This document shows, in pieces, positions 1 through 48,352 of a DNA stretch of 48,352 nucleotides. Source of the stretch: Desulfobacterium sp. Lineage in GTDB: Bacteria; Desulfobacterota; Desulfobacteria; Desulfobacterales; Desulfobacteraceae. Where the stretch lies: the NCBI GenBank assembly GCA_030145245.1, contig JAQYWC010000015.1, positions 1-48,352 on the forward strand, read 5' to 3'. Made by a program: the position numbers and the translations under genes. The first letter of the stretch is position 1. Every line of letters starts with the position of its first letter. The notes below the pieces were generated by a model. That model searched no databases. It worked only from the letters and a program-made list of their open reading frames with translations, and was not told the origin of the DNA.

Positions 1-171
1 GGTGGCGGCTATCAGCAGCCCGATTCCGCTCCCCAGGGTGGCGGCGGTTATCAGGGCGGCGGCGCTCCCCAGGGTGGTGGCGGCTACCAGGGCGGTGGTG
101 GTTATCAGGGCGGCGGAGCCCCCCAGGGTGGCGGTGGCAGCGTGCCCCCCGCGGACGACATTCCGTTCTAA
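1..171 (+). CDS. ssb: Single-stranded DNA-binding protein, C-terminal part (5' truncated by window edge)
   Basis: The first reading frame is open from base 1 to the TAA at 169-171 and gives 56 residues. They are Gly/Gln/Tyr-rich repeats (GGGGYQ, GGGAPQ) ending in the acidic tip PPADDIPF. This is the signature of bacterial SSB: a disordered Gly-rich linker followed by the DDIPF tip that docks repair and replication partners. The N-terminal OB-fold lies outside the window. The linker DNA is itself a degenerate GGTGGCGG/CAGGGCGG repeat, so linker length may vary between strains. A strong terminator follows directly, so ssb is the last gene of its transcript. Partial gene; identification rests on the tail only but is very characteristic. 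Confidence 0.93.
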   Translation, partial: GGGYQQPDSAPQGGGGYQGGGAPQGGGGYQGGGGYQGGGAPQGGGGSVPPADDIPF

Positions 172-202
172 CCGTTACCCATATTAAAGTTGTAAACTTT
201 GA

Positions 203-235
203 GGGTGTAAAGCTTCGGTTTTACACCCTTTTTTT
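203..235 (+). terminator. Intrinsic terminator of ssb
   Basis: Eleven-base-pair stem (203-213 with 218-228) closed by a C(TTCG)G tetraloop and followed by seven T residues (229-235). It lies 31 bp after the ssb stop and insulates ssb from the recombinase operon. Confidence 0.93.
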
Positions 236-303
236 GTTTACATTCCATGGTTCGTGCTGTATCCTGTAATTGTAGTTAACAATTCCACCATGGAGTGTAA
301 ACA
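234..303 (+). promoter_or_regulatory. Promoter of the recombinase operon with flanking inverted repeat
   Basis: A sigma-70-type promoter can be read as TTTACA (237-242), 17 bp, TATCCT (260-265). A 17-bp inverted repeat with one mismatch brackets the region: TTGTTTACATTCCATGG (234-250) and CCATGGAGTGTAAACAA (288-304). The left arm covers the -35 box. The right arm covers the Shine-Dalgarno (GGAG, 292-295) and the start codon. This suggests autoregulation by, or recombination at, a recombinase-binding site. The part from 251 recurs at 12927-12992. Confidence 0.6.
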
Positions 304-1584
304 ATGGCCCGTCTTTTTTATATCAAATGGCTAAAATTTGATGACGGTGAAAGATTCCCCATGCTTATGAAAAAAGCAGATGGAACGCCCCTGTTTTTAA
401 CGACCGTCTTCACCATAGCCATCCAACGATCCTCAGGAAAGTCCTCGGCAACATTGGGTGTTAATCTCAGAGCTATCATGCATCTATACACCTGGGCATA
501 TTTAAACGGCATTGACATTGATGGGCGTTTTTCGGATCAGGATCTGCTCGGCATCGTAGAAATCGAAAGTCTGGTGAATGCAGCCGGTCTCACCTATGAT
601 CAACTTTGCAAAGACCTTGAAAACGCCCCGGGATCATCTAAACCCGGCGTTAAGAACGGTATTTATCCAATGGAAAAATATCGAAACTCTACCCACACCC
701 AGATCTGTACCGTCGATAACAAAACCAAACTGATCCGCCTTTTATACATCCGGGACTACCTGGACTGGCTTGCCCAACAGCAGATGCCGAAAATCTCACC
801 ACAATCAAAAGAACATTCTCTGTTCAAAACTTCCCGCTTGCAGATGAAAGAAGCCATTGAAGCGAGATTGCCAGCGTCGAAAGGCCGTAATGTAAAAGGT
901 GACCGGGAAGGGCTTGAACCTGAAATCCAGAAGAGGCTTACCGATGTAATCCATCCCCATTCTCCTGAAAATCCATGGAAAAATCCCCTTGTACGGGTCA
1001 GAAATCGCCTTTTTATCCTGATGATGCTTGTTTTGGGTGTCAGAAAAGGGGAGTTGCTCCTGACCCGCATCAAGGATGTTAATTTTCAATCCAATGAGTT
1101 GCTGATCAGGAGAGTGCCGGATGACCCCGACGACCCCCGATTCCATGAGCCGAACACCAAAACCCGTGACCGGATCCTTCCGTTCGAAGATGATCTTGCC
1201 GCATTGATTGAGGAGTATATCCTAAAGGTGCGAAACAAAGCTCCTGGTGCCGGCAGACACGATTTTTTGTTTACTGCAACCGGAACAGGGCAGCCCCTGT
1301 CATTGGCGGGTGTTACAAAGGTTTTCAGGACCCTGCGGTCTAAAATCTCTGATTTGCCGGATAATCTTACAAGCCATGTGTTGCGGCATACGTGGAACGA
1401 ACGGTTTTCAGAAATGATGGATCAAAATAATGTTTCCGAGGCTGAAGAAAAAAAACTACGCTCCTATTTGATGGGTTGGTCTGAATTTTCCGGTATGGCC
1501 GGGACATACACGAAAAGATACGTCAGGAAAAAAGCAAATGAAGCATCCTTGGATCTGCAGAAAAAAATAATGAAAAAGGAGTAA
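304..1584 (+). CDS. Tyrosine recombinase 1 of a recombinase trio
   Basis: This 426-residue protein carries a C-terminal tyrosine-recombinase (phage integrase) domain. The first catalytic Arg is in LGVRKGELL (about residues 247-255), the box-II HxLRH motif is in SHVLRHTWN (about 358-366), and a GW plus Tyr segment (LMGWSEFSG...YTKRY) supplies the last motif and nucleophile. It should cut and rejoin DNA at element ends through a 3'-phosphotyrosine link. Start ATG 304 has GGAG at 292-295. The next recombinase begins 2 bp after its stop, so they are co-transcribed. Size and position are compatible with TnpA of Tn554-type transposons, but the N-terminal half is not one I recognise. High confidence in recombinase, moderate in the Tn554 relation. 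Confidence 0.85.
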   Translation: MARLFYIKWLKFDDGERFPMLMKKADGTPLFLTTVFTIAIQRSSGKSSATLGVNLRAIMHLYTWAYLNGIDIDGRFSDQDLLGIVEIESLVNAAGLTYDQLCKDLENAPGSSKPGVKNGIYPMEKYRNSTHTQICTVDNKTKLIRLLYIRDYLDWLAQQQMPKISPQSKEHSLFKTSRLQMKEAIEARLPASKGRNVKGDREGLEPEIQKRLTDVIHPHSPENPWKNPLVRVRNRLFILMMLVLGVRKGELLLTRIKDVNFQSNELLIRRVPDDPDDPRFHEPNTKTRDRILPFEDDLAALIEEYILKVRNKAPGAGRHDFLFTATGTGQPLSLAGVTKVFRTLRSKISDLPDNLTSHVLRHTWNERFSEMMDQNNVSEAEEKKLRSYLMGWSEFSGMAGTYTKRYVRKKANEASLDLQKKIMKKE

Positions 1585-1585
1585 A

Positions 1586-3151
1586 ATGATGTATCCTTTT
1601 AAATCTGCCGTCCCTGTGAAAGATTTGCTGTCATTACCAGAATCGGCAATGACAAGAAATAGGTTCCAATTCAACCCCCAGGATGACACCTGGTGTATTG
1701 CCGATCTAAGCAGGGACTTTTCCCTGGATTTTAACCAGCTTAATGCCTACTGTGATCCCTCTTTCATTCAAGCGTTTAAAAAAGTCCTTGTTCATTATTT
1801 AGAAAATAAATCATCAACGGTTTCATTTAACATTTATCATCATTTTAAAAGATTCATCAAATTTGTTTATGATGACAATTCAGGAACCTTAGTCTCTGCG
1901 CTCAATAGCACCCATATCCTCAACTATAAAGCCACCCTTTCTTCACGAACTGAATACTACCTTACCTATCTGGCTGGTTTCTTCAAAAAATGGCATGCCC
2001 TTGGTTATCCTGGAATTCAACCGGAAGTACCGGCACTGCTCAACCAGTTACGGCTCAAAGGGAACTTCAAGGGGGAAGCGGTTCTCACCATGGACCCGGA
2101 AACAGGGCCATTTACAGAAATTGAATTGCATGGAATCTATGGGGCCCTGCATGATGCCTATTCCCAGGGTCGAATTCAAACCCGTCATTATGTCCTGACC
2201 CTGTTATACATGGCCCTGGGACCAAGAAATATCCAGCTTGCTGCCTTGAAAATAAAGGACCTTACCGCCCTGAAAGCAAGGGACGGTTCTACCAGCTATC
2301 TGCTCAACGTTCCAAGGGCCAAGCAAAGGGGCCAGAACATTCGAGATGAATTGAAATCCCGTGCCCTGGATCATGATATCGGTCATCTTTTAGAAGCCCA
2401 TATTGAGAACATAAAAGAGTATCACCAAAAAAATCTAACCGACAAGATCGATGCAAAAGAGCTTCCCATTTTTCCAAACTGGTCGAGCTCAAATCCTGTG
2501 GGTTTCAGCCATCATTGTAATGGAACATATCTATATAATGAGATAGTCAGCATATTTCAAAAATTGACCGTTACTTCAGAGCGAACCGGAAAGAAAATTA
2601 AAGTTTCGCCAACCCGTTTTCGCAGAACCATTGGCACCCGTGCCGCCATGGAAGGACACGGTGAACTCATCATTGCCGATCTCCTGGATCACACAGATAC
2701 CCAGAATGTCGGTGTCTATGTTGAAGCTACCCCGGAGATCATAGACCGAATAGATAAAGCCCTGGCATTGCAGCTGGCACCAATGGCCCAGGCATTCATG
2801 GGCATTATCATAGAGGATGAGTATAAAGCGAAACGTGGCGATGATCCTGCCAGCCGAATTAGAAGCCCCAACATCGAATCCGCAAAAGGCGGAAGCGTCG
2901 GCACTTGTGGAAAGTATGGCTTTTGTGGGGCCTATGCCCCCATTGCCTGTTACACCTGTCGGAAATTCCAGGCCTGGCTCGACGGTCCCCATGAAACAGT
3001 GCTTGAAGAGCTTATTTCAAAACGTGAAAGAACCCTGGAACAGACCGGTGATGAAAGAATTGCTTTTGTTAACGATCGAACAATTCTTGCCGTGGCCGAG
3101 GTTGTCCGACAATGCAAAGAGCTGAAACTGAAGGAGGCAGACAATGCCTGA
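1586..3151 (+). CDS. Tyrosine recombinase 2 of the trio, Cys-rich C terminus
   Basis: This 521-residue protein is the second recombinase in the operon. Catalytic elements visible are Arg in LGPRNIQLAAL (about 212), a box-II segment SPTRFRRTIG (about 344-353) in which the usual first His is Thr, and LLDHTDTQNVGVYVE (about 367-381) with the late His and the nucleophilic Tyr. Near the C terminus CGKYGFCG and CYTC form a four-Cys cluster, probably a zinc site, as seen in recombinases of Tn554-like and related multi-integrase elements. GGAG at 1577-1580 serves the start; ATG 1586 and ATG 1589 are both possible. The end overlaps the next gene by 8 bp. The altered box II may weaken its own cleavage activity, suggesting it works in complex with its partners (inference). 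Confidence 0.85.
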   Translation: MMYPFKSAVPVKDLLSLPESAMTRNRFQFNPQDDTWCIADLSRDFSLDFNQLNAYCDPSFIQAFKKVLVHYLENKSSTVSFNIYHHFKRFIKFVYDDNSGTLVSALNSTHILNYKATLSSRTEYYLTYLAGFFKKWHALGYPGIQPEVPALLNQLRLKGNFKGEAVLTMDPETGPFTEIELHGIYGALHDAYSQGRIQTRHYVLTLLYMALGPRNIQLAALKIKDLTALKARDGSTSYLLNVPRAKQRGQNIRDELKSRALDHDIGHLLEAHIENIKEYHQKNLTDKIDAKELPIFPNWSSSNPVGFSHHCNGTYLYNEIVSIFQKLTVTSERTGKKIKVSPTRFRRTIGTRAAMEGHGELIIADLLDHTDTQNVGVYVEATPEIIDRIDKALALQLAPMAQAFMGIIIEDEYKAKRGDDPASRIRSPNIESAKGGSVGTCGKYGFCGAYAPIACYTCRKFQAWLDGPHETVLEELISKRERTLEQTGDERIAFVNDRTILAVAEVVRQCKELKLKEADNA

Positions 3152-5210
3152 TATTATTCAGTTTGTTCCAAGAGACCAGTGTGATGCCGCTGACAACCTG
3201 AACGCTTTCATTGACCTGTGCCGCAATGAACTGACCATCTTTGGAGCCGATCTAAACTGGGATGCTGATCTCTGGGATGTGACGCCCTGGATATTTCGCT
3301 CAGGTCGTAAAGGGCGAACTGCTTTGACCTGGAGCAACCACGACACCTCAAAACAGAAGATGGGCAAACTCCTTTCCCAGCCGTTTTTGAATTTTGCCAA
3401 ATCCTACATGCGTTATCAGCATGGCATGAGACCCACAAAGGTCGTTGGCTTTCGATTATCAGCCCTGCGTGCTTTAGAACGATCGTTGATGGAGCTTCAC
3501 GGGGATTCAAAGGTTGAAAAGGCTGACATTGAAACATTCAATCGGTCAGCCCAGCTTGTTCGTGATAAATTTGAATCCTCTACCTCCTATATGATCGGCT
3601 CTCAACTTGAGATGATCTCACATTTTCTGGTCGAAAATAAGCTGGTTGCCGATTCCTTCATATGGAAGAATCCCCTGAAACGCAGCCGGGATAACAACCG
3701 GGTCGGAAAGAAAGCAGATAATGCCCGATTGAATAAATTACCCTCGGAAGCCGGTCTTGATGCCCTGCCCCGTGTTTACAATTTAGCCATAGAGGCCCCT
3801 GATATCATTACCACCTCAATTGTAGCTGTCCTATGCGGCGCATCAGACCGTATTAATGAGGCTTTTAGACTCCCGGTGGATTGTGAGGTCCATGGGAAAC
3901 GATCAAGCGGAGAAGAGGCATACGGGCTGCGCTGGTGGCCCTCCAAGGGTGCCGATCCCATGGTCAAATGGATCATAGGAACAATGGCGGACGTGGTGAA
4001 AGATGCCATCTCAAAATTGCGAAAAGAGACAGAAGAAGCCCGCAGAATGGCCAGATGGTATGAAGAAAATCCAGGCAGGGTTTATCTGCCTGAAGACTGT
4101 TTGCATTTTAGGCGTGAAAAATTCTTAACTGGCAAGGATATCAGTAAGCTGATAGGCCTGGCAAAGCCAGACAAGGGAAATAGATGGGCAGAAAATAATG
4201 GCCTGGAAAAGATAAAAATCGGGCGTCGCGTCTATTTCCATTTCCATCAGTTTGAAAAAGCGGTCATAAACATGCTTCCTAACAGCTTCCCTTTTTTAAA
4301 TCCTGAGACCGATCTTAAATATACCCAGGCCCTGCTTGTCGTTCCTCTGAACACATTTCATCCCCGCCAAGCCACACACCGTTGCATGTTTGAAATCGTT
4401 ACTACAGACACCATAAATAATCAGCTGGGCGCAGGCCAGAAACACGGTAAAACATCTCTCTTCAGTCGTCTTGGATTTACAGAGCCTGACGGTAGTCCAA
4501 TCGTTATTACATCGCACCAGTTTCGGCACTGGTTAAACACGTTGGCCCAACGGGGCGGCCTCAGCCAGTTGGATATTGCCAAATGGTCAGGCCGAAAGGA
4601 CATCAGGCAGAATGAAGCCTATGACCATGTCACAGCCCATGAGTTGATCGAAAAGGTTCGTAATATTGATGATGGGAGCATGTTTGGTCCCCTGGCAGAA
4701 TTTGTGGCAAAAGCACCGATTTCCCGTGAAGAGTTCATGCAGTTAAGCGTCCCCACCATTCATTCAACGGAACTGGGATTCTGTATCCATGACTGGACCA
4801 TGATGCCTTGCCAGCGTCATGCCGATTGCATCAACTGCACAGAGCAGATCTGCATCAAGGGCAATAAGGAAAAAACAGCTCGGATAAAACAAAATCTTCT
4901 TGATGCAGAGGAACAGCTTGAACGGGCAGAAAAAGCCATTGAAGAAGGTTCCGCAGGGGCTGACAGATGGCTGGTTCATCATCAGCTGACAGTGAAACGA
5001 CTTCAAAGCCTGTGGTCCATACTCAGCGATCCAAATGTTCCCCAAGGCGCAATGATTCAACTCTCAAATGACAAGGAGTTCTCACCCATCCGGGTCGCCA
5101 TGGAAGATAAAATAGAGATTGGTGATGCTGATTCTCAAATGCTGAGCCGCATCCGGGCTCTCTCCGGTAATAAAGCCAAAGCATTACAAGAGATTAAAAC
5201 AAAACAGTAA
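3144..5210 (+). CDS. Tyrosine recombinase 3 of the trio, TnpB-like
   Basis: This 688-residue protein matches the length of Tn554 TnpB (about 630). The catalytic region has Arg in GASDRINEAFRLP, box II in SHQFRHWLNTLAQRGG, and a KWSGRK...YDHV segment with the Tyr. It is followed by a Cys/His cluster (CIHDW, CQRHADCINC, C) that probably binds zinc. The C-terminal tail is charged and likely helical. AAGGAGG at 3131-3137 precedes ATG 3144, which lies inside the end of recombinase 2, so translation is coupled. It probably acts jointly with the neighbouring recombinases on the element ends. No residue loss that would clearly inactivate it was seen. Confidence 0.87.
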   Translation: MPDIIQFVPRDQCDAADNLNAFIDLCRNELTIFGADLNWDADLWDVTPWIFRSGRKGRTALTWSNHDTSKQKMGKLLSQPFLNFAKSYMRYQHGMRPTKVVGFRLSALRALERSLMELHGDSKVEKADIETFNRSAQLVRDKFESSTSYMIGSQLEMISHFLVENKLVADSFIWKNPLKRSRDNNRVGKKADNARLNKLPSEAGLDALPRVYNLAIEAPDIITTSIVAVLCGASDRINEAFRLPVDCEVHGKRSSGEEAYGLRWWPSKGADPMVKWIIGTMADVVKDAISKLRKETEEARRMARWYEENPGRVYLPEDCLHFRREKFLTGKDISKLIGLAKPDKGNRWAENNGLEKIKIGRRVYFHFHQFEKAVINMLPNSFPFLNPETDLKYTQALLVVPLNTFHPRQATHRCMFEIVTTDTINNQLGAGQKHGKTSLFSRLGFTEPDGSPIVITSHQFRHWLNTLAQRGGLSQLDIAKWSGRKDIRQNEAYDHVTAHELIEKVRNIDDGSMFGPLAEFVAKAPISREEFMQLSVPTIHSTELGFCIHDWTMMPCQRHADCINCTEQICIKGNKEKTARIKQNLLDAEEQLERAEKAIEEGSAGADRWLVHHQLTVKRLQSLWSILSDPNVPQGAMIQLSNDKEFSPIRVAMEDKIEIGDADSQMLSRIRALSGNKAKALQEIKTKQ

Positions 5211-5223
5211 AAAGGTGGAATAT

Positions 5224-5643
5224 ATGGCTGTACATCTTTCAGATAAGGATATCGAATCTATTGTTAAAATTATCGACGGTTGGTCCCGCAGTGAGAAACT
5301 CACCTGGGACAACCTGATACTTGCTGTACAGGTGCGATTATTTCGTAAATATTCCAGGCAGGCCCTTTCCCGTCATGAACGGATAAAAAGGGCATATGCA
5401 TTAAAGAAGCAATTCCTCAGTACCGGCTCAGATTCAAAGACGGAATTCAAGTCAGTGGAGCTACAGAAAGCCATGGAACGTATCGAAAGGTTGAAGGCTG
5501 AAAATGAAAGGCTTAAAGATGAGAACAATTCCCTTTTGGAACAGTTTGCACGGTGGGCATACAATGCTCATACCAGGGGGCTTGATGAGGCCTTTCTTAA
5601 CAGGGCATTGATGCCGGTTGACAGGGAGAGAACAAAGATCTAA
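5224..5643 (+). CDS. TnpC-like coiled-coil accessory protein (DUF6262-like)
   Basis: This is a 139-residue protein from ATG 5224 (a GTG at 5215 would add three codons). AAGGTGG precedes it, and the gap after the third recombinase is 13 bp. The N-terminal half is a basic region resembling a small helical DNA-binding domain. Residues about 75-110 form a heptad-like coiled coil (MERIERLKAENERLKDEN). Tn554-type elements carry a protein of about 125 residues, TnpC, in exactly this place after tnpB, which stimulates transposition and biases its orientation. By position, size and coiled coil this is the likely counterpart. It completes the four-gene operon; no gene of the same operon follows. Confidence 0.7.
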   Translation: MAVHLSDKDIESIVKIIDGWSRSEKLTWDNLILAVQVRLFRKYSRQALSRHERIKRAYALKKQFLSTGSDSKTEFKSVELQKAMERIERLKAENERLKDENNSLLEQFARWAYNAHTRGLDEAFLNRALMPVDRERTKI

Positions 5644-6860
5644 CTGCCTCCTGATAAACTCTGCTTGGGTGTAAAAAAACTTGGTCTACACATGGCAGAG
5701 AAACAACTGGGGGAACATCCCATATTAATATCGATGTTGCTGCATTATGGCAGGCCGGGGGGATGTTGCCGATCTATCAACCGATTAAATTGTGATTTTC
5801 GTCAATGGGGATGCAGTCATCGGGGATTTGTCGCCCTGCCGATAATTTTAAGTGTGAGGAGAGAATCAGCTTCCTTGTGTTGAAATATAAGCACCTGGCT
5901 GTTATTTTTACCTATCTCAAAAGTTCAAAACAGCCTAATTTAAAGCGTCTTGAAGCCTGCACGGATGGGTAGATATATATTGTCACCTACTTATAATCCC
6001 ATACAACTCAATAAGGTATAGGCCATTCGTTATTTTTTTGTTTCTTATTCTGTAGAATAAGAAACTTTTTATCTACTTCTCAAAGCCACTTAAAACTCAC
6101 GTCTTTTCTGGGCCTTGCCGGACCGAACTGGAGCCGGGAGACCATGATAAAGCTCTACGGCTGGACATCTGCCAGGACTCCGGACTATTCCGGGGGGACC
6201 TCTTTCTCCATCGGCATGATCGGCCACAGGGAGTATCACCGGAAGATGTCAGCGGTCTCCCGTTCCCAGGGGCGGCTGTGTCAGCGGGGCTTGATGGAAA
6301 GATGATTCGGCAGCGGGCACCGTTTGACCAGAGCGGGAGTCTGTTGTTGATCGCCTTAACGGTTGAATTCTGCACTCCATAAAGGGGGGCCACCGGGAGC
6401 GACTACCTCGGAAAACCTCGCATTGGGAATGACCTGGAAATTTCCGGGTCCTTCCTGGGGCAAATGCCAAACACGGTTACGGGCAGCGCGACCTTTACCC
6501 GCCTGTGGCTGAAATTCTTCACTTCCGAGTTCCGTTGGTAGGGATATTCAACAATATCATGGTAGGGCAATAATAAAGCCTTAAACAGGACAGACAGGGG
6601 GCGGGGGGTAAAAGTCTGGAGCTTCATGTTTCAGACCGGAGGTGGCCCCCATTTCTCTCACTCCGTAATTTTTGAAACTTTTTTACACGGGTAGGAAAAA
6701 AAATGGTTTGGTGAAAAGTACACCTTTTTTTCTTAAACTCTCTTTTATTAACACCTTTTTTACCCAAAAAGCCTCATCAATTTTTTTATTTAAATAAAGT
6801 GTTTTGTATACAAAGAATCTTTATTGGAGGATTATCAGGGTTTATTTAAATATATTCTTA
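5644..6860. other. Long gene-poor stretch with decayed coding traces
   Basis: About 1.2 kb without a convincing gene. From about 6105 to 6380 the composition becomes GC-rich and one plus-strand frame stays open without a start codon, ending in TAA at 6378-6380. Its peptide (for example GLFRGDLFLHRHDRP) is not recognised. A minus-strand frame at 6403-6627 is also open but unrecognised. These look like fragments of an inactivated gene or insertion. From 6660 on the DNA is extremely AT-rich and leads into the sigma-54 promoter of the next gene. The other end of the recombinase element may lie here, but no repeat of the left end was found. Confidence 0.4.
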
Positions 6861-6876
6861 ATATGTTATGGTAACA

Positions 6877-6891
6877 TGGTTTACTTTTTGC
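6877..6891 (+). promoter_or_regulatory. Sigma-54 promoter of PEP-CTERM gene
   Basis: TGGTTTACTTTTTGC has GG (6878-6879), exactly 10 bp, then GC (6890-6891), as sigma-54 (RpoN) promoters require. The identical element is at 36582-36596 before another sorting-signal gene. Transcription would start near 6903, just before the structured leader. In PEP-CTERM bacteria such genes are known to be under RpoN and the activator PrsR. Confidence 0.82.
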
Positions 6892-6905
6892 ATTCTTCTA
6901 CACCT

Positions 6906-6990
6906 CAAGTTAAAGCCAAATCTGTAGACGTATAGGTATGTATGGGAAAACAAAGGACCTCACTGGGAGATCGTTTGGTTGGCTTTGATA
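6906..6990 (+). ncRNA. Conserved structured leader RNA (copy A), candidate novel cis-regulatory RNA
   Basis: The segment can close with an 8-bp stem AAAGCCAA (6912-6919) / TTGGCTTT (6979-6986). Inside are a short hairpin (CTG 6922-6924 / TAG 6933-6935) and a second arm (AAAC 6948-6951 / GTTT 6973-6976) that encloses GGACCTC and GAGATC. The second copy at 36611-36690 keeps all stems. Pair A6950-T6974 becomes G36651-C36675, and G6924-T6933 becomes G36629-C36638. It starts at the predicted sigma-54 transcription start and ends 11 bp before the Shine-Dalgarno. It does not fit the GEMM aptamer seen at 8.9 and 10.4 kb. Confidence 0.6.
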
Positions 6991-7010
6991 AAAAAATAAG
7001 GAGAATTTTT

Positions 7011-7565
7011 ATGAAAAAACTTTTTAGTTTATTAACCGGATTGTTTTTAGTTATTACGGTTGCAGGAAGTGCGAGTGCGTTTACGAACATTGTGGAGTTA
7101 GGAGGACTAAATTATGGTAATGACCTTATCACATGGACACATGATGCACCTTCAGACTTTGAGGTTCCTTATGATATCATTTATTCCGCCACAATAACTA
7201 TCACATATAATTGGATCGAAACGGAAACGGGCGAAAATGTAAAGCTTGATGGCTCGATTATTGGTACATTAGACACGTATTCTTCATGTTGGTTATGGGG
7301 AAATCCAATGGATGACTTGGCATTCGCAGAGTTTGATGTTGCCGCTGAACTCGACCCATTTGATAATGGAAGTTTGTTAAATCTATCACTTAAAATAAAT
7401 GAATCCGGTGACTGGAGTGGAAAAGATTATATACTAGGTACGTCGACCTTTGACTTAGACTATGAGAATGGTAGTGCCCCCGTGCCAGAACCAGCCACAA
7501 TGGTTCTCTTTGGTCTTGGTCTTATAGGTCTTGCTGGAGCCAGTAGAAAAAAACTCAAGAAATAA
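7011..7565 (+). CDS. PEP-CTERM sorting domain protein
   Basis: This 184-residue exported protein starts at ATG 7011, preceded by AAGGAG (6998-7003); an upstream in-frame ATG at 6942 lies inside the leader RNA and is rejected. Residues 1-23 form a signal peptide (MKKLFSLLTGLFLVITVAGS..ASA). The middle is a beta-rich domain with no recognised catalytic motif. The C terminus is a classical PEP-CTERM signal: VPEPATMVLFGLGLIGLAG, then a basic tail. Such proteins are sorted by exosortase to the cell surface or extracellular matrix; no exosortase is encoded nearby. The gene has a sigma-54 promoter, a structured leader and its own terminator. Its cassette resembles that at 36.7 kb, although that protein has a VPLPA-type signal. 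Confidence 0.88.
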   Translation: MKKLFSLLTGLFLVITVAGSASAFTNIVELGGLNYGNDLITWTHDAPSDFEVPYDIIYSATITITYNWIETETGENVKLDGSIIGTLDTYSSCWLWGNPMDDLAFAEFDVAAELDPFDNGSLLNLSLKINESGDWSGKDYILGTSTFDLDYENGSAPVPEPATMVLFGLGLIGLAGASRKKLKK

Positions 7566-7587
7566 CCTATTCCACAAATTCAATCGC

Positions 7588-7624
7588 AAGGCAGGGTCAG
7601 CAATGGTTCTGCCTTTTTTATTTT
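7588..7624 (+). terminator. Intrinsic terminator of PEP-CTERM gene (cassette terminator, copy 1)
   Basis: AAGGCAGgg (7588-7596) pairs with ttCTGCCTT (7607-7615), the two inner pairs being G-T, and a T-rich tract follows. Nearly the same sequence follows the sorting-signal genes at 9781, 11240 and 37278. Confidence 0.85.
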
Positions 7625-7769
7625 ACCGAGCGTCAACAATGTATACCTTTCTAACACACCGAAAAAACCCGTCAAAAAAGCCGTTATTTGAATTGTTGAC
7701 ACTATTTTAAAAAAGATCCTAGGTGTTTTTGACACTTTCTGATAACACTTTAACCGAGGGGGGAGCACC

Positions 7770-8333
7770 ATGGGAAACATCTTCACTTATGCCAGGGTCT
7801 CGACACTTGACCAGAACACAGATTCACAGGTAACGGCATTGAAGGGAGCTTACCCGAAAGCAGTGCTCCGACAGGAAAAGAAGTCAGGCACCACGGCAAA
7901 GGATAGGTTCGTCCTGAACGTCATCCTGGACATGATCGGCAAAGGTGACAAGCTGGTGGTCTGGAAGCTGGACCGCCTGGCCCGGAACATGAAAGACCTT
8001 ACCGATATCATTGAGATCCTGAACAACAAGGGTGCCGCCTTGGAGATCCTTGACCAGAAGATTGACACCAGCACGGCAACGGGCCGGGCCTTCCTGCAAA
8101 TGTTGGGGGTCTTTGCAGAGTTTGAGACCAATCTCAGGAAGGAGCGCCAGCTTGCCGGGATAGCAGCGGCCAAGGCCAAGGGCAAGCACCTGGGCCGCAA
8201 GGCATCGCTCACCGATGACCAGAAGAAAGAGATCCGCACAAAGAACAAGACCGGGATGAACCCCACCACGCTCTCCAAGGAGTACGGGGTCAGTCGGGGG
8301 ACCGTATACAACGTTTTGAAGGAGACAGCATAG
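7770..8333 (+). CDS. Serine recombinase, resolvase/invertase family
   Basis: This 187-residue protein has the small-serine-recombinase layout. The N-terminal catalytic domain carries YARVSTLDQNTDSQ, with nucleophilic Ser in ARVST. Next come LVVWKLDRLARN, LTDIIEILN and TATGRAFLQMLGVFAEFE, and then the long E helix. The C-terminal 45 residues are a Hin-type helix-turn-helix (TTLSKEYGVSRGTVYNVL). It would resolve or invert DNA between short res/inv sites. A G-rich Shine-Dalgarno (GAGGGGGGAG) precedes ATG 7770. Upstream, TTGACACT occurs twice (7696-7703, 7739-7746), which could be promoter or binding elements. Length is typical; no inactivating change seen. A 35-codon reading frame follows 23 bp downstream. 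Confidence 0.93.
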   Translation: MGNIFTYARVSTLDQNTDSQVTALKGAYPKAVLRQEKKSGTTAKDRFVLNVILDMIGKGDKLVVWKLDRLARNMKDLTDIIEILNNKGAALEILDQKIDTSTATGRAFLQMLGVFAEFETNLRKERQLAGIAAAKAKGKHLGRKASLTDDQKKEIRTKNKTGMNPTTLSKEYGVSRGTVYNVLKETA

Positions 8334-8356
8334 ATGGATATCAACCCGACACACCT

Positions 8357-8464
8357 ATGACTTTGGCAACTATTCAGGCATTCAGGAAGATGCTCGATGT
8401 CATAGAGGAGTTTGTCAGGAATACCGAAGCTGAACGGCTGGAGGAGGGGCAGGCCGGAGAGTGA
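8357..8464 (+). CDS. Small conserved-in-window protein, 35 residues
   Basis: A short frame starts at ATG 8357 and encodes a charged helical peptide beginning MTLATIQAFRKMLDVIEEF and ending in TGA 8462-8464. A second version at 10130 begins MTLATIQVFRKVLDLTEKF with largely conservative replacements and then a stop. Preservation of the peptide across the two copies argues that it was translated. It follows the resolvase by 23 bp. No function is recognised. No clear Shine-Dalgarno was found, so confidence is limited. Confidence 0.4.
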   Translation: MTLATIQAFRKMLDVIEEFVRNTEAERLEEGQAGE

Positions 8465-8925
8465 ACTCCTGCCCAGGGGCTTTCCAGGGTAACTTTCTAC
8501 GCCTTCCAACAAAAACGGTTTGAAATCACGCTGAAATCAACCTGACTCATGACAGCCATTATTGAAAGGGTTATCCGGCGTTTTGAAATTACGTCGAAAT
8601 TTTATCAGCTTGTAAATGGCCAAGATTCTCTTTGCCGCCATGGTGATCCGGGGCAATTATGACGTTTCTGGTCACACTTGTTATGTCAAATCCTGTCCAC
8701 CTGGAGAATCGCCCTCACAGGATGCCCGGTTAGACTGGCTTACCCACAAGAGGGTTAATCTCCACTAAACTTGAATTTTGTATCTGGAAAACCAAAGTCT
8801 GCGGATACCATATATTGTATCTTGGTAAGATGGAAAATATTTGCAAGACCTTTTTCGCAAATCCTTGTATTCCCTTGACGACTTGATTCTAATATGCACA
8901 GATGTGGTATCCACAATTCATATGT
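8465..8925 (+). other. Non-coding region upstream of the first GEMM riboswitch
   Basis: No gene seen. From about 8750 the sequence is duplicated at about 10250 (AAACCAAAGTCTGCGGA against AAACCAAAGTTTGCGGA, then ATATATTGT and CTTGG). Both copies contain TTGACG (8875-8880; 10373-10378) about 50 bp before the aptamer, followed 17 bp later by ACAG rather than a normal -10. A perfect dyad TGTGGTATCCACA covers about 8903-8915. The promoter is therefore probably activator-dependent or divergent from the consensus. Confidence 0.4.
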
Positions 8926-9018
8926 TAAAGCCAAACTCTGAGTGATCAGAGGACGGAAAGCCACGGGTCATTAATGACAGCCGGGTTGCACATTGGGTGC
9001 AATTCGGCTTTTTTTTTG
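8926..9018 (+). ncRNA. GEMM (cyclic dinucleotide) riboswitch with overlapping terminator, copy 1
   Basis: The aptamer shows the GEMM-I order. CAAAC (8932-8936) is followed by stem CTCTGA/TCAGAG with a GTGA (GNRA) loop, then GGACGGAAAGCCACGGGTC and GACAGCCGGGTTGC. The 3' strand of the aptamer is also the 5' arm of an intrinsic terminator (8979-8991 with 8997-9009, 13 pairs including two G-T), followed by a T-tract. Ligand binding should hold the shared strand and prevent termination, an ON switch. The ligand could be c-di-GMP or 3',3'-cGAMP. The base before CAAAC is C, not the G or A I would expect, so ligand identity is open. Confidence 0.85.
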
Positions 9019-9050
9019 TTTTTTATCAATTATTTAGGAGGCGGAGATCA

Positions 9051-9761
9051 ATGAGGCACTTGTTAACAGGTTTTGCGGCGATTTTATTTTTAATAGGTCT
9101 GGGAGGCGTATCTGAAGCACAGCTAACCACCATCGGAACGGCACAGTTTGGAGGAACCGGCACAGAATACAACTTGATCTGGGACGATGACAACAATGGT
9201 AACTCTGTTGTCTGGCTGGATTATACGAATGGATCTCTTACCGGGAAAAAACAGAATGTTTGGGCCGCCGAGCTTGGTTTGTCTTTGAGCTATAAGGTTG
9301 ATCCTACTTATACCATCACGTGGGATGATGCTGCATGGCGGCTGCCCAGCACTGTTGACGGGCTCTATGTAAGAGGTGATGACGGGACCACTACGGGAGG
9401 GTGGAACGTAACTAGTTCCGAGATGGGCCATCTGTACTATGAGGAACTGAGAAACCTGGCCGGCATGGGGGGGCCCCAGTCAGAAGGTGGTTTGAAGTAC
9501 ACTGGAGATTTTGAAAATTTAAATGGTTTATCCGGTTCTTGGTACGCATCCGGTACAGAGTATGCTCTAACCCCGGGCTACGGCTGGGCCTTCTACATGG
9601 TCTCCGGGTTCCAGAGTGTCCATAGTTTTGCCAACGGTGGTTATTACGGTTTAGCAGTTCGCAGTGGACAAGTTTCAACGACTCCAATACCTGCTGCAGC
9701 TTGGCTCTTAGGTTCCGGGCTTGTCGGACTTGCGGGAGTAAGGCGTAAGCTTAATAAATAA
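9051..9761 (+). CDS. VPLPA-CTERM sorting domain protein with DUF1566-like domain (copy 1)
   Basis: This 236-residue secreted protein starts at ATG 9051, behind AGGAGGCGGAG; an in-frame upstream start would run through the riboswitch terminator. The signal peptide spans about residues 1-24 and ends ..GVSEAQ. The body has WRLPSTVDG, SSEMGHLYYEEL, YWASGTE-like (SWYASGTEYAL), WAFYMVSG and GLAVRSG, the pattern of DUF1566/Lcl C-terminal domains that fold like C-type lectin modules on cell surfaces. The C terminus, TPIPAAAWLLGSGLVGLAG then RRK, is a VPLPA-CTERM exosortase signal. It is expressed behind a GEMM riboswitch and followed by the common cassette terminator. The gene at 10555 is a diverged duplicate. 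Confidence 0.88.
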   Translation: MRHLLTGFAAILFLIGLGGVSEAQLTTIGTAQFGGTGTEYNLIWDDDNNGNSVVWLDYTNGSLTGKKQNVWAAELGLSLSYKVDPTYTITWDDAAWRLPSTVDGLYVRGDDGTTTGGWNVTSSEMGHLYYEELRNLAGMGGPQSEGGLKYTGDFENLNGLSGSWYASGTEYALTPGYGWAFYMVSGFQSVHSFANGGYYGLAVRSGQVSTTPIPAAAWLLGSGLVGLAGVRRKLNK

Positions 9762-9780
9762 AATCATAAAATCCAATCAC

Positions 9781-9817
9781 AAGGCAGGGTTTAGCAATGG
9801 CTCTGCCTTTTTTATTT
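9781..9817 (+). terminator. Cassette terminator, copy 2
   Basis: AAGGCAG (9781-9787) pairs with CTGCCTT around a GGTTTAGCAATGGCT loop region and is followed by TTTTTATTTT. It is the same module as at 7588 and 37278. Confidence 0.85.
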
Positions 9818-9943
9818 TGAGGTACTATATGTGGTATGTGGTTACCCCTTCAAACTGCAAACTTACATGCGTTTTTATACATTGGTACCTATAAATTCTG
9901 CTGTTGCACACCACTCCATAGTGGTTTCCCCGATTAATCAAAA

Positions 9944-9975
9944 ACTTGTTAACTTATACACAAAAGTTAACAAGT
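9944..9975. repeat. Perfect 12-8-12 inverted repeat, recombinase core-like site
   Basis: ACTTGTTAACTT (9944-9955) and AAGTTAACAAGT (9964-9975) are perfect complements around the 8-bp spacer ATACACAA. Just outside both arms lies CGATTAAYC in direct orientation (9931 and 9976). Arm and spacer lengths are those of tyrosine-recombinase crossover sites. No T-tract follows, so it is unlikely to be a terminator. Confidence 0.6.
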
Positions 9976-10129
9976 CGATTAACCCCGAAGATACCCACAA
10001 ATAAAGATTGTCCCGGACCAGCCCAGATCCAGTTCCTGCCACGGCCTGGGTAATTCAGGCTTCAAGGGTGTGTTTTCTTTTTGCAGGTTCCAGCCTTGTC
10101 GTTGCCCGGGTCCATGCTCCCGTGCTCCC

Positions 10130-10231
10130 ATGACACTGGCAACCATTCAGGTCTTTAGGAAAGTGTTGGATTTAACGGAGAAGTTTGCCCGGTCTACCTA
10201 AGCTGAACGGTTGGAAGGCAGGGGCGTGATC
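10130..10231 (+). pseudogene. Decayed copy of the 35-residue small ORF
   Basis: ATG 10130 opens MTLATIQVFRKVLDLTEKF and stops at TAA 10199-10201. The same frame continues with AERLEG, matching the AERLEE of the intact copy at 8357. This shows a nonsense mutation in a duplicated gene and dates the duplication of this locus to before the decay. Confidence 0.5.
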
Positions 10232-10423
10232 CCTGCCTATGATAAAGAGTGCTAATCTCCAATAAGCTTGGATTTCATATCTAAAAAACCAAAGTTTGCG
10301 GAGACTATATATTGTGTCTTGGCAATATGAAAATAATCTGCGATATTGTTTTCGCGAATTTCAATTATTTTCTTGACGATCTAACTCGTATATGAACAGT
10401 GTTATCTCTGTAGTTCATATATT

Positions 10424-10518
10424 AAACGCCAAACTCTGAGCGATCAGAGGACGGAAAGCCACGGGTCATTATGATAGCCGGGTTGCACATTGGGTGTAAC
10501 CCGGTTTTTTTGTTTTTT
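10424..10518 (+). ncRNA. GEMM (cyclic dinucleotide) riboswitch with overlapping terminator, copy 2
   Basis: The architecture equals copy 1: CAAAC, stem CTCTGA/TCAGAG with GCGA (GNRA) loop, GGACGGAAAGCCACGGGTC, then ATAGCCGGGTTGC. The terminator arms (10478-10488 with 10494-10504) form 11 pairs including one G-T and are followed by a T-rich tract. Differences from copy 1 keep pairing (GTGA to GCGA loop; G-T pairs in the copy-1 terminator are G-C here), which supports a functional RNA. The base before CAAAC is again C. Confidence 0.86.
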
Positions 10519-10554
10519 TTATCAGTTCTTCAATTATTTAGGAAATGGAGATTT

Positions 10555-11220
10555 ATGAAACGCTTATTAACTGGTTTTGCGGCTATTTTATTGTTAACAG
10601 GGATAGCAGGCGTATCCGACGCACAGTTAACCACCATCGGTACGGCAACTTATAATGGTGCTGATTACAACCTGATCTATGACGCAGACGGTCCCCTTGG
10701 CCCCATCACTTGGCTGGATTATAGTCATACACCAAACCATTTCTACTATCAGATGCCATGGGCAGCCACCCTTGGCTCCGACCTTACGGTAACCTTGAAT
10801 CCTGGTTGCATTACGGATATTGACTGGACGGCAGACTGGCGGCTGCCCAGTGCCGGAGCGAATCCTCCACTGGAAAGTTACAATGTGATCACCTCGGAGA
10901 TGGGGCATCTGTTTTATAATGAGTTGGGGTTAAGTGCGAATCCTCCTTTAACTACTGATGCACAATTGAACGCCACCAATTTTGATAATTTAATTGCCTC
11001 CTTCTACTGGTCCGGCACTGAGCACCCAGACGTCCAGGGCTACGCCTGGGATTTCGTAATGAGCCACGGCTACCACTCATGCCCCAACACGTACGGCCGT
11101 TTATACGGGTTAGCCGTTCGTAGCGGACAAGTTTCAGTGGTTCCCATACCAGCAGCTGTCTGGCTATTCGGTTCAGGCTTGATAGGTCTTGCAGGAGCCA
11201 GACGTAAACTCAAAAAATAG
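10555..11220 (+). CDS. VPLPA-CTERM sorting domain protein with DUF1566-like domain (copy 2)
   Basis: This 221-residue secreted protein is the paralogue of the gene at 9051. ATG 10555 follows GGAAATGGAG. The signal peptide (MKRLLTGFAAILLLTGIAGV..) is almost the same as copy 1. The body keeps WRLPSAG, TSEMGHLFYNELG, FYWSGTEH, YAWDFVMSHGYHS and GLAVRSGQVS, so it belongs to the same DUF1566-like fold, but intervening loops differ strongly, suggesting diversification of a surface module. The C terminus VPIPAAVWLFGSGLIGLAG plus RRK is the exosortase signal. It is controlled by GEMM riboswitch copy 2; the terminator after it is decayed. Confidence 0.88.
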   Translation: MKRLLTGFAAILLLTGIAGVSDAQLTTIGTATYNGADYNLIYDADGPLGPITWLDYSHTPNHFYYQMPWAATLGSDLTVTLNPGCITDIDWTADWRLPSAGANPPLESYNVITSEMGHLFYNELGLSANPPLTTDAQLNATNFDNLIASFYWSGTEHPDVQGYAWDFVMSHGYHSCPNTYGRLYGLAVRSGQVSVVPIPAAVWLFGSGLIGLAGARRKLKK

Positions 11221-11239
11221 CTTCACAGAATACAGTCAT

Positions 11240-11270
11240 AGGCCGGGTCAGAAATGGCTCTGCCTTTGTA
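11240..11270 (+). terminator. Cassette terminator, copy 3 (degenerate)
   Basis: AGGCCGGGTCAGAAATGGCT precedes CTGCCTTTG. The module is the same as the other three but one arm has a mismatch and the T-tract is broken, so termination is probably weak and may allow readthrough opposite the integrase gene. Confidence 0.5.
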
Positions 11271-11378
11271 ACCTTTTGCGATACTATATGTGGTATAAGC
11301 TTTAATTCAAAAGGCTGATCGAAATGAGTTTTTATACATTATAAAAACGCATCTTCATCCCCTGGGCCTGCCACACCA

Positions 11379-12383
11379 TCAATACCGGACCGCAAAGCTT
11401 GCACTTTCCCTGTATTTGGCTGTGCGCTTATCATACATCTGCGTGGTCTTGATCTGGGCATGCCCGACCGTTTTCTGTACCGCCTCAATGGGGCAATTGT
11501 TCTCCAGGGCCTGGGTAATAAAGGTGGCCCTGGCGGAATGGGGCGTGACGCCGGCAATGCCGACCTTTTTTGCGTATTTGTTAAACAGATGGTCGATGGT
11601 TCTGCGGCTGAGCTTTCTTTTGGGGTCCGATGCTTTGTAGCCCGACTTGACCGGTAAAAAAAGAACGCTTGCCTGGTCGGACCCGTGTCCGGCCTCTGTC
11701 AGATATTGGTCCAAGGCGATCTGTAGTTCCTGGTTGATGGCCATGCGGTTGCGCTTCCCGCCTTTGACCCAGAAATCCAGCACAAAAAAGCCCTGTTCCT
11801 CGTAAAAATCTCTGACCTTGAGGGAACACACCTCGGATACCCGGCATCCTGTAAAAAAGAGCGTGCTTAAAATGGCTCTGTCCCTCAGCCCCTGCAGCTT
11901 GGAAACGTCAGGAGAGTTGAGGAGGTTCCGGACCTCGTCCGGCGTTAACACCTTTGCCTCGACCCGGGAGGCGTTCACCGGCATGCGCTTAACGCCCTGG
12001 GCGACATTGATTTTAACCACCTGCTGATCGATCAGGTGATTGAACAGGGAAGAGATGGCGGAGAGGCGGTTATTGATGGTGCGGGCGCTCCTGCCCTGGT
12101 CCTGCAGGAACTTTTTAAAGGCGATCACATGGCCGTGGGTGATCGACCGCAACTCTTCCGGAGAAGAGATCCCCAGGAAATCTAAAAAAGTCCGGATGGC
12201 CCTGTCATAGGTGTCCACGGAATTGTCCGAATTGAAATTTGCTTTCCACAAAAGCTCCTCCGGCGCCTCCCGGAGAGCCTCCATGACGGAAACCTCTCCT
12301 CCCGGATCCGCCGTGGCAACCTGATTGATTTTGTCAGAATCAAAGCATAATCGTTTTTTGATTTCTCGTCCCTCCTGCGTCAT
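11379..12383 (-). CDS. Tyrosine recombinase / integrase, XerC-like
   Basis: This 334-residue protein has an N-terminal SAM-like core-binding domain (about 35-130: TYDRAIRTFLDFLG ... ARTINNRLSAISSLFNHL) and a complete catalytic domain. Arg is in TGCRVSEVCSLK, HxxR is in PHSARATFITQAL, the late His is in VGHAQIKTTQMYDK and the nucleophilic Tyr follows in QMY. It should promote site-specific integration or excision. ATG 12383 has no good Shine-Dalgarno. A 16-6-16 perfect inverted repeat lies only 27 bp upstream of the start. It is convergent with the PEP-CTERM cassettes and independent of the recombinase trio. It could be an integrase of the island or a stand-alone dimer resolver. Confidence 0.9.
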   Translation of the reverse strand: MTQEGREIKKRLCFDSDKINQVATADPGGEVSVMEALREAPEELLWKANFNSDNSVDTYDRAIRTFLDFLGISSPEELRSITHGHVIAFKKFLQDQGRSARTINNRLSAISSLFNHLIDQQVVKINVAQGVKRMPVNASRVEAKVLTPDEVRNLLNSPDVSKLQGLRDRAILSTLFFTGCRVSEVCSLKVRDFYEEQGFFVLDFWVKGGKRNRMAINQELQIALDQYLTEAGHGSDQASVLFLPVKSGYKASDPKRKLSRRTIDHLFNKYAKKVGIAGVTPHSARATFITQALENNCPIEAVQKTVGHAQIKTTQMYDKRTAKYRESASFAVRY

Positions 12384-12409
12384 TTTTTCCGGTAAAAATC
12401 CGACTCCCA

Positions 12410-12447
12410 GTTTTATTGCACATAATGCCTTTTATGTGCAATAAAAC
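12410..12447. repeat. Perfect 16-6-16 inverted repeat upstream of the integrase
   Basis: GTTTTATTGCACATAA (12410-12425) and TTATGTGCAATAAAAC (12432-12447) are perfect complements around a 6-bp spacer. It could be the integrase core site, its operator, or a terminator for transcripts entering from the right. Arm length and a 6-bp spacer favour a protein-binding or recombination site; no long T-tract follows on either strand. Confidence 0.6.
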
Positions 12448-12623
12448 CTTTGGATTCGAGCATAAGGGGAGCAAACGGGGAAAACCGGGTTGGTTGGTGA
12501 CCATAAAAAAAATCTGGGTGCAGGATGATACCGGTTTGTTATTAAGGCCAATCTTGAAATCTTCGTCAGTATAAGTCAAACTATTTGGTCTATTCACTGA
12601 CGCGGTCGTAAACTCCCTTGTCG

Positions 12624-12687
12624 CCTCGCCAGGTTCCAAATTATTTTTGGAAACAGCACCCCAAAAATAATTTAAAACCTGTCGAGG
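12624..12687. repeat. Long imperfect palindrome
   Basis: The strand from 12624 to 12650 pairs with 12661 to 12687 over 27 positions with three mismatches, around the 10-nt loop AAACAGCACC. It lies in a 670-bp region (12384-13053) with no credible gene. That region also has GTACTTTTTGT (12730-12740) facing ACAAAAAAGTAC (12750-12761). It may be a foldable element end, a MITE-like remnant or an attC-like site. Confidence 0.5.
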
Positions 12688-12874
12688 TCGTACAACCGTT
12701 AAACTGTAACGTTTGTATTGAATGGAGCTGTACTTTTTGTGGAAACTTTACAAAAAAGTACTTAATTTGTTTAGTGCATAATGCAATCTATTGTAATTGT
12801 AGCTAAAAATAATAATTTACATTTAGTCGGTCATCTTAACCGTTCTGAAAATGACCTAAGGTAAAAGTGTAAAC

Positions 12875-12913
12875 AAAATGGCGTAATTCCTTGGAATTAC
12901 GCCATTTTTAGCT
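12875..12913 (+). terminator. Strong hairpin, terminator-like
   Basis: AAAATGGCGTAATTCC (12875-12890) and GGAATTACGCCATTTT (12893-12908) are perfect complements with a 2-nt spacer; a short T run ends the right arm. It directly precedes the repeated recombinase-start segment, just as the ssb terminator precedes the original at 236. Confidence 0.55.
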
Positions 12914-12926
12914 TTGTACCCTCCTG

Positions 12927-12992
12927 TGTGTGCTGCATAGTTGTTCTGTCGTTAACAGTACTTTCATGGAGTGTAAACTATGCCTCGTCTTT
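12927..12992 (+). repeat. Second copy of the recombinase operon promoter/start segment
   Basis: It aligns without gaps to 251-316 with 47 of 66 identical bases. Identical blocks include CATGGAGTGTAAAC (12965-12978 against 289-302), GTTAAC and CGTCTTT. After the ATG (12980) only four codons (MPRL, against MARL) correspond; the rest is unrelated. It marks either the far boundary of an island or the 5' stump of a second recombinase element. Confidence 0.7.
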
Positions 12993-13053
12993 CGCCGTCA
13001 AGAACGGCAACAATAGGGGCTGTGCTGGGACGTGGAGGCGTGAGCGATAACGG

Positions 13054-14475
13054 CTACTTCATTGGTGCAAGGTCTATGCTGAGCTTTTTAATGCGGTAGT
13101 AGAGGGCCTCCCGCCGGATTCCAAGTCTTTTTGCCGCCTGGGAGATATTGCCCCGGGTTTCGGTCAAGATCCGGGTCACGTGCTCCTGTTCTGTTTTGTG
13201 GAGCAGTTCCTTTAAGGTCATGGAGGAGCTGTCCGGTTCCGCTTTTTCAAGGAGAGATGGACCCGGTGGCGGGAGATCGCATTGTTTGAAAAATCCTGGC
13301 AAATGGTCGACGATGAGTGATTCCTCATCCCTTGGCACCATGTTCATGGCATATTCGATACAGTTTTCAAGTTCCCTGACATTCCCTTCCCAGTCGTGGT
13401 TGACAAGGAGTACCCGGCAAGCCTTGTCAAGGGATTTCACATGGAGGCCGAACCGTGTGTTGAATTTTTTGATAAAGTGGCTGGCAAGGATGGGAATGTC
13501 TTCCTTTCTCTCCCGAAGGGGCGGAATTCGGAGGGTGATGGGGGCAAGCCTGTAGAACAGATCCTTTCTCAGACCGGTTTGTTCCTGACCATTGCCTTTG
13601 CCTGCCGCGCTTATAAACCGGCAGCGGATTTTCCGGTCCCGGTTATCCCCGATTCTGCGAACCACCCGTTCCTGGAGCACCCGCAACAGTTTGCTTTGAA
13701 GAGCGGCGCCCATGGAATCGATTTCATCCAGGAAAAGTGTTCCCCTGCCCGCCTGTTCAAACAGTCCTGCATGGGTTTCCGCGCCCGTATAGGATCCCTT
13801 TTGGGAGCCAAAGAGGAGGCTCTCCAGCAGGGTTTCGGGAATGGCCGCACAATTGATCCCTATGAACGGGGATTCGGAATTGAGGCCGGCGTTGTGGATT
13901 CCCTGGGCAAATATCTCTTTGCCTGTACCTGTTTCCCCTGAGATGAACACGGCAGAATCGTTTACGGAGATTTTTCTGGCCAAGGTCACAAGATCATGCA
14001 TCTGCCGGGATTGGTAGAGGATGGAGTAGAAGGTGTACCGGGTGCCGTTGGCCCGGGCAAGGTGATCTTTTTCCGACTCGAGCTTTCGCTTGTATTCAAT
14101 GGCTCCGGCAAAGTAGTTTTCCACATAGTTGAGATAGAGGGAGAGGGTGAAGAGGTATTTCACCTCGCCCTTTTCCGTGAAGGGGTAGCTGTTGTTGATC
14201 GAATGGACCTGGCGGTTTTTTGAATCCCTGAAACTATAGTGTTCTTCAATCAGCGGTTGCTGGGATTTGAGCACCCTTCCGTGGAGGTTGGGATTCATGA
14301 CAGAGTAGAGATCCCGGGTGCTGATGCCTATCAGCTCCTCCCGTGTGGCACTCTCGTTTTCCAGGCAGGCGTTGTTACACCATATGACGTTGAGATCCTT
14401 GTCCGTGATGAGAACCCCAACGGGAATCTGGTCCAATATCTCTCTTAACAATCTGTTTTCCTGCTCAATTTTCAT
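13054..14475 (-). CDS. Sigma-54-dependent transcriptional activator (PAS, AAA+, Fis HTH)
   Basis: This 473-residue enhancer-binding protein has a PAS sensor at about residues 8-110 (QIPVGVLITDKDLNVIWCNNA), an AAA+ core at about 155-385 and a C-terminal Fis-type HTH (GNISQAAKRLGIRREALYYRI). Walker A is GETGTGKE and Walker B is TLFLDEID. The sigma-54-contact loop reads GSYTGA instead of GAFTGA, a tolerated-looking but uncommon variant. There is no receiver domain, so it senses a small molecule or redox state directly through PAS. It is transcribed away from the sulfatase operon, whose sigma-54 promoter and upstream dyad lie between them. It is therefore the obvious regulator of that operon (inference from position). 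Confidence 0.93.
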   Translation of the reverse strand: MKIEQENRLLREILDQIPVGVLITDKDLNVIWCNNACLENESATREELIGISTRDLYSVMNPNLHGRVLKSQQPLIEEHYSFRDSKNRQVHSINNSYPFTEKGEVKYLFTLSLYLNYVENYFAGAIEYKRKLESEKDHLARANGTRYTFYSILYQSRQMHDLVTLARKISVNDSAVFISGETGTGKEIFAQGIHNAGLNSESPFIGINCAAIPETLLESLLFGSQKGSYTGAETHAGLFEQAGRGTLFLDEIDSMGAALQSKLLRVLQERVVRRIGDNRDRKIRCRFISAAGKGNGQEQTGLRKDLFYRLAPITLRIPPLRERKEDIPILASHFIKKFNTRFGLHVKSLDKACRVLLVNHDWEGNVRELENCIEYAMNMVPRDEESLIVDHLPGFFKQCDLPPPGPSLLEKAEPDSSSMTLKELLHKTEQEHVTRILTETRGNISQAAKRLGIRREALYYRIKKLSIDLAPMK

Positions 14476-14561
14476 GGCCCTCTTATAACACGGGGCGGGG
14501 GATTTTAAAATCCTTGGCCGTGAATTCCCTTCTTCTCATGGGAAAGGGGTGTATAAAAATA

Positions 14562-14669
14562 TTACATGTAAAAAAAGTCGGGTTTTTCCTTGGTAATCCT
14601 TTTATCTCAGGCGGTTAAACGGGTGTTTTCGGTTGGGGATGGTTATTTGTAAAAAATAATTACAAATAA
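14562..14669 (+). promoter_or_regulatory. Candidate upstream activator sites for the sigma-54 activator
   Basis: TTATTTGTAA (14643-14652) and TTACAAATAA (14660-14669) form a perfect 10-7-10 dyad about 125 bp before the expected transcription start of the sulfatase operon, the usual enhancer distance. A related palindrome, TTACATGTAA, is at 14562-14571. Both share TTAC half-sites, so they may be two binding sites for the divergent activator. Confidence 0.6.
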
Positions 14670-14755
14670 AGGTACGTAGTTTTGTATGGAATATTGCGGT
14701 TTTTTCTCCTTTGATTTTAACGGGTTGCTCTCTTTTGTCATTGGTTTTCATTCCC

Positions 14756-14770
14756 TGGCACGTTTACTGC
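14756..14770 (+). promoter_or_regulatory. Sigma-54 promoter of the sulfatase operon
   Basis: TGGCACGTTTACTGC matches the -24 consensus TGGCACG exactly, with GG (14757-14758), 10 bp, then GC (14769-14770). The start would be near 14782, leaving a leader of about 175 nt before ATG 14959. Confidence 0.85.
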
Positions 14771-14958
14771 TCATGGCGTGGTATCGAACCGTCATTGATT
14801 TGATGGGGCTGATTGAATGAATTTTTGAATGAACGCCATGTCGGTAAACGATATGGGAGCCCATATGTGGATGGAGCATATATTATTGACCCGTTGGCAG
14901 TCCATGCAAAAGGTTTCAGGGTTTGCGATGCTGCCGGCAAAGAGAAAAAGGATGAACA

Positions 14959-16482
14959 ATGGAATTTGATCGTAAAAAGATTAAAAATGTCGTCATGATC
15001 ATGATGGACACCCTTCAGTTCAACTACCTTGGCTGCTACGGCAACACCACGGTTAAAACCCCGAATCTTGATCGTCTGGCCCGGAAATCGGTGCTTTTTG
15101 AAAATGCCTACAGCGAAGGATTGCCCACCATTCCGGTGCGTCGGGCCCTCATGACCGGGCGCTTCACCCTTCCCTATGGCGGATGGGAGCCCCTGGACAG
15201 CGAAGACACAACCATCACCGATATTTTGTGGGGCAAGAACATGCAGACAGCCCTTGTCTACGACACCGCCCCCATGCGTCTTGCAAAGTTCGGATATTCC
15301 CGGGGGTTTGACTACGTCGACTTCTGTCCTGGCCAGGAGCTGGACCATACCACCTTTGCCGACCTTCCCCTGGATCCGGCCCTGAAACCCGAAGATTTCA
15401 CCTCCTCCTCCATGGTCTGGGACAAGGACGGTAACCTGATCGACGAGGACAGCGAGCAGCTCCTTGACGAGATCGGGTGCTTCCTCAAGCAGCAGCAGCA
15501 CCGCCGAACCGATGCAGACAATTATGTGGCCAGGGTGATCAAGCGGGCCGATTACTGGCTCAAGGAGCGGCGGGACAAGGAGCGTCCCTTTTTTCTCTGG
15601 CTCGATTCCTTTGATCCCCATGAGCCCTGGGATCCGCCATCGGTATGGAAGGGTGAGCCCTGCCCCTATGATCCCGATTATGACGGCAACCCCATTATGC
15701 TTGCGCCCTGGACCCCGGTCAAAGGCCGCATCACCGAACGGGAGTGCGAGCATATCCGCGCCCTTTACATGGAAAAAATAACCCTGGTGGACAAGTGGGT
15801 CGGCAAGATTCTGGATTCCATCCAGGAGCAGGGCCTCATGGACGAAACCCTGATCGTCGCCATGTCAGACCACGGTCAGCCCATGGGAGAGGGAAAACAT
15901 GGCCACGGCATCATGCGAAAGTCCAGACCCTGGCCCTACGAGGAGCTGGTGCATGTGCCGTTGATGATCCACGCCCCCGGCATTGAGGGCGGCCAGCGCA
16001 TCAAGGGGTTTGTCCAGAACGTTGACGTCACGGCCACCATCATGGATGCCATGGGCCAGCTGGACACGGAAAGCGGTGTCAGCGACCACGGTATGAACAC
16101 CTTTGGCGCCGAGGATTTCCAGGGCATCAGCCTTTTGCCCATGATGCAGGGCAAGGTCGATTCGATCCGGGACTTTGCCATTGCCGGTTACTACGGCATG
16201 TCCTGGTCCATCATCACCGAGGATTACAGCTATGTGCACTGGCTTGTGAGCGAGGATGAGAAGGACAAGGCCGACTGTGTCGAGGGCGCAGACAAGGAGA
16301 TGAACGAAGATATGTGGACCTGTACCGCAGGTGCCAAGGTTGAGATGCCTGCCCACAACGAACTCTACGACCGCCGGAAGGACCCCTTCCAGCTCAACAA
16401 TATTGCCAAGGACCATCCGGAAAAGGCCGAGGAGCTCCTGCAGCAGCTCAAGCTCTTTGTCGGCGAACTTCGCACCAGCTAG
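14959..16482 (+). CDS. Sulfatase-superfamily hydrolase with Thr at the catalytic position
   Basis: This 507-residue cytoplasmic-looking protein has the alkaline-phosphatase/sulfatase fold. Metal-site Asp is in MMDTLQ (D17), then LGCYGN and TPNLDRLA, with a late metal site SDHGQPMGEGKHGHG. The sulfatase signature C/S-x-P-x-R-x4-TG is present as T57-I-P-V-R61-RALM-TG. Thr therefore replaces the Cys/Ser that becomes formylglycine. Thr nucleophiles occur in phosphodiesterases, phosphonate hydrolases and phosphotransferases of this superfamily, so the substrate may be a phospho- or other ester instead of a sulfate ester. ATG 14959 follows AAGGA. It is first in a sigma-54 operon with redox proteins and an anion permease. 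No signal peptide. True substrate unknown. Confidence 0.85.
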   Translation: MEFDRKKIKNVVMIMMDTLQFNYLGCYGNTTVKTPNLDRLARKSVLFENAYSEGLPTIPVRRALMTGRFTLPYGGWEPLDSEDTTITDILWGKNMQTALVYDTAPMRLAKFGYSRGFDYVDFCPGQELDHTTFADLPLDPALKPEDFTSSSMVWDKDGNLIDEDSEQLLDEIGCFLKQQQHRRTDADNYVARVIKRADYWLKERRDKERPFFLWLDSFDPHEPWDPPSVWKGEPCPYDPDYDGNPIMLAPWTPVKGRITERECEHIRALYMEKITLVDKWVGKILDSIQEQGLMDETLIVAMSDHGQPMGEGKHGHGIMRKSRPWPYEELVHVPLMIHAPGIEGGQRIKGFVQNVDVTATIMDAMGQLDTESGVSDHGMNTFGAEDFQGISLLPMMQGKVDSIRDFAIAGYYGMSWSIITEDYSYVHWLVSEDEKDKADCVEGADKEMNEDMWTCTAGAKVEMPAHNELYDRRKDPFQLNNIAKDHPEKAEELLQQLKLFVGELRTS

Positions 16483-16512
16483 AACCTTTAAAAAAAACAG
16501 GAATGGACGTTT

Positions 16513-16821
16513 ATGTTTACCATCGTTACAGACAGCGATTATAAGGAAAAAATAGAAGCCACCCAGGGCGGGGTTTTGATCTGCCACAAGCAACACTGCC
16601 CCCACTGCAAAAATATGGAAAAGGTGCTGGAGAAGCTGGCCAGGAAGATCAGCGGTCTTGCGTTTCTCAAGCTTGACAGCGAGGCCAACCCTGATGCGCT
16701 GGCAGCCCTTGACGCCGAGCGGGCCCCGACCATCCTGGTGATCAAATCGGGCAAGATCGTGGCAAGGAAAGCGGGATTGATGAATCCCAAGGAGATGGCG
16801 GCCTTTTATAAAGCCGCCTGA
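16513..16821 (+). CDS. Small thioredoxin-like protein
   Basis: This 102-residue single-domain thioredoxin fold has active site CPHC in KQHCPHCKNME (about residues 26-36) and a cis-Pro region ERAPTILVIKSGK. Canonical thioredoxin has WCGPC; CPHC is found in glutaredoxin-like and DsbA-like proteins and implies a more oxidising potential (general knowledge). No signal peptide, so cytoplasmic. It starts 30 bp after the hydrolase stop and precedes a thioredoxin-reductase-like gene, with which it likely forms a dedicated redox pair. A strong hairpin between the two may adjust their ratio. Confidence 0.88.
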   Translation: MFTIVTDSDYKEKIEATQGGVLICHKQHCPHCKNMEKVLEKLARKISGLAFLKLDSEANPDALAALDAERAPTILVIKSGKIVARKAGLMNPKEMAAFYKAA

Positions 16822-16836
16822 TATTCGATCAATTGG

Positions 16837-16875
16837 TAAAATGGCCGGTGATGCCTTGCATTGCCGGCCATTTTA
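16837..16875 (+). terminator. Intra-operon hairpin
   Basis: TAAAATGGCCGG (16837-16848) and CCGGCCATTTTA (16864-16875) are perfect 12-bp arms with a 15-nt loop. Only a short T-run lies in the right arm, so it may attenuate or protect mRNA ends instead of stopping all transcription. Confidence 0.6.
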
Positions 16876-16885
16876 TCGCTCTTCG

Positions 16886-16956
16886 CATATGAATTGAGCC
16901 CGTCTTCCATTAAAATCGGTGAAGCAGGTATCAATTCGAGTGCAAACATCCATAGG
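16886..16956. repeat. Intergenic palindromic repeat family, copy 1
   Basis: It begins CATATGAATTGAGCCCGT and ends GGTATCAATTCGAGTGCAAA CATCCATA; the two halves are roughly inverted (TGAATTGA against TCAATTCG). Related copies are at 28795-28886 and 32064-32140. All sit in gaps between genes of operons. Confidence 0.6.
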
Positions 16957-16973
16957 AATTAAGTGAGGAAGTT

Positions 16974-17921
16974 GTGAATCAACAAACAGAGTATGATCTG
17001 ATCATTCTTGGCGGCGGTCCCGCCGGTATGACGGCGGCCATCTATGCGGCCAGGGCCAACCTGCGGACGATTATCCTTGAAGAAAATGTCACCGGCGGCC
17101 TTGTCAACTCCACCTATACCGTGGAGAATTTTCCCTCCTATGAGACGATCCACGGCATGGAACTCATGGAGAAAATGAGGGGGCAGGTGGACAGCCTCGG
17201 TGTTGAGGTGGAAGAGGTGTGCGAGGTCGAAACCCTGGATCTTGACGGGTCTTTAAAAGTGGTTAGGACCGATGAAGGCAGCTTTCTGGCAAAGGCGGTT
17301 ATCATTGCCACGGGCCGAAGCCCCATTCCCCTTGACCTGCCCACAGAATGCAATGAGGTCCACCACTGCGCCATTTGTGACGGTGGCCCCTACAAGGGAA
17401 AACGGGTGCTGGTGGTGGGGGGCGGCAACAGCGCATTTGACGAGGGGCTTTACCTCCAGAGGATCGGCATCGACCACATCACCCTGGTGGAGGAGATGGA
17501 TCGTTTTTTTGCGGCCAAGGCCACCCAGGATGAGCTCCTTTCAAGCGCCCGGGTCGACGCCCGGGTCGACGCCCGGGTCGACGCCCGGGTGGAAACAAAG
17601 GTGGTTGACCTGGCGCTTGAGAATGGTATGCTCGCCCGGGCCGTCCTTGAGAATGTCAGGACAGGTGAACAGGATGTGATCCCTGTGGACGGCGTTTTTG
17701 TCTTCCTTGGCCAGCATCCCAACAACGGGCTCTTCCGGGAGATCATCGAAACCAATGACCAGGGATATGTCCTTGCCAAAACGGACATGGCAACCAACAT
17801 ACCGGGGGTCTACAGCGTCGGGGATATCAATGACAAGCCCTTCCGCCAGATCACCACGGCCATGGCCGACGGCACCGTTGCCGCCCTTGCCATCGAGCGG
17901 TATCTGAGAACTCCAACATGA
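16974..17921 (+). CDS. Thioredoxin-reductase-like flavoprotein
   Basis: This 315-residue FAD/NAD(P) oxidoreductase starts at GTG 16974 (GAGGAAG upstream). FAD binding is GGGPAGMTAAIYAA, the redox-active pair is CAIC in HHCAICDGG (about residues 130-138), and the nucleotide domain has GGGNSAFDEGLYL. The late FAD motif is YSVGDI. The HRRxxxR pocket that selects NADPH in classical TrxB is replaced by VEEMDRFFA, so it may use NADH or another donor, as seen in atypical TrxR-like enzymes. Residues about 193-205 are a repeated Ala-Arg-Val-Asp stretch made by a 12-bp tandem repeat. Its likely partner is the CPHC thioredoxin just upstream. Confidence 0.88.
   Translation: MNQQTEYDLIILGGGPAGMTAAIYAARANLRTIILEENVTGGLVNSTYTVENFPSYETIHGMELMEKMRGQVDSLGVEVEEVCEVETLDLDGSLKVVRTDEGSFLAKAVIIATGRSPIPLDLPTECNEVHHCAICDGGPYKGKRVLVVGGGNSAFDEGLYLQRIGIDHITLVEEMDRFFAAKATQDELLSSARVDARVDARVDARVETKVVDLALENGMLARAVLENVRTGEQDVIPVDGVFVFLGQHPNNGLFREIIETNDQGYVLAKTDMATNIPGVYSVGDINDKPFRQITTAMADGTVAALAIERYLRTPT
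17551..17586. repeat. 12-bp in-frame tandem repeat
   Basis: GGGTCGACGCCC occurs three times without error plus a partial fourth copy. Each unit adds four residues (RVDA) within the nucleotide-binding domain of the flavoprotein. Perfect identity suggests recent expansion and possible length variation. Confidence 0.9.
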
Positions 17922-17937
17922 TATCTTGTTTCATCTA

Positions 17938-19341
17938 TTAAAGGAAATTATCATGACTGACAACAATTCGTCTTCACTGAAAGGCTGGGGGTATTCTGCT
18001 GTCATTGCTGCAGCAGGCGCCACAGTGATGCACGATCCCAATAATTTCAAGATCGCCCTTTACTGGTTCCAGACTATTTTTGCCATCGCAGGGTTTGCAT
18101 TTGAGATCATGCCGCTCTTTGCCACGGCAACCCTTTTGATCTTATCGTATATTGTCACGGGAATCGCCTCCCCTGACCTTGCCTTTGTGGGGTGGACAAC
18201 CCCCATTCCCTGGGTCTGCATGTGCGGCATGCTCATCGGGGTGCTCATGGAGCGGACACAGCTTTCCAACCGCATCGCCCTCCATGTGATCACCAGAATC
18301 GGGACCACCCCGGTGCGGCTCTATCTTGCCATGCTGATCGCAGGCTATGCCATCGGCGCCATCATTCCGGATGTCATCACCGTGACGATCCTCTTCATGA
18401 CCATTGCGTCGGGCATGTGCGCCAGCATGAAGCTTGAAAAGGGGTCAAGGGCGGCAACCACCCTTATCATGGCGGCGTTTTTCGGTGCCACCGTGCCGGC
18501 CACCAACTACCTGCCCAACAATGTCGGCATTGTCGGGCTTCTCATGGTCAAGGAGATGGGGGTGCCCCTGGAGTGGTTCTCTTTTCTCATTGATAATCTG
18601 GCCTATTCCCTTCTGACAGGTGCTGCCTGCATGGGCATTCTCCACCTGTTCGGATCAAAGGAGCTTGGCTCCTACATGGAGGAGTGCCAGAACCATGCGG
18701 CCCGGGAATTGAACCAGATGGGCGGGATGAAGCGGGACGAGGTCAAGACCCTTGTTCTGACGCTTTGTGCCCTCCTCGGCTTTGCAACGGAACCCCTCCA
18801 CGGCATTCCCGGGTACTACATCTTCTGCGCCATCGTGCTCATGGGGTTCACCCCGGTGTTCAACCTGCTCAAGGCCAGGGATGTGGAAAAGGTGGAGTTT
18901 TCCATCCTGTTTTTCATCATCGGCTGCATGGCCATCGGCATTGTGGCGGGAAGCCTCGGCATTCCGGACTGGATGGCGGGAAAGATCGTTCCCTACCTTG
19001 AGAAGGTGCAAAGCGTTGCAGGCTCTTCCCTCCTTGCCTACTGCGTGGGGATACTGGCTAATTTTGCCCTGACCCCGGTTGCGGCGGCAAGCTCCCTGAG
19101 CATTCCCCTTGCCAATATTGCCCTATCCCTTGATATGGGGATCAAACCACTGCTGTACAGTTTCTTTTACGGGCTGGATCAGTTCCTGTTTCCCTATGAG
19201 CTGGCCGCGGCCCTGATCATGTTCGCCACAGGGTATGTGAGGATGAAGTACCTTGTACTCATCATGGCTTGCAGGATGGTGCTTGCTGCCGGCGTCGTGT
19301 GGGTGGTCGCATCCACCTACTGGCAGTGGATCGGTCTCTAA
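17938..19341 (+). CDS. SLC13/DASS-like anion permease
   Basis: This integral membrane protein has about 12 hydrophobic segments. An upstream in-frame ATG at 17926 (MFHLLKE) gives 471 residues, while ATG 17953 (MTDNNSSS) after AAAGGAAA is the likelier start. Halves with TTNYLPNNVGIVG-like and LTPVAAASSLSIPL motifs resemble the paired substrate/Na+ sites of divalent-anion:Na+ symporters and the ion-transporter superfamily. It should import an organic or inorganic anion (or act in ion exchange) across the inner membrane. It directly follows the flavoprotein in the sigma-54 operon, so it may import the substrate of the sulfatase-like enzyme. Substrate not readable from sequence. Coordinates are given as the approximate coding span. 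Confidence 0.75.
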   Translation, partial: LKEIIMTDNNSSSLKGWGYSAVIAAAGATVMHDPNNFKIALYWFQTIFAIAGFAFEIMPLFATATLLILSYIVTGIASPDLAFVGWTTPIPWVCMCGMLIGVLMERTQLSNRIALHVITRIGTTPVRLYLAMLIAGYAIGAIIPDVITVTILFMTIASGMCASMKLEKGSRAATTLIMAAFFGATVPATNYLPNNVGIVGLLMVKEMGVPLEWFSFLIDNLAYSLLTGAACMGILHLFGSKELGSYMEECQNHAARELNQMGGMKRDEVKTLVLTLCALLGFATEPLHGIPGYYIFCAIVLMGFTPVFNLLKARDVEKVEFSILFFIIGCMAIGIVAGSLGIPDWMAGKIVPYLEKVQSVAGSSLLAYCVGILANFALTPVAAASSLSIPLANIALSLDMGIKPLLYSFFYGLDQFLFPYELAAALIMFATGYVRMKYLVLIMACRMVLAAGVVWVVASTYWQWIGL

Positions 19342-19376
19342 AAAAAAACGGAAGATTCTTTAAATAATCAGACCTT

Positions 19377-19403
19377 ACAGGGGCACTCCTTGAGTGCCCC
19401 TGT
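19377..19403 (+). terminator. Hairpin after the permease
   Basis: ACAGGGGCACTC (19377-19388) and GAGTGCCCCTGT (19392-19403) pair perfectly with a 3-nt loop. There is no clean T-tract, so it may be only a partial terminator before the EamA gene. Confidence 0.65.
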
Positions 19404-19425
19404 CTTGTTCCGGACAGGAAAGACC

Positions 19426-20301
19426 ATGTTAAAAAACGCTATTGTTCCCCTGCTTGTCATTGCCCATATTCTCTGGGGCGGCGGCTTCATCGTTCTTAAG
19501 ATTGTTATGGAGAGTCTGACCATCGGCCAGATTCTTCTGGGCCGGGTCCTTCTGGCCTCCATTGTTTATGCCTTGATCTGGAAGCGGATACCCAAGCCCG
19601 ATTACCAGGCTGGGGACCTCAAATACCTGGTGATTGTCGCCCTGTGCGAGCCATTTTTACTCTTTGTGTTTGAAACCCTGGGACTGAGCTACACCACGGC
19701 TTCCCAAGCCGGAATGATCGTTGCCTGTGTGCCTTTGACCGTTGCCCTGGGCGCGTTTCTCCTTTACCGGGAACGGGTCAGCCGCCGCTGCATGGCGGGA
19801 ATCGGGTTTGCCGTGATCGGCGTTGTGATCGTATCCGCCTTTGGCGAAGCCGGGGGGCAATCATCCCGGCCCCTGCTCGGTAATTTTCTCATGTTTTGCG
19901 CCGTCCTTGCCGCAACGGGAAACGCCCTGACAATAAAACATCTGAGCCAGCGCTACTCCTTTATGTTCTTGTCGGCCATCCAGGTGTTCGGGGCCACCAT
20001 TTTGTTTTTACCCCTGGCATTCACCTCCCCCCTGCCTGCTGAAATCTCCTGGGCCACCATTGGGGGATTGATCTATCTGAGCCTTGGCATCACCTTTTGT
20101 GTCTATTTTATCATCAACTACTCCCTCGGTCAGATCAAGGCCGCCTATGTGATTCTGTTCACCAACCTGATCCCGATCTCCACCCTGCTCCTTGCCTTTG
20201 TTATCTTGGGTGAAAGGCTTTCCGCTGTTCAGTATGCCGGGGCCCTGCTGGTGATCGCCGGGGTCGTGCTCGCAGGTGCCCCTGAATCTTCGTCGGACTA
20301 G
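19426..20301 (+). CDS. EamA (DMT) family permease
   Basis: This 291-residue protein has about ten transmembrane helices in two EamA repeats. First-repeat motifs include HILWGGGFIVLK and SYTTASQAGMIVACVPL. The second includes YVILFTNLIPISTLLLAFVILGE, the typical motif of the drug/metabolite transporter superfamily. ATG 19426 has CAGGAAAG upstream; a farther TTG at 19390 lies in the preceding hairpin and is rejected. It probably exports or imports a small metabolite. It follows the sulfatase-type operon and may belong to it if the hairpin is leaky. Confidence 0.9.
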   Translation: MLKNAIVPLLVIAHILWGGGFIVLKIVMESLTIGQILLGRVLLASIVYALIWKRIPKPDYQAGDLKYLVIVALCEPFLLFVFETLGLSYTTASQAGMIVACVPLTVALGAFLLYRERVSRRCMAGIGFAVIGVVIVSAFGEAGGQSSRPLLGNFLMFCAVLAATGNALTIKHLSQRYSFMFLSAIQVFGATILFLPLAFTSPLPAEISWATIGGLIYLSLGITFCVYFIINYSLGQIKAAYVILFTNLIPISTLLLAFVILGERLSAVQYAGALLVIAGVVLAGAPESSSD

Positions 20302-20340
20302 AAAAAGGTGGTTGCTCTTGTTTCGTGCTCCCATCCATGG

Positions 20341-20976
20341 TTAGCGCCTGGGATGCTGTTTCCGCCATAGTCTTGGGCTCTGGTAGCGGTATCCCAGGCT
20401 CCAGATCCCCTTATAACTGCGTTTTGCAGCGGCCTCGGCCTGGCGGTAGCGGGCAAGGTCAATGCCCTTGGCTGTTTTTCCCCGGTAAACCTCGGCCAGG
20501 CCCGCTTTTAAGAGTTTCAGGTTCACGTTGCCCCCCTTGGTGAACACTTCGGCCAGCTGGCGGTTGTATGGGCCGATGCCATAGCTTTTGAGGGTCACTT
20601 TCTTTCCGGCGACCAGTTTTTTCAGCAGGCGTTTGGATTTTTGGCTGAAGGGCTGGCCCGGGATCTTTCCATGGCCGGTTTCCGGGGCGTCAATGCCGAC
20701 CAGCCTCACCATGAGGGTGAGGTTCGATCCCTTCACCTTGATGGAGTCGCCGTCATACACGGCCAGGACCTTGAATCGCTGGCCGGTGGTTTTCACGGGT
20801 TTTGCCTTTGGGCTGGGCCTTGTCTCTTTGGCGATCCTCGGCCGGGGCGTTGATGGGGGGGCTTGTACATTGCTGAAGTGCTTGATGCCGGACGGGTCGG
20901 TCCAGGAGTAGATCTCTGCCCAACCCGTGGCTGTGGCCAGGGTCACCATGAGGACAGACAGGACAATTGGGGCCAT
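20341..20976 (-). CDS. Secreted thermonuclease-like protein with DUF4124 segment
   Basis: This 211-residue protein has an N-terminal signal peptide (MAPIVLSVLMVTLATATGWA) and then a DUF4124-like segment (EIYSWTDPSGIKHFSN, about 21-40). Next come a Pro/Lys-rich linker and a staphylococcal-nuclease domain from about residue 65. SNase features are VYDGDSIKVK, VRLVGIDAPE and YNRQLAEVF, which carry the Ca2+ Asp residues and active-site Arg/Glu. It should cleave DNA or RNA outside the cytoplasm, perhaps for nutrient use or defence. AAGGAGG precedes the start. It is a single gene, convergent with the EamA gene. Confidence 0.9.
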   Translation of the reverse strand: MAPIVLSVLMVTLATATGWAEIYSWTDPSGIKHFSNVQAPPSTPRPRIAKETRPSPKAKPVKTTGQRFKVLAVYDGDSIKVKGSNLTLMVRLVGIDAPETGHGKIPGQPFSQKSKRLLKKLVAGKKVTLKSYGIGPYNRQLAEVFTKGGNVNLKLLKAGLAEVYRGKTAKGIDLARYRQAEAAAKRSYKGIWSLGYRYQSPRLWRKQHPRR

Positions 20977-21079
20977 GGGAACAGACCTCCTTGTGGTGCA
21001 GGCGTTTGTAAACGGGGGGCCGGAAGGGCCGGGTTCTTTATTTATGGTTGGTTTTGGGGGGACAAGTCAATAAAAAAAA

Positions 21080-21102
21080 GGCTGCCCCCGGTCGGGGGCA
21101 GC
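21080..21102 (-). terminator. Terminator of the fadN-fadA operon
   Basis: Arms GGCTGCCCCC and GGGGGCAGCC pair over 10 bp with a short loop. Read on the minus strand the hairpin is followed by a run of T, so it ends the thiolase transcript. Confidence 0.9.
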
Positions 21103-21138
21103 CTTACTTTGCTAATTTAACGGAGATGAACGTTGGTT

Positions 21139-22317
21139 CTATAGTCGTTCAAAGATTCCAGCAGCACCCATGCCGCCGCCAATGCACATGGAAACAATGC
21201 CGTAACGGCCCTTGACTTCCTGGAGGTTGGCGATACATGTGGCGGTGAGTTTCGAACCGGTGCATCCCAGGGGATGGCCCAGGGCGATGGCGCCGCCGTG
21301 GATGTTGATCCTGTCCATGTACTTCTCGATGCCGAGCTCCCGGATGCAGTAGATGGCCTGGGAGGCAAAGGCTTCGTTGATCTCGTAGATATCGATGTCA
21401 TCCACGGTCAGGCCGGCCTGCTCCAGCACCTTGGGGATGGCGTATCTCGGGCCTACGCCCATCTCGTCAGAGCGGCAGCCTACGGTGGCGTAGGAAACCA
21501 GCCGGGCAATGGGTTTAAGCCCCAGCTCTTCGCACTTCTCCTTGGAGGCGATGATGGTGGCGGCAGCGCCGTCCGTGGTCTGGGAGGAGTTACCGGCGGT
21601 GACGCTGCCGTTGACGGCAAACACCGTGCGCAGCTTGCCCAGGCCCTCGGGTGTGGACTGACGGATACCGTCGTCGGCATCCACCATGAACATCTCTTTT
21701 TTATAGGTGCCGTCCGCCTGCTCTACATATTTGTAGGCCGGGGTGGGAACGATCTCGGTAAAGAGGCCCTTGTCCCTGGCGGCGGCTGCCTTGTCCTGGG
21801 AGTTGGCGGCAAACTCGTCCTGCTCCTGGCGGGAGATGTTGTAGCGGTTGGCAACGTTTTCCGCCGTGATGCCCATGGAGATGTACTTGTCCGGGTCGGT
21901 CTTGGAAAATTCGGGATGGGGACGGGGCGTGTTGCCGCCCATGGGAACAAAGGTCATGGACTCGACACCGGCGCCGATGACGACTTCCGACCATCCCATC
22001 TTAACCCTGGCTGTTGCCAGGGCGATGGCCTCAAGGCCGGATGAGCAGAAACGGTTGACCGTGGCGCCGGACACATGGTCAGGAAAGCCCGCCATCTGGG
22101 CGCCGACCCGGCCGATGTTTAGGCCCTGCTCTCCCTCGGGAAAGGAGCATCCGCACATGACATCTTCGATATCGTCCGCAGTGAGACCTTCAGTTCGGTC
22201 CACGGCCGTCTTCAGGATGAATGAAATGAGCTCCTCCGGACGGGTCTCCTTGAAGAGTCCCCTCTTCTGCTTGCAGCCCGGGGTTCTGATTGACTGTACT
22301 ATATATGCATCTCTCAT
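21139..22317 (-). CDS. fadA: Acetyl-CoA acyltransferase (thiolase)
   Basis: This 392-residue thiolase catalyses the last step of fatty-acid beta-oxidation, cleaving 3-ketoacyl-CoA with CoA to release acetyl-CoA. The nucleophilic Cys is in VNRFCSSGLEAIA (about residue 88), the His is in GGAIALGHPLGCTGS, and the second Cys is in CIGGGMGAAG at the C terminus. AGGAGG precedes ATG 22317. It lies 14 bp behind the multifunctional dehydrogenase/hydratase gene, the usual fadN-fadA order. In sulfate reducers this pair oxidises fatty acids or makes them reversibly. All catalytic residues present. Confidence 0.95.
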   Translation of the reverse strand: MRDAYIVQSIRTPGCKQKRGLFKETRPEELISFILKTAVDRTEGLTADDIEDVMCGCSFPEGEQGLNIGRVGAQMAGFPDHVSGATVNRFCSSGLEAIALATARVKMGWSEVVIGAGVESMTFVPMGGNTPRPHPEFSKTDPDKYISMGITAENVANRYNISRQEQDEFAANSQDKAAAARDKGLFTEIVPTPAYKYVEQADGTYKKEMFMVDADDGIRQSTPEGLGKLRTVFAVNGSVTAGNSSQTTDGAAATIIASKEKCEELGLKPIARLVSYATVGCRSDEMGVGPRYAIPKVLEQAGLTVDDIDIYEINEAFASQAIYCIRELGIEKYMDRINIHGGAIALGHPLGCTGSKLTATCIANLQEVKGRYGIVSMCIGGGMGAAGIFERL

Positions 22318-22331
22318 CTGGAATCCTCCTT

Positions 22332-24740
22332 CTAGTTTCTGAGCGGTTTACCGGTTTTCAGCATGTGATCGATCCTGGCCATGGTCTTCTCTTCCTTGGC
22401 AAAGTCGCAAAAGGCCTCTCGTTCGAGTTTGAGGATCGCATCCTCGGTAACAAGGGTGTTCTTGTTGACCTCACCACCGCTCATAACATAGGCGATACGT
22501 TTGGCCAGGAATGCATCATACTCGCTCATGAAGTTGCCTTCGAGCATGTTGTAGATCTCGGCATTGACCATGCCCTGGCCTGCATTTCCAATGACCCGGA
22601 GACGCTGTTTCGCCGGGGGTGCATAGGCATCATCAACCATCTTCAGGACCTCTTTCTTGGCTTCGCCGATGAGGTTGTCCCGGTTGAAGACGATCCGGTC
22701 GGCAAGACCCAGATAGCCGTTGCCCTTTGCCTGGGCCGCCGACATGGAAACCTTGGCCATGGCAACGTTCATGAAGGCAGGAATGAAGAACTTGGCAAGG
22801 TCGTTGTCCTTGGCGGTTCCTGCGGGAAGTGCGTTGATGAATTTCTTCCAGATGTTCATGCAACCGCCGCCGGCGGGCAGCAGGCCTACGCCGATCTCAA
22901 CCAGGCCCATGTAAAGCTCTGAATGGGCCACGATCTTGTCGGCACCCAGGCAGGTCTCGCATCCGCCGCCCAGTACCATGCCGTAGGGCGCAGCCACCAC
23001 GGGGAAGGGAGCGTATTTGGTTCGCTGGATACCGTCCTGGGCCTTTTTGAGGAAGGCGTCGATCTCGGTGTATTTCTTGTCGTGGCAAAGCTTGGAAACA
23101 AAGGCAAGGTCTGCGCCGGCGGAAAATGCGCCGGGCATGCCGCCTGCCTCGTTACCGATCACCATGCCCACACCGTTGGCATCCACATGGTCCAGGGCCT
23201 GGTCGATGGAGTCGACGATTTCACCGTTGATGGCGTTCATCTTGGTGTGGAACTCTACGCAGAACACGCCGTCGCCGATGTCGATGAGGCTTGCTGAGGC
23301 ATTCTCAAACACGGTCTTGTTGTTGCCCTTGGCAGCTGCCAGGGAGACCATGGTTTTGCTCACAGGGATCGCCTTGTAGGAGGAGGAGGCAAAATCGTAG
23401 AACTTTTTAACGCCGTTTTCAAGCTTGTAAAAGCTCTTGTTACCGGCAGAGAGCATGGCCATGACATTGGCCGGAACGTCCAGGCCTTCGGTTTTCATCC
23501 GTTCAACAGCCGCTTCCACGCCATAGGTGTCCCATACTTCAAAGGGGCCCATCTCAAAGTTGTATCCCCATTTCATGGAGTTGTCGATCTCGATGATGGT
23601 GTCTGAGATCTCGGGGATCCGGTTGGCGGCATACTGGAAGCTGTTGGCAGCCATTTTCCAGGCAAACTTGGCGCCCTTGTCATCTCCCGTGAGAACACAA
23701 ATGATCTTCTCGGCCAGGGTCGCCTTTTTCTTGGCTTCGTCCAGGCAGGGGAAGGAGGGGCGTTTCAGATCTTCATACTCCAGGGTGGCAGGATTGATCA
23801 CTTTTCTGATCTTTTTCCACTCAGGGGTCAGGTCTGTCTTGTAGAAACCCGCCCGGGTCTTGTTGCCCAAAAGATTCTTCTCGATCATCTTTTTGACAAA
23901 CTCAGGAACCACAAAGGCGTCCCGCTGTTCGTCGTCGGTGCAAAGGTCGTAGGAGTTCTGGCAGACGTGGGACATGGTGTCAAGGCCGACAAGGTCGGTT
24001 GTCTTGAAGATGGCTGTCTTGGGACGGCCCAGGGCAGGACCGAAGATGGCATCCACCTCGGGAACGGTGAGGCCCTCTTCCAGCATGGCCTGCATCACTT
24101 TGCCGATGCCCTGTACGCCGATTCTGTTGCCCACGAAGTTGGGGGTATCCTTGGCCCAGACAATGCCCTTGCCAAGGTTTTTCTCACCGTATGTGGCGAT
24201 GAACTCAAGAACTTCAGGAAGGGTTTCGGCGCCGGGGATCAGCTCCAGGAGGTGCATGTAGCGGACAGGATTGAAAAAATGGGTGCCCATGAAGTGTTGT
24301 TTGAAATCAGGGGAAAGTCCTTCGGACATATCCTTTAAGGGAATACCCGAAGTGTTGGAGCTGATGACAGAACCGGGTTTTCTGATGCCTTCGATTCTCT
24401 TGAACAGTGCTTGCTTGATCTTGAGGTTTTCCACAACCACCTCAACGATCCAATCGCACTCTGCGAGTTTGTCAAAGTCATCTTCCAGGTTGCCCGTGGT
24501 GATGAGGGCTGCATCCTTTTTGGTCATAAACAGCGACGGTGCTGATGCAAGGGCTGCATCCATACCGGCTTTTACAATTCGGTTTCTTGCTGCGGGATCG
24601 TTTTTTTCTTCATCCTTCAGATCAAATGGAACAATGTCCAAAAGCAGTACATCTACTCCAGCACCGGCGAGGAGGGCAGCGATTCCGCCGCCCATGATTC
24701 CAGACCCGATTACTGCAGCCTTTCTGATCTTTCTACTCAT
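22332..24740 (-). CDS. fadN: 3-hydroxyacyl-CoA dehydrogenase / enoyl-CoA hydratase fusion (FadN type)
   Basis: This 802-residue two-domain beta-oxidation enzyme begins with the NAD+-dependent dehydrogenase (Rossmann motif GSGIMGGGIAALLAGAG, residues about 12-28; catalytic region GTHFFNPVRYMHLLE). A second dehydrogenase-type helical domain follows. The C-terminal hydratase (about 480-700) has AFSAGADLAF and MVLGGGCETCLGA, which form the oxyanion hole and supply Glu. The order dehydrogenase-then-hydratase is that of FadN, opposite to E. coli FadB. AGGAGGGAG precedes ATG 24740. It is first in the operon, and two FadR-like dyads lie upstream. It converts enoyl-CoA through 3-hydroxyacyl-CoA to 3-ketoacyl-CoA in the cytoplasm. 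Confidence 0.94.
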   Translation of the reverse strand: MSRKIRKAAVIGSGIMGGGIAALLAGAGVDVLLLDIVPFDLKDEEKNDPAARNRIVKAGMDAALASAPSLFMTKKDAALITTGNLEDDFDKLAECDWIVEVVVENLKIKQALFKRIEGIRKPGSVISSNTSGIPLKDMSEGLSPDFKQHFMGTHFFNPVRYMHLLELIPGAETLPEVLEFIATYGEKNLGKGIVWAKDTPNFVGNRIGVQGIGKVMQAMLEEGLTVPEVDAIFGPALGRPKTAIFKTTDLVGLDTMSHVCQNSYDLCTDDEQRDAFVVPEFVKKMIEKNLLGNKTRAGFYKTDLTPEWKKIRKVINPATLEYEDLKRPSFPCLDEAKKKATLAEKIICVLTGDDKGAKFAWKMAANSFQYAANRIPEISDTIIEIDNSMKWGYNFEMGPFEVWDTYGVEAAVERMKTEGLDVPANVMAMLSAGNKSFYKLENGVKKFYDFASSSYKAIPVSKTMVSLAAAKGNNKTVFENASASLIDIGDGVFCVEFHTKMNAINGEIVDSIDQALDHVDANGVGMVIGNEAGGMPGAFSAGADLAFVSKLCHDKKYTEIDAFLKKAQDGIQRTKYAPFPVVAAPYGMVLGGGCETCLGADKIVAHSELYMGLVEIGVGLLPAGGGCMNIWKKFINALPAGTAKDNDLAKFFIPAFMNVAMAKVSMSAAQAKGNGYLGLADRIVFNRDNLIGEAKKEVLKMVDDAYAPPAKQRLRVIGNAGQGMVNAEIYNMLEGNFMSEYDAFLAKRIAYVMSGGEVNKNTLVTEDAILKLEREAFCDFAKEEKTMARIDHMLKTGKPLRN

Positions 24741-24781
24741 GACTCCCTCCTGTATGTAATTTAAAATACATGTAACAAACT

Positions 24782-24980
24782 ATGAATGAGTATTCATTTT
24801 TGCTTAGCAGAGTTGTTCATGGAATGTCAAGGAAATTCATCAATTATCTTCTTTGGGTGCGGGCTGATTTTTGTCTTTCAATTTCAGAAAGTTAGCCAAG
24901 ATGTACGGGGGGTTGCCCTCAAAGGGAATGAAAATGCATTCCTGGATGGGTCTAGGTAAATGGTATGAATGATAATTCAT
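24782..24980. promoter_or_regulatory. Two FadR(YsiA)-like operators in the divergent fadN / 25.08-kb promoter region
   Basis: ATGAATGAGTATTCAT (24782-24797) and ATGAATGATAATTCAT (24965-24980) are perfect dyads with the same half-site. They resemble the Bacillus FadR consensus TGAATGANTANTCATTCA, a TetR-family repressor released by acyl-CoA. One lies before fadN, the other before the gene at 25082, so both divergent operons are probably co-regulated by fatty-acyl-CoA. Confidence 0.7.
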
Positions 24981-25081
24981 GACTCGGCTTTGCCTGTATC
25001 ACCTTGCCATTCATCATGGGGTCTGATATGAAATTCTAGTTTGTTCTGTTTTTAACGTTATTTCCGTCTGAGGAGAATTTA

Positions 25082-26122
25082 ATGGAGTTCGAAAATTTTC
25101 AAGCACGACCCTGCCCGGCCCTGAATATTGACTCAGTGGCGCGATTCATCGTCTCGCTCCAGAGGGAAAGTGGTGAGATTCCATGGCACGAGGGAGGTAA
25201 AACCGATCCCTGGGATCTGGTGGAATCGGCCATGGGACTTAACATTGCCGGTTTTTACCGGGAAGCGGACAGGGCCTTTGAATGGATGTTCAGTAAACAG
25301 AACGCCGATGGGTCCTGGTACTCCTCCTATGTTGAAGGGCTTCCAAAGGACAGGACCTGCGAGACCAATATGAGTTCCTACATTGCCACGGGCCTGTTCC
25401 ACCACTGGCTGATCCGAAGGGAGATCGGATTTATAGAAACCATGTGGCCGAGCGTGGAAAAGGGGCTTGATTTCGCCATCTCCCTCCAGACCGAGCGGGG
25501 GGAGATCTACTGGGCAAAGAGTCCCGAGGGCAAGGTGGATCCCATGGCACTCCTGACGGGAGCCAGCTCCATCTACATGAGTCTGAAATGCGGCTTGAGC
25601 CTTGCCCATGTTTTGGGCAAAGAGATGCCCCACTGGGAGCGGGCCTTTGAGAAGCTTGGCAGCAGCATCCGGGACAATATTCACATCTATAACATCAGCA
25701 AGTCCCGTTTCTCCATGTACTGGTTCTACCCGGTGCTATCCGGTGTCCTCACCGGAGATGCGGCCAGAAAAAGGATCGAGCGGTACTGGAAAAAATATGT
25801 GATCGAGGATCAGGGGGTCCGCTGTGTGTCCGACCGCCCCTGGGTCACCATGGCCGAAACCTCGGAACTGGTCCTGGCCATTGCCGGTATGGGTAAGCCC
25901 GGGCTTGCAAAGATCATCTTCTCCTGGATACAGGACCGGGTGTATGAGGATAACACCTTTTGGTGCGGCTACACCTTTCCCGACATGACCGTCTGGCCGG
26001 AGGAGAAGATCTCCTGGACCAATGCCGTGGCATTGATGGCGGCCGATGCCCTCTATTCCATCACCCCCGGATCCCGGCTGTTCAGTCATGACGCCTGGGA
26101 CGGGTTCAGGTTCAAGGGGTAG
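25082..26122 (+). CDS. Terpenoid-cyclase / prenyltransferase-fold protein
   Basis: This 346-residue soluble protein contains repeats of the squalene-cyclase/prenyltransferase type: VARFIVSLQRESGEIPW, MFSKQNADGSWYSSY, LQTERGEIYWA. Each is a QxxxG-W-like turn of an (alpha/alpha)6 barrel. There is no DxDD protonation motif of true squalene cyclases, so cyclase chemistry is not supported. Other possible roles include glycan or lipid modification. AGGAG (25070-25075) precedes ATG 25082. It is followed within 5 bp by an acyltransferase gene, suggesting one pathway. Control by a fatty-acyl-CoA-type operator links it to lipid metabolism (inference). Confidence 0.6.
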   Translation: MEFENFQARPCPALNIDSVARFIVSLQRESGEIPWHEGGKTDPWDLVESAMGLNIAGFYREADRAFEWMFSKQNADGSWYSSYVEGLPKDRTCETNMSSYIATGLFHHWLIRREIGFIETMWPSVEKGLDFAISLQTERGEIYWAKSPEGKVDPMALLTGASSIYMSLKCGLSLAHVLGKEMPHWERAFEKLGSSIRDNIHIYNISKSRFSMYWFYPVLSGVLTGDAARKRIERYWKKYVIEDQGVRCVSDRPWVTMAETSELVLAIAGMGKPGLAKIIFSWIQDRVYEDNTFWCGYTFPDMTVWPEEKISWTNAVALMAADALYSITPGSRLFSHDAWDGFRFKG

Positions 26123-26126
26123 CGCC

Positions 26127-26849
26127 GTGCGAAAAGATCACCGTCCCTATCTCATCAAAAAAGCGTGGTTCGGCCTCCAGGGCTTTTACCTCCGCCATTT
26201 TTTCGAACCCCAGCTGGAGAGCCTGGGGGCCAATCCCTATGTGGTAAAACCCTGGCACATAGAGGTGTTTGGCGCCCCCGTAAAAATAGGCTCCCATGTC
26301 ACATTGCTGGGAGCGTCTGACAAAAAGACACGGCTCACGGTCTGGACCGATAAGAGCGATGTCCCGGGCATCGAGATCGGCGACCATGTGCTGATCTCCC
26401 CGGGGGTGAGGATCAGCGCGGCCCAGGAGATCATCATCTCGGACAACTGCATGATCGCCAGCAACGCCTATATCACCGATTCCGACTGGCACGGCATCTA
26501 CGACCGCAGCCTGCCCCCGGCCACGGCCGGCCCGGTTTACCTTGCACCCAACGTCTGGATCGGGGATTCCGCCATTGTGTGCAAGGGGGTCACCATCGGT
26601 GAAAACAGCATTGTGGGGGCCGGCGCCGTGGTCTCCTCCGATATTCCGGCCAACGTGATTGCCGTGGGCAATCCGGCCCGGGTGGTCAAGGAGCTGGACC
26701 CCAACCGGACCATCACAACGAGGAAGGACCGGTTTTCCGATGTGGACCGGATCTCCATGCTCCTGGACAACCAGGACCGGGAGATGCTCCGGGAAAACAC
26801 CTATCTCGGCTGGTTCCGCCACCTGCTCTTTCCCTCCAAGAACGGATAG
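26127..26849 (+). CDS. Left-handed beta-helix acyltransferase
   Basis: This 240-residue protein has hexapeptide-repeat (LbH) coils at about 90-200: IEIGDHVLISPGVRIS, IIISDNCMIASNAYI, VWIGDSAIVCKGVTIGE, NSIVGAGAVVSSDIP and the terminal AVGNPARVVKEL. The catalytic His is probably in DSDWHGIYDR. It should transfer an acetyl or acyl group from CoA to a sugar or lipid hydroxyl. GTG 26127 is preferred because AAGGGG lies 6 bp before it and the preceding gene ends at 26122. Together with its neighbour it forms a two-gene operon ended by a strong terminator. Confidence 0.88.
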   Translation: MRKDHRPYLIKKAWFGLQGFYLRHFFEPQLESLGANPYVVKPWHIEVFGAPVKIGSHVTLLGASDKKTRLTVWTDKSDVPGIEIGDHVLISPGVRISAAQEIIISDNCMIASNAYITDSDWHGIYDRSLPPATAGPVYLAPNVWIGDSAIVCKGVTIGENSIVGAGAVVSSDIPANVIAVGNPARVVKELDPNRTITTRKDRFSDVDRISMLLDNQDREMLRENTYLGWFRHLLFPSKNG

Positions 26850-26901
26850 TCAAAATTCCCGGCGTTTCACCCCTTGGCGCCGTTACATGATGTGCCAGTG
26901 A

Positions 26902-26928
26902 AATCCCCCGAATGGGGGATTTTTTTTC
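26902..26928 (+). terminator. Terminator of the acyltransferase operon
   Basis: AATCCCCC and GGGGGATT pair around GAAT and are followed by six T residues beyond the right arm. Confidence 0.92.
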
Positions 26929-26968
26929 TCCGTGTTCCTGGTATGGTGCCCCCCGGAAGTAAAAGGTC

Positions 26969-27015
26969 TTGACAAAAATCAAACAGTGTTTAAAATGCAC
27001 ATTCAAACATTGTTT
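26969..27015 (+). promoter_or_regulatory. Promoter and twin operator of the TetR-RND operon
   Basis: TTGACA (26969-26974), 16 bp, TAAAAT (26991-26996). Two near-identical palindromes, AAACAGTGTTT (26981-26991) and AAACATTGTTT (27005-27015), overlap the -10 and the start region. This is typical of TetR autorepression. Confidence 0.8.
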
Positions 27016-27049
27016 AAATCGGCGGCAACGCCATATCAAGGCAGGACCC

Positions 27050-27715
27050 ATGAAAGATACAAAAACGCGGATACTGGATGCCGCGGAACGGCTCATCACG
27101 GAGTTGGGGGCGGAAAAGGCCTCCCTTCGGAAGATCACGGATGAGGCAGGCGTCAACATCGCCGCCATCAACTACCATTTCGGTTCCAAAAATAACATGA
27201 TTTCGGCCATCCTGGAGCGGTTCCTCGCGCCCCTGTCAAAGGAGCTCCACCAGAGCCTGGACCGGGTGCTTACCGGGGGGGAGAACGAAGTACCGGAGCT
27301 TGAGGAGGTGATCCGGTCCTATCTGGTTCCCCTGCTTGCATTTTCATTGAGATGTCCGGATCAACAGAATTTTTTTATACAGATGTACGGCTATATTGAT
27401 GACAAGAATGTGTTCATGCAGAGCCTCCGGGGGATTGTGGAAAAAGATATCAAGTACTATGCCGACGCTTTTCTAAAAGCCCTGCCCCAGATTCCCGAAC
27501 AGGTTGTGCTGCTGCGGCTGGCTTTTTTCAGGAACACTGCATTTGGCATCATGGAGGGGGATTGTATCATGGAGGAGAGCATTGGGGCACTCGGGCTTGT
27601 TCCTGACAGGGAAGCGATGATCGAGGAGATGGTGGCCTATGCGGCTGCAGGGTTCAGGGCCGGTGTGAAAGAGAAATCGTCAACTATTTATAAAGAGGAA
27701 ACCCATGAAAATTAG
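27050..27715 (+). CDS. TetR/AcrR family repressor of the efflux operon
   Basis: This 221-residue protein has an N-terminal TetR HTH (TRILDAAERLITELGAEKASLRKITDEAG...YHFGSKNNM, about 5-50). Its C-terminal ligand domain resembles the CecR/DUF1956 group. ATG 27050 follows a GGCAGGACCC context. It would bind the twin AAACAxTGTTT dyads just upstream and release them upon binding a hydrophobic toxic ligand. The end overlaps the membrane-fusion gene by 11 bp, so repressor and pump are translationally coupled, a negative feedback design. Confidence 0.92.
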   Translation: MKDTKTRILDAAERLITELGAEKASLRKITDEAGVNIAAINYHFGSKNNMISAILERFLAPLSKELHQSLDRVLTGGENEVPELEEVIRSYLVPLLAFSLRCPDQQNFFIQMYGYIDDKNVFMQSLRGIVEKDIKYYADAFLKALPQIPEQVVLLRLAFFRNTAFGIMEGDCIMEESIGALGLVPDREAMIEEMVAYAAAGFRAGVKEKSSTIYKEETHEN

Positions 27716-28775
27716 GAACGGAATATTCGGATTGTTGATGGTGGCGGCGATGGTTGCTGCAGGCCCGGTAAGCGCAATGGCGAACGACGGCGCCCCGCCC
27801 CCGGCAAGGGTGGTGACGGCCCCTGTGATTGAAAGAAATGTCGCTGAAAACACCCAGGCGGTGGGCACCCTCTTTTTTGACCGGGTGAGCAACGCCTCCA
27901 CCGAGGTGAACGGGATTGTCCGGTCGGTCCATGTCAGGGAGGGGGAGCGTGTGAAAAAAGGGGCCGTGATGTTCCGTCTCAACACCGACTTCATCGACAA
28001 CGAGATCGAATCGGTGCAGGCCAACATGGCCCAGGTCAAGGTGCGCCTTGTCAAGGCGGCGAAGGATCTGGGCCGCTATGAAACCCTGTTTCAGCAGGAA
28101 GCGGCCAGTGAAAAGGAGTATGACGACATTGCCCTTTCCCGGGAAGATTTGATCAAGCAGACCGCCATCCTTGAGACCCAGCTGGCCCTGGCCCGGCTTA
28201 AAAAGCAGAAGAGCGTCATCCGGGCGCCCTTTGACGGGGTGGTGCTTGAAAAAAGATCGGAAACAGGGGACTGGGTGTCCCCGGGCTCGGTACTCTGCTC
28301 CCTGGGATCCATCAACGATATTTTCGTCAAGGTGCCCGTGTCCGAGGATCTCCTCTCCTTTGCGCGAAAAGGTGAAAAGGTAACGGTTTCCATCGTCTCC
28401 CTTGAAAAAGAGGTGACCGGCATCATTGCCGGGGTGATCCCCGTGGCCGACCCCCAGACCAAGAGCGTGTTTGTCAAGGTGCGGCTGCCGGCCATGGACA
28501 ATCCCGTGCTGAACATGTCGGCCACCGTGTCCATGCCCGTGGGGGAGAAGAAGAACCGGCTGCTGGTGCCCCGGGATGCCCTGGTCAGCCATAACGGCCA
28601 GTACATGGTCTACACGGTGAACGGGGGTAAGGCTGCTCCCATGCCGGTCACCATCATCTCCTATGTGGGGCAGTATGTTGCCATCGACGCCAATGGGTTC
28701 AAGGCGGACATGCCCCTGGTGGTGGACGGAAATGACCGGTTGAGACCGGGCCAGGCCGTGACCATCATCAACTGA
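27705..28775 (+). CDS. RND efflux periplasmic adaptor (membrane fusion protein)
   Basis: This 356-residue HlyD/AcrA-type adaptor has a signal peptide at about 1-27 (GLLMVAAMVAAGPVSAMA). A lipoyl half-motif follows at about 60-90 (GIVRSVHVREGERVKKGAVMF) and an alpha-hairpin at about 100-155. The second lipoyl half is RAPFDGVVLEKRSETGDWVSPG, followed by beta-barrel and membrane-proximal domains. It has no lipobox Cys near the signal cleavage, so it is probably anchored by an uncleaved helix or is soluble in the periplasm. It links the RND pump with the TolC-type channel encoded downstream. Confidence 0.93.
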   Translation: MKIRNGIFGLLMVAAMVAAGPVSAMANDGAPPPARVVTAPVIERNVAENTQAVGTLFFDRVSNASTEVNGIVRSVHVREGERVKKGAVMFRLNTDFIDNEIESVQANMAQVKVRLVKAAKDLGRYETLFQQEAASEKEYDDIALSREDLIKQTAILETQLALARLKKQKSVIRAPFDGVVLEKRSETGDWVSPGSVLCSLGSINDIFVKVPVSEDLLSFARKGEKVTVSIVSLEKEVTGIIAGVIPVADPQTKSVFVKVRLPAMDNPVLNMSATVSMPVGEKKNRLLVPRDALVSHNGQYMVYTVNGGKAAPMPVTIISYVGQYVAIDANGFKADMPLVVDGNDRLRPGQAVTIIN

Positions 28776-28794
28776 GACCCATTATAGATCCTCC

Positions 28795-28886
28795 CATATG
28801 AATTGAGCCTGTTTCGGTCCACAACCGGTAAATTTTTTACCGCAACCGGAACAGCGGGCATCCATTCGGGGGCAACCATCCATACG
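28795..28886. repeat. Intergenic palindromic repeat family, copy 2
   Basis: It begins CATATGAATTGAGCCTGTTT and ends GGCATCCATTCGGGGGCAAC CATCCATAC. Compared with copy 1 it has an extra inner hairpin, CCGGTAAA/TTTACCG. It lies between the adaptor and pump genes. Confidence 0.6.
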
Positions 28887-28925
28887 AGAGCCCAGGCCCG
28901 GGAGCAACCGGGGAAATGATGACTT

Positions 28926-31900
28926 ATGAATGTGATTAAGAGTGCAATAGAGAGACCTGTTACCACGGCTGTCATGGTGATACTGATCGTCCTGTTCGGT
29001 GTGATCGGGCTCATGAAACTACCTGTTCAGCTCGCTCCGGACACGGATCTGCCCGAGATCGAGGTGATGACCTCCTGGTCCGGGGCAAGTCCCACGGAGA
29101 TGGAGAGCGAGGTGGTGGAACGCCAGGAGGACAAGCTCAAGAGCCTCCAGAACCTCCAGAAGATGGAGAGCTCCTCCTACAACGACTACGCCACCATCAC
29201 CCTCACCTTTGACCTTGCAACCAATATTGACACGGCCATGTTCCGGGTCTCCAACAAGCTCAAAGAGGTGTCCGACTACCCGGATAACGTGCTGGAGCCC
29301 GTCCTGTCCAGCTCCGGCGGCTCTTCCCAGCCCATCATCTGGATGCTGATGAAGACCAAGGAGGGGCCTGACACGGAGATCCTCAAGTACAAGACCTTTT
29401 TTGAAAACGAGGTTCGCCAGTACCTGGAGCGTATCGAGGGGGTCGCCTCCCTTTTGATCTTCGGCGGCACCGAGGACCAGCTGGAGATCGTGATCGATCC
29501 GGAAAAGATGACCCGCCGGGGCATCACCATCAACCAGATCATCTCCAAGGTGGTGGCGGCCAACAGCGATGTTTCCGCAGGGGTGCTGGGCATTGACCGG
29601 AAAAACTACCGGATCCGCACCGTGGCCAAGTTCCAGAACAGCTTTGATCCCCTGGATGTGGTGGTCTATGACGACGGCATGAAGCGGGTATTCCTGCGGG
29701 ATGTGGCCACCACCCGCATCGGGTACGAGACCCAGTTTGTTTCAGTGATGGAGAACTCCCGGGAGGGGATCGTCATTGGCGTGAAAAAGCAGAAGGGCGC
29801 CAACGTCATTGAGATTGTGAAACGGGTAAAAGCCGAGGTGGACCGCCTGAATTCCGAGGTGCTGGCCGACAAGAACCTCTATATCAACTGGGCCCACGAT
29901 GAGGCGCCCTACATCCTGAAATCCATTGACAACATGAAGAAGAATGTGATCATCGGCGGCGTGCTTGCCATCATCATTCTGCTCGTCTTTTTGGGAAGCC
30001 TTCGGTCCACCATCACCATCGGCCTTGCCATTCCCATTTCGGCCATCGGCACCTTCATCTTTCTGTGGCTGTTTCACCGGAACCTGAACGTTGTCAGCCT
30101 TGCCGGCATCTCCTTTGCCGTGGGCATGCTGGTGGACAACTCCATCGTGGTGCTGGAGAACATCGACCGCCACCGCCAGACCGGCAAAAGAATCTTCGAT
30201 GCCGTGCTGGATGGCGCCAATGAGGTGTTCGGGGCGGTGGTGGCCTCCACCCTTACCACGGTGGCGGTGTTCCTGCCGGTCATCTTCATCAAGCAGGAGG
30301 CGGGCCAGCTGTTCAAGGATATCTCCATCGCCATCACCGCCTCCATCATTCTGAGTCTTTTGGTGTCGGTCACCGTGATCCCTTCGTTCATGCACTTTAT
30401 CTATAAGAACCAGAAGGTCAGCACCGGGGGCAACAAAAAAAGCGTTTCAAAATCCGTGGGCGGTTTCTTTGTGAACCTGATCATGGGCGTGTCAAACCAG
30501 TTCCAGCGGAATGCGGTTACCCGGATTATCTGCATCCTTGTGTTCACTTCCCTCTCCCTTGCCAGTGTCTGGGCCCTGATGCCCAAGGCCGAGTACCTGC
30601 CCCAGGGCAACCGGAACTTTGTCATGAGCATCCTGGTGCCGCCGCCTGGCTATTCTGCGGAAAAGCGCCGGGAGGTGGGGGAGTATCTGTTTGAACAGAC
30701 AGAGAAGTACAGGACCCCCGGGGACCACGACCTGCCCCTGATCCGTAACATGTTCTATTTCTCCTCCGACTCCCTGTCGGGATTTGGCCTTTCTGCCATT
30801 GACGAGTATGAGACCGAGGCCGGACGGTTCATCCCGGCCATGAACCGGATCATCAACTCTTTACCCGGCATGTTCGGCATCAGCATCCAGCCCGGTATCT
30901 TTGAGACCGGCATGGGCAAGGGGCGAACCGTGGATCTCAACATCTCCGGCGAAAACATGAACGAGATCGTCAAGGCCGGCGGCATGCTCTTTGGGGCCGT
31001 TTCCCAGGCGATCCCAGGGTCCCAGATCCGCCCGGTGCCCTCCCTTGAGATCACCTATCCCGAGGGACGGGTGATTGCCGATAAGCTCAAGCTTGCGGCC
31101 AACGGACTTACCGAGCAGGAGCTTGGCATCTACGTGGATGTGCTCATGAACGGCAGAAAGGTGGACGAGTTCGGCCCGGAAGGCAAGGACCGCATCGATC
31201 TTGTGGTCAGGGGCTCTGAAACCGAGTTCAAGACCCCGGAGGATATCCTCAACGCCCCCATTGTCAACAACATCGGCCGCCAGGTGCGCATCGGGGATGT
31301 GGCCACCATCAAGTACTCTACGGGCATGACCCAGATCGACCGGCTGGAGAAGAAGCGGAACGTCCGGCTTGAGATCACGCCCCCCGTGTCCGTGCCCCTT
31401 CAGACGGCCATCGAGACCATCAAGGCCGCCTGCGACAACCTGCAGGCATCGGGTCAGATCAAAGATATCTCCCTGGATCTGGGCGGTAATGCGGACAAGC
31501 TTGTGGATACCTTTGACGCCCTGAAGTGGAACCTGCTGCTGGCCCTCATGATCACCTACCTTTTGATGGCGGCCCTGTTTGAGAACTTTCTCTATCCCCT
31601 GATCATCATGTTCAGCGTGCCGTTGGCCGCGGCCGGCGGGCTCATGGGCCTGAGGCTCGTGGATCTTGTGATCGCGCCCCAGCCGTTGGATGTGCTCACC
31701 ATGCTTGGTTTCATCATCCTCATCGGCACCGTGGTGAACAACGCCATCCTCATCGTTCACCAGTCGCTGAACAATGTCAGAAACAAGGGCATGGAGGGGA
31801 TGCTGGCCATCTCGGATTCGGTGAGGACAAGGATACGCCCCATCTTCATGAGCGCCTTTACCTCCATCTTCGGCCTCATGCCCCTTGTGATCGCCACCGG

Positions 31901-32072
31901 ATCCGGCAGCGAGCTCTACCGGGGCATCGGCAGCGTGCTGCTGGGCGGGCTTGCCCTCTCAACCCTGTTTACCCTGTTTGTGATTCCGGCCCTGCTGGCC
32001 TTTTTCATCGGGCTCGAAAAGAGCAAGGTTGACCAGGACGCCCTGGCTTACAGAGGTTCCCACCCGAATTGA
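28926..32072 (+). CDS. RND family efflux pump, inner-membrane permease
   Basis: This 1048-residue protein is the usual length of an AcrB/MexB-type RND transporter. An N-terminal TM helix (ITAVMVILIVLFGVIGL-like) and PVQLAPDTDLPEIEV are followed by a large periplasmic loop. TM helices with GISFAVGMLVDNSIVVLENIDRH contain the proton-relay Asp pair in TM4. The second half repeats this layout and ends with TMLGFIILIGTVVNNAILIVH and RPIFMSAFTSIFGLMPL. It exports hydrophobic or toxic compounds using the proton gradient, together with the adaptor before and the outer-membrane protein after it. No defect seen. Confidence 0.95.
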   Translation: MNVIKSAIERPVTTAVMVILIVLFGVIGLMKLPVQLAPDTDLPEIEVMTSWSGASPTEMESEVVERQEDKLKSLQNLQKMESSSYNDYATITLTFDLATNIDTAMFRVSNKLKEVSDYPDNVLEPVLSSSGGSSQPIIWMLMKTKEGPDTEILKYKTFFENEVRQYLERIEGVASLLIFGGTEDQLEIVIDPEKMTRRGITINQIISKVVAANSDVSAGVLGIDRKNYRIRTVAKFQNSFDPLDVVVYDDGMKRVFLRDVATTRIGYETQFVSVMENSREGIVIGVKKQKGANVIEIVKRVKAEVDRLNSEVLADKNLYINWAHDEAPYILKSIDNMKKNVIIGGVLAIIILLVFLGSLRSTITIGLAIPISAIGTFIFLWLFHRNLNVVSLAGISFAVGMLVDNSIVVLENIDRHRQTGKRIFDAVLDGANEVFGAVVASTLTTVAVFLPVIFIKQEAGQLFKDISIAITASIILSLLVSVTVIPSFMHFIYKNQKVSTGGNKKSVSKSVGGFFVNLIMGVSNQFQRNAVTRIICILVFTSLSLASVWALMPKAEYLPQGNRNFVMSILVPPPGYSAEKRREVGEYLFEQTEKYRTPGDHDLPLIRNMFYFSSDSLSGFGLSAIDEYETEAGRFIPAMNRIINSLPGMFGISIQPGIFETGMGKGRTVDLNISGENMNEIVKAGGMLFGAVSQAIPGSQIRPVPSLEITYPEGRVIADKLKLAANGLTEQELGIYVDVLMNGRKVDEFGPEGKDRIDLVVRGSETEFKTPEDILNAPIVNNIGRQVRIGDVATIKYSTGMTQIDRLEKKRNVRLEITPPVSVPLQTAIETIKAACDNLQASGQIKDISLDLGGNADKLVDTFDALKWNLLLALMITYLLMAALFENFLYPLIIMFSVPLAAAGGLMGLRLVDLVIAPQPLDVLTMLGFIILIGTVVNNAILIVHQSLNNVRNKGMEGMLAISDSVRTRIRPIFMSAFTSIFGLMPLVIATGSGSELYRGIGSVLLGGLALSTLFTLFVIPALLAFFIGLEKSKVDQDALAYRGSHPN

Positions 32073-32140
32073 TGCCTGTTTTACCCATGAAAGTAAAAGA
32101 TGGGCGCTATTGGCAGGCGAAGCGCGTAAATTTGAATCCA
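32064..32140. repeat. Intergenic palindromic repeat family, copy 3
   Basis: CCGAATTGATGCCTGTTTTA starts inside the pump stop codon and the segment ends GGCAGGCGAAGCGCGTAAAT TTGAATCC. An inner hairpin ACCCAT/GATGGGC-like is present. It lies between the pump and TolC genes. Confidence 0.5.
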
Positions 32141-32164
32141 ACATTATTTTGAACGGAGCATGGA

Positions 32165-33439
32165 ATGAAAAGAATGATCGGGGTAACCCTGGTGGGGATG
32201 ATGGCGGTGCTGGTGTCAGGGGTGACAGCCCCGGGTGCCGCCACCCTTGAAACCCTTCAAAGCAGCGCATATGACAACCGTGGCCTGGTAAAGCAATACC
32301 AGGCTGACCTGGATATCAGCAAGGAGCAGGTGAGGGAGGCCCGGGGCGAGTTTTTCCCCTCCCTGGATCTGGGCTACACCCTGAACCGCCTCAACCACGA
32401 CACGGCCGTGGACGAGAACCGGAAGAACGATACCTTTACCGGCGGGGCCTCCTGGAATGTGTTTGCCGGGTTCAAGGATTACTACAATCTCAAGGCGGCC
32501 GAGACCCTGACCCATGCCAGTGGCTTCAGGCTTGACTCGGTCAGGCAGGATATCAGCCTTCGGGTGGCCCTGGACTATCTTTCGGTCTACCAGGCCATGG
32601 CGAACCTCAAGGTGTCTGAAAACGAGGTCAAGCTTTACGAGGACCGGTTGAAGCAGGTCCGCCTCAAGGTCAAGGTGGGGGTGCTCAAGAAGACCGACCT
32701 GTTAAAGATCAAGGTGGAGATGGACAACGCCCTTCAGAACCGGCGCAGGACCGAGGCTGACGTTGCCGCTTCGGTCAACCTGCTTGCCTTTGACACCGGT
32801 ACCCGGGTTGCGAGGGAGGAGCTTGATTTTTCACTCTTTGATCAATTGCCGGACCGGGGGGAGTACCCGGCCTATGAGAAGCTTCTCCTTGAGAACCGGA
32901 GCGAGCTCAACGCCCTCAGGCGCTCCCTTATGGCCTCGGGCATGCGGGTGGCCGCATCCAAAGCGTCCCTCTATCCCCGGGCAGACCTGAATATGAGCTA
33001 CGCTTCCCACACCCGGGACGATTTCTTCGCAGACGGGTTTGAGAACTCCGACGACGAGGTGCGCTGCCAGGCCGTGATCTCCATGAACCTCTTTGACGGC
33101 ATGAAAAAATATGCCCGGACAAGCCAGGCCAGGCTTGAACAGAAAAAGATCGGGTTTGAGATCACAGAGCTTGAGGAGGCGCTCAAGACAGAGCTGAAAA
33201 ACACCCTGCTCAACCTGGATGTGGCCTTTGACAACCTGGCCGTGGCCAAGGCCGGCACCGCCGAGGCCAAGGAGAACCTGAGGGTCACGGATCTTGGGTT
33301 CAGCCAGGGCATTGGCACCTCCTCGGATGTGCTGGACGCCATCTTCAACCTCTCACGGGCACGGTTCAACCTGATCAACGCCTATAAAGAGGTGTTTGAG
33401 AATAATTTCAGGCTGAAACGCCTGGTGGAGAGTTTTTGA
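32165..33439 (+). CDS. TolC-family outer-membrane efflux protein
   Basis: This 424-residue protein has a signal peptide at about 1-25 (GMMAVLVSGVTAPGAA). Two OEP repeats follow with long heptad helices: the first at about 30-215 (VRLKVKVGVLKKTDLLKIKVEMDNA), the second at about 235-420 (NLRVTDLGFSQGIGTSSDVLDAIFNLSRARF). It forms the trimeric outer-membrane channel of the tripartite pump. ATG 32165 has ACGGAG upstream. It is last in the operon and followed by nested strong hairpins. Confidence 0.93.
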   Translation: MKRMIGVTLVGMMAVLVSGVTAPGAATLETLQSSAYDNRGLVKQYQADLDISKEQVREARGEFFPSLDLGYTLNRLNHDTAVDENRKNDTFTGGASWNVFAGFKDYYNLKAAETLTHASGFRLDSVRQDISLRVALDYLSVYQAMANLKVSENEVKLYEDRLKQVRLKVKVGVLKKTDLLKIKVEMDNALQNRRRTEADVAASVNLLAFDTGTRVAREELDFSLFDQLPDRGEYPAYEKLLLENRSELNALRRSLMASGMRVAASKASLYPRADLNMSYASHTRDDFFADGFENSDDEVRCQAVISMNLFDGMKKYARTSQARLEQKKIGFEITELEEALKTELKNTLLNLDVAFDNLAVAKAGTAEAKENLRVTDLGFSQGIGTSSDVLDAIFNLSRARFNLINAYKEVFENNFRLKRLVESF

Positions 33440-33470
33440 TCCGCTGATCCGCTGATCGTTTTTAAATAGG

Positions 33471-33552
33471 GGAACCGGCACTGAAGGCATCAGGGCCGGT
33501 TCCAGGATTCAAGGGCATGGACAGACCGAACGGTTTGCCCATGCCTTTTTTA
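33471..33552 (+). terminator. Double terminator of the efflux operon
   Basis: The first hairpin is GGAACCGGC (33471-33479) / GCCGGTTCC (33495-33503). The second is GGCATGG (33514-33520) / CCATGCC (33539-33545) with an inner ACCG/CGGT stem and six T residues. Confidence 0.9.
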
Positions 33553-33761
33553 TTAACAGGCCGTTAGCCGCCGGGCAATTTTTCCTGGTAAAAACTGAAA
33601 TCCTCCCCCCCCATTTGCGTATCCTGATCGAGTTCGGTGCCATGGGTAACTATTTTTAAAAAAAGTTGACTTTCCCCTATACGGAAAGCCTTACGGTGCG
33701 GATTGAAAGGGAATCTTTAAAATATGGTTTTTGTCTTTATTTTTTAATGATGGAGGTATGT

Positions 33762-36182
33762 ATGACGGTTGTCGAGGAATCAGCAATGGCTAAAGGCGCT
33801 AAACGTGAGAAATCCGGGCTTCCTGCGCGTATTCAGCAGCTTAAGGACGCTTACCTGAAAGTAAAACCCAGTATCACCATCGGTCGTGCCCTGGCCTTTA
33901 CTGACGTTGCGAAGCAGCACCCTGAATTGCCGAACAATCTGCGCCGGGCCATGGGGTTTAAAAAAGCGTGCGAAACCGCGCCAATGCTGATTCAGGAAGG
34001 CGAACTGATTGTCGGTCATCCCTGTGGCAAGGCCCGTGCCGGAGCGTTCTCTCCGGATACCGCCTGGAAATGGGTCCGGGACGAACTCGACACCATCGGC
34101 ACCCGCTCCCAGGACCCCTACGTCATCAGCGAAGGGGACAAGAAGATCATGCGCGAAAAGATCTTCCCCTTCTGGGAAGGCAGATCCCTTGATGAAGCGT
34201 GCGAAGCGTCCTTCCGCAAAGAGGGCCTGTGGGAGTTCTCCGCTGAAGCCTGTGTGAGTGATTTGACCTATCATCATACCAGCGGTGGCGGCGACACCAG
34301 CCCCGGTTATGACATCATCCTGTTTACCAAAGGGATTGGTGGCATCAAGGCCGAGGCTGAAGCGCATTTGGCAAAGCTGTCCACGGATGCAGCAGGGGAG
34401 ATGGAGACCATCTCCTTCTACCGGGCCGCCATTGAAACCTGTGACGGGATCCTTCTCTACGCCAACCGACTGTCCGCCTACGCAACGGAGCTGGCTGCAA
34501 ACGAGCCGGATCCCAGGCGCAGGGCTGAGCTTGCAAAGATCGCCGAGGTCAATGCCCGGGTGCCGGCCCATCCGCCGGAGACGTTCCAGGAGGCGCTCCA
34601 GGCCATCTGGACCATCCAGTCCCTGTTCCTGATGGAGGAAAACCAGTGCAGCACATCCCTGGGGCGCTTTGACCAGTATGTCTATCCCTGCTACGAAGCC
34701 GATATAAAAGCCGGTGTCCTGGATGAAAACCAGGCCTTTGAACTGATGGGCTGCTTTATCCTCAAATGTTCAGAGATGATATGGTACACCCCCGGCGGGA
34801 CGGCCAAATATTTCGCAGGCTACATGCCCTTCATCAACCTGTGTGTGGGCGGGCAGAAGCGGGGGGGCGGTGACGGGACCAATGCGCTGACCTATCTTGT
34901 CATGGACGCCGTTCGCCGGGTGGGGGTGTATCAGCCCTCCCTTGCCTGCCGGATTCACAACCAGTCCCCCCAAAAGTACCTGCAGAAGATCGTGGAGGTG
35001 GTCAAAGCCGGGGGTGGCATGCCCGCCTGCCACTTTGACGATGCCCACATCAAGATGATGCTCCGCAAGGGCTTTGATTTTGACGATGCCCGGGATTACT
35101 GCCTCATGGGCTGTGTTGAGCCCCAGAAATCGGGCCGGATCCACCAGTGGACAGCAGGTGGGTTTACCCAGTGGCCCATTGCCATCGAGTTTGTTTTCAA
35201 CCGTGGCGTGCTCAAATCCTACGGCAGCAAACAGGGGCTGGATACCGGCGAACTGGATCAGTTTGCCACATATGAACAGTTTGATGCCGCTGTCAAAAAG
35301 CAGCTGGATTACATCATGGCGCTGACGGCCAAAGGGACGGTGATCAACCAGCAACTGGTCCGGGATATGGTGCCCACCCCCTATATGTCCCTGTTTGTCG
35401 ATGGCTGCATGGAAACCGGCAAAGATGTCACCGCCGGTGGTGCCGTTCTCTATGAAGGGCCGGGAACGATCTTTGCCGGTCTGGGCTCCTACGCCGACAG
35501 CATGGCCGCCATCAAAAAACTGGTCTATGACGACAAAAAATACACCCTTACCGACATGAAGAAAGCCCTGGACGCCAACTGGGAAGGCCATGGGCAGATG
35601 CGCCGGGATTGCCTCAATGCACCCAAGTTCGGTAACGACGACGATTACGCCGACCGGATCACAGCGGATGTGATCGATTACACCGAAAAAACCATCAATC
35701 AGCATAAATCCCTCTACGCCCGTTTGATCCACGGCACCCTGTCCCAGTCATTCAACACCCCCCTGGGGGAGATGATCGCAGCCACTCCCAACGGCCGTTT
35801 GGCCGGCGCGCCCCTGTCCGACGGGATGAGCCCGTCCCAGGGGGCCGACACCAAGGGGCCCACGGCCATCATCAAGTCGGTGTCTAAGCTGAATGTTGAA
35901 TCCATGAGCCTGGGGATGTCACACAACTTCAAGCTGATGGAAGGGTCCCTGGACACCCCGGAGGGCGCAGCCGGACTGATATCTCTGTTGCGCACGGCGT
36001 CCATTCTCGGCAATGCCCAGATGCAGTTCAATTACATGGATAACGAAACGTTGAAGCTGGCCCAGGAGAACCCGGAAGAGTATCGGGATCTCATGATCCG
36101 TGTGGCCGGATACAGTGCCTTCTTTGTTGAGTTGTGTAAAGAGGTGCAGGACGAGATCATCAGCCGCACCACGCTGGAGTAG
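33762..36182 (+). CDS. Glycyl radical enzyme, choline TMA-lyase (CutC)-like, without adjacent activase
   Basis: This 806-residue protein starts at ATG 33762 (GGAGG 6 bp upstream). The thiyl Cys is C451 in MGCVEPQKSGR with Glu at 453; the radical Gly is G783 in RVAGYSAF near the C terminus. Using D. alaskensis CutC numbering from memory (Y208, D216, F395, C489, E491, T502, Y506), the same spacings from C451 land on Y170, D178, F357, E453, T464 and F468. All are kept except Tyr506 to Phe. At the positions of the sulfonate-binding Arg/Gln of isethionate lyase there are His172 and Gly176. It is thus most like choline trimethylamine-lyase or a close quaternary-amine lyase. No radical SAM activase and no microcompartment genes flank it, unlike cut operons. 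Confidence 0.85.
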   Translation: MTVVEESAMAKGAKREKSGLPARIQQLKDAYLKVKPSITIGRALAFTDVAKQHPELPNNLRRAMGFKKACETAPMLIQEGELIVGHPCGKARAGAFSPDTAWKWVRDELDTIGTRSQDPYVISEGDKKIMREKIFPFWEGRSLDEACEASFRKEGLWEFSAEACVSDLTYHHTSGGGDTSPGYDIILFTKGIGGIKAEAEAHLAKLSTDAAGEMETISFYRAAIETCDGILLYANRLSAYATELAANEPDPRRRAELAKIAEVNARVPAHPPETFQEALQAIWTIQSLFLMEENQCSTSLGRFDQYVYPCYEADIKAGVLDENQAFELMGCFILKCSEMIWYTPGGTAKYFAGYMPFINLCVGGQKRGGGDGTNALTYLVMDAVRRVGVYQPSLACRIHNQSPQKYLQKIVEVVKAGGGMPACHFDDAHIKMMLRKGFDFDDARDYCLMGCVEPQKSGRIHQWTAGGFTQWPIAIEFVFNRGVLKSYGSKQGLDTGELDQFATYEQFDAAVKKQLDYIMALTAKGTVINQQLVRDMVPTPYMSLFVDGCMETGKDVTAGGAVLYEGPGTIFAGLGSYADSMAAIKKLVYDDKKYTLTDMKKALDANWEGHGQMRRDCLNAPKFGNDDDYADRITADVIDYTEKTINQHKSLYARLIHGTLSQSFNTPLGEMIAATPNGRLAGAPLSDGMSPSQGADTKGPTAIIKSVSKLNVESMSLGMSHNFKLMEGSLDTPEGAAGLISLLRTASILGNAQMQFNYMDNETLKLAQENPEEYRDLMIRVAGYSAFFVELCKEVQDEIISRTTLE

Positions 36183-36224
36183 GTGGGGACGGAACCGTAA
36201 GATGGCCTGAACGGTGAGATGAGC

Positions 36225-36249
36225 CCAGCCCCCGCTCGGTGGGGGCTGG
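36225..36249 (+). terminator. GC-rich hairpin after the glycyl radical enzyme
   Basis: CCAGCCCCC (36225-36233) pairs with GGGGGCTGG (36241-36249), loop of 7. There is no T-tract, so it may be a 3'-stabilising hairpin or weak terminator. The rest of 36250-36575 holds no gene; its right part is AT-rich and resembles the DNA before 6877. Confidence 0.7.
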
Positions 36250-36581
36250 CGTTGAGCGGCCGGATAGGGTACCTTCCGGTTATCGCCCGAGGGCGCGCCG
36301 GGGAAAGGTGCATGTCGGCAATGGCCGCCCTGGGCTCATATCATTGAAATCCCCGTTTCTGAAAAAGCAGTTGGGGGCGATTTTAAGTAAGTGGGAAGTA
36401 AAAGAAATAAAATGGCAAAGAATGTGGTATTTACTTCCTATTGCGGTGGCTTATTATTACCTTTTTTACCCAATAAGTGAAATCACTCTTTGGGTTTAAA
36501 TAAAGTGTTTCGGCTTCAAGCAGCTCTATTACTGAGTTTTCGGGGTTTTATTTGGTAAACCCCTAATAGGTTGCAATAACA

Positions 36582-36596
36582 TGGTTTACTTTTTGC
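36582..36596 (+). promoter_or_regulatory. Sigma-54 promoter of VPLPA-CTERM gene
   Basis: TGGTTTACTTTTTGC is identical to 6877-6891; GG 36583-36584, 10 bp, GC 36595-36596. The upstream 120 bp also share blocks with the other copy (CCTTTTTTACCCA, AAATAAAGTGTTT). Confidence 0.85.
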
Positions 36597-36610
36597 ATCT
36601 TCCTGGGATT

Positions 36611-36690
36611 CAAGTTAAAGCCAATTCTGCAGACGTACAGGCATGGAAAAGCAAAGGACCTCATGGGGAGATCGCTTGGTTGGCTTTGAT
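36611..36690 (+). ncRNA. Conserved structured leader RNA (copy B)
   Basis: The outer stem is AAAGCCAA (36617-36624) / TTGGCTTT (36680-36687). The inner hairpin is CTG (36627-36629) / CAG (36638-36640), and the second arm is AAGC (36649-36652) / GCTT (36674-36677) enclosing GGACCTC..GAGATC. It matches copy A at 6906-6990 with compensatory or pairing-consistent changes. It starts at the expected sigma-54 start point. Confidence 0.62.
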
Positions 36691-36709
36691 AATGAATAAG
36701 GAGATTTTA

Positions 36710-37258
36710 ATGAAAAAGTTTATAAGCGTTTTTCTAGGCGTTTTTTTAATGTTTTCGGTTGCGGGGAGCGCCAGTGCAGCACGTTATAAGGCTACCTATG
36801 ACGGTAGTCAGAAGTTAGATGTGACCCCCAATTTTTCGTGGGAAATACCTTCTGTTGACTGGACATTTGATATCACTAAGGCTGGGTTTGATCCTGAAAC
36901 TGAGTTTGTGACTGCGGCATTTGTGACATTGTCTTTGAAAGACGACGGGGACTTATCAAAGGAGTGGGCTCAGTTTAAGGTTGGAACGAAAACGGAAAAG
37001 TGGGAACTCGCTAAGTGGGAGGTCGATAGAGGACTTAAAACCATTAGTGGTGATTTGTCCAGTATTTTTCCCTTCTTAAACGAAGACGGAACCTTAGATG
37101 TCACTCTAAAAGCGACTGATGGTGACTTCTGGTTTAATAGCGCGAAGTTGCGCGTTGAAGCCATGGATCTTGTTGCCACACCTATTCCAGCGGCCGCCTG
37201 GCTGTTAGGCTCCGGGCTTGTCGGACTTGCGGGAGTCAGGCGCCGGCTTCGGAAATAA
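36710..37258 (+). CDS. VPLPA-CTERM sorting domain protein
   Basis: This 182-residue exported protein starts at ATG 36710 with AAGGAG upstream; an earlier in-frame ATG at 36581 lies in the promoter and is rejected. The signal peptide MKKFISVFLGVFLMFSVAGS..ASA spans about 1-24. The middle is a beta-rich domain of about 130 residues without catalytic motifs, similar in layout to the protein at 7011. The C terminus ATPIPAAAWLLGSGLVGLAG plus RRRLRK is a VPLPA-CTERM exosortase signal. It is AT-rich compared with its neighbours, suggesting transfer of the cassette. Sigma-54 promoter, leader RNA and terminator are shared with the copy in the island. Confidence 0.88.
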   Translation: MKKFISVFLGVFLMFSVAGSASAARYKATYDGSQKLDVTPNFSWEIPSVDWTFDITKAGFDPETEFVTAAFVTLSLKDDGDLSKEWAQFKVGTKTEKWELAKWEVDRGLKTISGDLSSIFPFLNEDGTLDVTLKATDGDFWFNSAKLRVEAMDLVATPIPAAAWLLGSGLVGLAGVRRRLRK

Positions 37259-37277
37259 CGTCACAGCATCCAGTCTC

Positions 37278-37314
37278 AAGGCAGGGTCAGCAATGGCCCT
37301 GCCTTTTTTTATTT
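37278..37314 (+). terminator. Cassette terminator, copy 4
   Basis: AAGGCAGGG and CCCTGCCTT form a perfect 9-bp stem around TCAGCAATGG, followed by TTTTTATTT. It is the best-formed member of the family. Confidence 0.9.
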
Positions 37315-37504
37315 CCTGTCTGGGCCGGGGGGAATGGCGGCGGATTGTTTCACGTGAAAAGGCAGTTCTGTCAATGGGGGGGCACATATTCCCGGGAAGT
37401 AAGTCTTGACTATTTTTTATGAGATTATAAATTAGGGATCTGACCATTGGAATGTGTTTGTTGGAGCAGCACCTAACCGCGGCAGCAATGACAGGGTGAC
37501 CACC

Positions 37505-38386
37505 ATGCGATATGAGGGCCAGATATTCAGACCGTTCAGTGAGGCAAACAGCTATATTCTCCAGTGCACCATCGGCTGCTCCCATAACGGGTGTTCGTTT
37601 TGCGGCATGTACAAGGACAAACGCTACAGGATCCGCTCCCTGGAGGAGATCAGCCAGGATATCAAGATGGCAAAGGAGCATCATGGGGACCTGGAAAAGG
37701 TGTTCCTTTGCGACGGGGACGCCATTGCCATGGAGAGCGACCTGTTGCTGGAGATTTTGCGGCAACTTTACGATACCTTTCCCTCCCTCCGCCATGTGGG
37801 GTCCTATGTGGGCCCCCAAAGTACCCTTGGCAAGAGCATGACCGAGCTTTGCGCCCTGCGGGCCGCCGGCCTCACCAAGGCCTATCTCGGGGTGGAGACC
37901 GGGGACGGGGAGATGTTGAAGCAGATCAACAAGGGCGTCACCGTGGAGGAGATGCTGGCTGCCGGAACCAGCCTCGTAAACGCGGGGATCAACCTGTCGG
38001 CCATGGTGCTGCTGGGCCTTGCCGGCAGTGACAAGGCGGTTCAGGAACGGATCGCCATTGCCACGGCCAGGATCTGCAGCCAAATGAAGCCCCGGTACCT
38101 TGCCGCATTGACCGTGACCCCGGTGCCCGGGACACGGCTTTACCGGGAGATGGAGAAGGGTAGCTATGTGGTGCCCGATGCCTTTGCCACCCTGGAGGAG
38201 ATGAAGACCCTGTTTGAGCATATCGATGCCGACAACATGAAATTTGTCGGGGTCCACGCCTCCAACTATCTGCCCATCAACGGCACCCTTCCGAAGGATA
38301 AGGCGCGCATGGTCGGTCTGATCGATTCTGTCCTGGAAAAAAAAGACCTTTCGCGCCTCAGGCCTGAAACCATGAGGGCGCTCTGA
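37505..38386 (+). CDS. Radical SAM protein with Cx4Cx2C cluster motif
   Basis: This 293-residue protein from ATG 37505 has an N-terminal cluster motif GCSHNGCSFCGMY. Reading C-SHNG-C-SF-C it is Cx4Cx2C, not the canonical Cx3Cx2C, as in a subgroup related to COG1032 or Elp3-type radical SAM enzymes. It is followed by a TIM-barrel with YVGPQSTLGKSMTEL, YLGVETGDGEMLKQINKG and VTPVPGTRLYREMEKGSY. It probably carries out a SAM-dependent radical reaction of unknown target. It does not look like the glycyl radical activase of the upstream enzyme because the two extra ferredoxin-type clusters are missing. An upstream ATG (37454) is possible but lacks a Shine-Dalgarno. Confidence 0.85.
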   Translation: MRYEGQIFRPFSEANSYILQCTIGCSHNGCSFCGMYKDKRYRIRSLEEISQDIKMAKEHHGDLEKVFLCDGDAIAMESDLLLEILRQLYDTFPSLRHVGSYVGPQSTLGKSMTELCALRAAGLTKAYLGVETGDGEMLKQINKGVTVEEMLAAGTSLVNAGINLSAMVLLGLAGSDKAVQERIAIATARICSQMKPRYLAALTVTPVPGTRLYREMEKGSYVVPDAFATLEEMKTLFEHIDADNMKFVGVHASNYLPINGTLPKDKARMVGLIDSVLEKKDLSRLRPETMRAL

Positions 38387-38427
38387 TCGCCACTGATTGT
38401 GGCCAATATATATAAGGAGATGAAACC

Positions 38428-38754
38428 ATGATTTATAACCTGCTGCTTTTGAGCGTGGCAATTTTTATAGTGGCACACCTGCTACCGGGGATTCGCATCA
38501 AGGGGTTCTAGACCGCCGTGGTGGTGGCGGTTGTCTACTCGACCATCAACTATCTCACCGGCTGGCTGTTCATGCTGCTGGCTTTTCCCCTCATGATCGT
38601 CACCTTCGGGCTGTTCAAGTTTGTGATCAACGCCTTTCTTTTGTGGATCACGGACAAGCTCATGGAGGATTTTGAGATCAACTCAATTGGAACCACCCTG
38701 GTGGCTGCCTGTCTGATCACCCTGGTGGATTTTTTCCTCCACAAGATCTTCTGA
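38428..38754 (+). pseudogene. Phage-holin-family (4-TM, superfamily IV) membrane protein with in-frame UAG
   Basis: From ATG 38428 (AAGGAG upstream) the frame reads MIYNLLLLSVAIFIVAHLLP..IRIKGF and then a TAG at 38509-38511. It continues in the same frame as TAVVVAVVYSTINYLTGW to a TGA at 38752-38754. Both parts together give a 108-position protein with four TM segments, the usual length and pattern of the small YvlD/holin-superfamily-IV proteins, which normally read straight through here. The UAG is either a disabling mutation or a recoded (pyrrolysine) codon. UAG is used as a normal stop for several genes here, so simple nonsense is the default. Either way the second part has no good start of its own. 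Confidence 0.75.
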
Positions 38755-38802
38755 CCATTGGATCCGGTGACTGACGTTTCCTGCTTCACAGGATCTCTAA
38801 AA

Positions 38803-39711
38803 TTACCGGGTCCAGTGATTGACGTTTCCTGCTGCTGCCGCTTGGAGCTTTCCAAGGGTGGCGGCATCGTTGAGCAGCGCTTTACACAGGTCGCACTTTC
38901 TGTAGCCGATAATCTGTCTTGACGTGAATCCCGCAAAATGGGCCAGGCGGGTGATGCCTGCGGTGCGGATCAGGTGGAAGAGGCGGTTGGTTTCGCTGGC
39001 CCTGAAGAGCGCATCAACGCTGCTGTCGGCAAGGTTGCCCAGGAAAAAGACATTGGTCTCTGTGAAGTGGCTGCCGGCATCGCAGCAGGCGTACATGTCA
39101 AGCTCCGGGGTGAGAAACGGGTTCATGGCACAGCAATTGGCCTGGTAATCCGTGCGAAGATCGTCATGGTCAAAGCTTGCTGCCCGGCCCGAATAGATCA
39201 GGGGTTCGGGAAAGAAGCGAAGGTTGTTGGTCCTGAGGAACGCCTCGTGGGGATCGTCCTGTTCTGAAAAATCGGTCACAAACGAGACAAAATAGTCCAA
39301 CCCGTATCGTTGGCCGCTTTCGGCGGCATGGACCACGTTTTGGGGAGCCACCCCCTGTTGATGCCACCGGCTGTAGCTGAGCCTCAGCTGACAGAGCCCG
39401 TTCTGTTTCAGCTCCCTGACCACCCCGTCTGCCCTTTCCCGGGTGGTTGCCCAGAAACTGTTGGTAACGATCCTTGTGTAGATGCCAAGATCGCGGCAGA
39501 GCCGGACAAGTTCGTTGATCTCGTTGAAAAAAATCAGGGGCTCGCCGGCGGTGAAGCTGATCCCCTTGACCCCGGCTTCGGCCATTTCATGGATGATCTC
39601 TTTTGCCCGGCCAAGGTCCATGGTGCTGGTTTCCGGGATCTCTCCCTTTGCAACACAGTGGCCGCACCTGAGGTTGCACTGGGTTGAATATCCAAACGCG
39701 ATTGTTCTCAT
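38803..39711 (-). CDS. Radical SAM protein with SPASM-like C terminus
   Basis: This 302-residue protein has the canonical cluster motif CNLRCGHC (Cx3Cx2C, residues about 14-21), the SAM-binding FTAGEPL (GGE equivalent) and an IYTRIVTNSFWA strand. In the second half CCDAG and KCDLC provide extra Cys residues that could bind an auxiliary Fe-S cluster, as in SPASM/twitch proteins that modify peptides. No precursor peptide gene is obvious next to it; the Cys-containing 110-residue protein at 39932 is divergent and might be a partner. Function not recognised beyond the family. Confidence 0.85.
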   Translation of the reverse strand: MRTIAFGYSTQCNLRCGHCVAKGEIPETSTMDLGRAKEIIHEMAEAGVKGISFTAGEPLIFFNEINELVRLCRDLGIYTRIVTNSFWATTRERADGVVRELKQNGLCQLRLSYSRWHQQGVAPQNVVHAAESGQRYGLDYFVSFVTDFSEQDDPHEAFLRTNNLRFFPEPLIYSGRAASFDHDDLRTDYQANCCAMNPFLTPELDMYACCDAGSHFTETNVFFLGNLADSSVDALFRASETNRLFHLIRTAGITRLAHFAGFTSRQIIGYRKCDLCKALLNDAATLGKLQAAAAGNVNHWTR

Positions 39712-39931
39712 GCAATGGTTTCCTTATGGTTGCTGTCTCTTTGGTTCTTGCCAAGGCTCTTATACCGCTTTCTTCTGGCGAAACATAGGAAAAACCCCAT
39801 GGGGACCCTTGTTCTGCCCAGGGCAATACCGGAAAAAGAATTTGTTAAAAGGTTGATTTTTCGATCCATCCCTCCCTATAAGACACAGAGTGTTTTGAGC
39901 GTATGTTTATCATTAAGGAGAAGAGAAGATC

Positions 39932-40264
39932 ATGGGTAAGGAATCAGGGGTGTCTCTGGAGGTGTTTGCCGGGATTTGCGGCTTTACGACAACAATACAC
40001 GCTGAGGCAGCGGCGGGATACCATGCGGTGCTTTCCCTTTCAACCGAATGCCCCAATTTCAAAAAAGTGGCCAAGGACCTGGGAACGGAACCGGTGAATG
40101 TGATGGACGAGTTGTTCAAAAAAGGGGAGTCACAGGTGCTTGCGGCCTGCAAAAACAATATCCCCCATGTGTCATGTCCGGTGCCTGCGGCCATTCTCAA
40201 GGCCCTGGAGGTGAGTGTGGGCCTGGCGCTGCCCAGTGATCCAAAGATCACCTTTCTCAGTTGA
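39932..40264 (+). CDS. Small Cys-containing protein of unknown function
   Basis: This 110-residue protein from ATG 39932 has a purine-rich Shine-Dalgarno (AAGAGAAG). It has conserved-looking GICGFTTTIHAEA at the N terminus, STECPNFKKV in the middle and CKNNIPHVSCPVPAAILKALEV toward the end. The five Cys residues (in CGF, TEC, AAC, SC and neighbours) resemble a small family in anaerobes whose members share CGF and C-P motifs. No known domain can be named with certainty. It may bind a metal or Fe-S cluster. It lies divergent from a radical SAM gene and just before a Nudix gene. Confidence 0.6.
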   Translation: MGKESGVSLEVFAGICGFTTTIHAEAAAGYHAVLSLSTECPNFKKVAKDLGTEPVNVMDELFKKGESQVLAACKNNIPHVSCPVPAAILKALEVSVGLALPSDPKITFLS

Positions 40265-40331
40265 CCCGACCCTCTCCGGCATGGTTTCGGTCCATACCGG
40301 GGAGGCGTTTACACCGTTTGTCAGGAGCGCC

Positions 40332-40724
40332 ATGAACCCCAGGGGATGCAGCATCATTTTTTTGAATTGCCGTAACCAGGTCCTGCTCTTTTTGCGGGAT
40401 GAGAAACCGGGGCTTCCCTGTTCCGGCATGTGGGACCTGCCGGGCGGTCATGTGGAGGCCCATGAGACCCCGGAGCAGTGCATTGTCCGGGAGATGGATG
40501 AGGAGATGGGGCTGAAGCTTTGCAAGCCTGCGCTTTTCCGGGTGTTTGGGTTTGATGACAGGACCGAGTCTGTGTTCTGGCAAGCTTCAGACCTTGACAT
40601 CGATGCAATACGGTTGACCGAGGGCCAGTGCCTGAAGTGGTTTGACCGTGACGAGGCCCGGGGGACAGCGCTTGCCTTTGGGTTCAACCGGGTGGTGGAA
40701 GCCTTCTTTGCTGCCATGGCGTGA
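40332..40724 (+). CDS. Nudix hydrolase
   Basis: This 130-residue protein starts at ATG 40332 (AGGAG 4-5 bp upstream); ATG 40281 is a weaker alternative. The complete Nudix box is GGHVEAHETPEQCIVREMDE followed by EMGL, matching Gx5Ex7REUxEExGU, so the metal-binding Glu residues are intact. It should hydrolyse a nucleoside diphosphate linked to another group (for example an oxidised nucleotide or nucleotide sugar). The substrate cannot be read from the sequence. It follows the small Cys protein by 67 bp. Confidence 0.9.
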   Translation: MNPRGCSIIFLNCRNQVLLFLRDEKPGLPCSGMWDLPGGHVEAHETPEQCIVREMDEEMGLKLCKPALFRVFGFDDRTESVFWQASDLDIDAIRLTEGQCLKWFDRDEARGTALAFGFNRVVEAFFAAMA

Positions 40725-40739
40725 TGCCGCCACAAAGGG

Positions 40740-40777
40740 GGCTATGGTCGGTCAAGTGTGCAGACCTGACCCCCTAT
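40740..40777. repeat. REP-like segment between convergent genes
   Basis: GTCAAGTGTGCAGACCTGAC followed by CCCC lies between the Nudix and dctM genes. Its complement GGGGTCAGGTCTGCACACTT is a motif I recall around REP-associated (IS200-like Y1) transposases, and GGGGTCAGAC appears again at about 48336. No transposase is present. Confidence 0.35.
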
Positions 40778-42051
40778 CGTATGAAGCCGGCCATCCACAT
40801 GGTGACGGGGGGGTAAAAGGTGATGATCATGAGGTCCACCAGCAGGATGGCCAGAAAGGGCAGCACCCGGCGGCTTACGGCACCCAGGCTCTGTTTGGAG
40901 ATGGCGCTGGACACGATGAGGCAGATGCCCATGGGCGGGGTGAGCATGCCGATGGCAAGGTTGGTCACAACGATCACCCCAAGCTGGATAATGTCTATGC
41001 CAAGGGAGGGCAGCATGGCGGTGATCATGGGCACCAGCAGGATCAGGGCGGCCGTGGTCTCCACAAAGGTGCCTGCGATCAGGAGAACCCCGTTGATGAT
41101 CAGCAGCAGCAGGATGCGGTTGTCCGTGATCCCGAGGATGCCGCCGGCCAGGGCTGCGGGGATATCCTCCACCGCCGCCACCCAGGAGAAGACCGAGGCC
41201 GTGGCAATGATGAACATCACAATGGACGAGGTGACGGAGCCGTTGACGATGATGGTGTAGATCTCCCTGGGTTTGATCTTCTTGTAGACCACCATGGACA
41301 CGAACAGGGAATATACCACGGCCACGGCTGCGGATTCCGTGGCCGTGAAGATCCCCAGGAGGATGCCGCCCAGGATGATGACAGGGGCGCCCAGGGCCAG
41401 GCCGGCCCGCCTGAAGGCGGTCCACACCCGGGAGGGGGAAAAACGGGTCTCAGGGGCATAGCCCCGGCGATGGGAGATGATGGAGCTGACCGCTATCAGG
41501 GAGATGCCGATGAGAAGACCCGGAATGATGCCTGCGGCAAAGAGCTGGCCGATGGAGGCGCCGGTGAGGAACCCGAAGATGATCATGGGGATGGACGGGG
41601 GGATGATCACCCCCAGGGAGCCGCCGGAAGCCTGGACTGCGGCGGCAAAGTCGGGTTCATACCCGGACCGCTTCATGGCCGGGATCAGTACCGCGCCCAC
41701 GGCTGCGGCATCGGCCGCGGCAGAGCCCGAGATGCCGGCAAAGAACATGGCGGAAACGATGGTGACGGCGGCAAGGCCCCCCGGGAGCCATCCGGCCAGG
41801 GCATTGGCAAGATCGATGAGCCGCTGGCTGATCCCCCCTTTTTCCATGATGATGCCCACATACATGAATAACGGTACCGCCATGAGGTGAAAGGAGTCGG
41901 TGCCGGAGAACATTCGCTGGACCACCATCATCAGGGAGAAATCCCCCTGGACCAGGATGGCGGTCACCGAGGCAGCCCCAATGGCGATGGCAATGGGGGT
42001 GTTCATGGCAAACAGCACCATGAGCGAGACAATGAGCACGGTTGCAATCAT
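40774..42051 (-). CDS. dctM: TRAP transporter large permease (DctM)
   Basis: This 425-residue membrane protein from ATG 42051 has about 12 TM segments of the DctM type: ALAGWLPGGLAAVTIVSAMFFAGISGSA-like repeat, IIPPSIPMIIFGFLTGAS, and GVVLGV/NRILLLLIINGVLLI. It is the ion-coupled transport subunit of a tripartite ATP-independent periplasmic transporter, taking up an organic acid with Na+. Its ATG overlaps the stop of dctQ (ATGA), so the two are translationally coupled. The operon order on the minus strand is dctP, dctQ, dctM. Confidence 0.95.
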   Translation of the reverse strand: MIATVLIVSLMVLFAMNTPIAIAIGAASVTAILVQGDFSLMMVVQRMFSGTDSFHLMAVPLFMYVGIIMEKGGISQRLIDLANALAGWLPGGLAAVTIVSAMFFAGISGSAAADAAAVGAVLIPAMKRSGYEPDFAAAVQASGGSLGVIIPPSIPMIIFGFLTGASIGQLFAAGIIPGLLIGISLIAVSSIISHRRGYAPETRFSPSRVWTAFRRAGLALGAPVIILGGILLGIFTATESAAVAVVYSLFVSMVVYKKIKPREIYTIIVNGSVTSSIVMFIIATASVFSWVAAVEDIPAALAGGILGITDNRILLLLIINGVLLIAGTFVETTAALILLVPMITAMLPSLGIDIIQLGVIVVTNLAIGMLTPPMGICLIVSSAISKQSLGAVSRRVLPFLAILLVDLMIITFYPPVTMWMAGFIR

Positions 42052-42527
42052 CTGTCGCCCCCCTGGATCTCCCTTGCGAGGAACCGAACCCCATGGACCA
42101 TGAATATGGCCCCGCTCAGGGGAATGATCCCCATGATGACCCACTTGGGTATGGCCAGGGCCGGGGTGATCTGGAGCCTTACAAACACGGCAAACTTGAT
42201 GCCATGGACCACCATGATTGAGAAGAGCCCCAGGGAGATCAGGTGGACCAGGATGGCAACGAACCGCTCCAGGGCTGGGGTAAGCCGTGAAAAAAGCAGG
42301 TTCACCCCGGGATGGGCCCGGTCGTGGTAGGCCACCGAGGCCCCCAGGAAGGAGATCCACACCAGGCAGTAACGGGCCAGCTCCTCGGACCAGAACAGGG
42401 AGTTGTTCAGCACATAGCGGGCAAACACCTGGAGCACCACGATGACGGCCATGGCAAGGCCAAGGACGAACACCAGGCGTTCCACCCATTGGTTGAGGCG
42501 GTTACTGAAGGTTTCCAGACGATCCAT
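42048..42527 (-). CDS. dctQ: TRAP transporter small permease (DctQ)
   Basis: This 159-residue protein has four TM helices of the DctQ type (VFVLGLAMAVIVVLQVFARYV; WSEELARYCLVWISFLGASVAY; HPGVN). It forms the membrane complex with DctM and is required for transport. It overlaps dctM by 4 bp and starts 12 bp after dctP. Confidence 0.93.
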   Translation of the reverse strand: MDRLETFSNRLNQWVERLVFVLGLAMAVIVVLQVFARYVLNNSLFWSEELARYCLVWISFLGASVAYHDRAHPGVNLLFSRLTPALERFVAILVHLISLGLFSIMVVHGIKFAVFVRLQITPALAIPKWVIMGIIPLSGAIFMVHGVRFLAREIQGGDR

Positions 42528-42539
42528 ATTAATGATCGC

Positions 42540-43517
42540 CTATTTTGTTGCTTCGAGCATTTTGATTAGCAGGGCGTGGACCTTGGGAGCTTTGTAGAGA
42601 TCCATCTCCTTGAGATTGGCCACCTTTGCCCGGAACGCGTTGATGTCCGGATCGATTTCGATCTGCATGCCCTTGGCCTCAAGGAGTTTCAGCCGCTCTG
42701 CATCCTTGTCCCGGTTATCTTTTCGCTGGAACCGGGCGGCATCCTCCATGGCGGTTTCTATCATCTCCCGGTTTTCGCTGGAGAGATTGTTCCACCAGCC
42801 AAGGCTTGCCACGTCCAGGTGTGGGGAGTAGACATGGCGGGTCAGGGTCATGTACTTCTGGATTTCGTAGAACTTGTACACCTCCATCACCCAGAGTGGG
42901 TTTTCCTGGCCGTCGATCACCCCCTGTTCCAGCTCCGTGTAGATGGGCCAGGGCATGGGGGTGGGGTTGGCCCCCAGGGCCTGCCAGATGGTCTTGTGCA
43001 GGGCCGAGGACATCACCCGGATCTTGAGGCCCTTGATATCTTCCGGGGTCCTGACCGGGCCCCGGCTGTTGGTCAGGTTCCTGAACCCGTTCTCCGAAAA
43101 GCAGAGTCCCTTGAACCCCGAGGTTTCCAGGCTCTTGAAGATCTCCTGGCCCAGGGGGCCGTCCAGGATGGCGTCTGCCTGGGCATTGTCCTTGAACAGA
43201 AAAGGATAGTTGACCACCCTGACGATGGGGTCAAAGGTGTCAAAGGGGCCGCCGGTGATGATGCCCATCTCAATGGTTCCCATCTGGATCTGCTGGAGGA
43301 TCTCGGTCTCGTTACCCAGGGACGCCGAGTGGAACACCTTGACCCGTATCTTTTTGTTGCTTCTTTCCTCCACAAGGGCCTTGAATTTTTCCGCCACAAT
43401 GTTCTGGGCGGAGCCGGGCTTTGTGACCACCCCGAGTTTGATTTTCAGGGCAGCCGTAGACGGGGTTGAGAACGCGAGCAGCAGAACCGTGACCATGAGC
43501 AATAATCGTTTTTTCAA
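42540..43517 (-). CDS. dctP: TRAP transporter solute-binding protein (DctP)
   Basis: This 325-residue protein is best started at TTG 43517, with GGAGG 7 bp before; no ATG fits the signal peptide. The signal peptide (KKRLLLMVTVLLLAFSTPSTAA) is at about 1-23. DctP-family motifs include IKVFHSASLGNE-like, GFRNLTNSRGPVRTPEDIKG and LKIRVM with the carboxylate-binding Arg, then YTELEQGVIDGQENP. It binds the substrate in the periplasm and hands it to DctQM. Substrates in this family are C4-dicarboxylates, keto acids, sulfonates or similar; this one cannot be assigned. Confidence 0.93.
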   Translation of the reverse strand: MKKRLLLMVTVLLLAFSTPSTAALKIKLGVVTKPGSAQNIVAEKFKALVEERSNKKIRVKVFHSASLGNETEILQQIQMGTIEMGIITGGPFDTFDPIVRVVNYPFLFKDNAQADAILDGPLGQEIFKSLETSGFKGLCFSENGFRNLTNSRGPVRTPEDIKGLKIRVMSSALHKTIWQALGANPTPMPWPIYTELEQGVIDGQENPLWVMEVYKFYEIQKYMTLTRHVYSPHLDVASLGWWNNLSSENREMIETAMEDAARFQRKDNRDKDAERLKLLEAKGMQIEIDPDINAFRAKVANLKEMDLYKAPKVHALLIKMLEATK

Positions 43518-43630
43518 GACAATCCTCCGTTGAGATGATGGGAACCTGATGGATGATGGGTGGATATCGCAGATGAACAGAGCCCATTTCTTATGGCATC
43601 CGTTCGAGTGCGGAGATCTGTACCCTATGA

Positions 43631-45046
43631 TTACTTTGTCTGAACCGTATAGCTGAGGGTCGTTTCTCCCCTGGCCGGCACGCTGATCTGCCATTGGGCC
43701 CTGTTGCTCGATGCCTTGGTGTGGGCATGGCTCTGGCGGGTGATCCGCCAGTCCCCGGGTACGGGTTCGGACACGGTGACGGTCACGGGGCTTGTTTTAG
43801 CGTTGGCGATCTTTATTTCGTAGGCAGACTGATACCGGAAGGCGCCCTTGCTTGAGGAGGACAATTTTTTGAAATCGGTCTGCTTCTTTTCGGCCGTTAT
43901 GTCAAAGGCGTTGCCAAGCGTAAGCTTCAGGGACCCCTTGTCAGGGGTGTGGTCCATGCGGTCCTCTCCGGCAAACTGAAGCATGCCCTGCCGGTCCTGT
44001 TTGTACACCCGGATTATCCCCTTGGGAAGGGGCATGCCAAGGTTGTTTTCCTTTGTGTTCTCAAGGTGAAGCAACACCTGCACCTTGGGTTTTTCACCGC
44101 CGGGTCCCATGCTGCGGGAAAAGTAGTAGCCCTGGCCGTCAATAAAGTACTCCTTGGTGCAGGGAACGTTTTCTGCCTGGAGCAGGGCCACCTGCTTGGT
44201 CTGGTTGTTCTTCAGGGTGGTTTTCCGCTCCAGGGTGTAGAGGTGGTACTCGAACATCTCCTCCCGGGCGAAACCGCCCTTTGCCTTGGCCGAGTCCATC
44301 ATCATGGGCATGGCCCTTTGCCGCATCTCCCGGGGGGCAAGGTGGATCTCCCCTGCCACCAGCTGAAGGGTGGCGTCAAGGTAGTCGGTCCGGCTGGTGT
44401 TGGTCAGGGTGACCCAGGCCTTGAGGTTCAGGCGGTCGTCATCCGGGTTGAGCTCGGCAACATAGTCGGCCCGCCAGGTGAGGCCGTGGGTGAGATAGGA
44501 CAGTTCCAGTTCCCGGTTTTTTTTGGCGTCGTTCTGGACCGTCATGGTCAGGGTGGGGCTGGTCCTCAGGTTGGCCGGGATATGGGGAAACAGGAGCCTG
44601 CCCGGGATGCCGGTCTCAATGCCGGTGCCGGTTTCAAGCACCACCCCGTTGTGGGTGGCAAGCACCCTGGCATCCTGCCGTGTCTCCTGGCCGGTTTCCG
44701 GGTGGGTCTTGATGAGCCCCACGGTTTCTCCGGTGAACTTTGCAAGCAGGGATGCCGGGGAGAGCAGGTCAAACTCGAAGTTTTGCTCCACCACCCTGAG
44801 ACCCTTGGATTTCAAGAGGGCCGTCTCCGGAATGATCTGGCCGCTCACGTCCCTGAAGGCAAGGGTTGATTCCCCCTTAGGCAGGGTCACTGCGCGTTTC
44901 TCCTTCACAAGGGCCATATCCTGGTTATAGATGGTGACAAAGAGGCTGGTCTGATCCATGGCCCCTGTGTCGATCTCCCCTGGCCTGGCATGGCAGGGGG
45001 TGGTCATCAGATGTACAAGTATTACTAAACAGATGAGTCGTTTCAT
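43631..45046 (-). CDS. DUF4139 domain-containing exported protein
   Basis: This 471-residue protein from ATG 45046 (AAAGGAGGC) has a signal peptide at about 1-22 (MKRLICLVILVHLMTTPCHA). It then has the DUF4139 layout: VTIYNQDMALVKEKRAVTLP at the N terminus, YLTHGLTWRADYVAELN in the middle, TNTSRTDYLDATLQLVAGEI, and a beta-rich C terminus ending TTLSYTVQTK. Members occur widely in bacteria as periplasmic or surface proteins of unknown role. It begins 113 bp behind dctP on the same strand side but is transcribed ahead of it and may share its transcript. Confidence 0.88.
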   Translation of the reverse strand: MKRLICLVILVHLMTTPCHARPGEIDTGAMDQTSLFVTIYNQDMALVKEKRAVTLPKGESTLAFRDVSGQIIPETALLKSKGLRVVEQNFEFDLLSPASLLAKFTGETVGLIKTHPETGQETRQDARVLATHNGVVLETGTGIETGIPGRLLFPHIPANLRTSPTLTMTVQNDAKKNRELELSYLTHGLTWRADYVAELNPDDDRLNLKAWVTLTNTSRTDYLDATLQLVAGEIHLAPREMRQRAMPMMMDSAKAKGGFAREEMFEYHLYTLERKTTLKNNQTKQVALLQAENVPCTKEYFIDGQGYYFSRSMGPGGEKPKVQVLLHLENTKENNLGMPLPKGIIRVYKQDRQGMLQFAGEDRMDHTPDKGSLKLTLGNAFDITAEKKQTDFKKLSSSSKGAFRYQSAYEIKIANAKTSPVTVTVSEPVPGDWRITRQSHAHTKASSNRAQWQISVPARGETTLSYTVQTK

Positions 45047-45322
45047 GACAGCCTCCTTTTTTTTAGCAACAATATGCGGTCTGGCCCTGGAAAGCAAGAT
45101 TTTTAAGGGCTGAAACAGCCCTGTTCCTGATATTCTTTGACTTTTAATTTACCTTTTATTATGGTCGTGTTTTTCTGGCCATGCCCGGCCTTTGATGCTG
45201 GCCGGCACGCCTTGATATCCGATTTTGATATCAGTAGAGAGAGAGTTTGAAGATCGTTAAGAAATAGTGATGTTAAGCAGTTGGATCCAATGTTGTTATC
45301 AGCTAACAAGAGGTACACTCAG

Positions 45323-47332
45323 ATGAACGTTACACTTAAGAAGAAACTCGTCCTTGCCTTTCTCGCTTCAACCATCCTGCCCATTCTTCTCATTTGCACC
45401 ATCCTTGGGTATAACATCAAACGCGACTCCATGGATACATTCTACCAATCCACGGGTAAAGAGCTCGCCCATGTGGAAACGGCCATGTCCATCTTCATGA
45501 AAGAGATCCGGAACAACATCATCATGGCGGCCCAGCATCCGGATATGGTTGCCGCAGATGAGTCCATCTCCTCGTTCCTGGACATTCCGGAGTCAAAGAG
45601 TTTGCTCGATTTTGACTTAAGTCTTGTGGAGCAGCGGATGATCAACATGTTCAAGAGCTTTAAGAGCTCCCACAAGCATTATCTCTATGCCTACATGGGC
45701 ACCCCTTTTGGCGGGTACACCTATGGTCTGGATACCTATAAGACAGATCCCGGATACGATCCAAGGACACGGCCCTGGTATACCGATGCCCTTGCCAACC
45801 GGGGAAAACCCACCATCACTAAGGCCTACAACTCCACGGAAGGGGGGGCCATGATCAGTGTCTCCCATACGGTGCAAGGGCCCGATGGTACCCTCAAGGG
45901 GGTCATGGCCTTTGATGTTACCCTCAAGGCCCTCAGCGATTTCATTGACGGCATCAAGATCGGGGAGTCCGGGTATGTGATGCTGGTCCAGGACGACGGC
46001 GTAATCCTGGCCGATCCTTCCGATGGCGACAATCTGTTCAAGCAGCTCGGTTCTGTTAACGATGGGGCGTTCACCCAGATCAACAACATCTCTTCAGGGG
46101 ATCTCCTGGTGAATATCAAGGGGGTTGATTATGCCGTCAAGGTGATGAGCTCCAAGGATCTTGGCTGGAAACTTGTGGGACTGATCAAAAAGAGCGAAAT
46201 CATGGGCAAGGTGCGCTCCATGCTCTCTATCATGGCGGTTGTCGGGGTTGTGCTTGCTGGCCTGTTCGGTGTGGGCGCCTATTTTCTGGCAGCCTCCCTG
46301 GCACGGCCCATTGCCCATGCCACCAATATGATCAAGGATATTGCCGAGGGCGAGGGGGATCTCACCCGGCGGCTTGAGGTGGAGACAAAGGACGAGGTGG
46401 GAGAGCTTGCCCGCTGGTTCAATGTGTTTCTGGATAATCTCCAGGCCATCATCAAGGAGCTGGCCGCCAATGTGGGGGTGGTGGACACCTCTTCCGCAAC
46501 CCTGCTGGATATCTCAAACAAGATGGCCGGGGGCGCACAGTCCACATCCGCCCTGGCAAACGGGGTTGCCAGCGCCACAGAGGAGATGAACGCCAACATG
46601 GCGTCGGTGGCCTCCACCATGGAGGAGACAACGGGCAATACCAATGTGGTGGCCGCAGCTGCCGAGCAGATGACCTCAACCATCAATGAAATTGCCGTGA
46701 ATTCTGAAAAAGCCCGGGATATCTCGGAGAAGGCCGTGGCCCAGGTGGCAGGGGCCTCGGGAAAGATGAACCAGCTGGGTAAGGCGGCCCGGGCCATTGG
46801 CGCTGTTACCGAGACCATCACCGATATCTCCGAGCAGACCAATCTCCTTGCCCTGAACGCCACCATTGAGGCGGCCCGGGCCGGGGAGGCCGGCAAGGGG
46901 TTTGCCGTGGTGGCCAATGAGATCAAGGAGCTGGCCCGCCAGACCGCAGACGCAACCGCCGATATCAAGGCGAAGATCGACGGGGTCCAGGGCACCAGCA
47001 GCGAAACCGTGGTTGAGATCGATGGGGTGGCGCGGGTGATGAACGATATTAACGATATCATTGCCACCATAGCCACGGCCATTGAGGAGCAGTCTGCTGC
47101 CACAGGTGAGATCTCCTCCAATGTGGGGCAGGTCTCCCAGGGGATCCAGGATGTGAACGAGAACGTGACCCAGAGCTCCACTGCCATTGGCGAGATATCC
47201 CAGGATATCGCCATGGTGGATGTCTCCGCAAGTGAGATGTCCAGGAACAGCAACGGGATTACCGAGAATGTCGGTGAGTTGAAACAGATGGCCGTACAGC
47301 TCAACGAGATTGTCGGTCGCTTTAAATACTAG
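45323..47332 (+). CDS. Methyl-accepting chemotaxis protein, dCache sensor
   Basis: This 669-residue chemoreceptor has TM1 at about 9-30, a periplasmic double-Cache domain at about 35-275 (GTPFGGYTYGLDTYKTDPGY, DPRTRPWYTDA, GVMAFDVTLKALSDFIDG) and TM2 at about 300-322. A HAMP domain and then a long cytoplasmic signalling hairpin follow, with the tip DISEQTNLLALNATIEAARA. dCache domains bind amino acids, carboxylates or amines directly. ATG 45323 has AGAGG upstream; an earlier in-frame ATG (45281) is less likely. It is a single gene with a large hairpin after it. Its ligand might relate to the neighbouring TRAP system, which is only an inference. Confidence 0.95.
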   Translation: MNVTLKKKLVLAFLASTILPILLICTILGYNIKRDSMDTFYQSTGKELAHVETAMSIFMKEIRNNIIMAAQHPDMVAADESISSFLDIPESKSLLDFDLSLVEQRMINMFKSFKSSHKHYLYAYMGTPFGGYTYGLDTYKTDPGYDPRTRPWYTDALANRGKPTITKAYNSTEGGAMISVSHTVQGPDGTLKGVMAFDVTLKALSDFIDGIKIGESGYVMLVQDDGVILADPSDGDNLFKQLGSVNDGAFTQINNISSGDLLVNIKGVDYAVKVMSSKDLGWKLVGLIKKSEIMGKVRSMLSIMAVVGVVLAGLFGVGAYFLAASLARPIAHATNMIKDIAEGEGDLTRRLEVETKDEVGELARWFNVFLDNLQAIIKELAANVGVVDTSSATLLDISNKMAGGAQSTSALANGVASATEEMNANMASVASTMEETTGNTNVVAAAAEQMTSTINEIAVNSEKARDISEKAVAQVAGASGKMNQLGKAARAIGAVTETITDISEQTNLLALNATIEAARAGEAGKGFAVVANEIKELARQTADATADIKAKIDGVQGTSSETVVEIDGVARVMNDINDIIATIATAIEEQSAATGEISSNVGQVSQGIQDVNENVTQSSTAIGEISQDIAMVDVSASEMSRNSNGITENVGELKQMAVQLNEIVGRFKY

Positions 47333-47343
47333 GAATGGATGAA

Positions 47344-47389
47344 TCACTCAATTTTCGGTGTGCCAAACGGATGGCCGAAAGTTGAGTGA
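47344..47389 (+). terminator. Hairpin between chemoreceptor and HAD gene
   Basis: TCACTCAATTTTCGG (47344-47358) pairs with CCGAAAGTTGAGTGA (47375-47389) with one G-T pair, loop of 16. No T-tract follows, so it may be partial or have a role in mRNA stability. Confidence 0.6.
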
Positions 47390-47417
47390 ACAATATACTA
47401 CAATAAGGTTAAATTAG

Positions 47418-48200
47418 ATGGAATTGTTTCAGGGGACACAGGGAATTCGGTATCTGCTCACCGATATCGACGATACGATCACAAACAACGGCAGGATTCC
47501 TGCCTGCGCCTTTACGGCCATGGAGCGACTCCAACAGGCCGGCATCCGGGTGGTGCCCATCACGGGCAGGCCCGGGGGGTGGTGCGACCATATCGCCAGG
47601 ATGTGGCCCGTGGACGGGGTGGTGGGCGAGAACGGGGCCTTCTACTTCTACTATGATGAAGAGAAAAGACGGATGATCCGTCGCTACTTCAGAACAGAGG
47701 CAGAACGGGCGGAAGACAAGAAGAAGCTTGCCGCCATTGAGAAAGAGGTGTTGTCCCGGGTGCCGGGATGCCGGGTGTCAGCGGACCAGGCGTACCGGGA
47801 AGCGGATCTTGCCATCGATTTCTGTGAAGATGTGCCCCCCCTTGACCGGGATGAGATCGATACCATTGTCAGCATCTTCGAGGCCCACGGGGCCGTGGCA
47901 AAGATCAGCTCCATCCATGTCAACGGCTGGTTCGGAGACTATGACAAGCTATCCATGACATCGCTTTTTTTCCGGGAGGTGTTCCATGTGGATCTTGACA
48001 CCATCAGGGAGCAGGTGATCTTTTCCGGGGATTCCCCCAATGACGAACCCATGTTTGAGTTCTTTCCCAAATCCGTGGGGGTGGCCAACATTCTTGCCTT
48101 TGCGGACCGGCTGACCCATAAACCCGCCTGGGTCACCCAAAAGGAGGGGGGCCTTGGGTTCGCCCAGATGGCGGACCTTATCAACCGGGGTCAGGCCTAG
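47418..48200 (+). CDS. HAD-superfamily (IIB type) phosphatase
   Basis: This 260-residue protein has motif I as LLTDIDDTITNNG (nucleophile and general acid Asp), motif II as PITGRPGGW, and motif IV as IFSGDSPNDEPMFEFF. It has a C2-type cap at about 85-190, as in Cof, sucrose-phosphate phosphatase and mannosylglycerate-phosphate phosphatases. It should remove phosphate from a sugar phosphate or similar small molecule. Substrate unknown. It starts 29 bp after the chemoreceptor hairpin. Complete and intact. Confidence 0.9.
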   Translation: MELFQGTQGIRYLLTDIDDTITNNGRIPACAFTAMERLQQAGIRVVPITGRPGGWCDHIARMWPVDGVVGENGAFYFYYDEEKRRMIRRYFRTEAERAEDKKKLAAIEKEVLSRVPGCRVSADQAYREADLAIDFCEDVPPLDRDEIDTIVSIFEAHGAVAKISSIHVNGWFGDYDKLSMTSLFFREVFHVDLDTIREQVIFSGDSPNDEPMFEFFPKSVGVANILAFADRLTHKPAWVTQKEGGLGFAQMADLINRGQA

Positions 48201-48352
48201 CTTATTGTCGTTATTTTGATAAAGGGGCAGGCTTGGCTTGGCTTATTGTTGTTTTTGAGAGACGGGTTTGGGGTAGTAATGTAACGGGGCTGGACTTAGC
48301 GCTGATCGTCGGATCGTCGTAGTCGTATAGATCCGGGGTCAGACTTAGCTTA
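48201..48352. other. Non-coding tail with short repeats
   Basis: The region has repeated GCTTATTGTYGTT (48211, 48240), GGCTTGGCTTGGCTTATTG and GGGGTCAGACTTAGCTTA. No gene or promoter is seen. It may be the beginning of a repeat cluster. Confidence 0.4.

Follow-up and report, generated by a model that had tools for sequence, protein, structure and literature searches.

The question raised by this locus of Desulfobacterium sp. (GenBank contig JAQYWC010000015.1, of which positions 1 to 48,352 were analysed and are referred to here as the window) is what kind of RNA is specified by two similar leaders, each of which precedes a surface-protein gene, and whether they represent an undescribed riboswitch, as proposed in a preliminary description of this DNA. 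The c-di-GMP class I riboswitch, also known as GEMM-I, is an RNA sensor of a bacterial signal molecule. Each leader is probably (at a rough probability of 0.6) a strongly diverged GEMM-I homologue located at the start of a sigma-54-dependent mRNA that encodes a surface protein ending in a C-terminal sorting signal; the homology, the position behind a sigma-54-like site, the constraint between the two paralogues and the identity of the downstream genes as surface-protein genes were established by computation. Both leaders were located at the positions previously proposed, and profile matches confirmed that sorting-signal genes follow them, i.e. a PEP-CTERM gene after copy 1 and a VPLPA-CTERM gene after copy 2 (Table 1).

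Table 1. The two leaders, their predicted promoters and associated genes and aptamers in the window (R2 is the covariance model described in the text).
Feature	Positions	Strand	Evidence
Conserved upstream block, copy 1	6745..6800	+	44/56 columns identical; counterpart 36451-36506
Predicted sigma-54-like promoter, copy 1 (TGGTTTACTTTTTGC)	6877..6891	+	GG-N10-GC; 6871-6892 identical at 21/22 positions between paralogues
Leader copy 1, diverged GEMM-I aptamer by sequence comparison	6906..6987	+	R2 21.2 bits, E 3.4e-4; RF03167 15.9 bits (below cut-off)
PEP-CTERM surface-protein gene after copy 1	7011..7565	+	TIGR02595 24.8 bits (cut-off 16); PF07589 34.8 bits (cut-off 20.7)
Ordinary GEMM-I aptamer before VPLPA-CTERM gene 9051-9761	8921..8994	+	RF03167 60 bits (cut-off 59); TIGR03370 (gene)
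Ordinary GEMM-I aptamer before VPLPA-CTERM gene 10555-11220	10419..10491	+	RF03167 59.9 bits (cut-off 59); TIGR03370 (gene)
Predicted sigma-54-like promoter, copy 2 (TGGTTTACTTTTTGC)	36582..36596	+	15 bases identical to copy 1
Leader copy 2, diverged GEMM-I aptamer by sequence comparison	36611..36688	+	R2 32.0 bits, E 2.8e-7; RF03167 22.4 bits (below cut-off)
VPLPA-CTERM surface-protein gene after copy 2	36710..37258	+	TIGR03370 27.2 bits (cut-off 25.35)

Both ordinary GEMM-I aptamers listed in Table 1 belong to a tandem repeated unit of aptamer, VPLPA-CTERM gene and flanks (8354-9883 and 10127-11340), which comprises repeat families D1, D3, D6, D9, D13, D14 and D18, and a serine recombinase (7770-8333) and a tyrosine recombinase (11379-12383) are encoded nearby. 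A choline trimethylamine-lyase, CutC (33666-36182; 1357.8 bits, cut-off 1050), is encoded just 5' of leader copy 2.

Sigma-54 promoters follow the pattern GG-N10-GC, with transcription starting approximately 12 nt past the GC. Such an element, TGGTTTACTTTTTGC, was found before both genes, scoring 7/10 in each case, and the leader begins 14 nt downstream of its GC in both copies. Given the expected start spacing, the leader is predicted to represent the 5' end of the transcript, in agreement with the earlier proposal of a sigma-54-type promoter whose start coincides with the 5' edge of the leader. Alignment of the paralogues revealed identity in 72 of 81 leader columns, besides 4 gap columns, as compared with 5/13 in the flank before the leader and 10/18 in that after it, 41/69 between the upstream block and the sigma-54 site, and 39/60 over the first bases of the genes. 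The leader was shown to be more conserved than its immediate flanks (Fisher p 1.5e-5) and than positions 6801-6870 (Fisher p 4.6e-5). The constraint that had been claimed for the leader was thus upheld, with leader and promoter representing conserved islands between the paralogues; the poorly conserved stretches between these islands argue for selection rather than duplication alone, and recent duplication as the sole cause of the similarity was rejected. The upstream block of copy 1 (6745-6800) possibly represents an activator-binding region.

To assign the leaders to a known RNA family, the whole window was searched with Rfam at gathering thresholds, which yielded two c-di-GMP-I-GGC aptamers (at 8921 and 10419) and neither leader. 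In a permissive Rfam search (201 bases per copy), the top match was c-di-GMP-I-GGC over the full model length for both copy 1 (15.9 bits, E 0.17) and copy 2 (22.4 bits, E 0.0023), neither score reaching the RF03167 gathering threshold of 59. The genome itself encodes 15 GEMM-I matches above the RF01051 cut-off, and a covariance model (R2) was constructed from 11 of its ordinary GEMM-I aptamers, with the two leaders left out. When R2 was applied to the whole window with filters off, the ordinary aptamers at 8921 and 10419, both of which are in the training set, scored 88.6 and 80.0 bits, and the leaders ranked third (36611-36688, E 2.8e-7) and fourth (6906-6987, E 3.4e-4), followed by a match with an E-value of 0.22; these E-values are rough, the ranking of the matches being clear. 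As the training set also includes L003, the nearest relative of the leaders from the same genome, R2 retains some dependence on them.

The assertion that the leaders are unlike the GEMM aptamer is therefore contradicted by the full-length c-di-GMP-I-GGC match and by R2, which finds both copies, and that of an undescribed riboswitch class gives way, on the same grounds, to homology to Rfam clan CL00126. An Rfam family match, or homologues lacking the conserved pairing, had been named in advance as refuting a new class; in substance this is what was observed, as clan homology was found and the closing stem is not kept in relatives, although both scores lie under the Rfam cut-offs. On sequence grounds, the leaders are strongly altered c-di-GMP-I relatives and not a brand-new riboswitch.

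Homology in sequence and structure to known GEMM-I members is further indicated by a bridging sequence from another genus of the same family (G048:C305:67-151), which scored 50.8 bits with R1, a leader-based RNA model, and 36.3 bits with RF01051 (cut-off 35), thereby linking the leaders to GEMM-I. This sequence lies behind a sigma-54 site, TGGCACAGGTGTTGC, and has CUUUGAUAAAAAA and GGAGAAU in common with copy 1. It is followed by a PEP-CTERM gene (PF07589), a PilZ-domain gene, a second GEMM-I aptamer and a gene with a PEP-CTERM-like tail. PilZ is the usual c-di-GMP receptor domain, and in this contig it is encoded (L111/L236 883-1254) between the sigma-54/GEMM-I PEP-CTERM gene and the second aptamer. 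In the genome under study, L003 scored 54.7 bits with RF01051 and 38.3 bits with R1, has CAAGUUAAAGCCAA, CUCAUGGGGAGA and UGGUUGGC in common with copy 2, and is likewise followed by a PEP-CTERM gene.

Searches for additional members returned few sequences. BLAST with copy 2 identified 14 places in the own genome at E <=10 (5 with E <0.001) and, at E 0.001, matches in 4 of 86 family genomes, the own genome included. The search with a leader-based model that had been suggested produced R1 matches in 3 of the 86 family genomes (E 0.01) and, across the order, in 3 of 389 genomes (E 0.001), again including the own genome; the additional order-wide match, L231, resembles ordinary GEMM-I, and no further strong R1 member besides G048 was found among these 389 genomes. 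A degenerate pattern of the 3' half matched four stretches of the genome contigs: one is the G048 contig, L238 matches R2 weakly (E 0.0074) and at a site other than the pattern, and L235 and L237 are without an R2 match. Two further degraded GEMM-I copies occur in the own genome, L005 and L056 (29.2 and 21.7 bits with RF01051, respectively). In L056 (1502-1563; C68:40851-40912), most of P2 is absent, and the remnant is positioned 31 nt after a 10/10 sigma-54-like site, TGGCACATTTGTTGC. A distinct GEMM-I-like group (L183, L190, L193 and L065) carries AAAGGUAACCC...GGGUAACCACGG in P2 with sigma-54-like sites upstream (scores 8-10), and three GEMM-I matches in immediate tandem were observed at G079:C389:11053-11285 (L141).

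The structure originally proposed for the leaders consists of an 8-bp closing stem, AAAGCCAA/UUGGCUUU, and two inner arms. The stem can form and is present in both minimum-energy folds, yet it is broken without compensation in 7/7 relatives compared, and it was rejected as the conserved structure. The reported replacement of the A-U pair 6950-6974 by G-C at 36651-36675 is present, as is the G-U to G-C change between the copies. The second arm is complete in both copies; however, the arms differ between the minimum-energy folds, and the first arm has one pair broken in copy 2 (U-A to C-A). The folding energy of the leaders was not unusual (z -1.44 for copy 1 and -1.41 for copy 2). Across nine hand-picked relatives, the GEMM structure was paired in 91.7% of cells, both partners having changed in 5 pairs, and its covariation score reached 0.317, compared with 0.026-0.108 when slid, P2a being paired in 9/9 rows, P2b in 95.6% of cells and P3 in about 89-90%. 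In the same relatives, the earlier structure was paired in 82.9% of cells, with four pairs changed on both sides, two of them in P2, which is common to GEMM, and two in the arm that contains the covarying pair.

Four sequences contain the whole second arm, and its variable pair is A-U in copy 1, G-C in copy 2, U-A in the G048 relative and G-C in L017. Among the matches listed, the arm was complete in 3 of 125 scored aptamers, copy 1, which is displaced by one column there, being a would-be fourth; the GEMM P3 retained 9 or 10 of its 10 pairs in 106 of these 125 listed aptamers, as compared with 8 in copy 2. In the few sequences with the complete arm, P3 may thus be locally shifted.

If the closing stem and two arms instead defined a riboswitch or thermometer of non-GEMM origin, this would account for the presence of that stem in both minimum-energy folds and for the score of the earlier structure (0.168, versus 0.029-0.062 when slid), which is partly contributed by the covarying-pair arm. 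Yet the best helices of that structure, P2 and the P3 tip, belong to GEMM as well, and the closing stem, with 72.2% of cells paired in the nine relatives, has 7 of its 8 pairs departing by broken cells alone and none compensated. Among the listed aptamers, moreover, the second arm is complete in only the few just described. Together with the full-length c-di-GMP-I-GGC matches and the R2 E-values, these data make such an unrelated class very improbable, and it was rejected. The RNA thermometer, for its part, was not supported: the first four bases of the ribosome site have a predicted unpaired probability of 0.12-0.26 in copy 1, where the site is predicted to be mostly paired with the spacer, forming a small A-U/G-U hairpin, but of 0.41-0.81 in copy 2, where it is more open, and consistent hiding of the site was not seen across the predicted folds of the two copies.

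The ligand pocket was compared across 149 distinct aligned sequences out of 157 places among the matches listed, using numbering for G20, C44, A47, G83 and C92 that is presumably that of Vc2, as mapped from its sequence. In these 149 aptamers, G20 is retained in 136, A47 in 148, C44 in 138, C92 in 128 and the GNRA loop in 126. Both leaders retain G20 and A47, and in both the GNRA loop is altered to GACG, C44 to U and C92 to G, a combination found in 2 of the 149 listed aptamers, i.e. the two leaders only. The interhelical C44-G83 pair and the GNRA tetraloop are consequently absent from the leaders; G83 is kept, and a wobble with the U at position 44 is possible. In L003 as in the two leaders, the base following position 92 is a C, so that displacement rather than loss of C92 is a possibility. 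When the full set of GEMM pairs was imposed, in folds that penalize isolated pairs, the cost was 20.3 and 17.7 kcal/mol in the leaders (ranks 1 and 2 of 136 listed; median 2.35), and forcing P2a alone cost 10.1 and 6.1 kcal/mol (ranks 1 and 7 of 123 listed; median 0.1). Folding with P2a imposed gave a 7-bp P1 (GUUAAAG/CUUUGAU) in both leaders, with G20 paired to the C of UUGGC. The altered loop, C44 and C92 render c-di-GMP binding by the two leaders uncertain, and the costly GEMM fold and the pairing of G20 in P1 indicate that ligand binding is not to be taken for granted.

These observations allow for a relic, in which ligand binding has been lost, control resides with sigma-54, and a ligand-independent 5' structure protects the transcript or sets its translation. 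The loss of the GNRA loop, C44 and C92, the strongly disfavoured GEMM fold and the presence of other degraded copies (L005 and L056) in the own genome are consistent with such a relic. This possibility is considered a minor one, given that G20, A47 and 72 of 81 leader columns are kept between paralogues whose flanks have diverged. Less probable still is a GEMM-I subclass re-specialized for a signal other than c-di-GMP: C92, C44 and the loop are ligand-contact or pocket positions (contacts as named in the available part of PMC4744006) and the remainder is conserved, which speaks in its favour, but all three changes were found in only two closely related members (2/149 listed), and apart from G048 the R1 search of 389 order genomes produced no further strong member. 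A more elaborate version of the re-specialized subclass, judged unlikely, holds that the pocket would be filled by the leader's own G20-C pair atop the 7-bp P1, that P2a and the closing stem would exchange by branch migration in response to a non-c-di-GMP signal, that such leaders would occur on sigma-54 transcripts only, and that sigma-54 and GEMM-I would form a general two-key module. If true, this module, combining an activated promoter with a second messenger, would be general for Desulfobacteraceae-like surface proteins.

For the diverged GEMM-I homologue that we favour, the following mechanism may be envisaged. Sigma-54 and its activator would decide whether the transcript is made, after which the leader would exchange a GEMM-like three-way junction (P1, P2 and P3) for the extended closing stem AAAGCCAA/UUGGCUUU. 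c-di-GMP, or another cyclic dinucleotide related to it, would trigger this exchange between P2a and the extended stem, and the switching would tune translation or stability; the absence of an apparent terminator in the interval from leader to gene points to action at either of these levels. The two leaders would also illustrate how far GEMM-I can drift under constraint, beyond the standard Rfam cut-offs.

To assess whether the promoter arrangement extends beyond the two leaders, GEMM-I places in one bacterial family, that of the present genome, were surveyed for GG-N10-GC elements (score >=7/10, i.e. at least 7) within 64 bases ending at aptamer base 4. The survey is based on the RF01051 matches listed, for other genomes down to E 2.3e-4 with five lower listed rows left out, and it leans to ordinary aptamers because it was built on these matches. 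Nine of the 157 places were set aside, six because they duplicated another locus and three (L159:916, L134:484 and L224) because they matched poorly, which left 148. A sigma-54-like site was present in 48 of these 148 listed places, compared with 1.27 on average, and at most 5, in 200 shuffles. Following removal of near-identical upstream regions, 44 of 136 listed places had a site, whereas the four control windows, some of which were short or empty where the available sequence ended, gave 1, 5, 1 and 7 of 136; at score 8 the numbers were 34 against 1, 0, 0 and 3, and at score 9 they were 12 against 1, 0, 0 and 0. The leaders are counted in both the 148 and the 136, and without them 42 of 134 listed places have a site.

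The distance from GC to aptamer was 12-25 nt in 39 of the 44 listed places with a site. A PEP-CTERM-like gene, as recognized by an ad hoc pattern rather than a curated model, is next in 20 of these 44 (another complete ORF in 6, undeterminable in 18) and in 23 of the 92 listed places without a site (21 and 48, respectively). Words enriched upstream of the sites are A/T-rich and derive in part from near-identical copies, and they did not lead to the assignment of an activator. These sites represent predicted sigma-54 promoters in one family. PrsR was not found above its curated cut-off in the own genome (best 419.2 versus 502.6 bits), and a different activator may serve these promoters. The same genome has 66 matches (E <1e-60) to the sigma-54-dependent PEP-CTERM response-regulator model, none of them above cut-off. 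With approximately one-third of the surveyed listed aptamers (44/136) directly behind sigma-54-like sites, a single gene may depend on a second-messenger signal as well as on an activated promoter, which, if true, would link c-di-GMP to surface proteins that carry exosortase-type sorting signals.

A literature search of open-licence full texts did not reveal any report of a GEMM-I aptamer placed directly after a sigma-54 promoter, and the arrangement is not described in the accessible portions of PMC2725144, PMC8835794, PMC13194489, PMC11124144 and PMC11109978. In the available part of PMC12316311, the highest number of sigma-54 activator genes is attributed to Desulfobacteria, with 'riboswitch' occurring in its reference list only. 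Haft et al. 2006 (PMC1569441), as far as its accessible text goes, reported that 99 of 167 PEP-CTERM genes from proteobacteria are preceded by a sigma-54 motif. The PrsK/PrsR system of that work resembles the present loci in its GG/GC promoter motif before PEP-CTERM genes and its long upstream region, and differs in that no RNA element is described in the same portion of the paper and that PrsR is below cut-off in this genome. In Methylophaga nitratireducenticrescens GP59, c-di-GMP riboswitches beside PEP-CTERM genes are documented in the available part of PMC12530212; GEMM-type RNA likewise precedes PEP-CTERM and VPLPA-CTERM genes there, whereas its aptamers are annotated as ordinary ones and a sigma-54 site is not mentioned in that part.

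The accessible part of PMC4744006 names the GEMM-I contact residues, the interhelical pair and the tetraloop-receptor contact. Vc1 of Vibrio cholerae, as presented there, is similar to the leaders in that its GEMM motif lies early in the transcript, a terminator or anti-Shine-Dalgarno element is not apparent and its mechanism is unclear, but in Vc1 the interhelical C-G pair is intact, as are the contact residues, and not all of these are retained by the two leaders. Relative to the c-di-GMP-I class as a whole (RF01051 and RF03167, clan CL00126), the leaders deviate in scoring below the Rfam cut-offs, in lacking the GNRA loop, in the C44 to U and C92 to G changes and in favouring the extended closing stem, whereas they conform to it in their end-to-end alignment, P2, P3, G20 and A47, and in serving as leaders of surface-protein genes.
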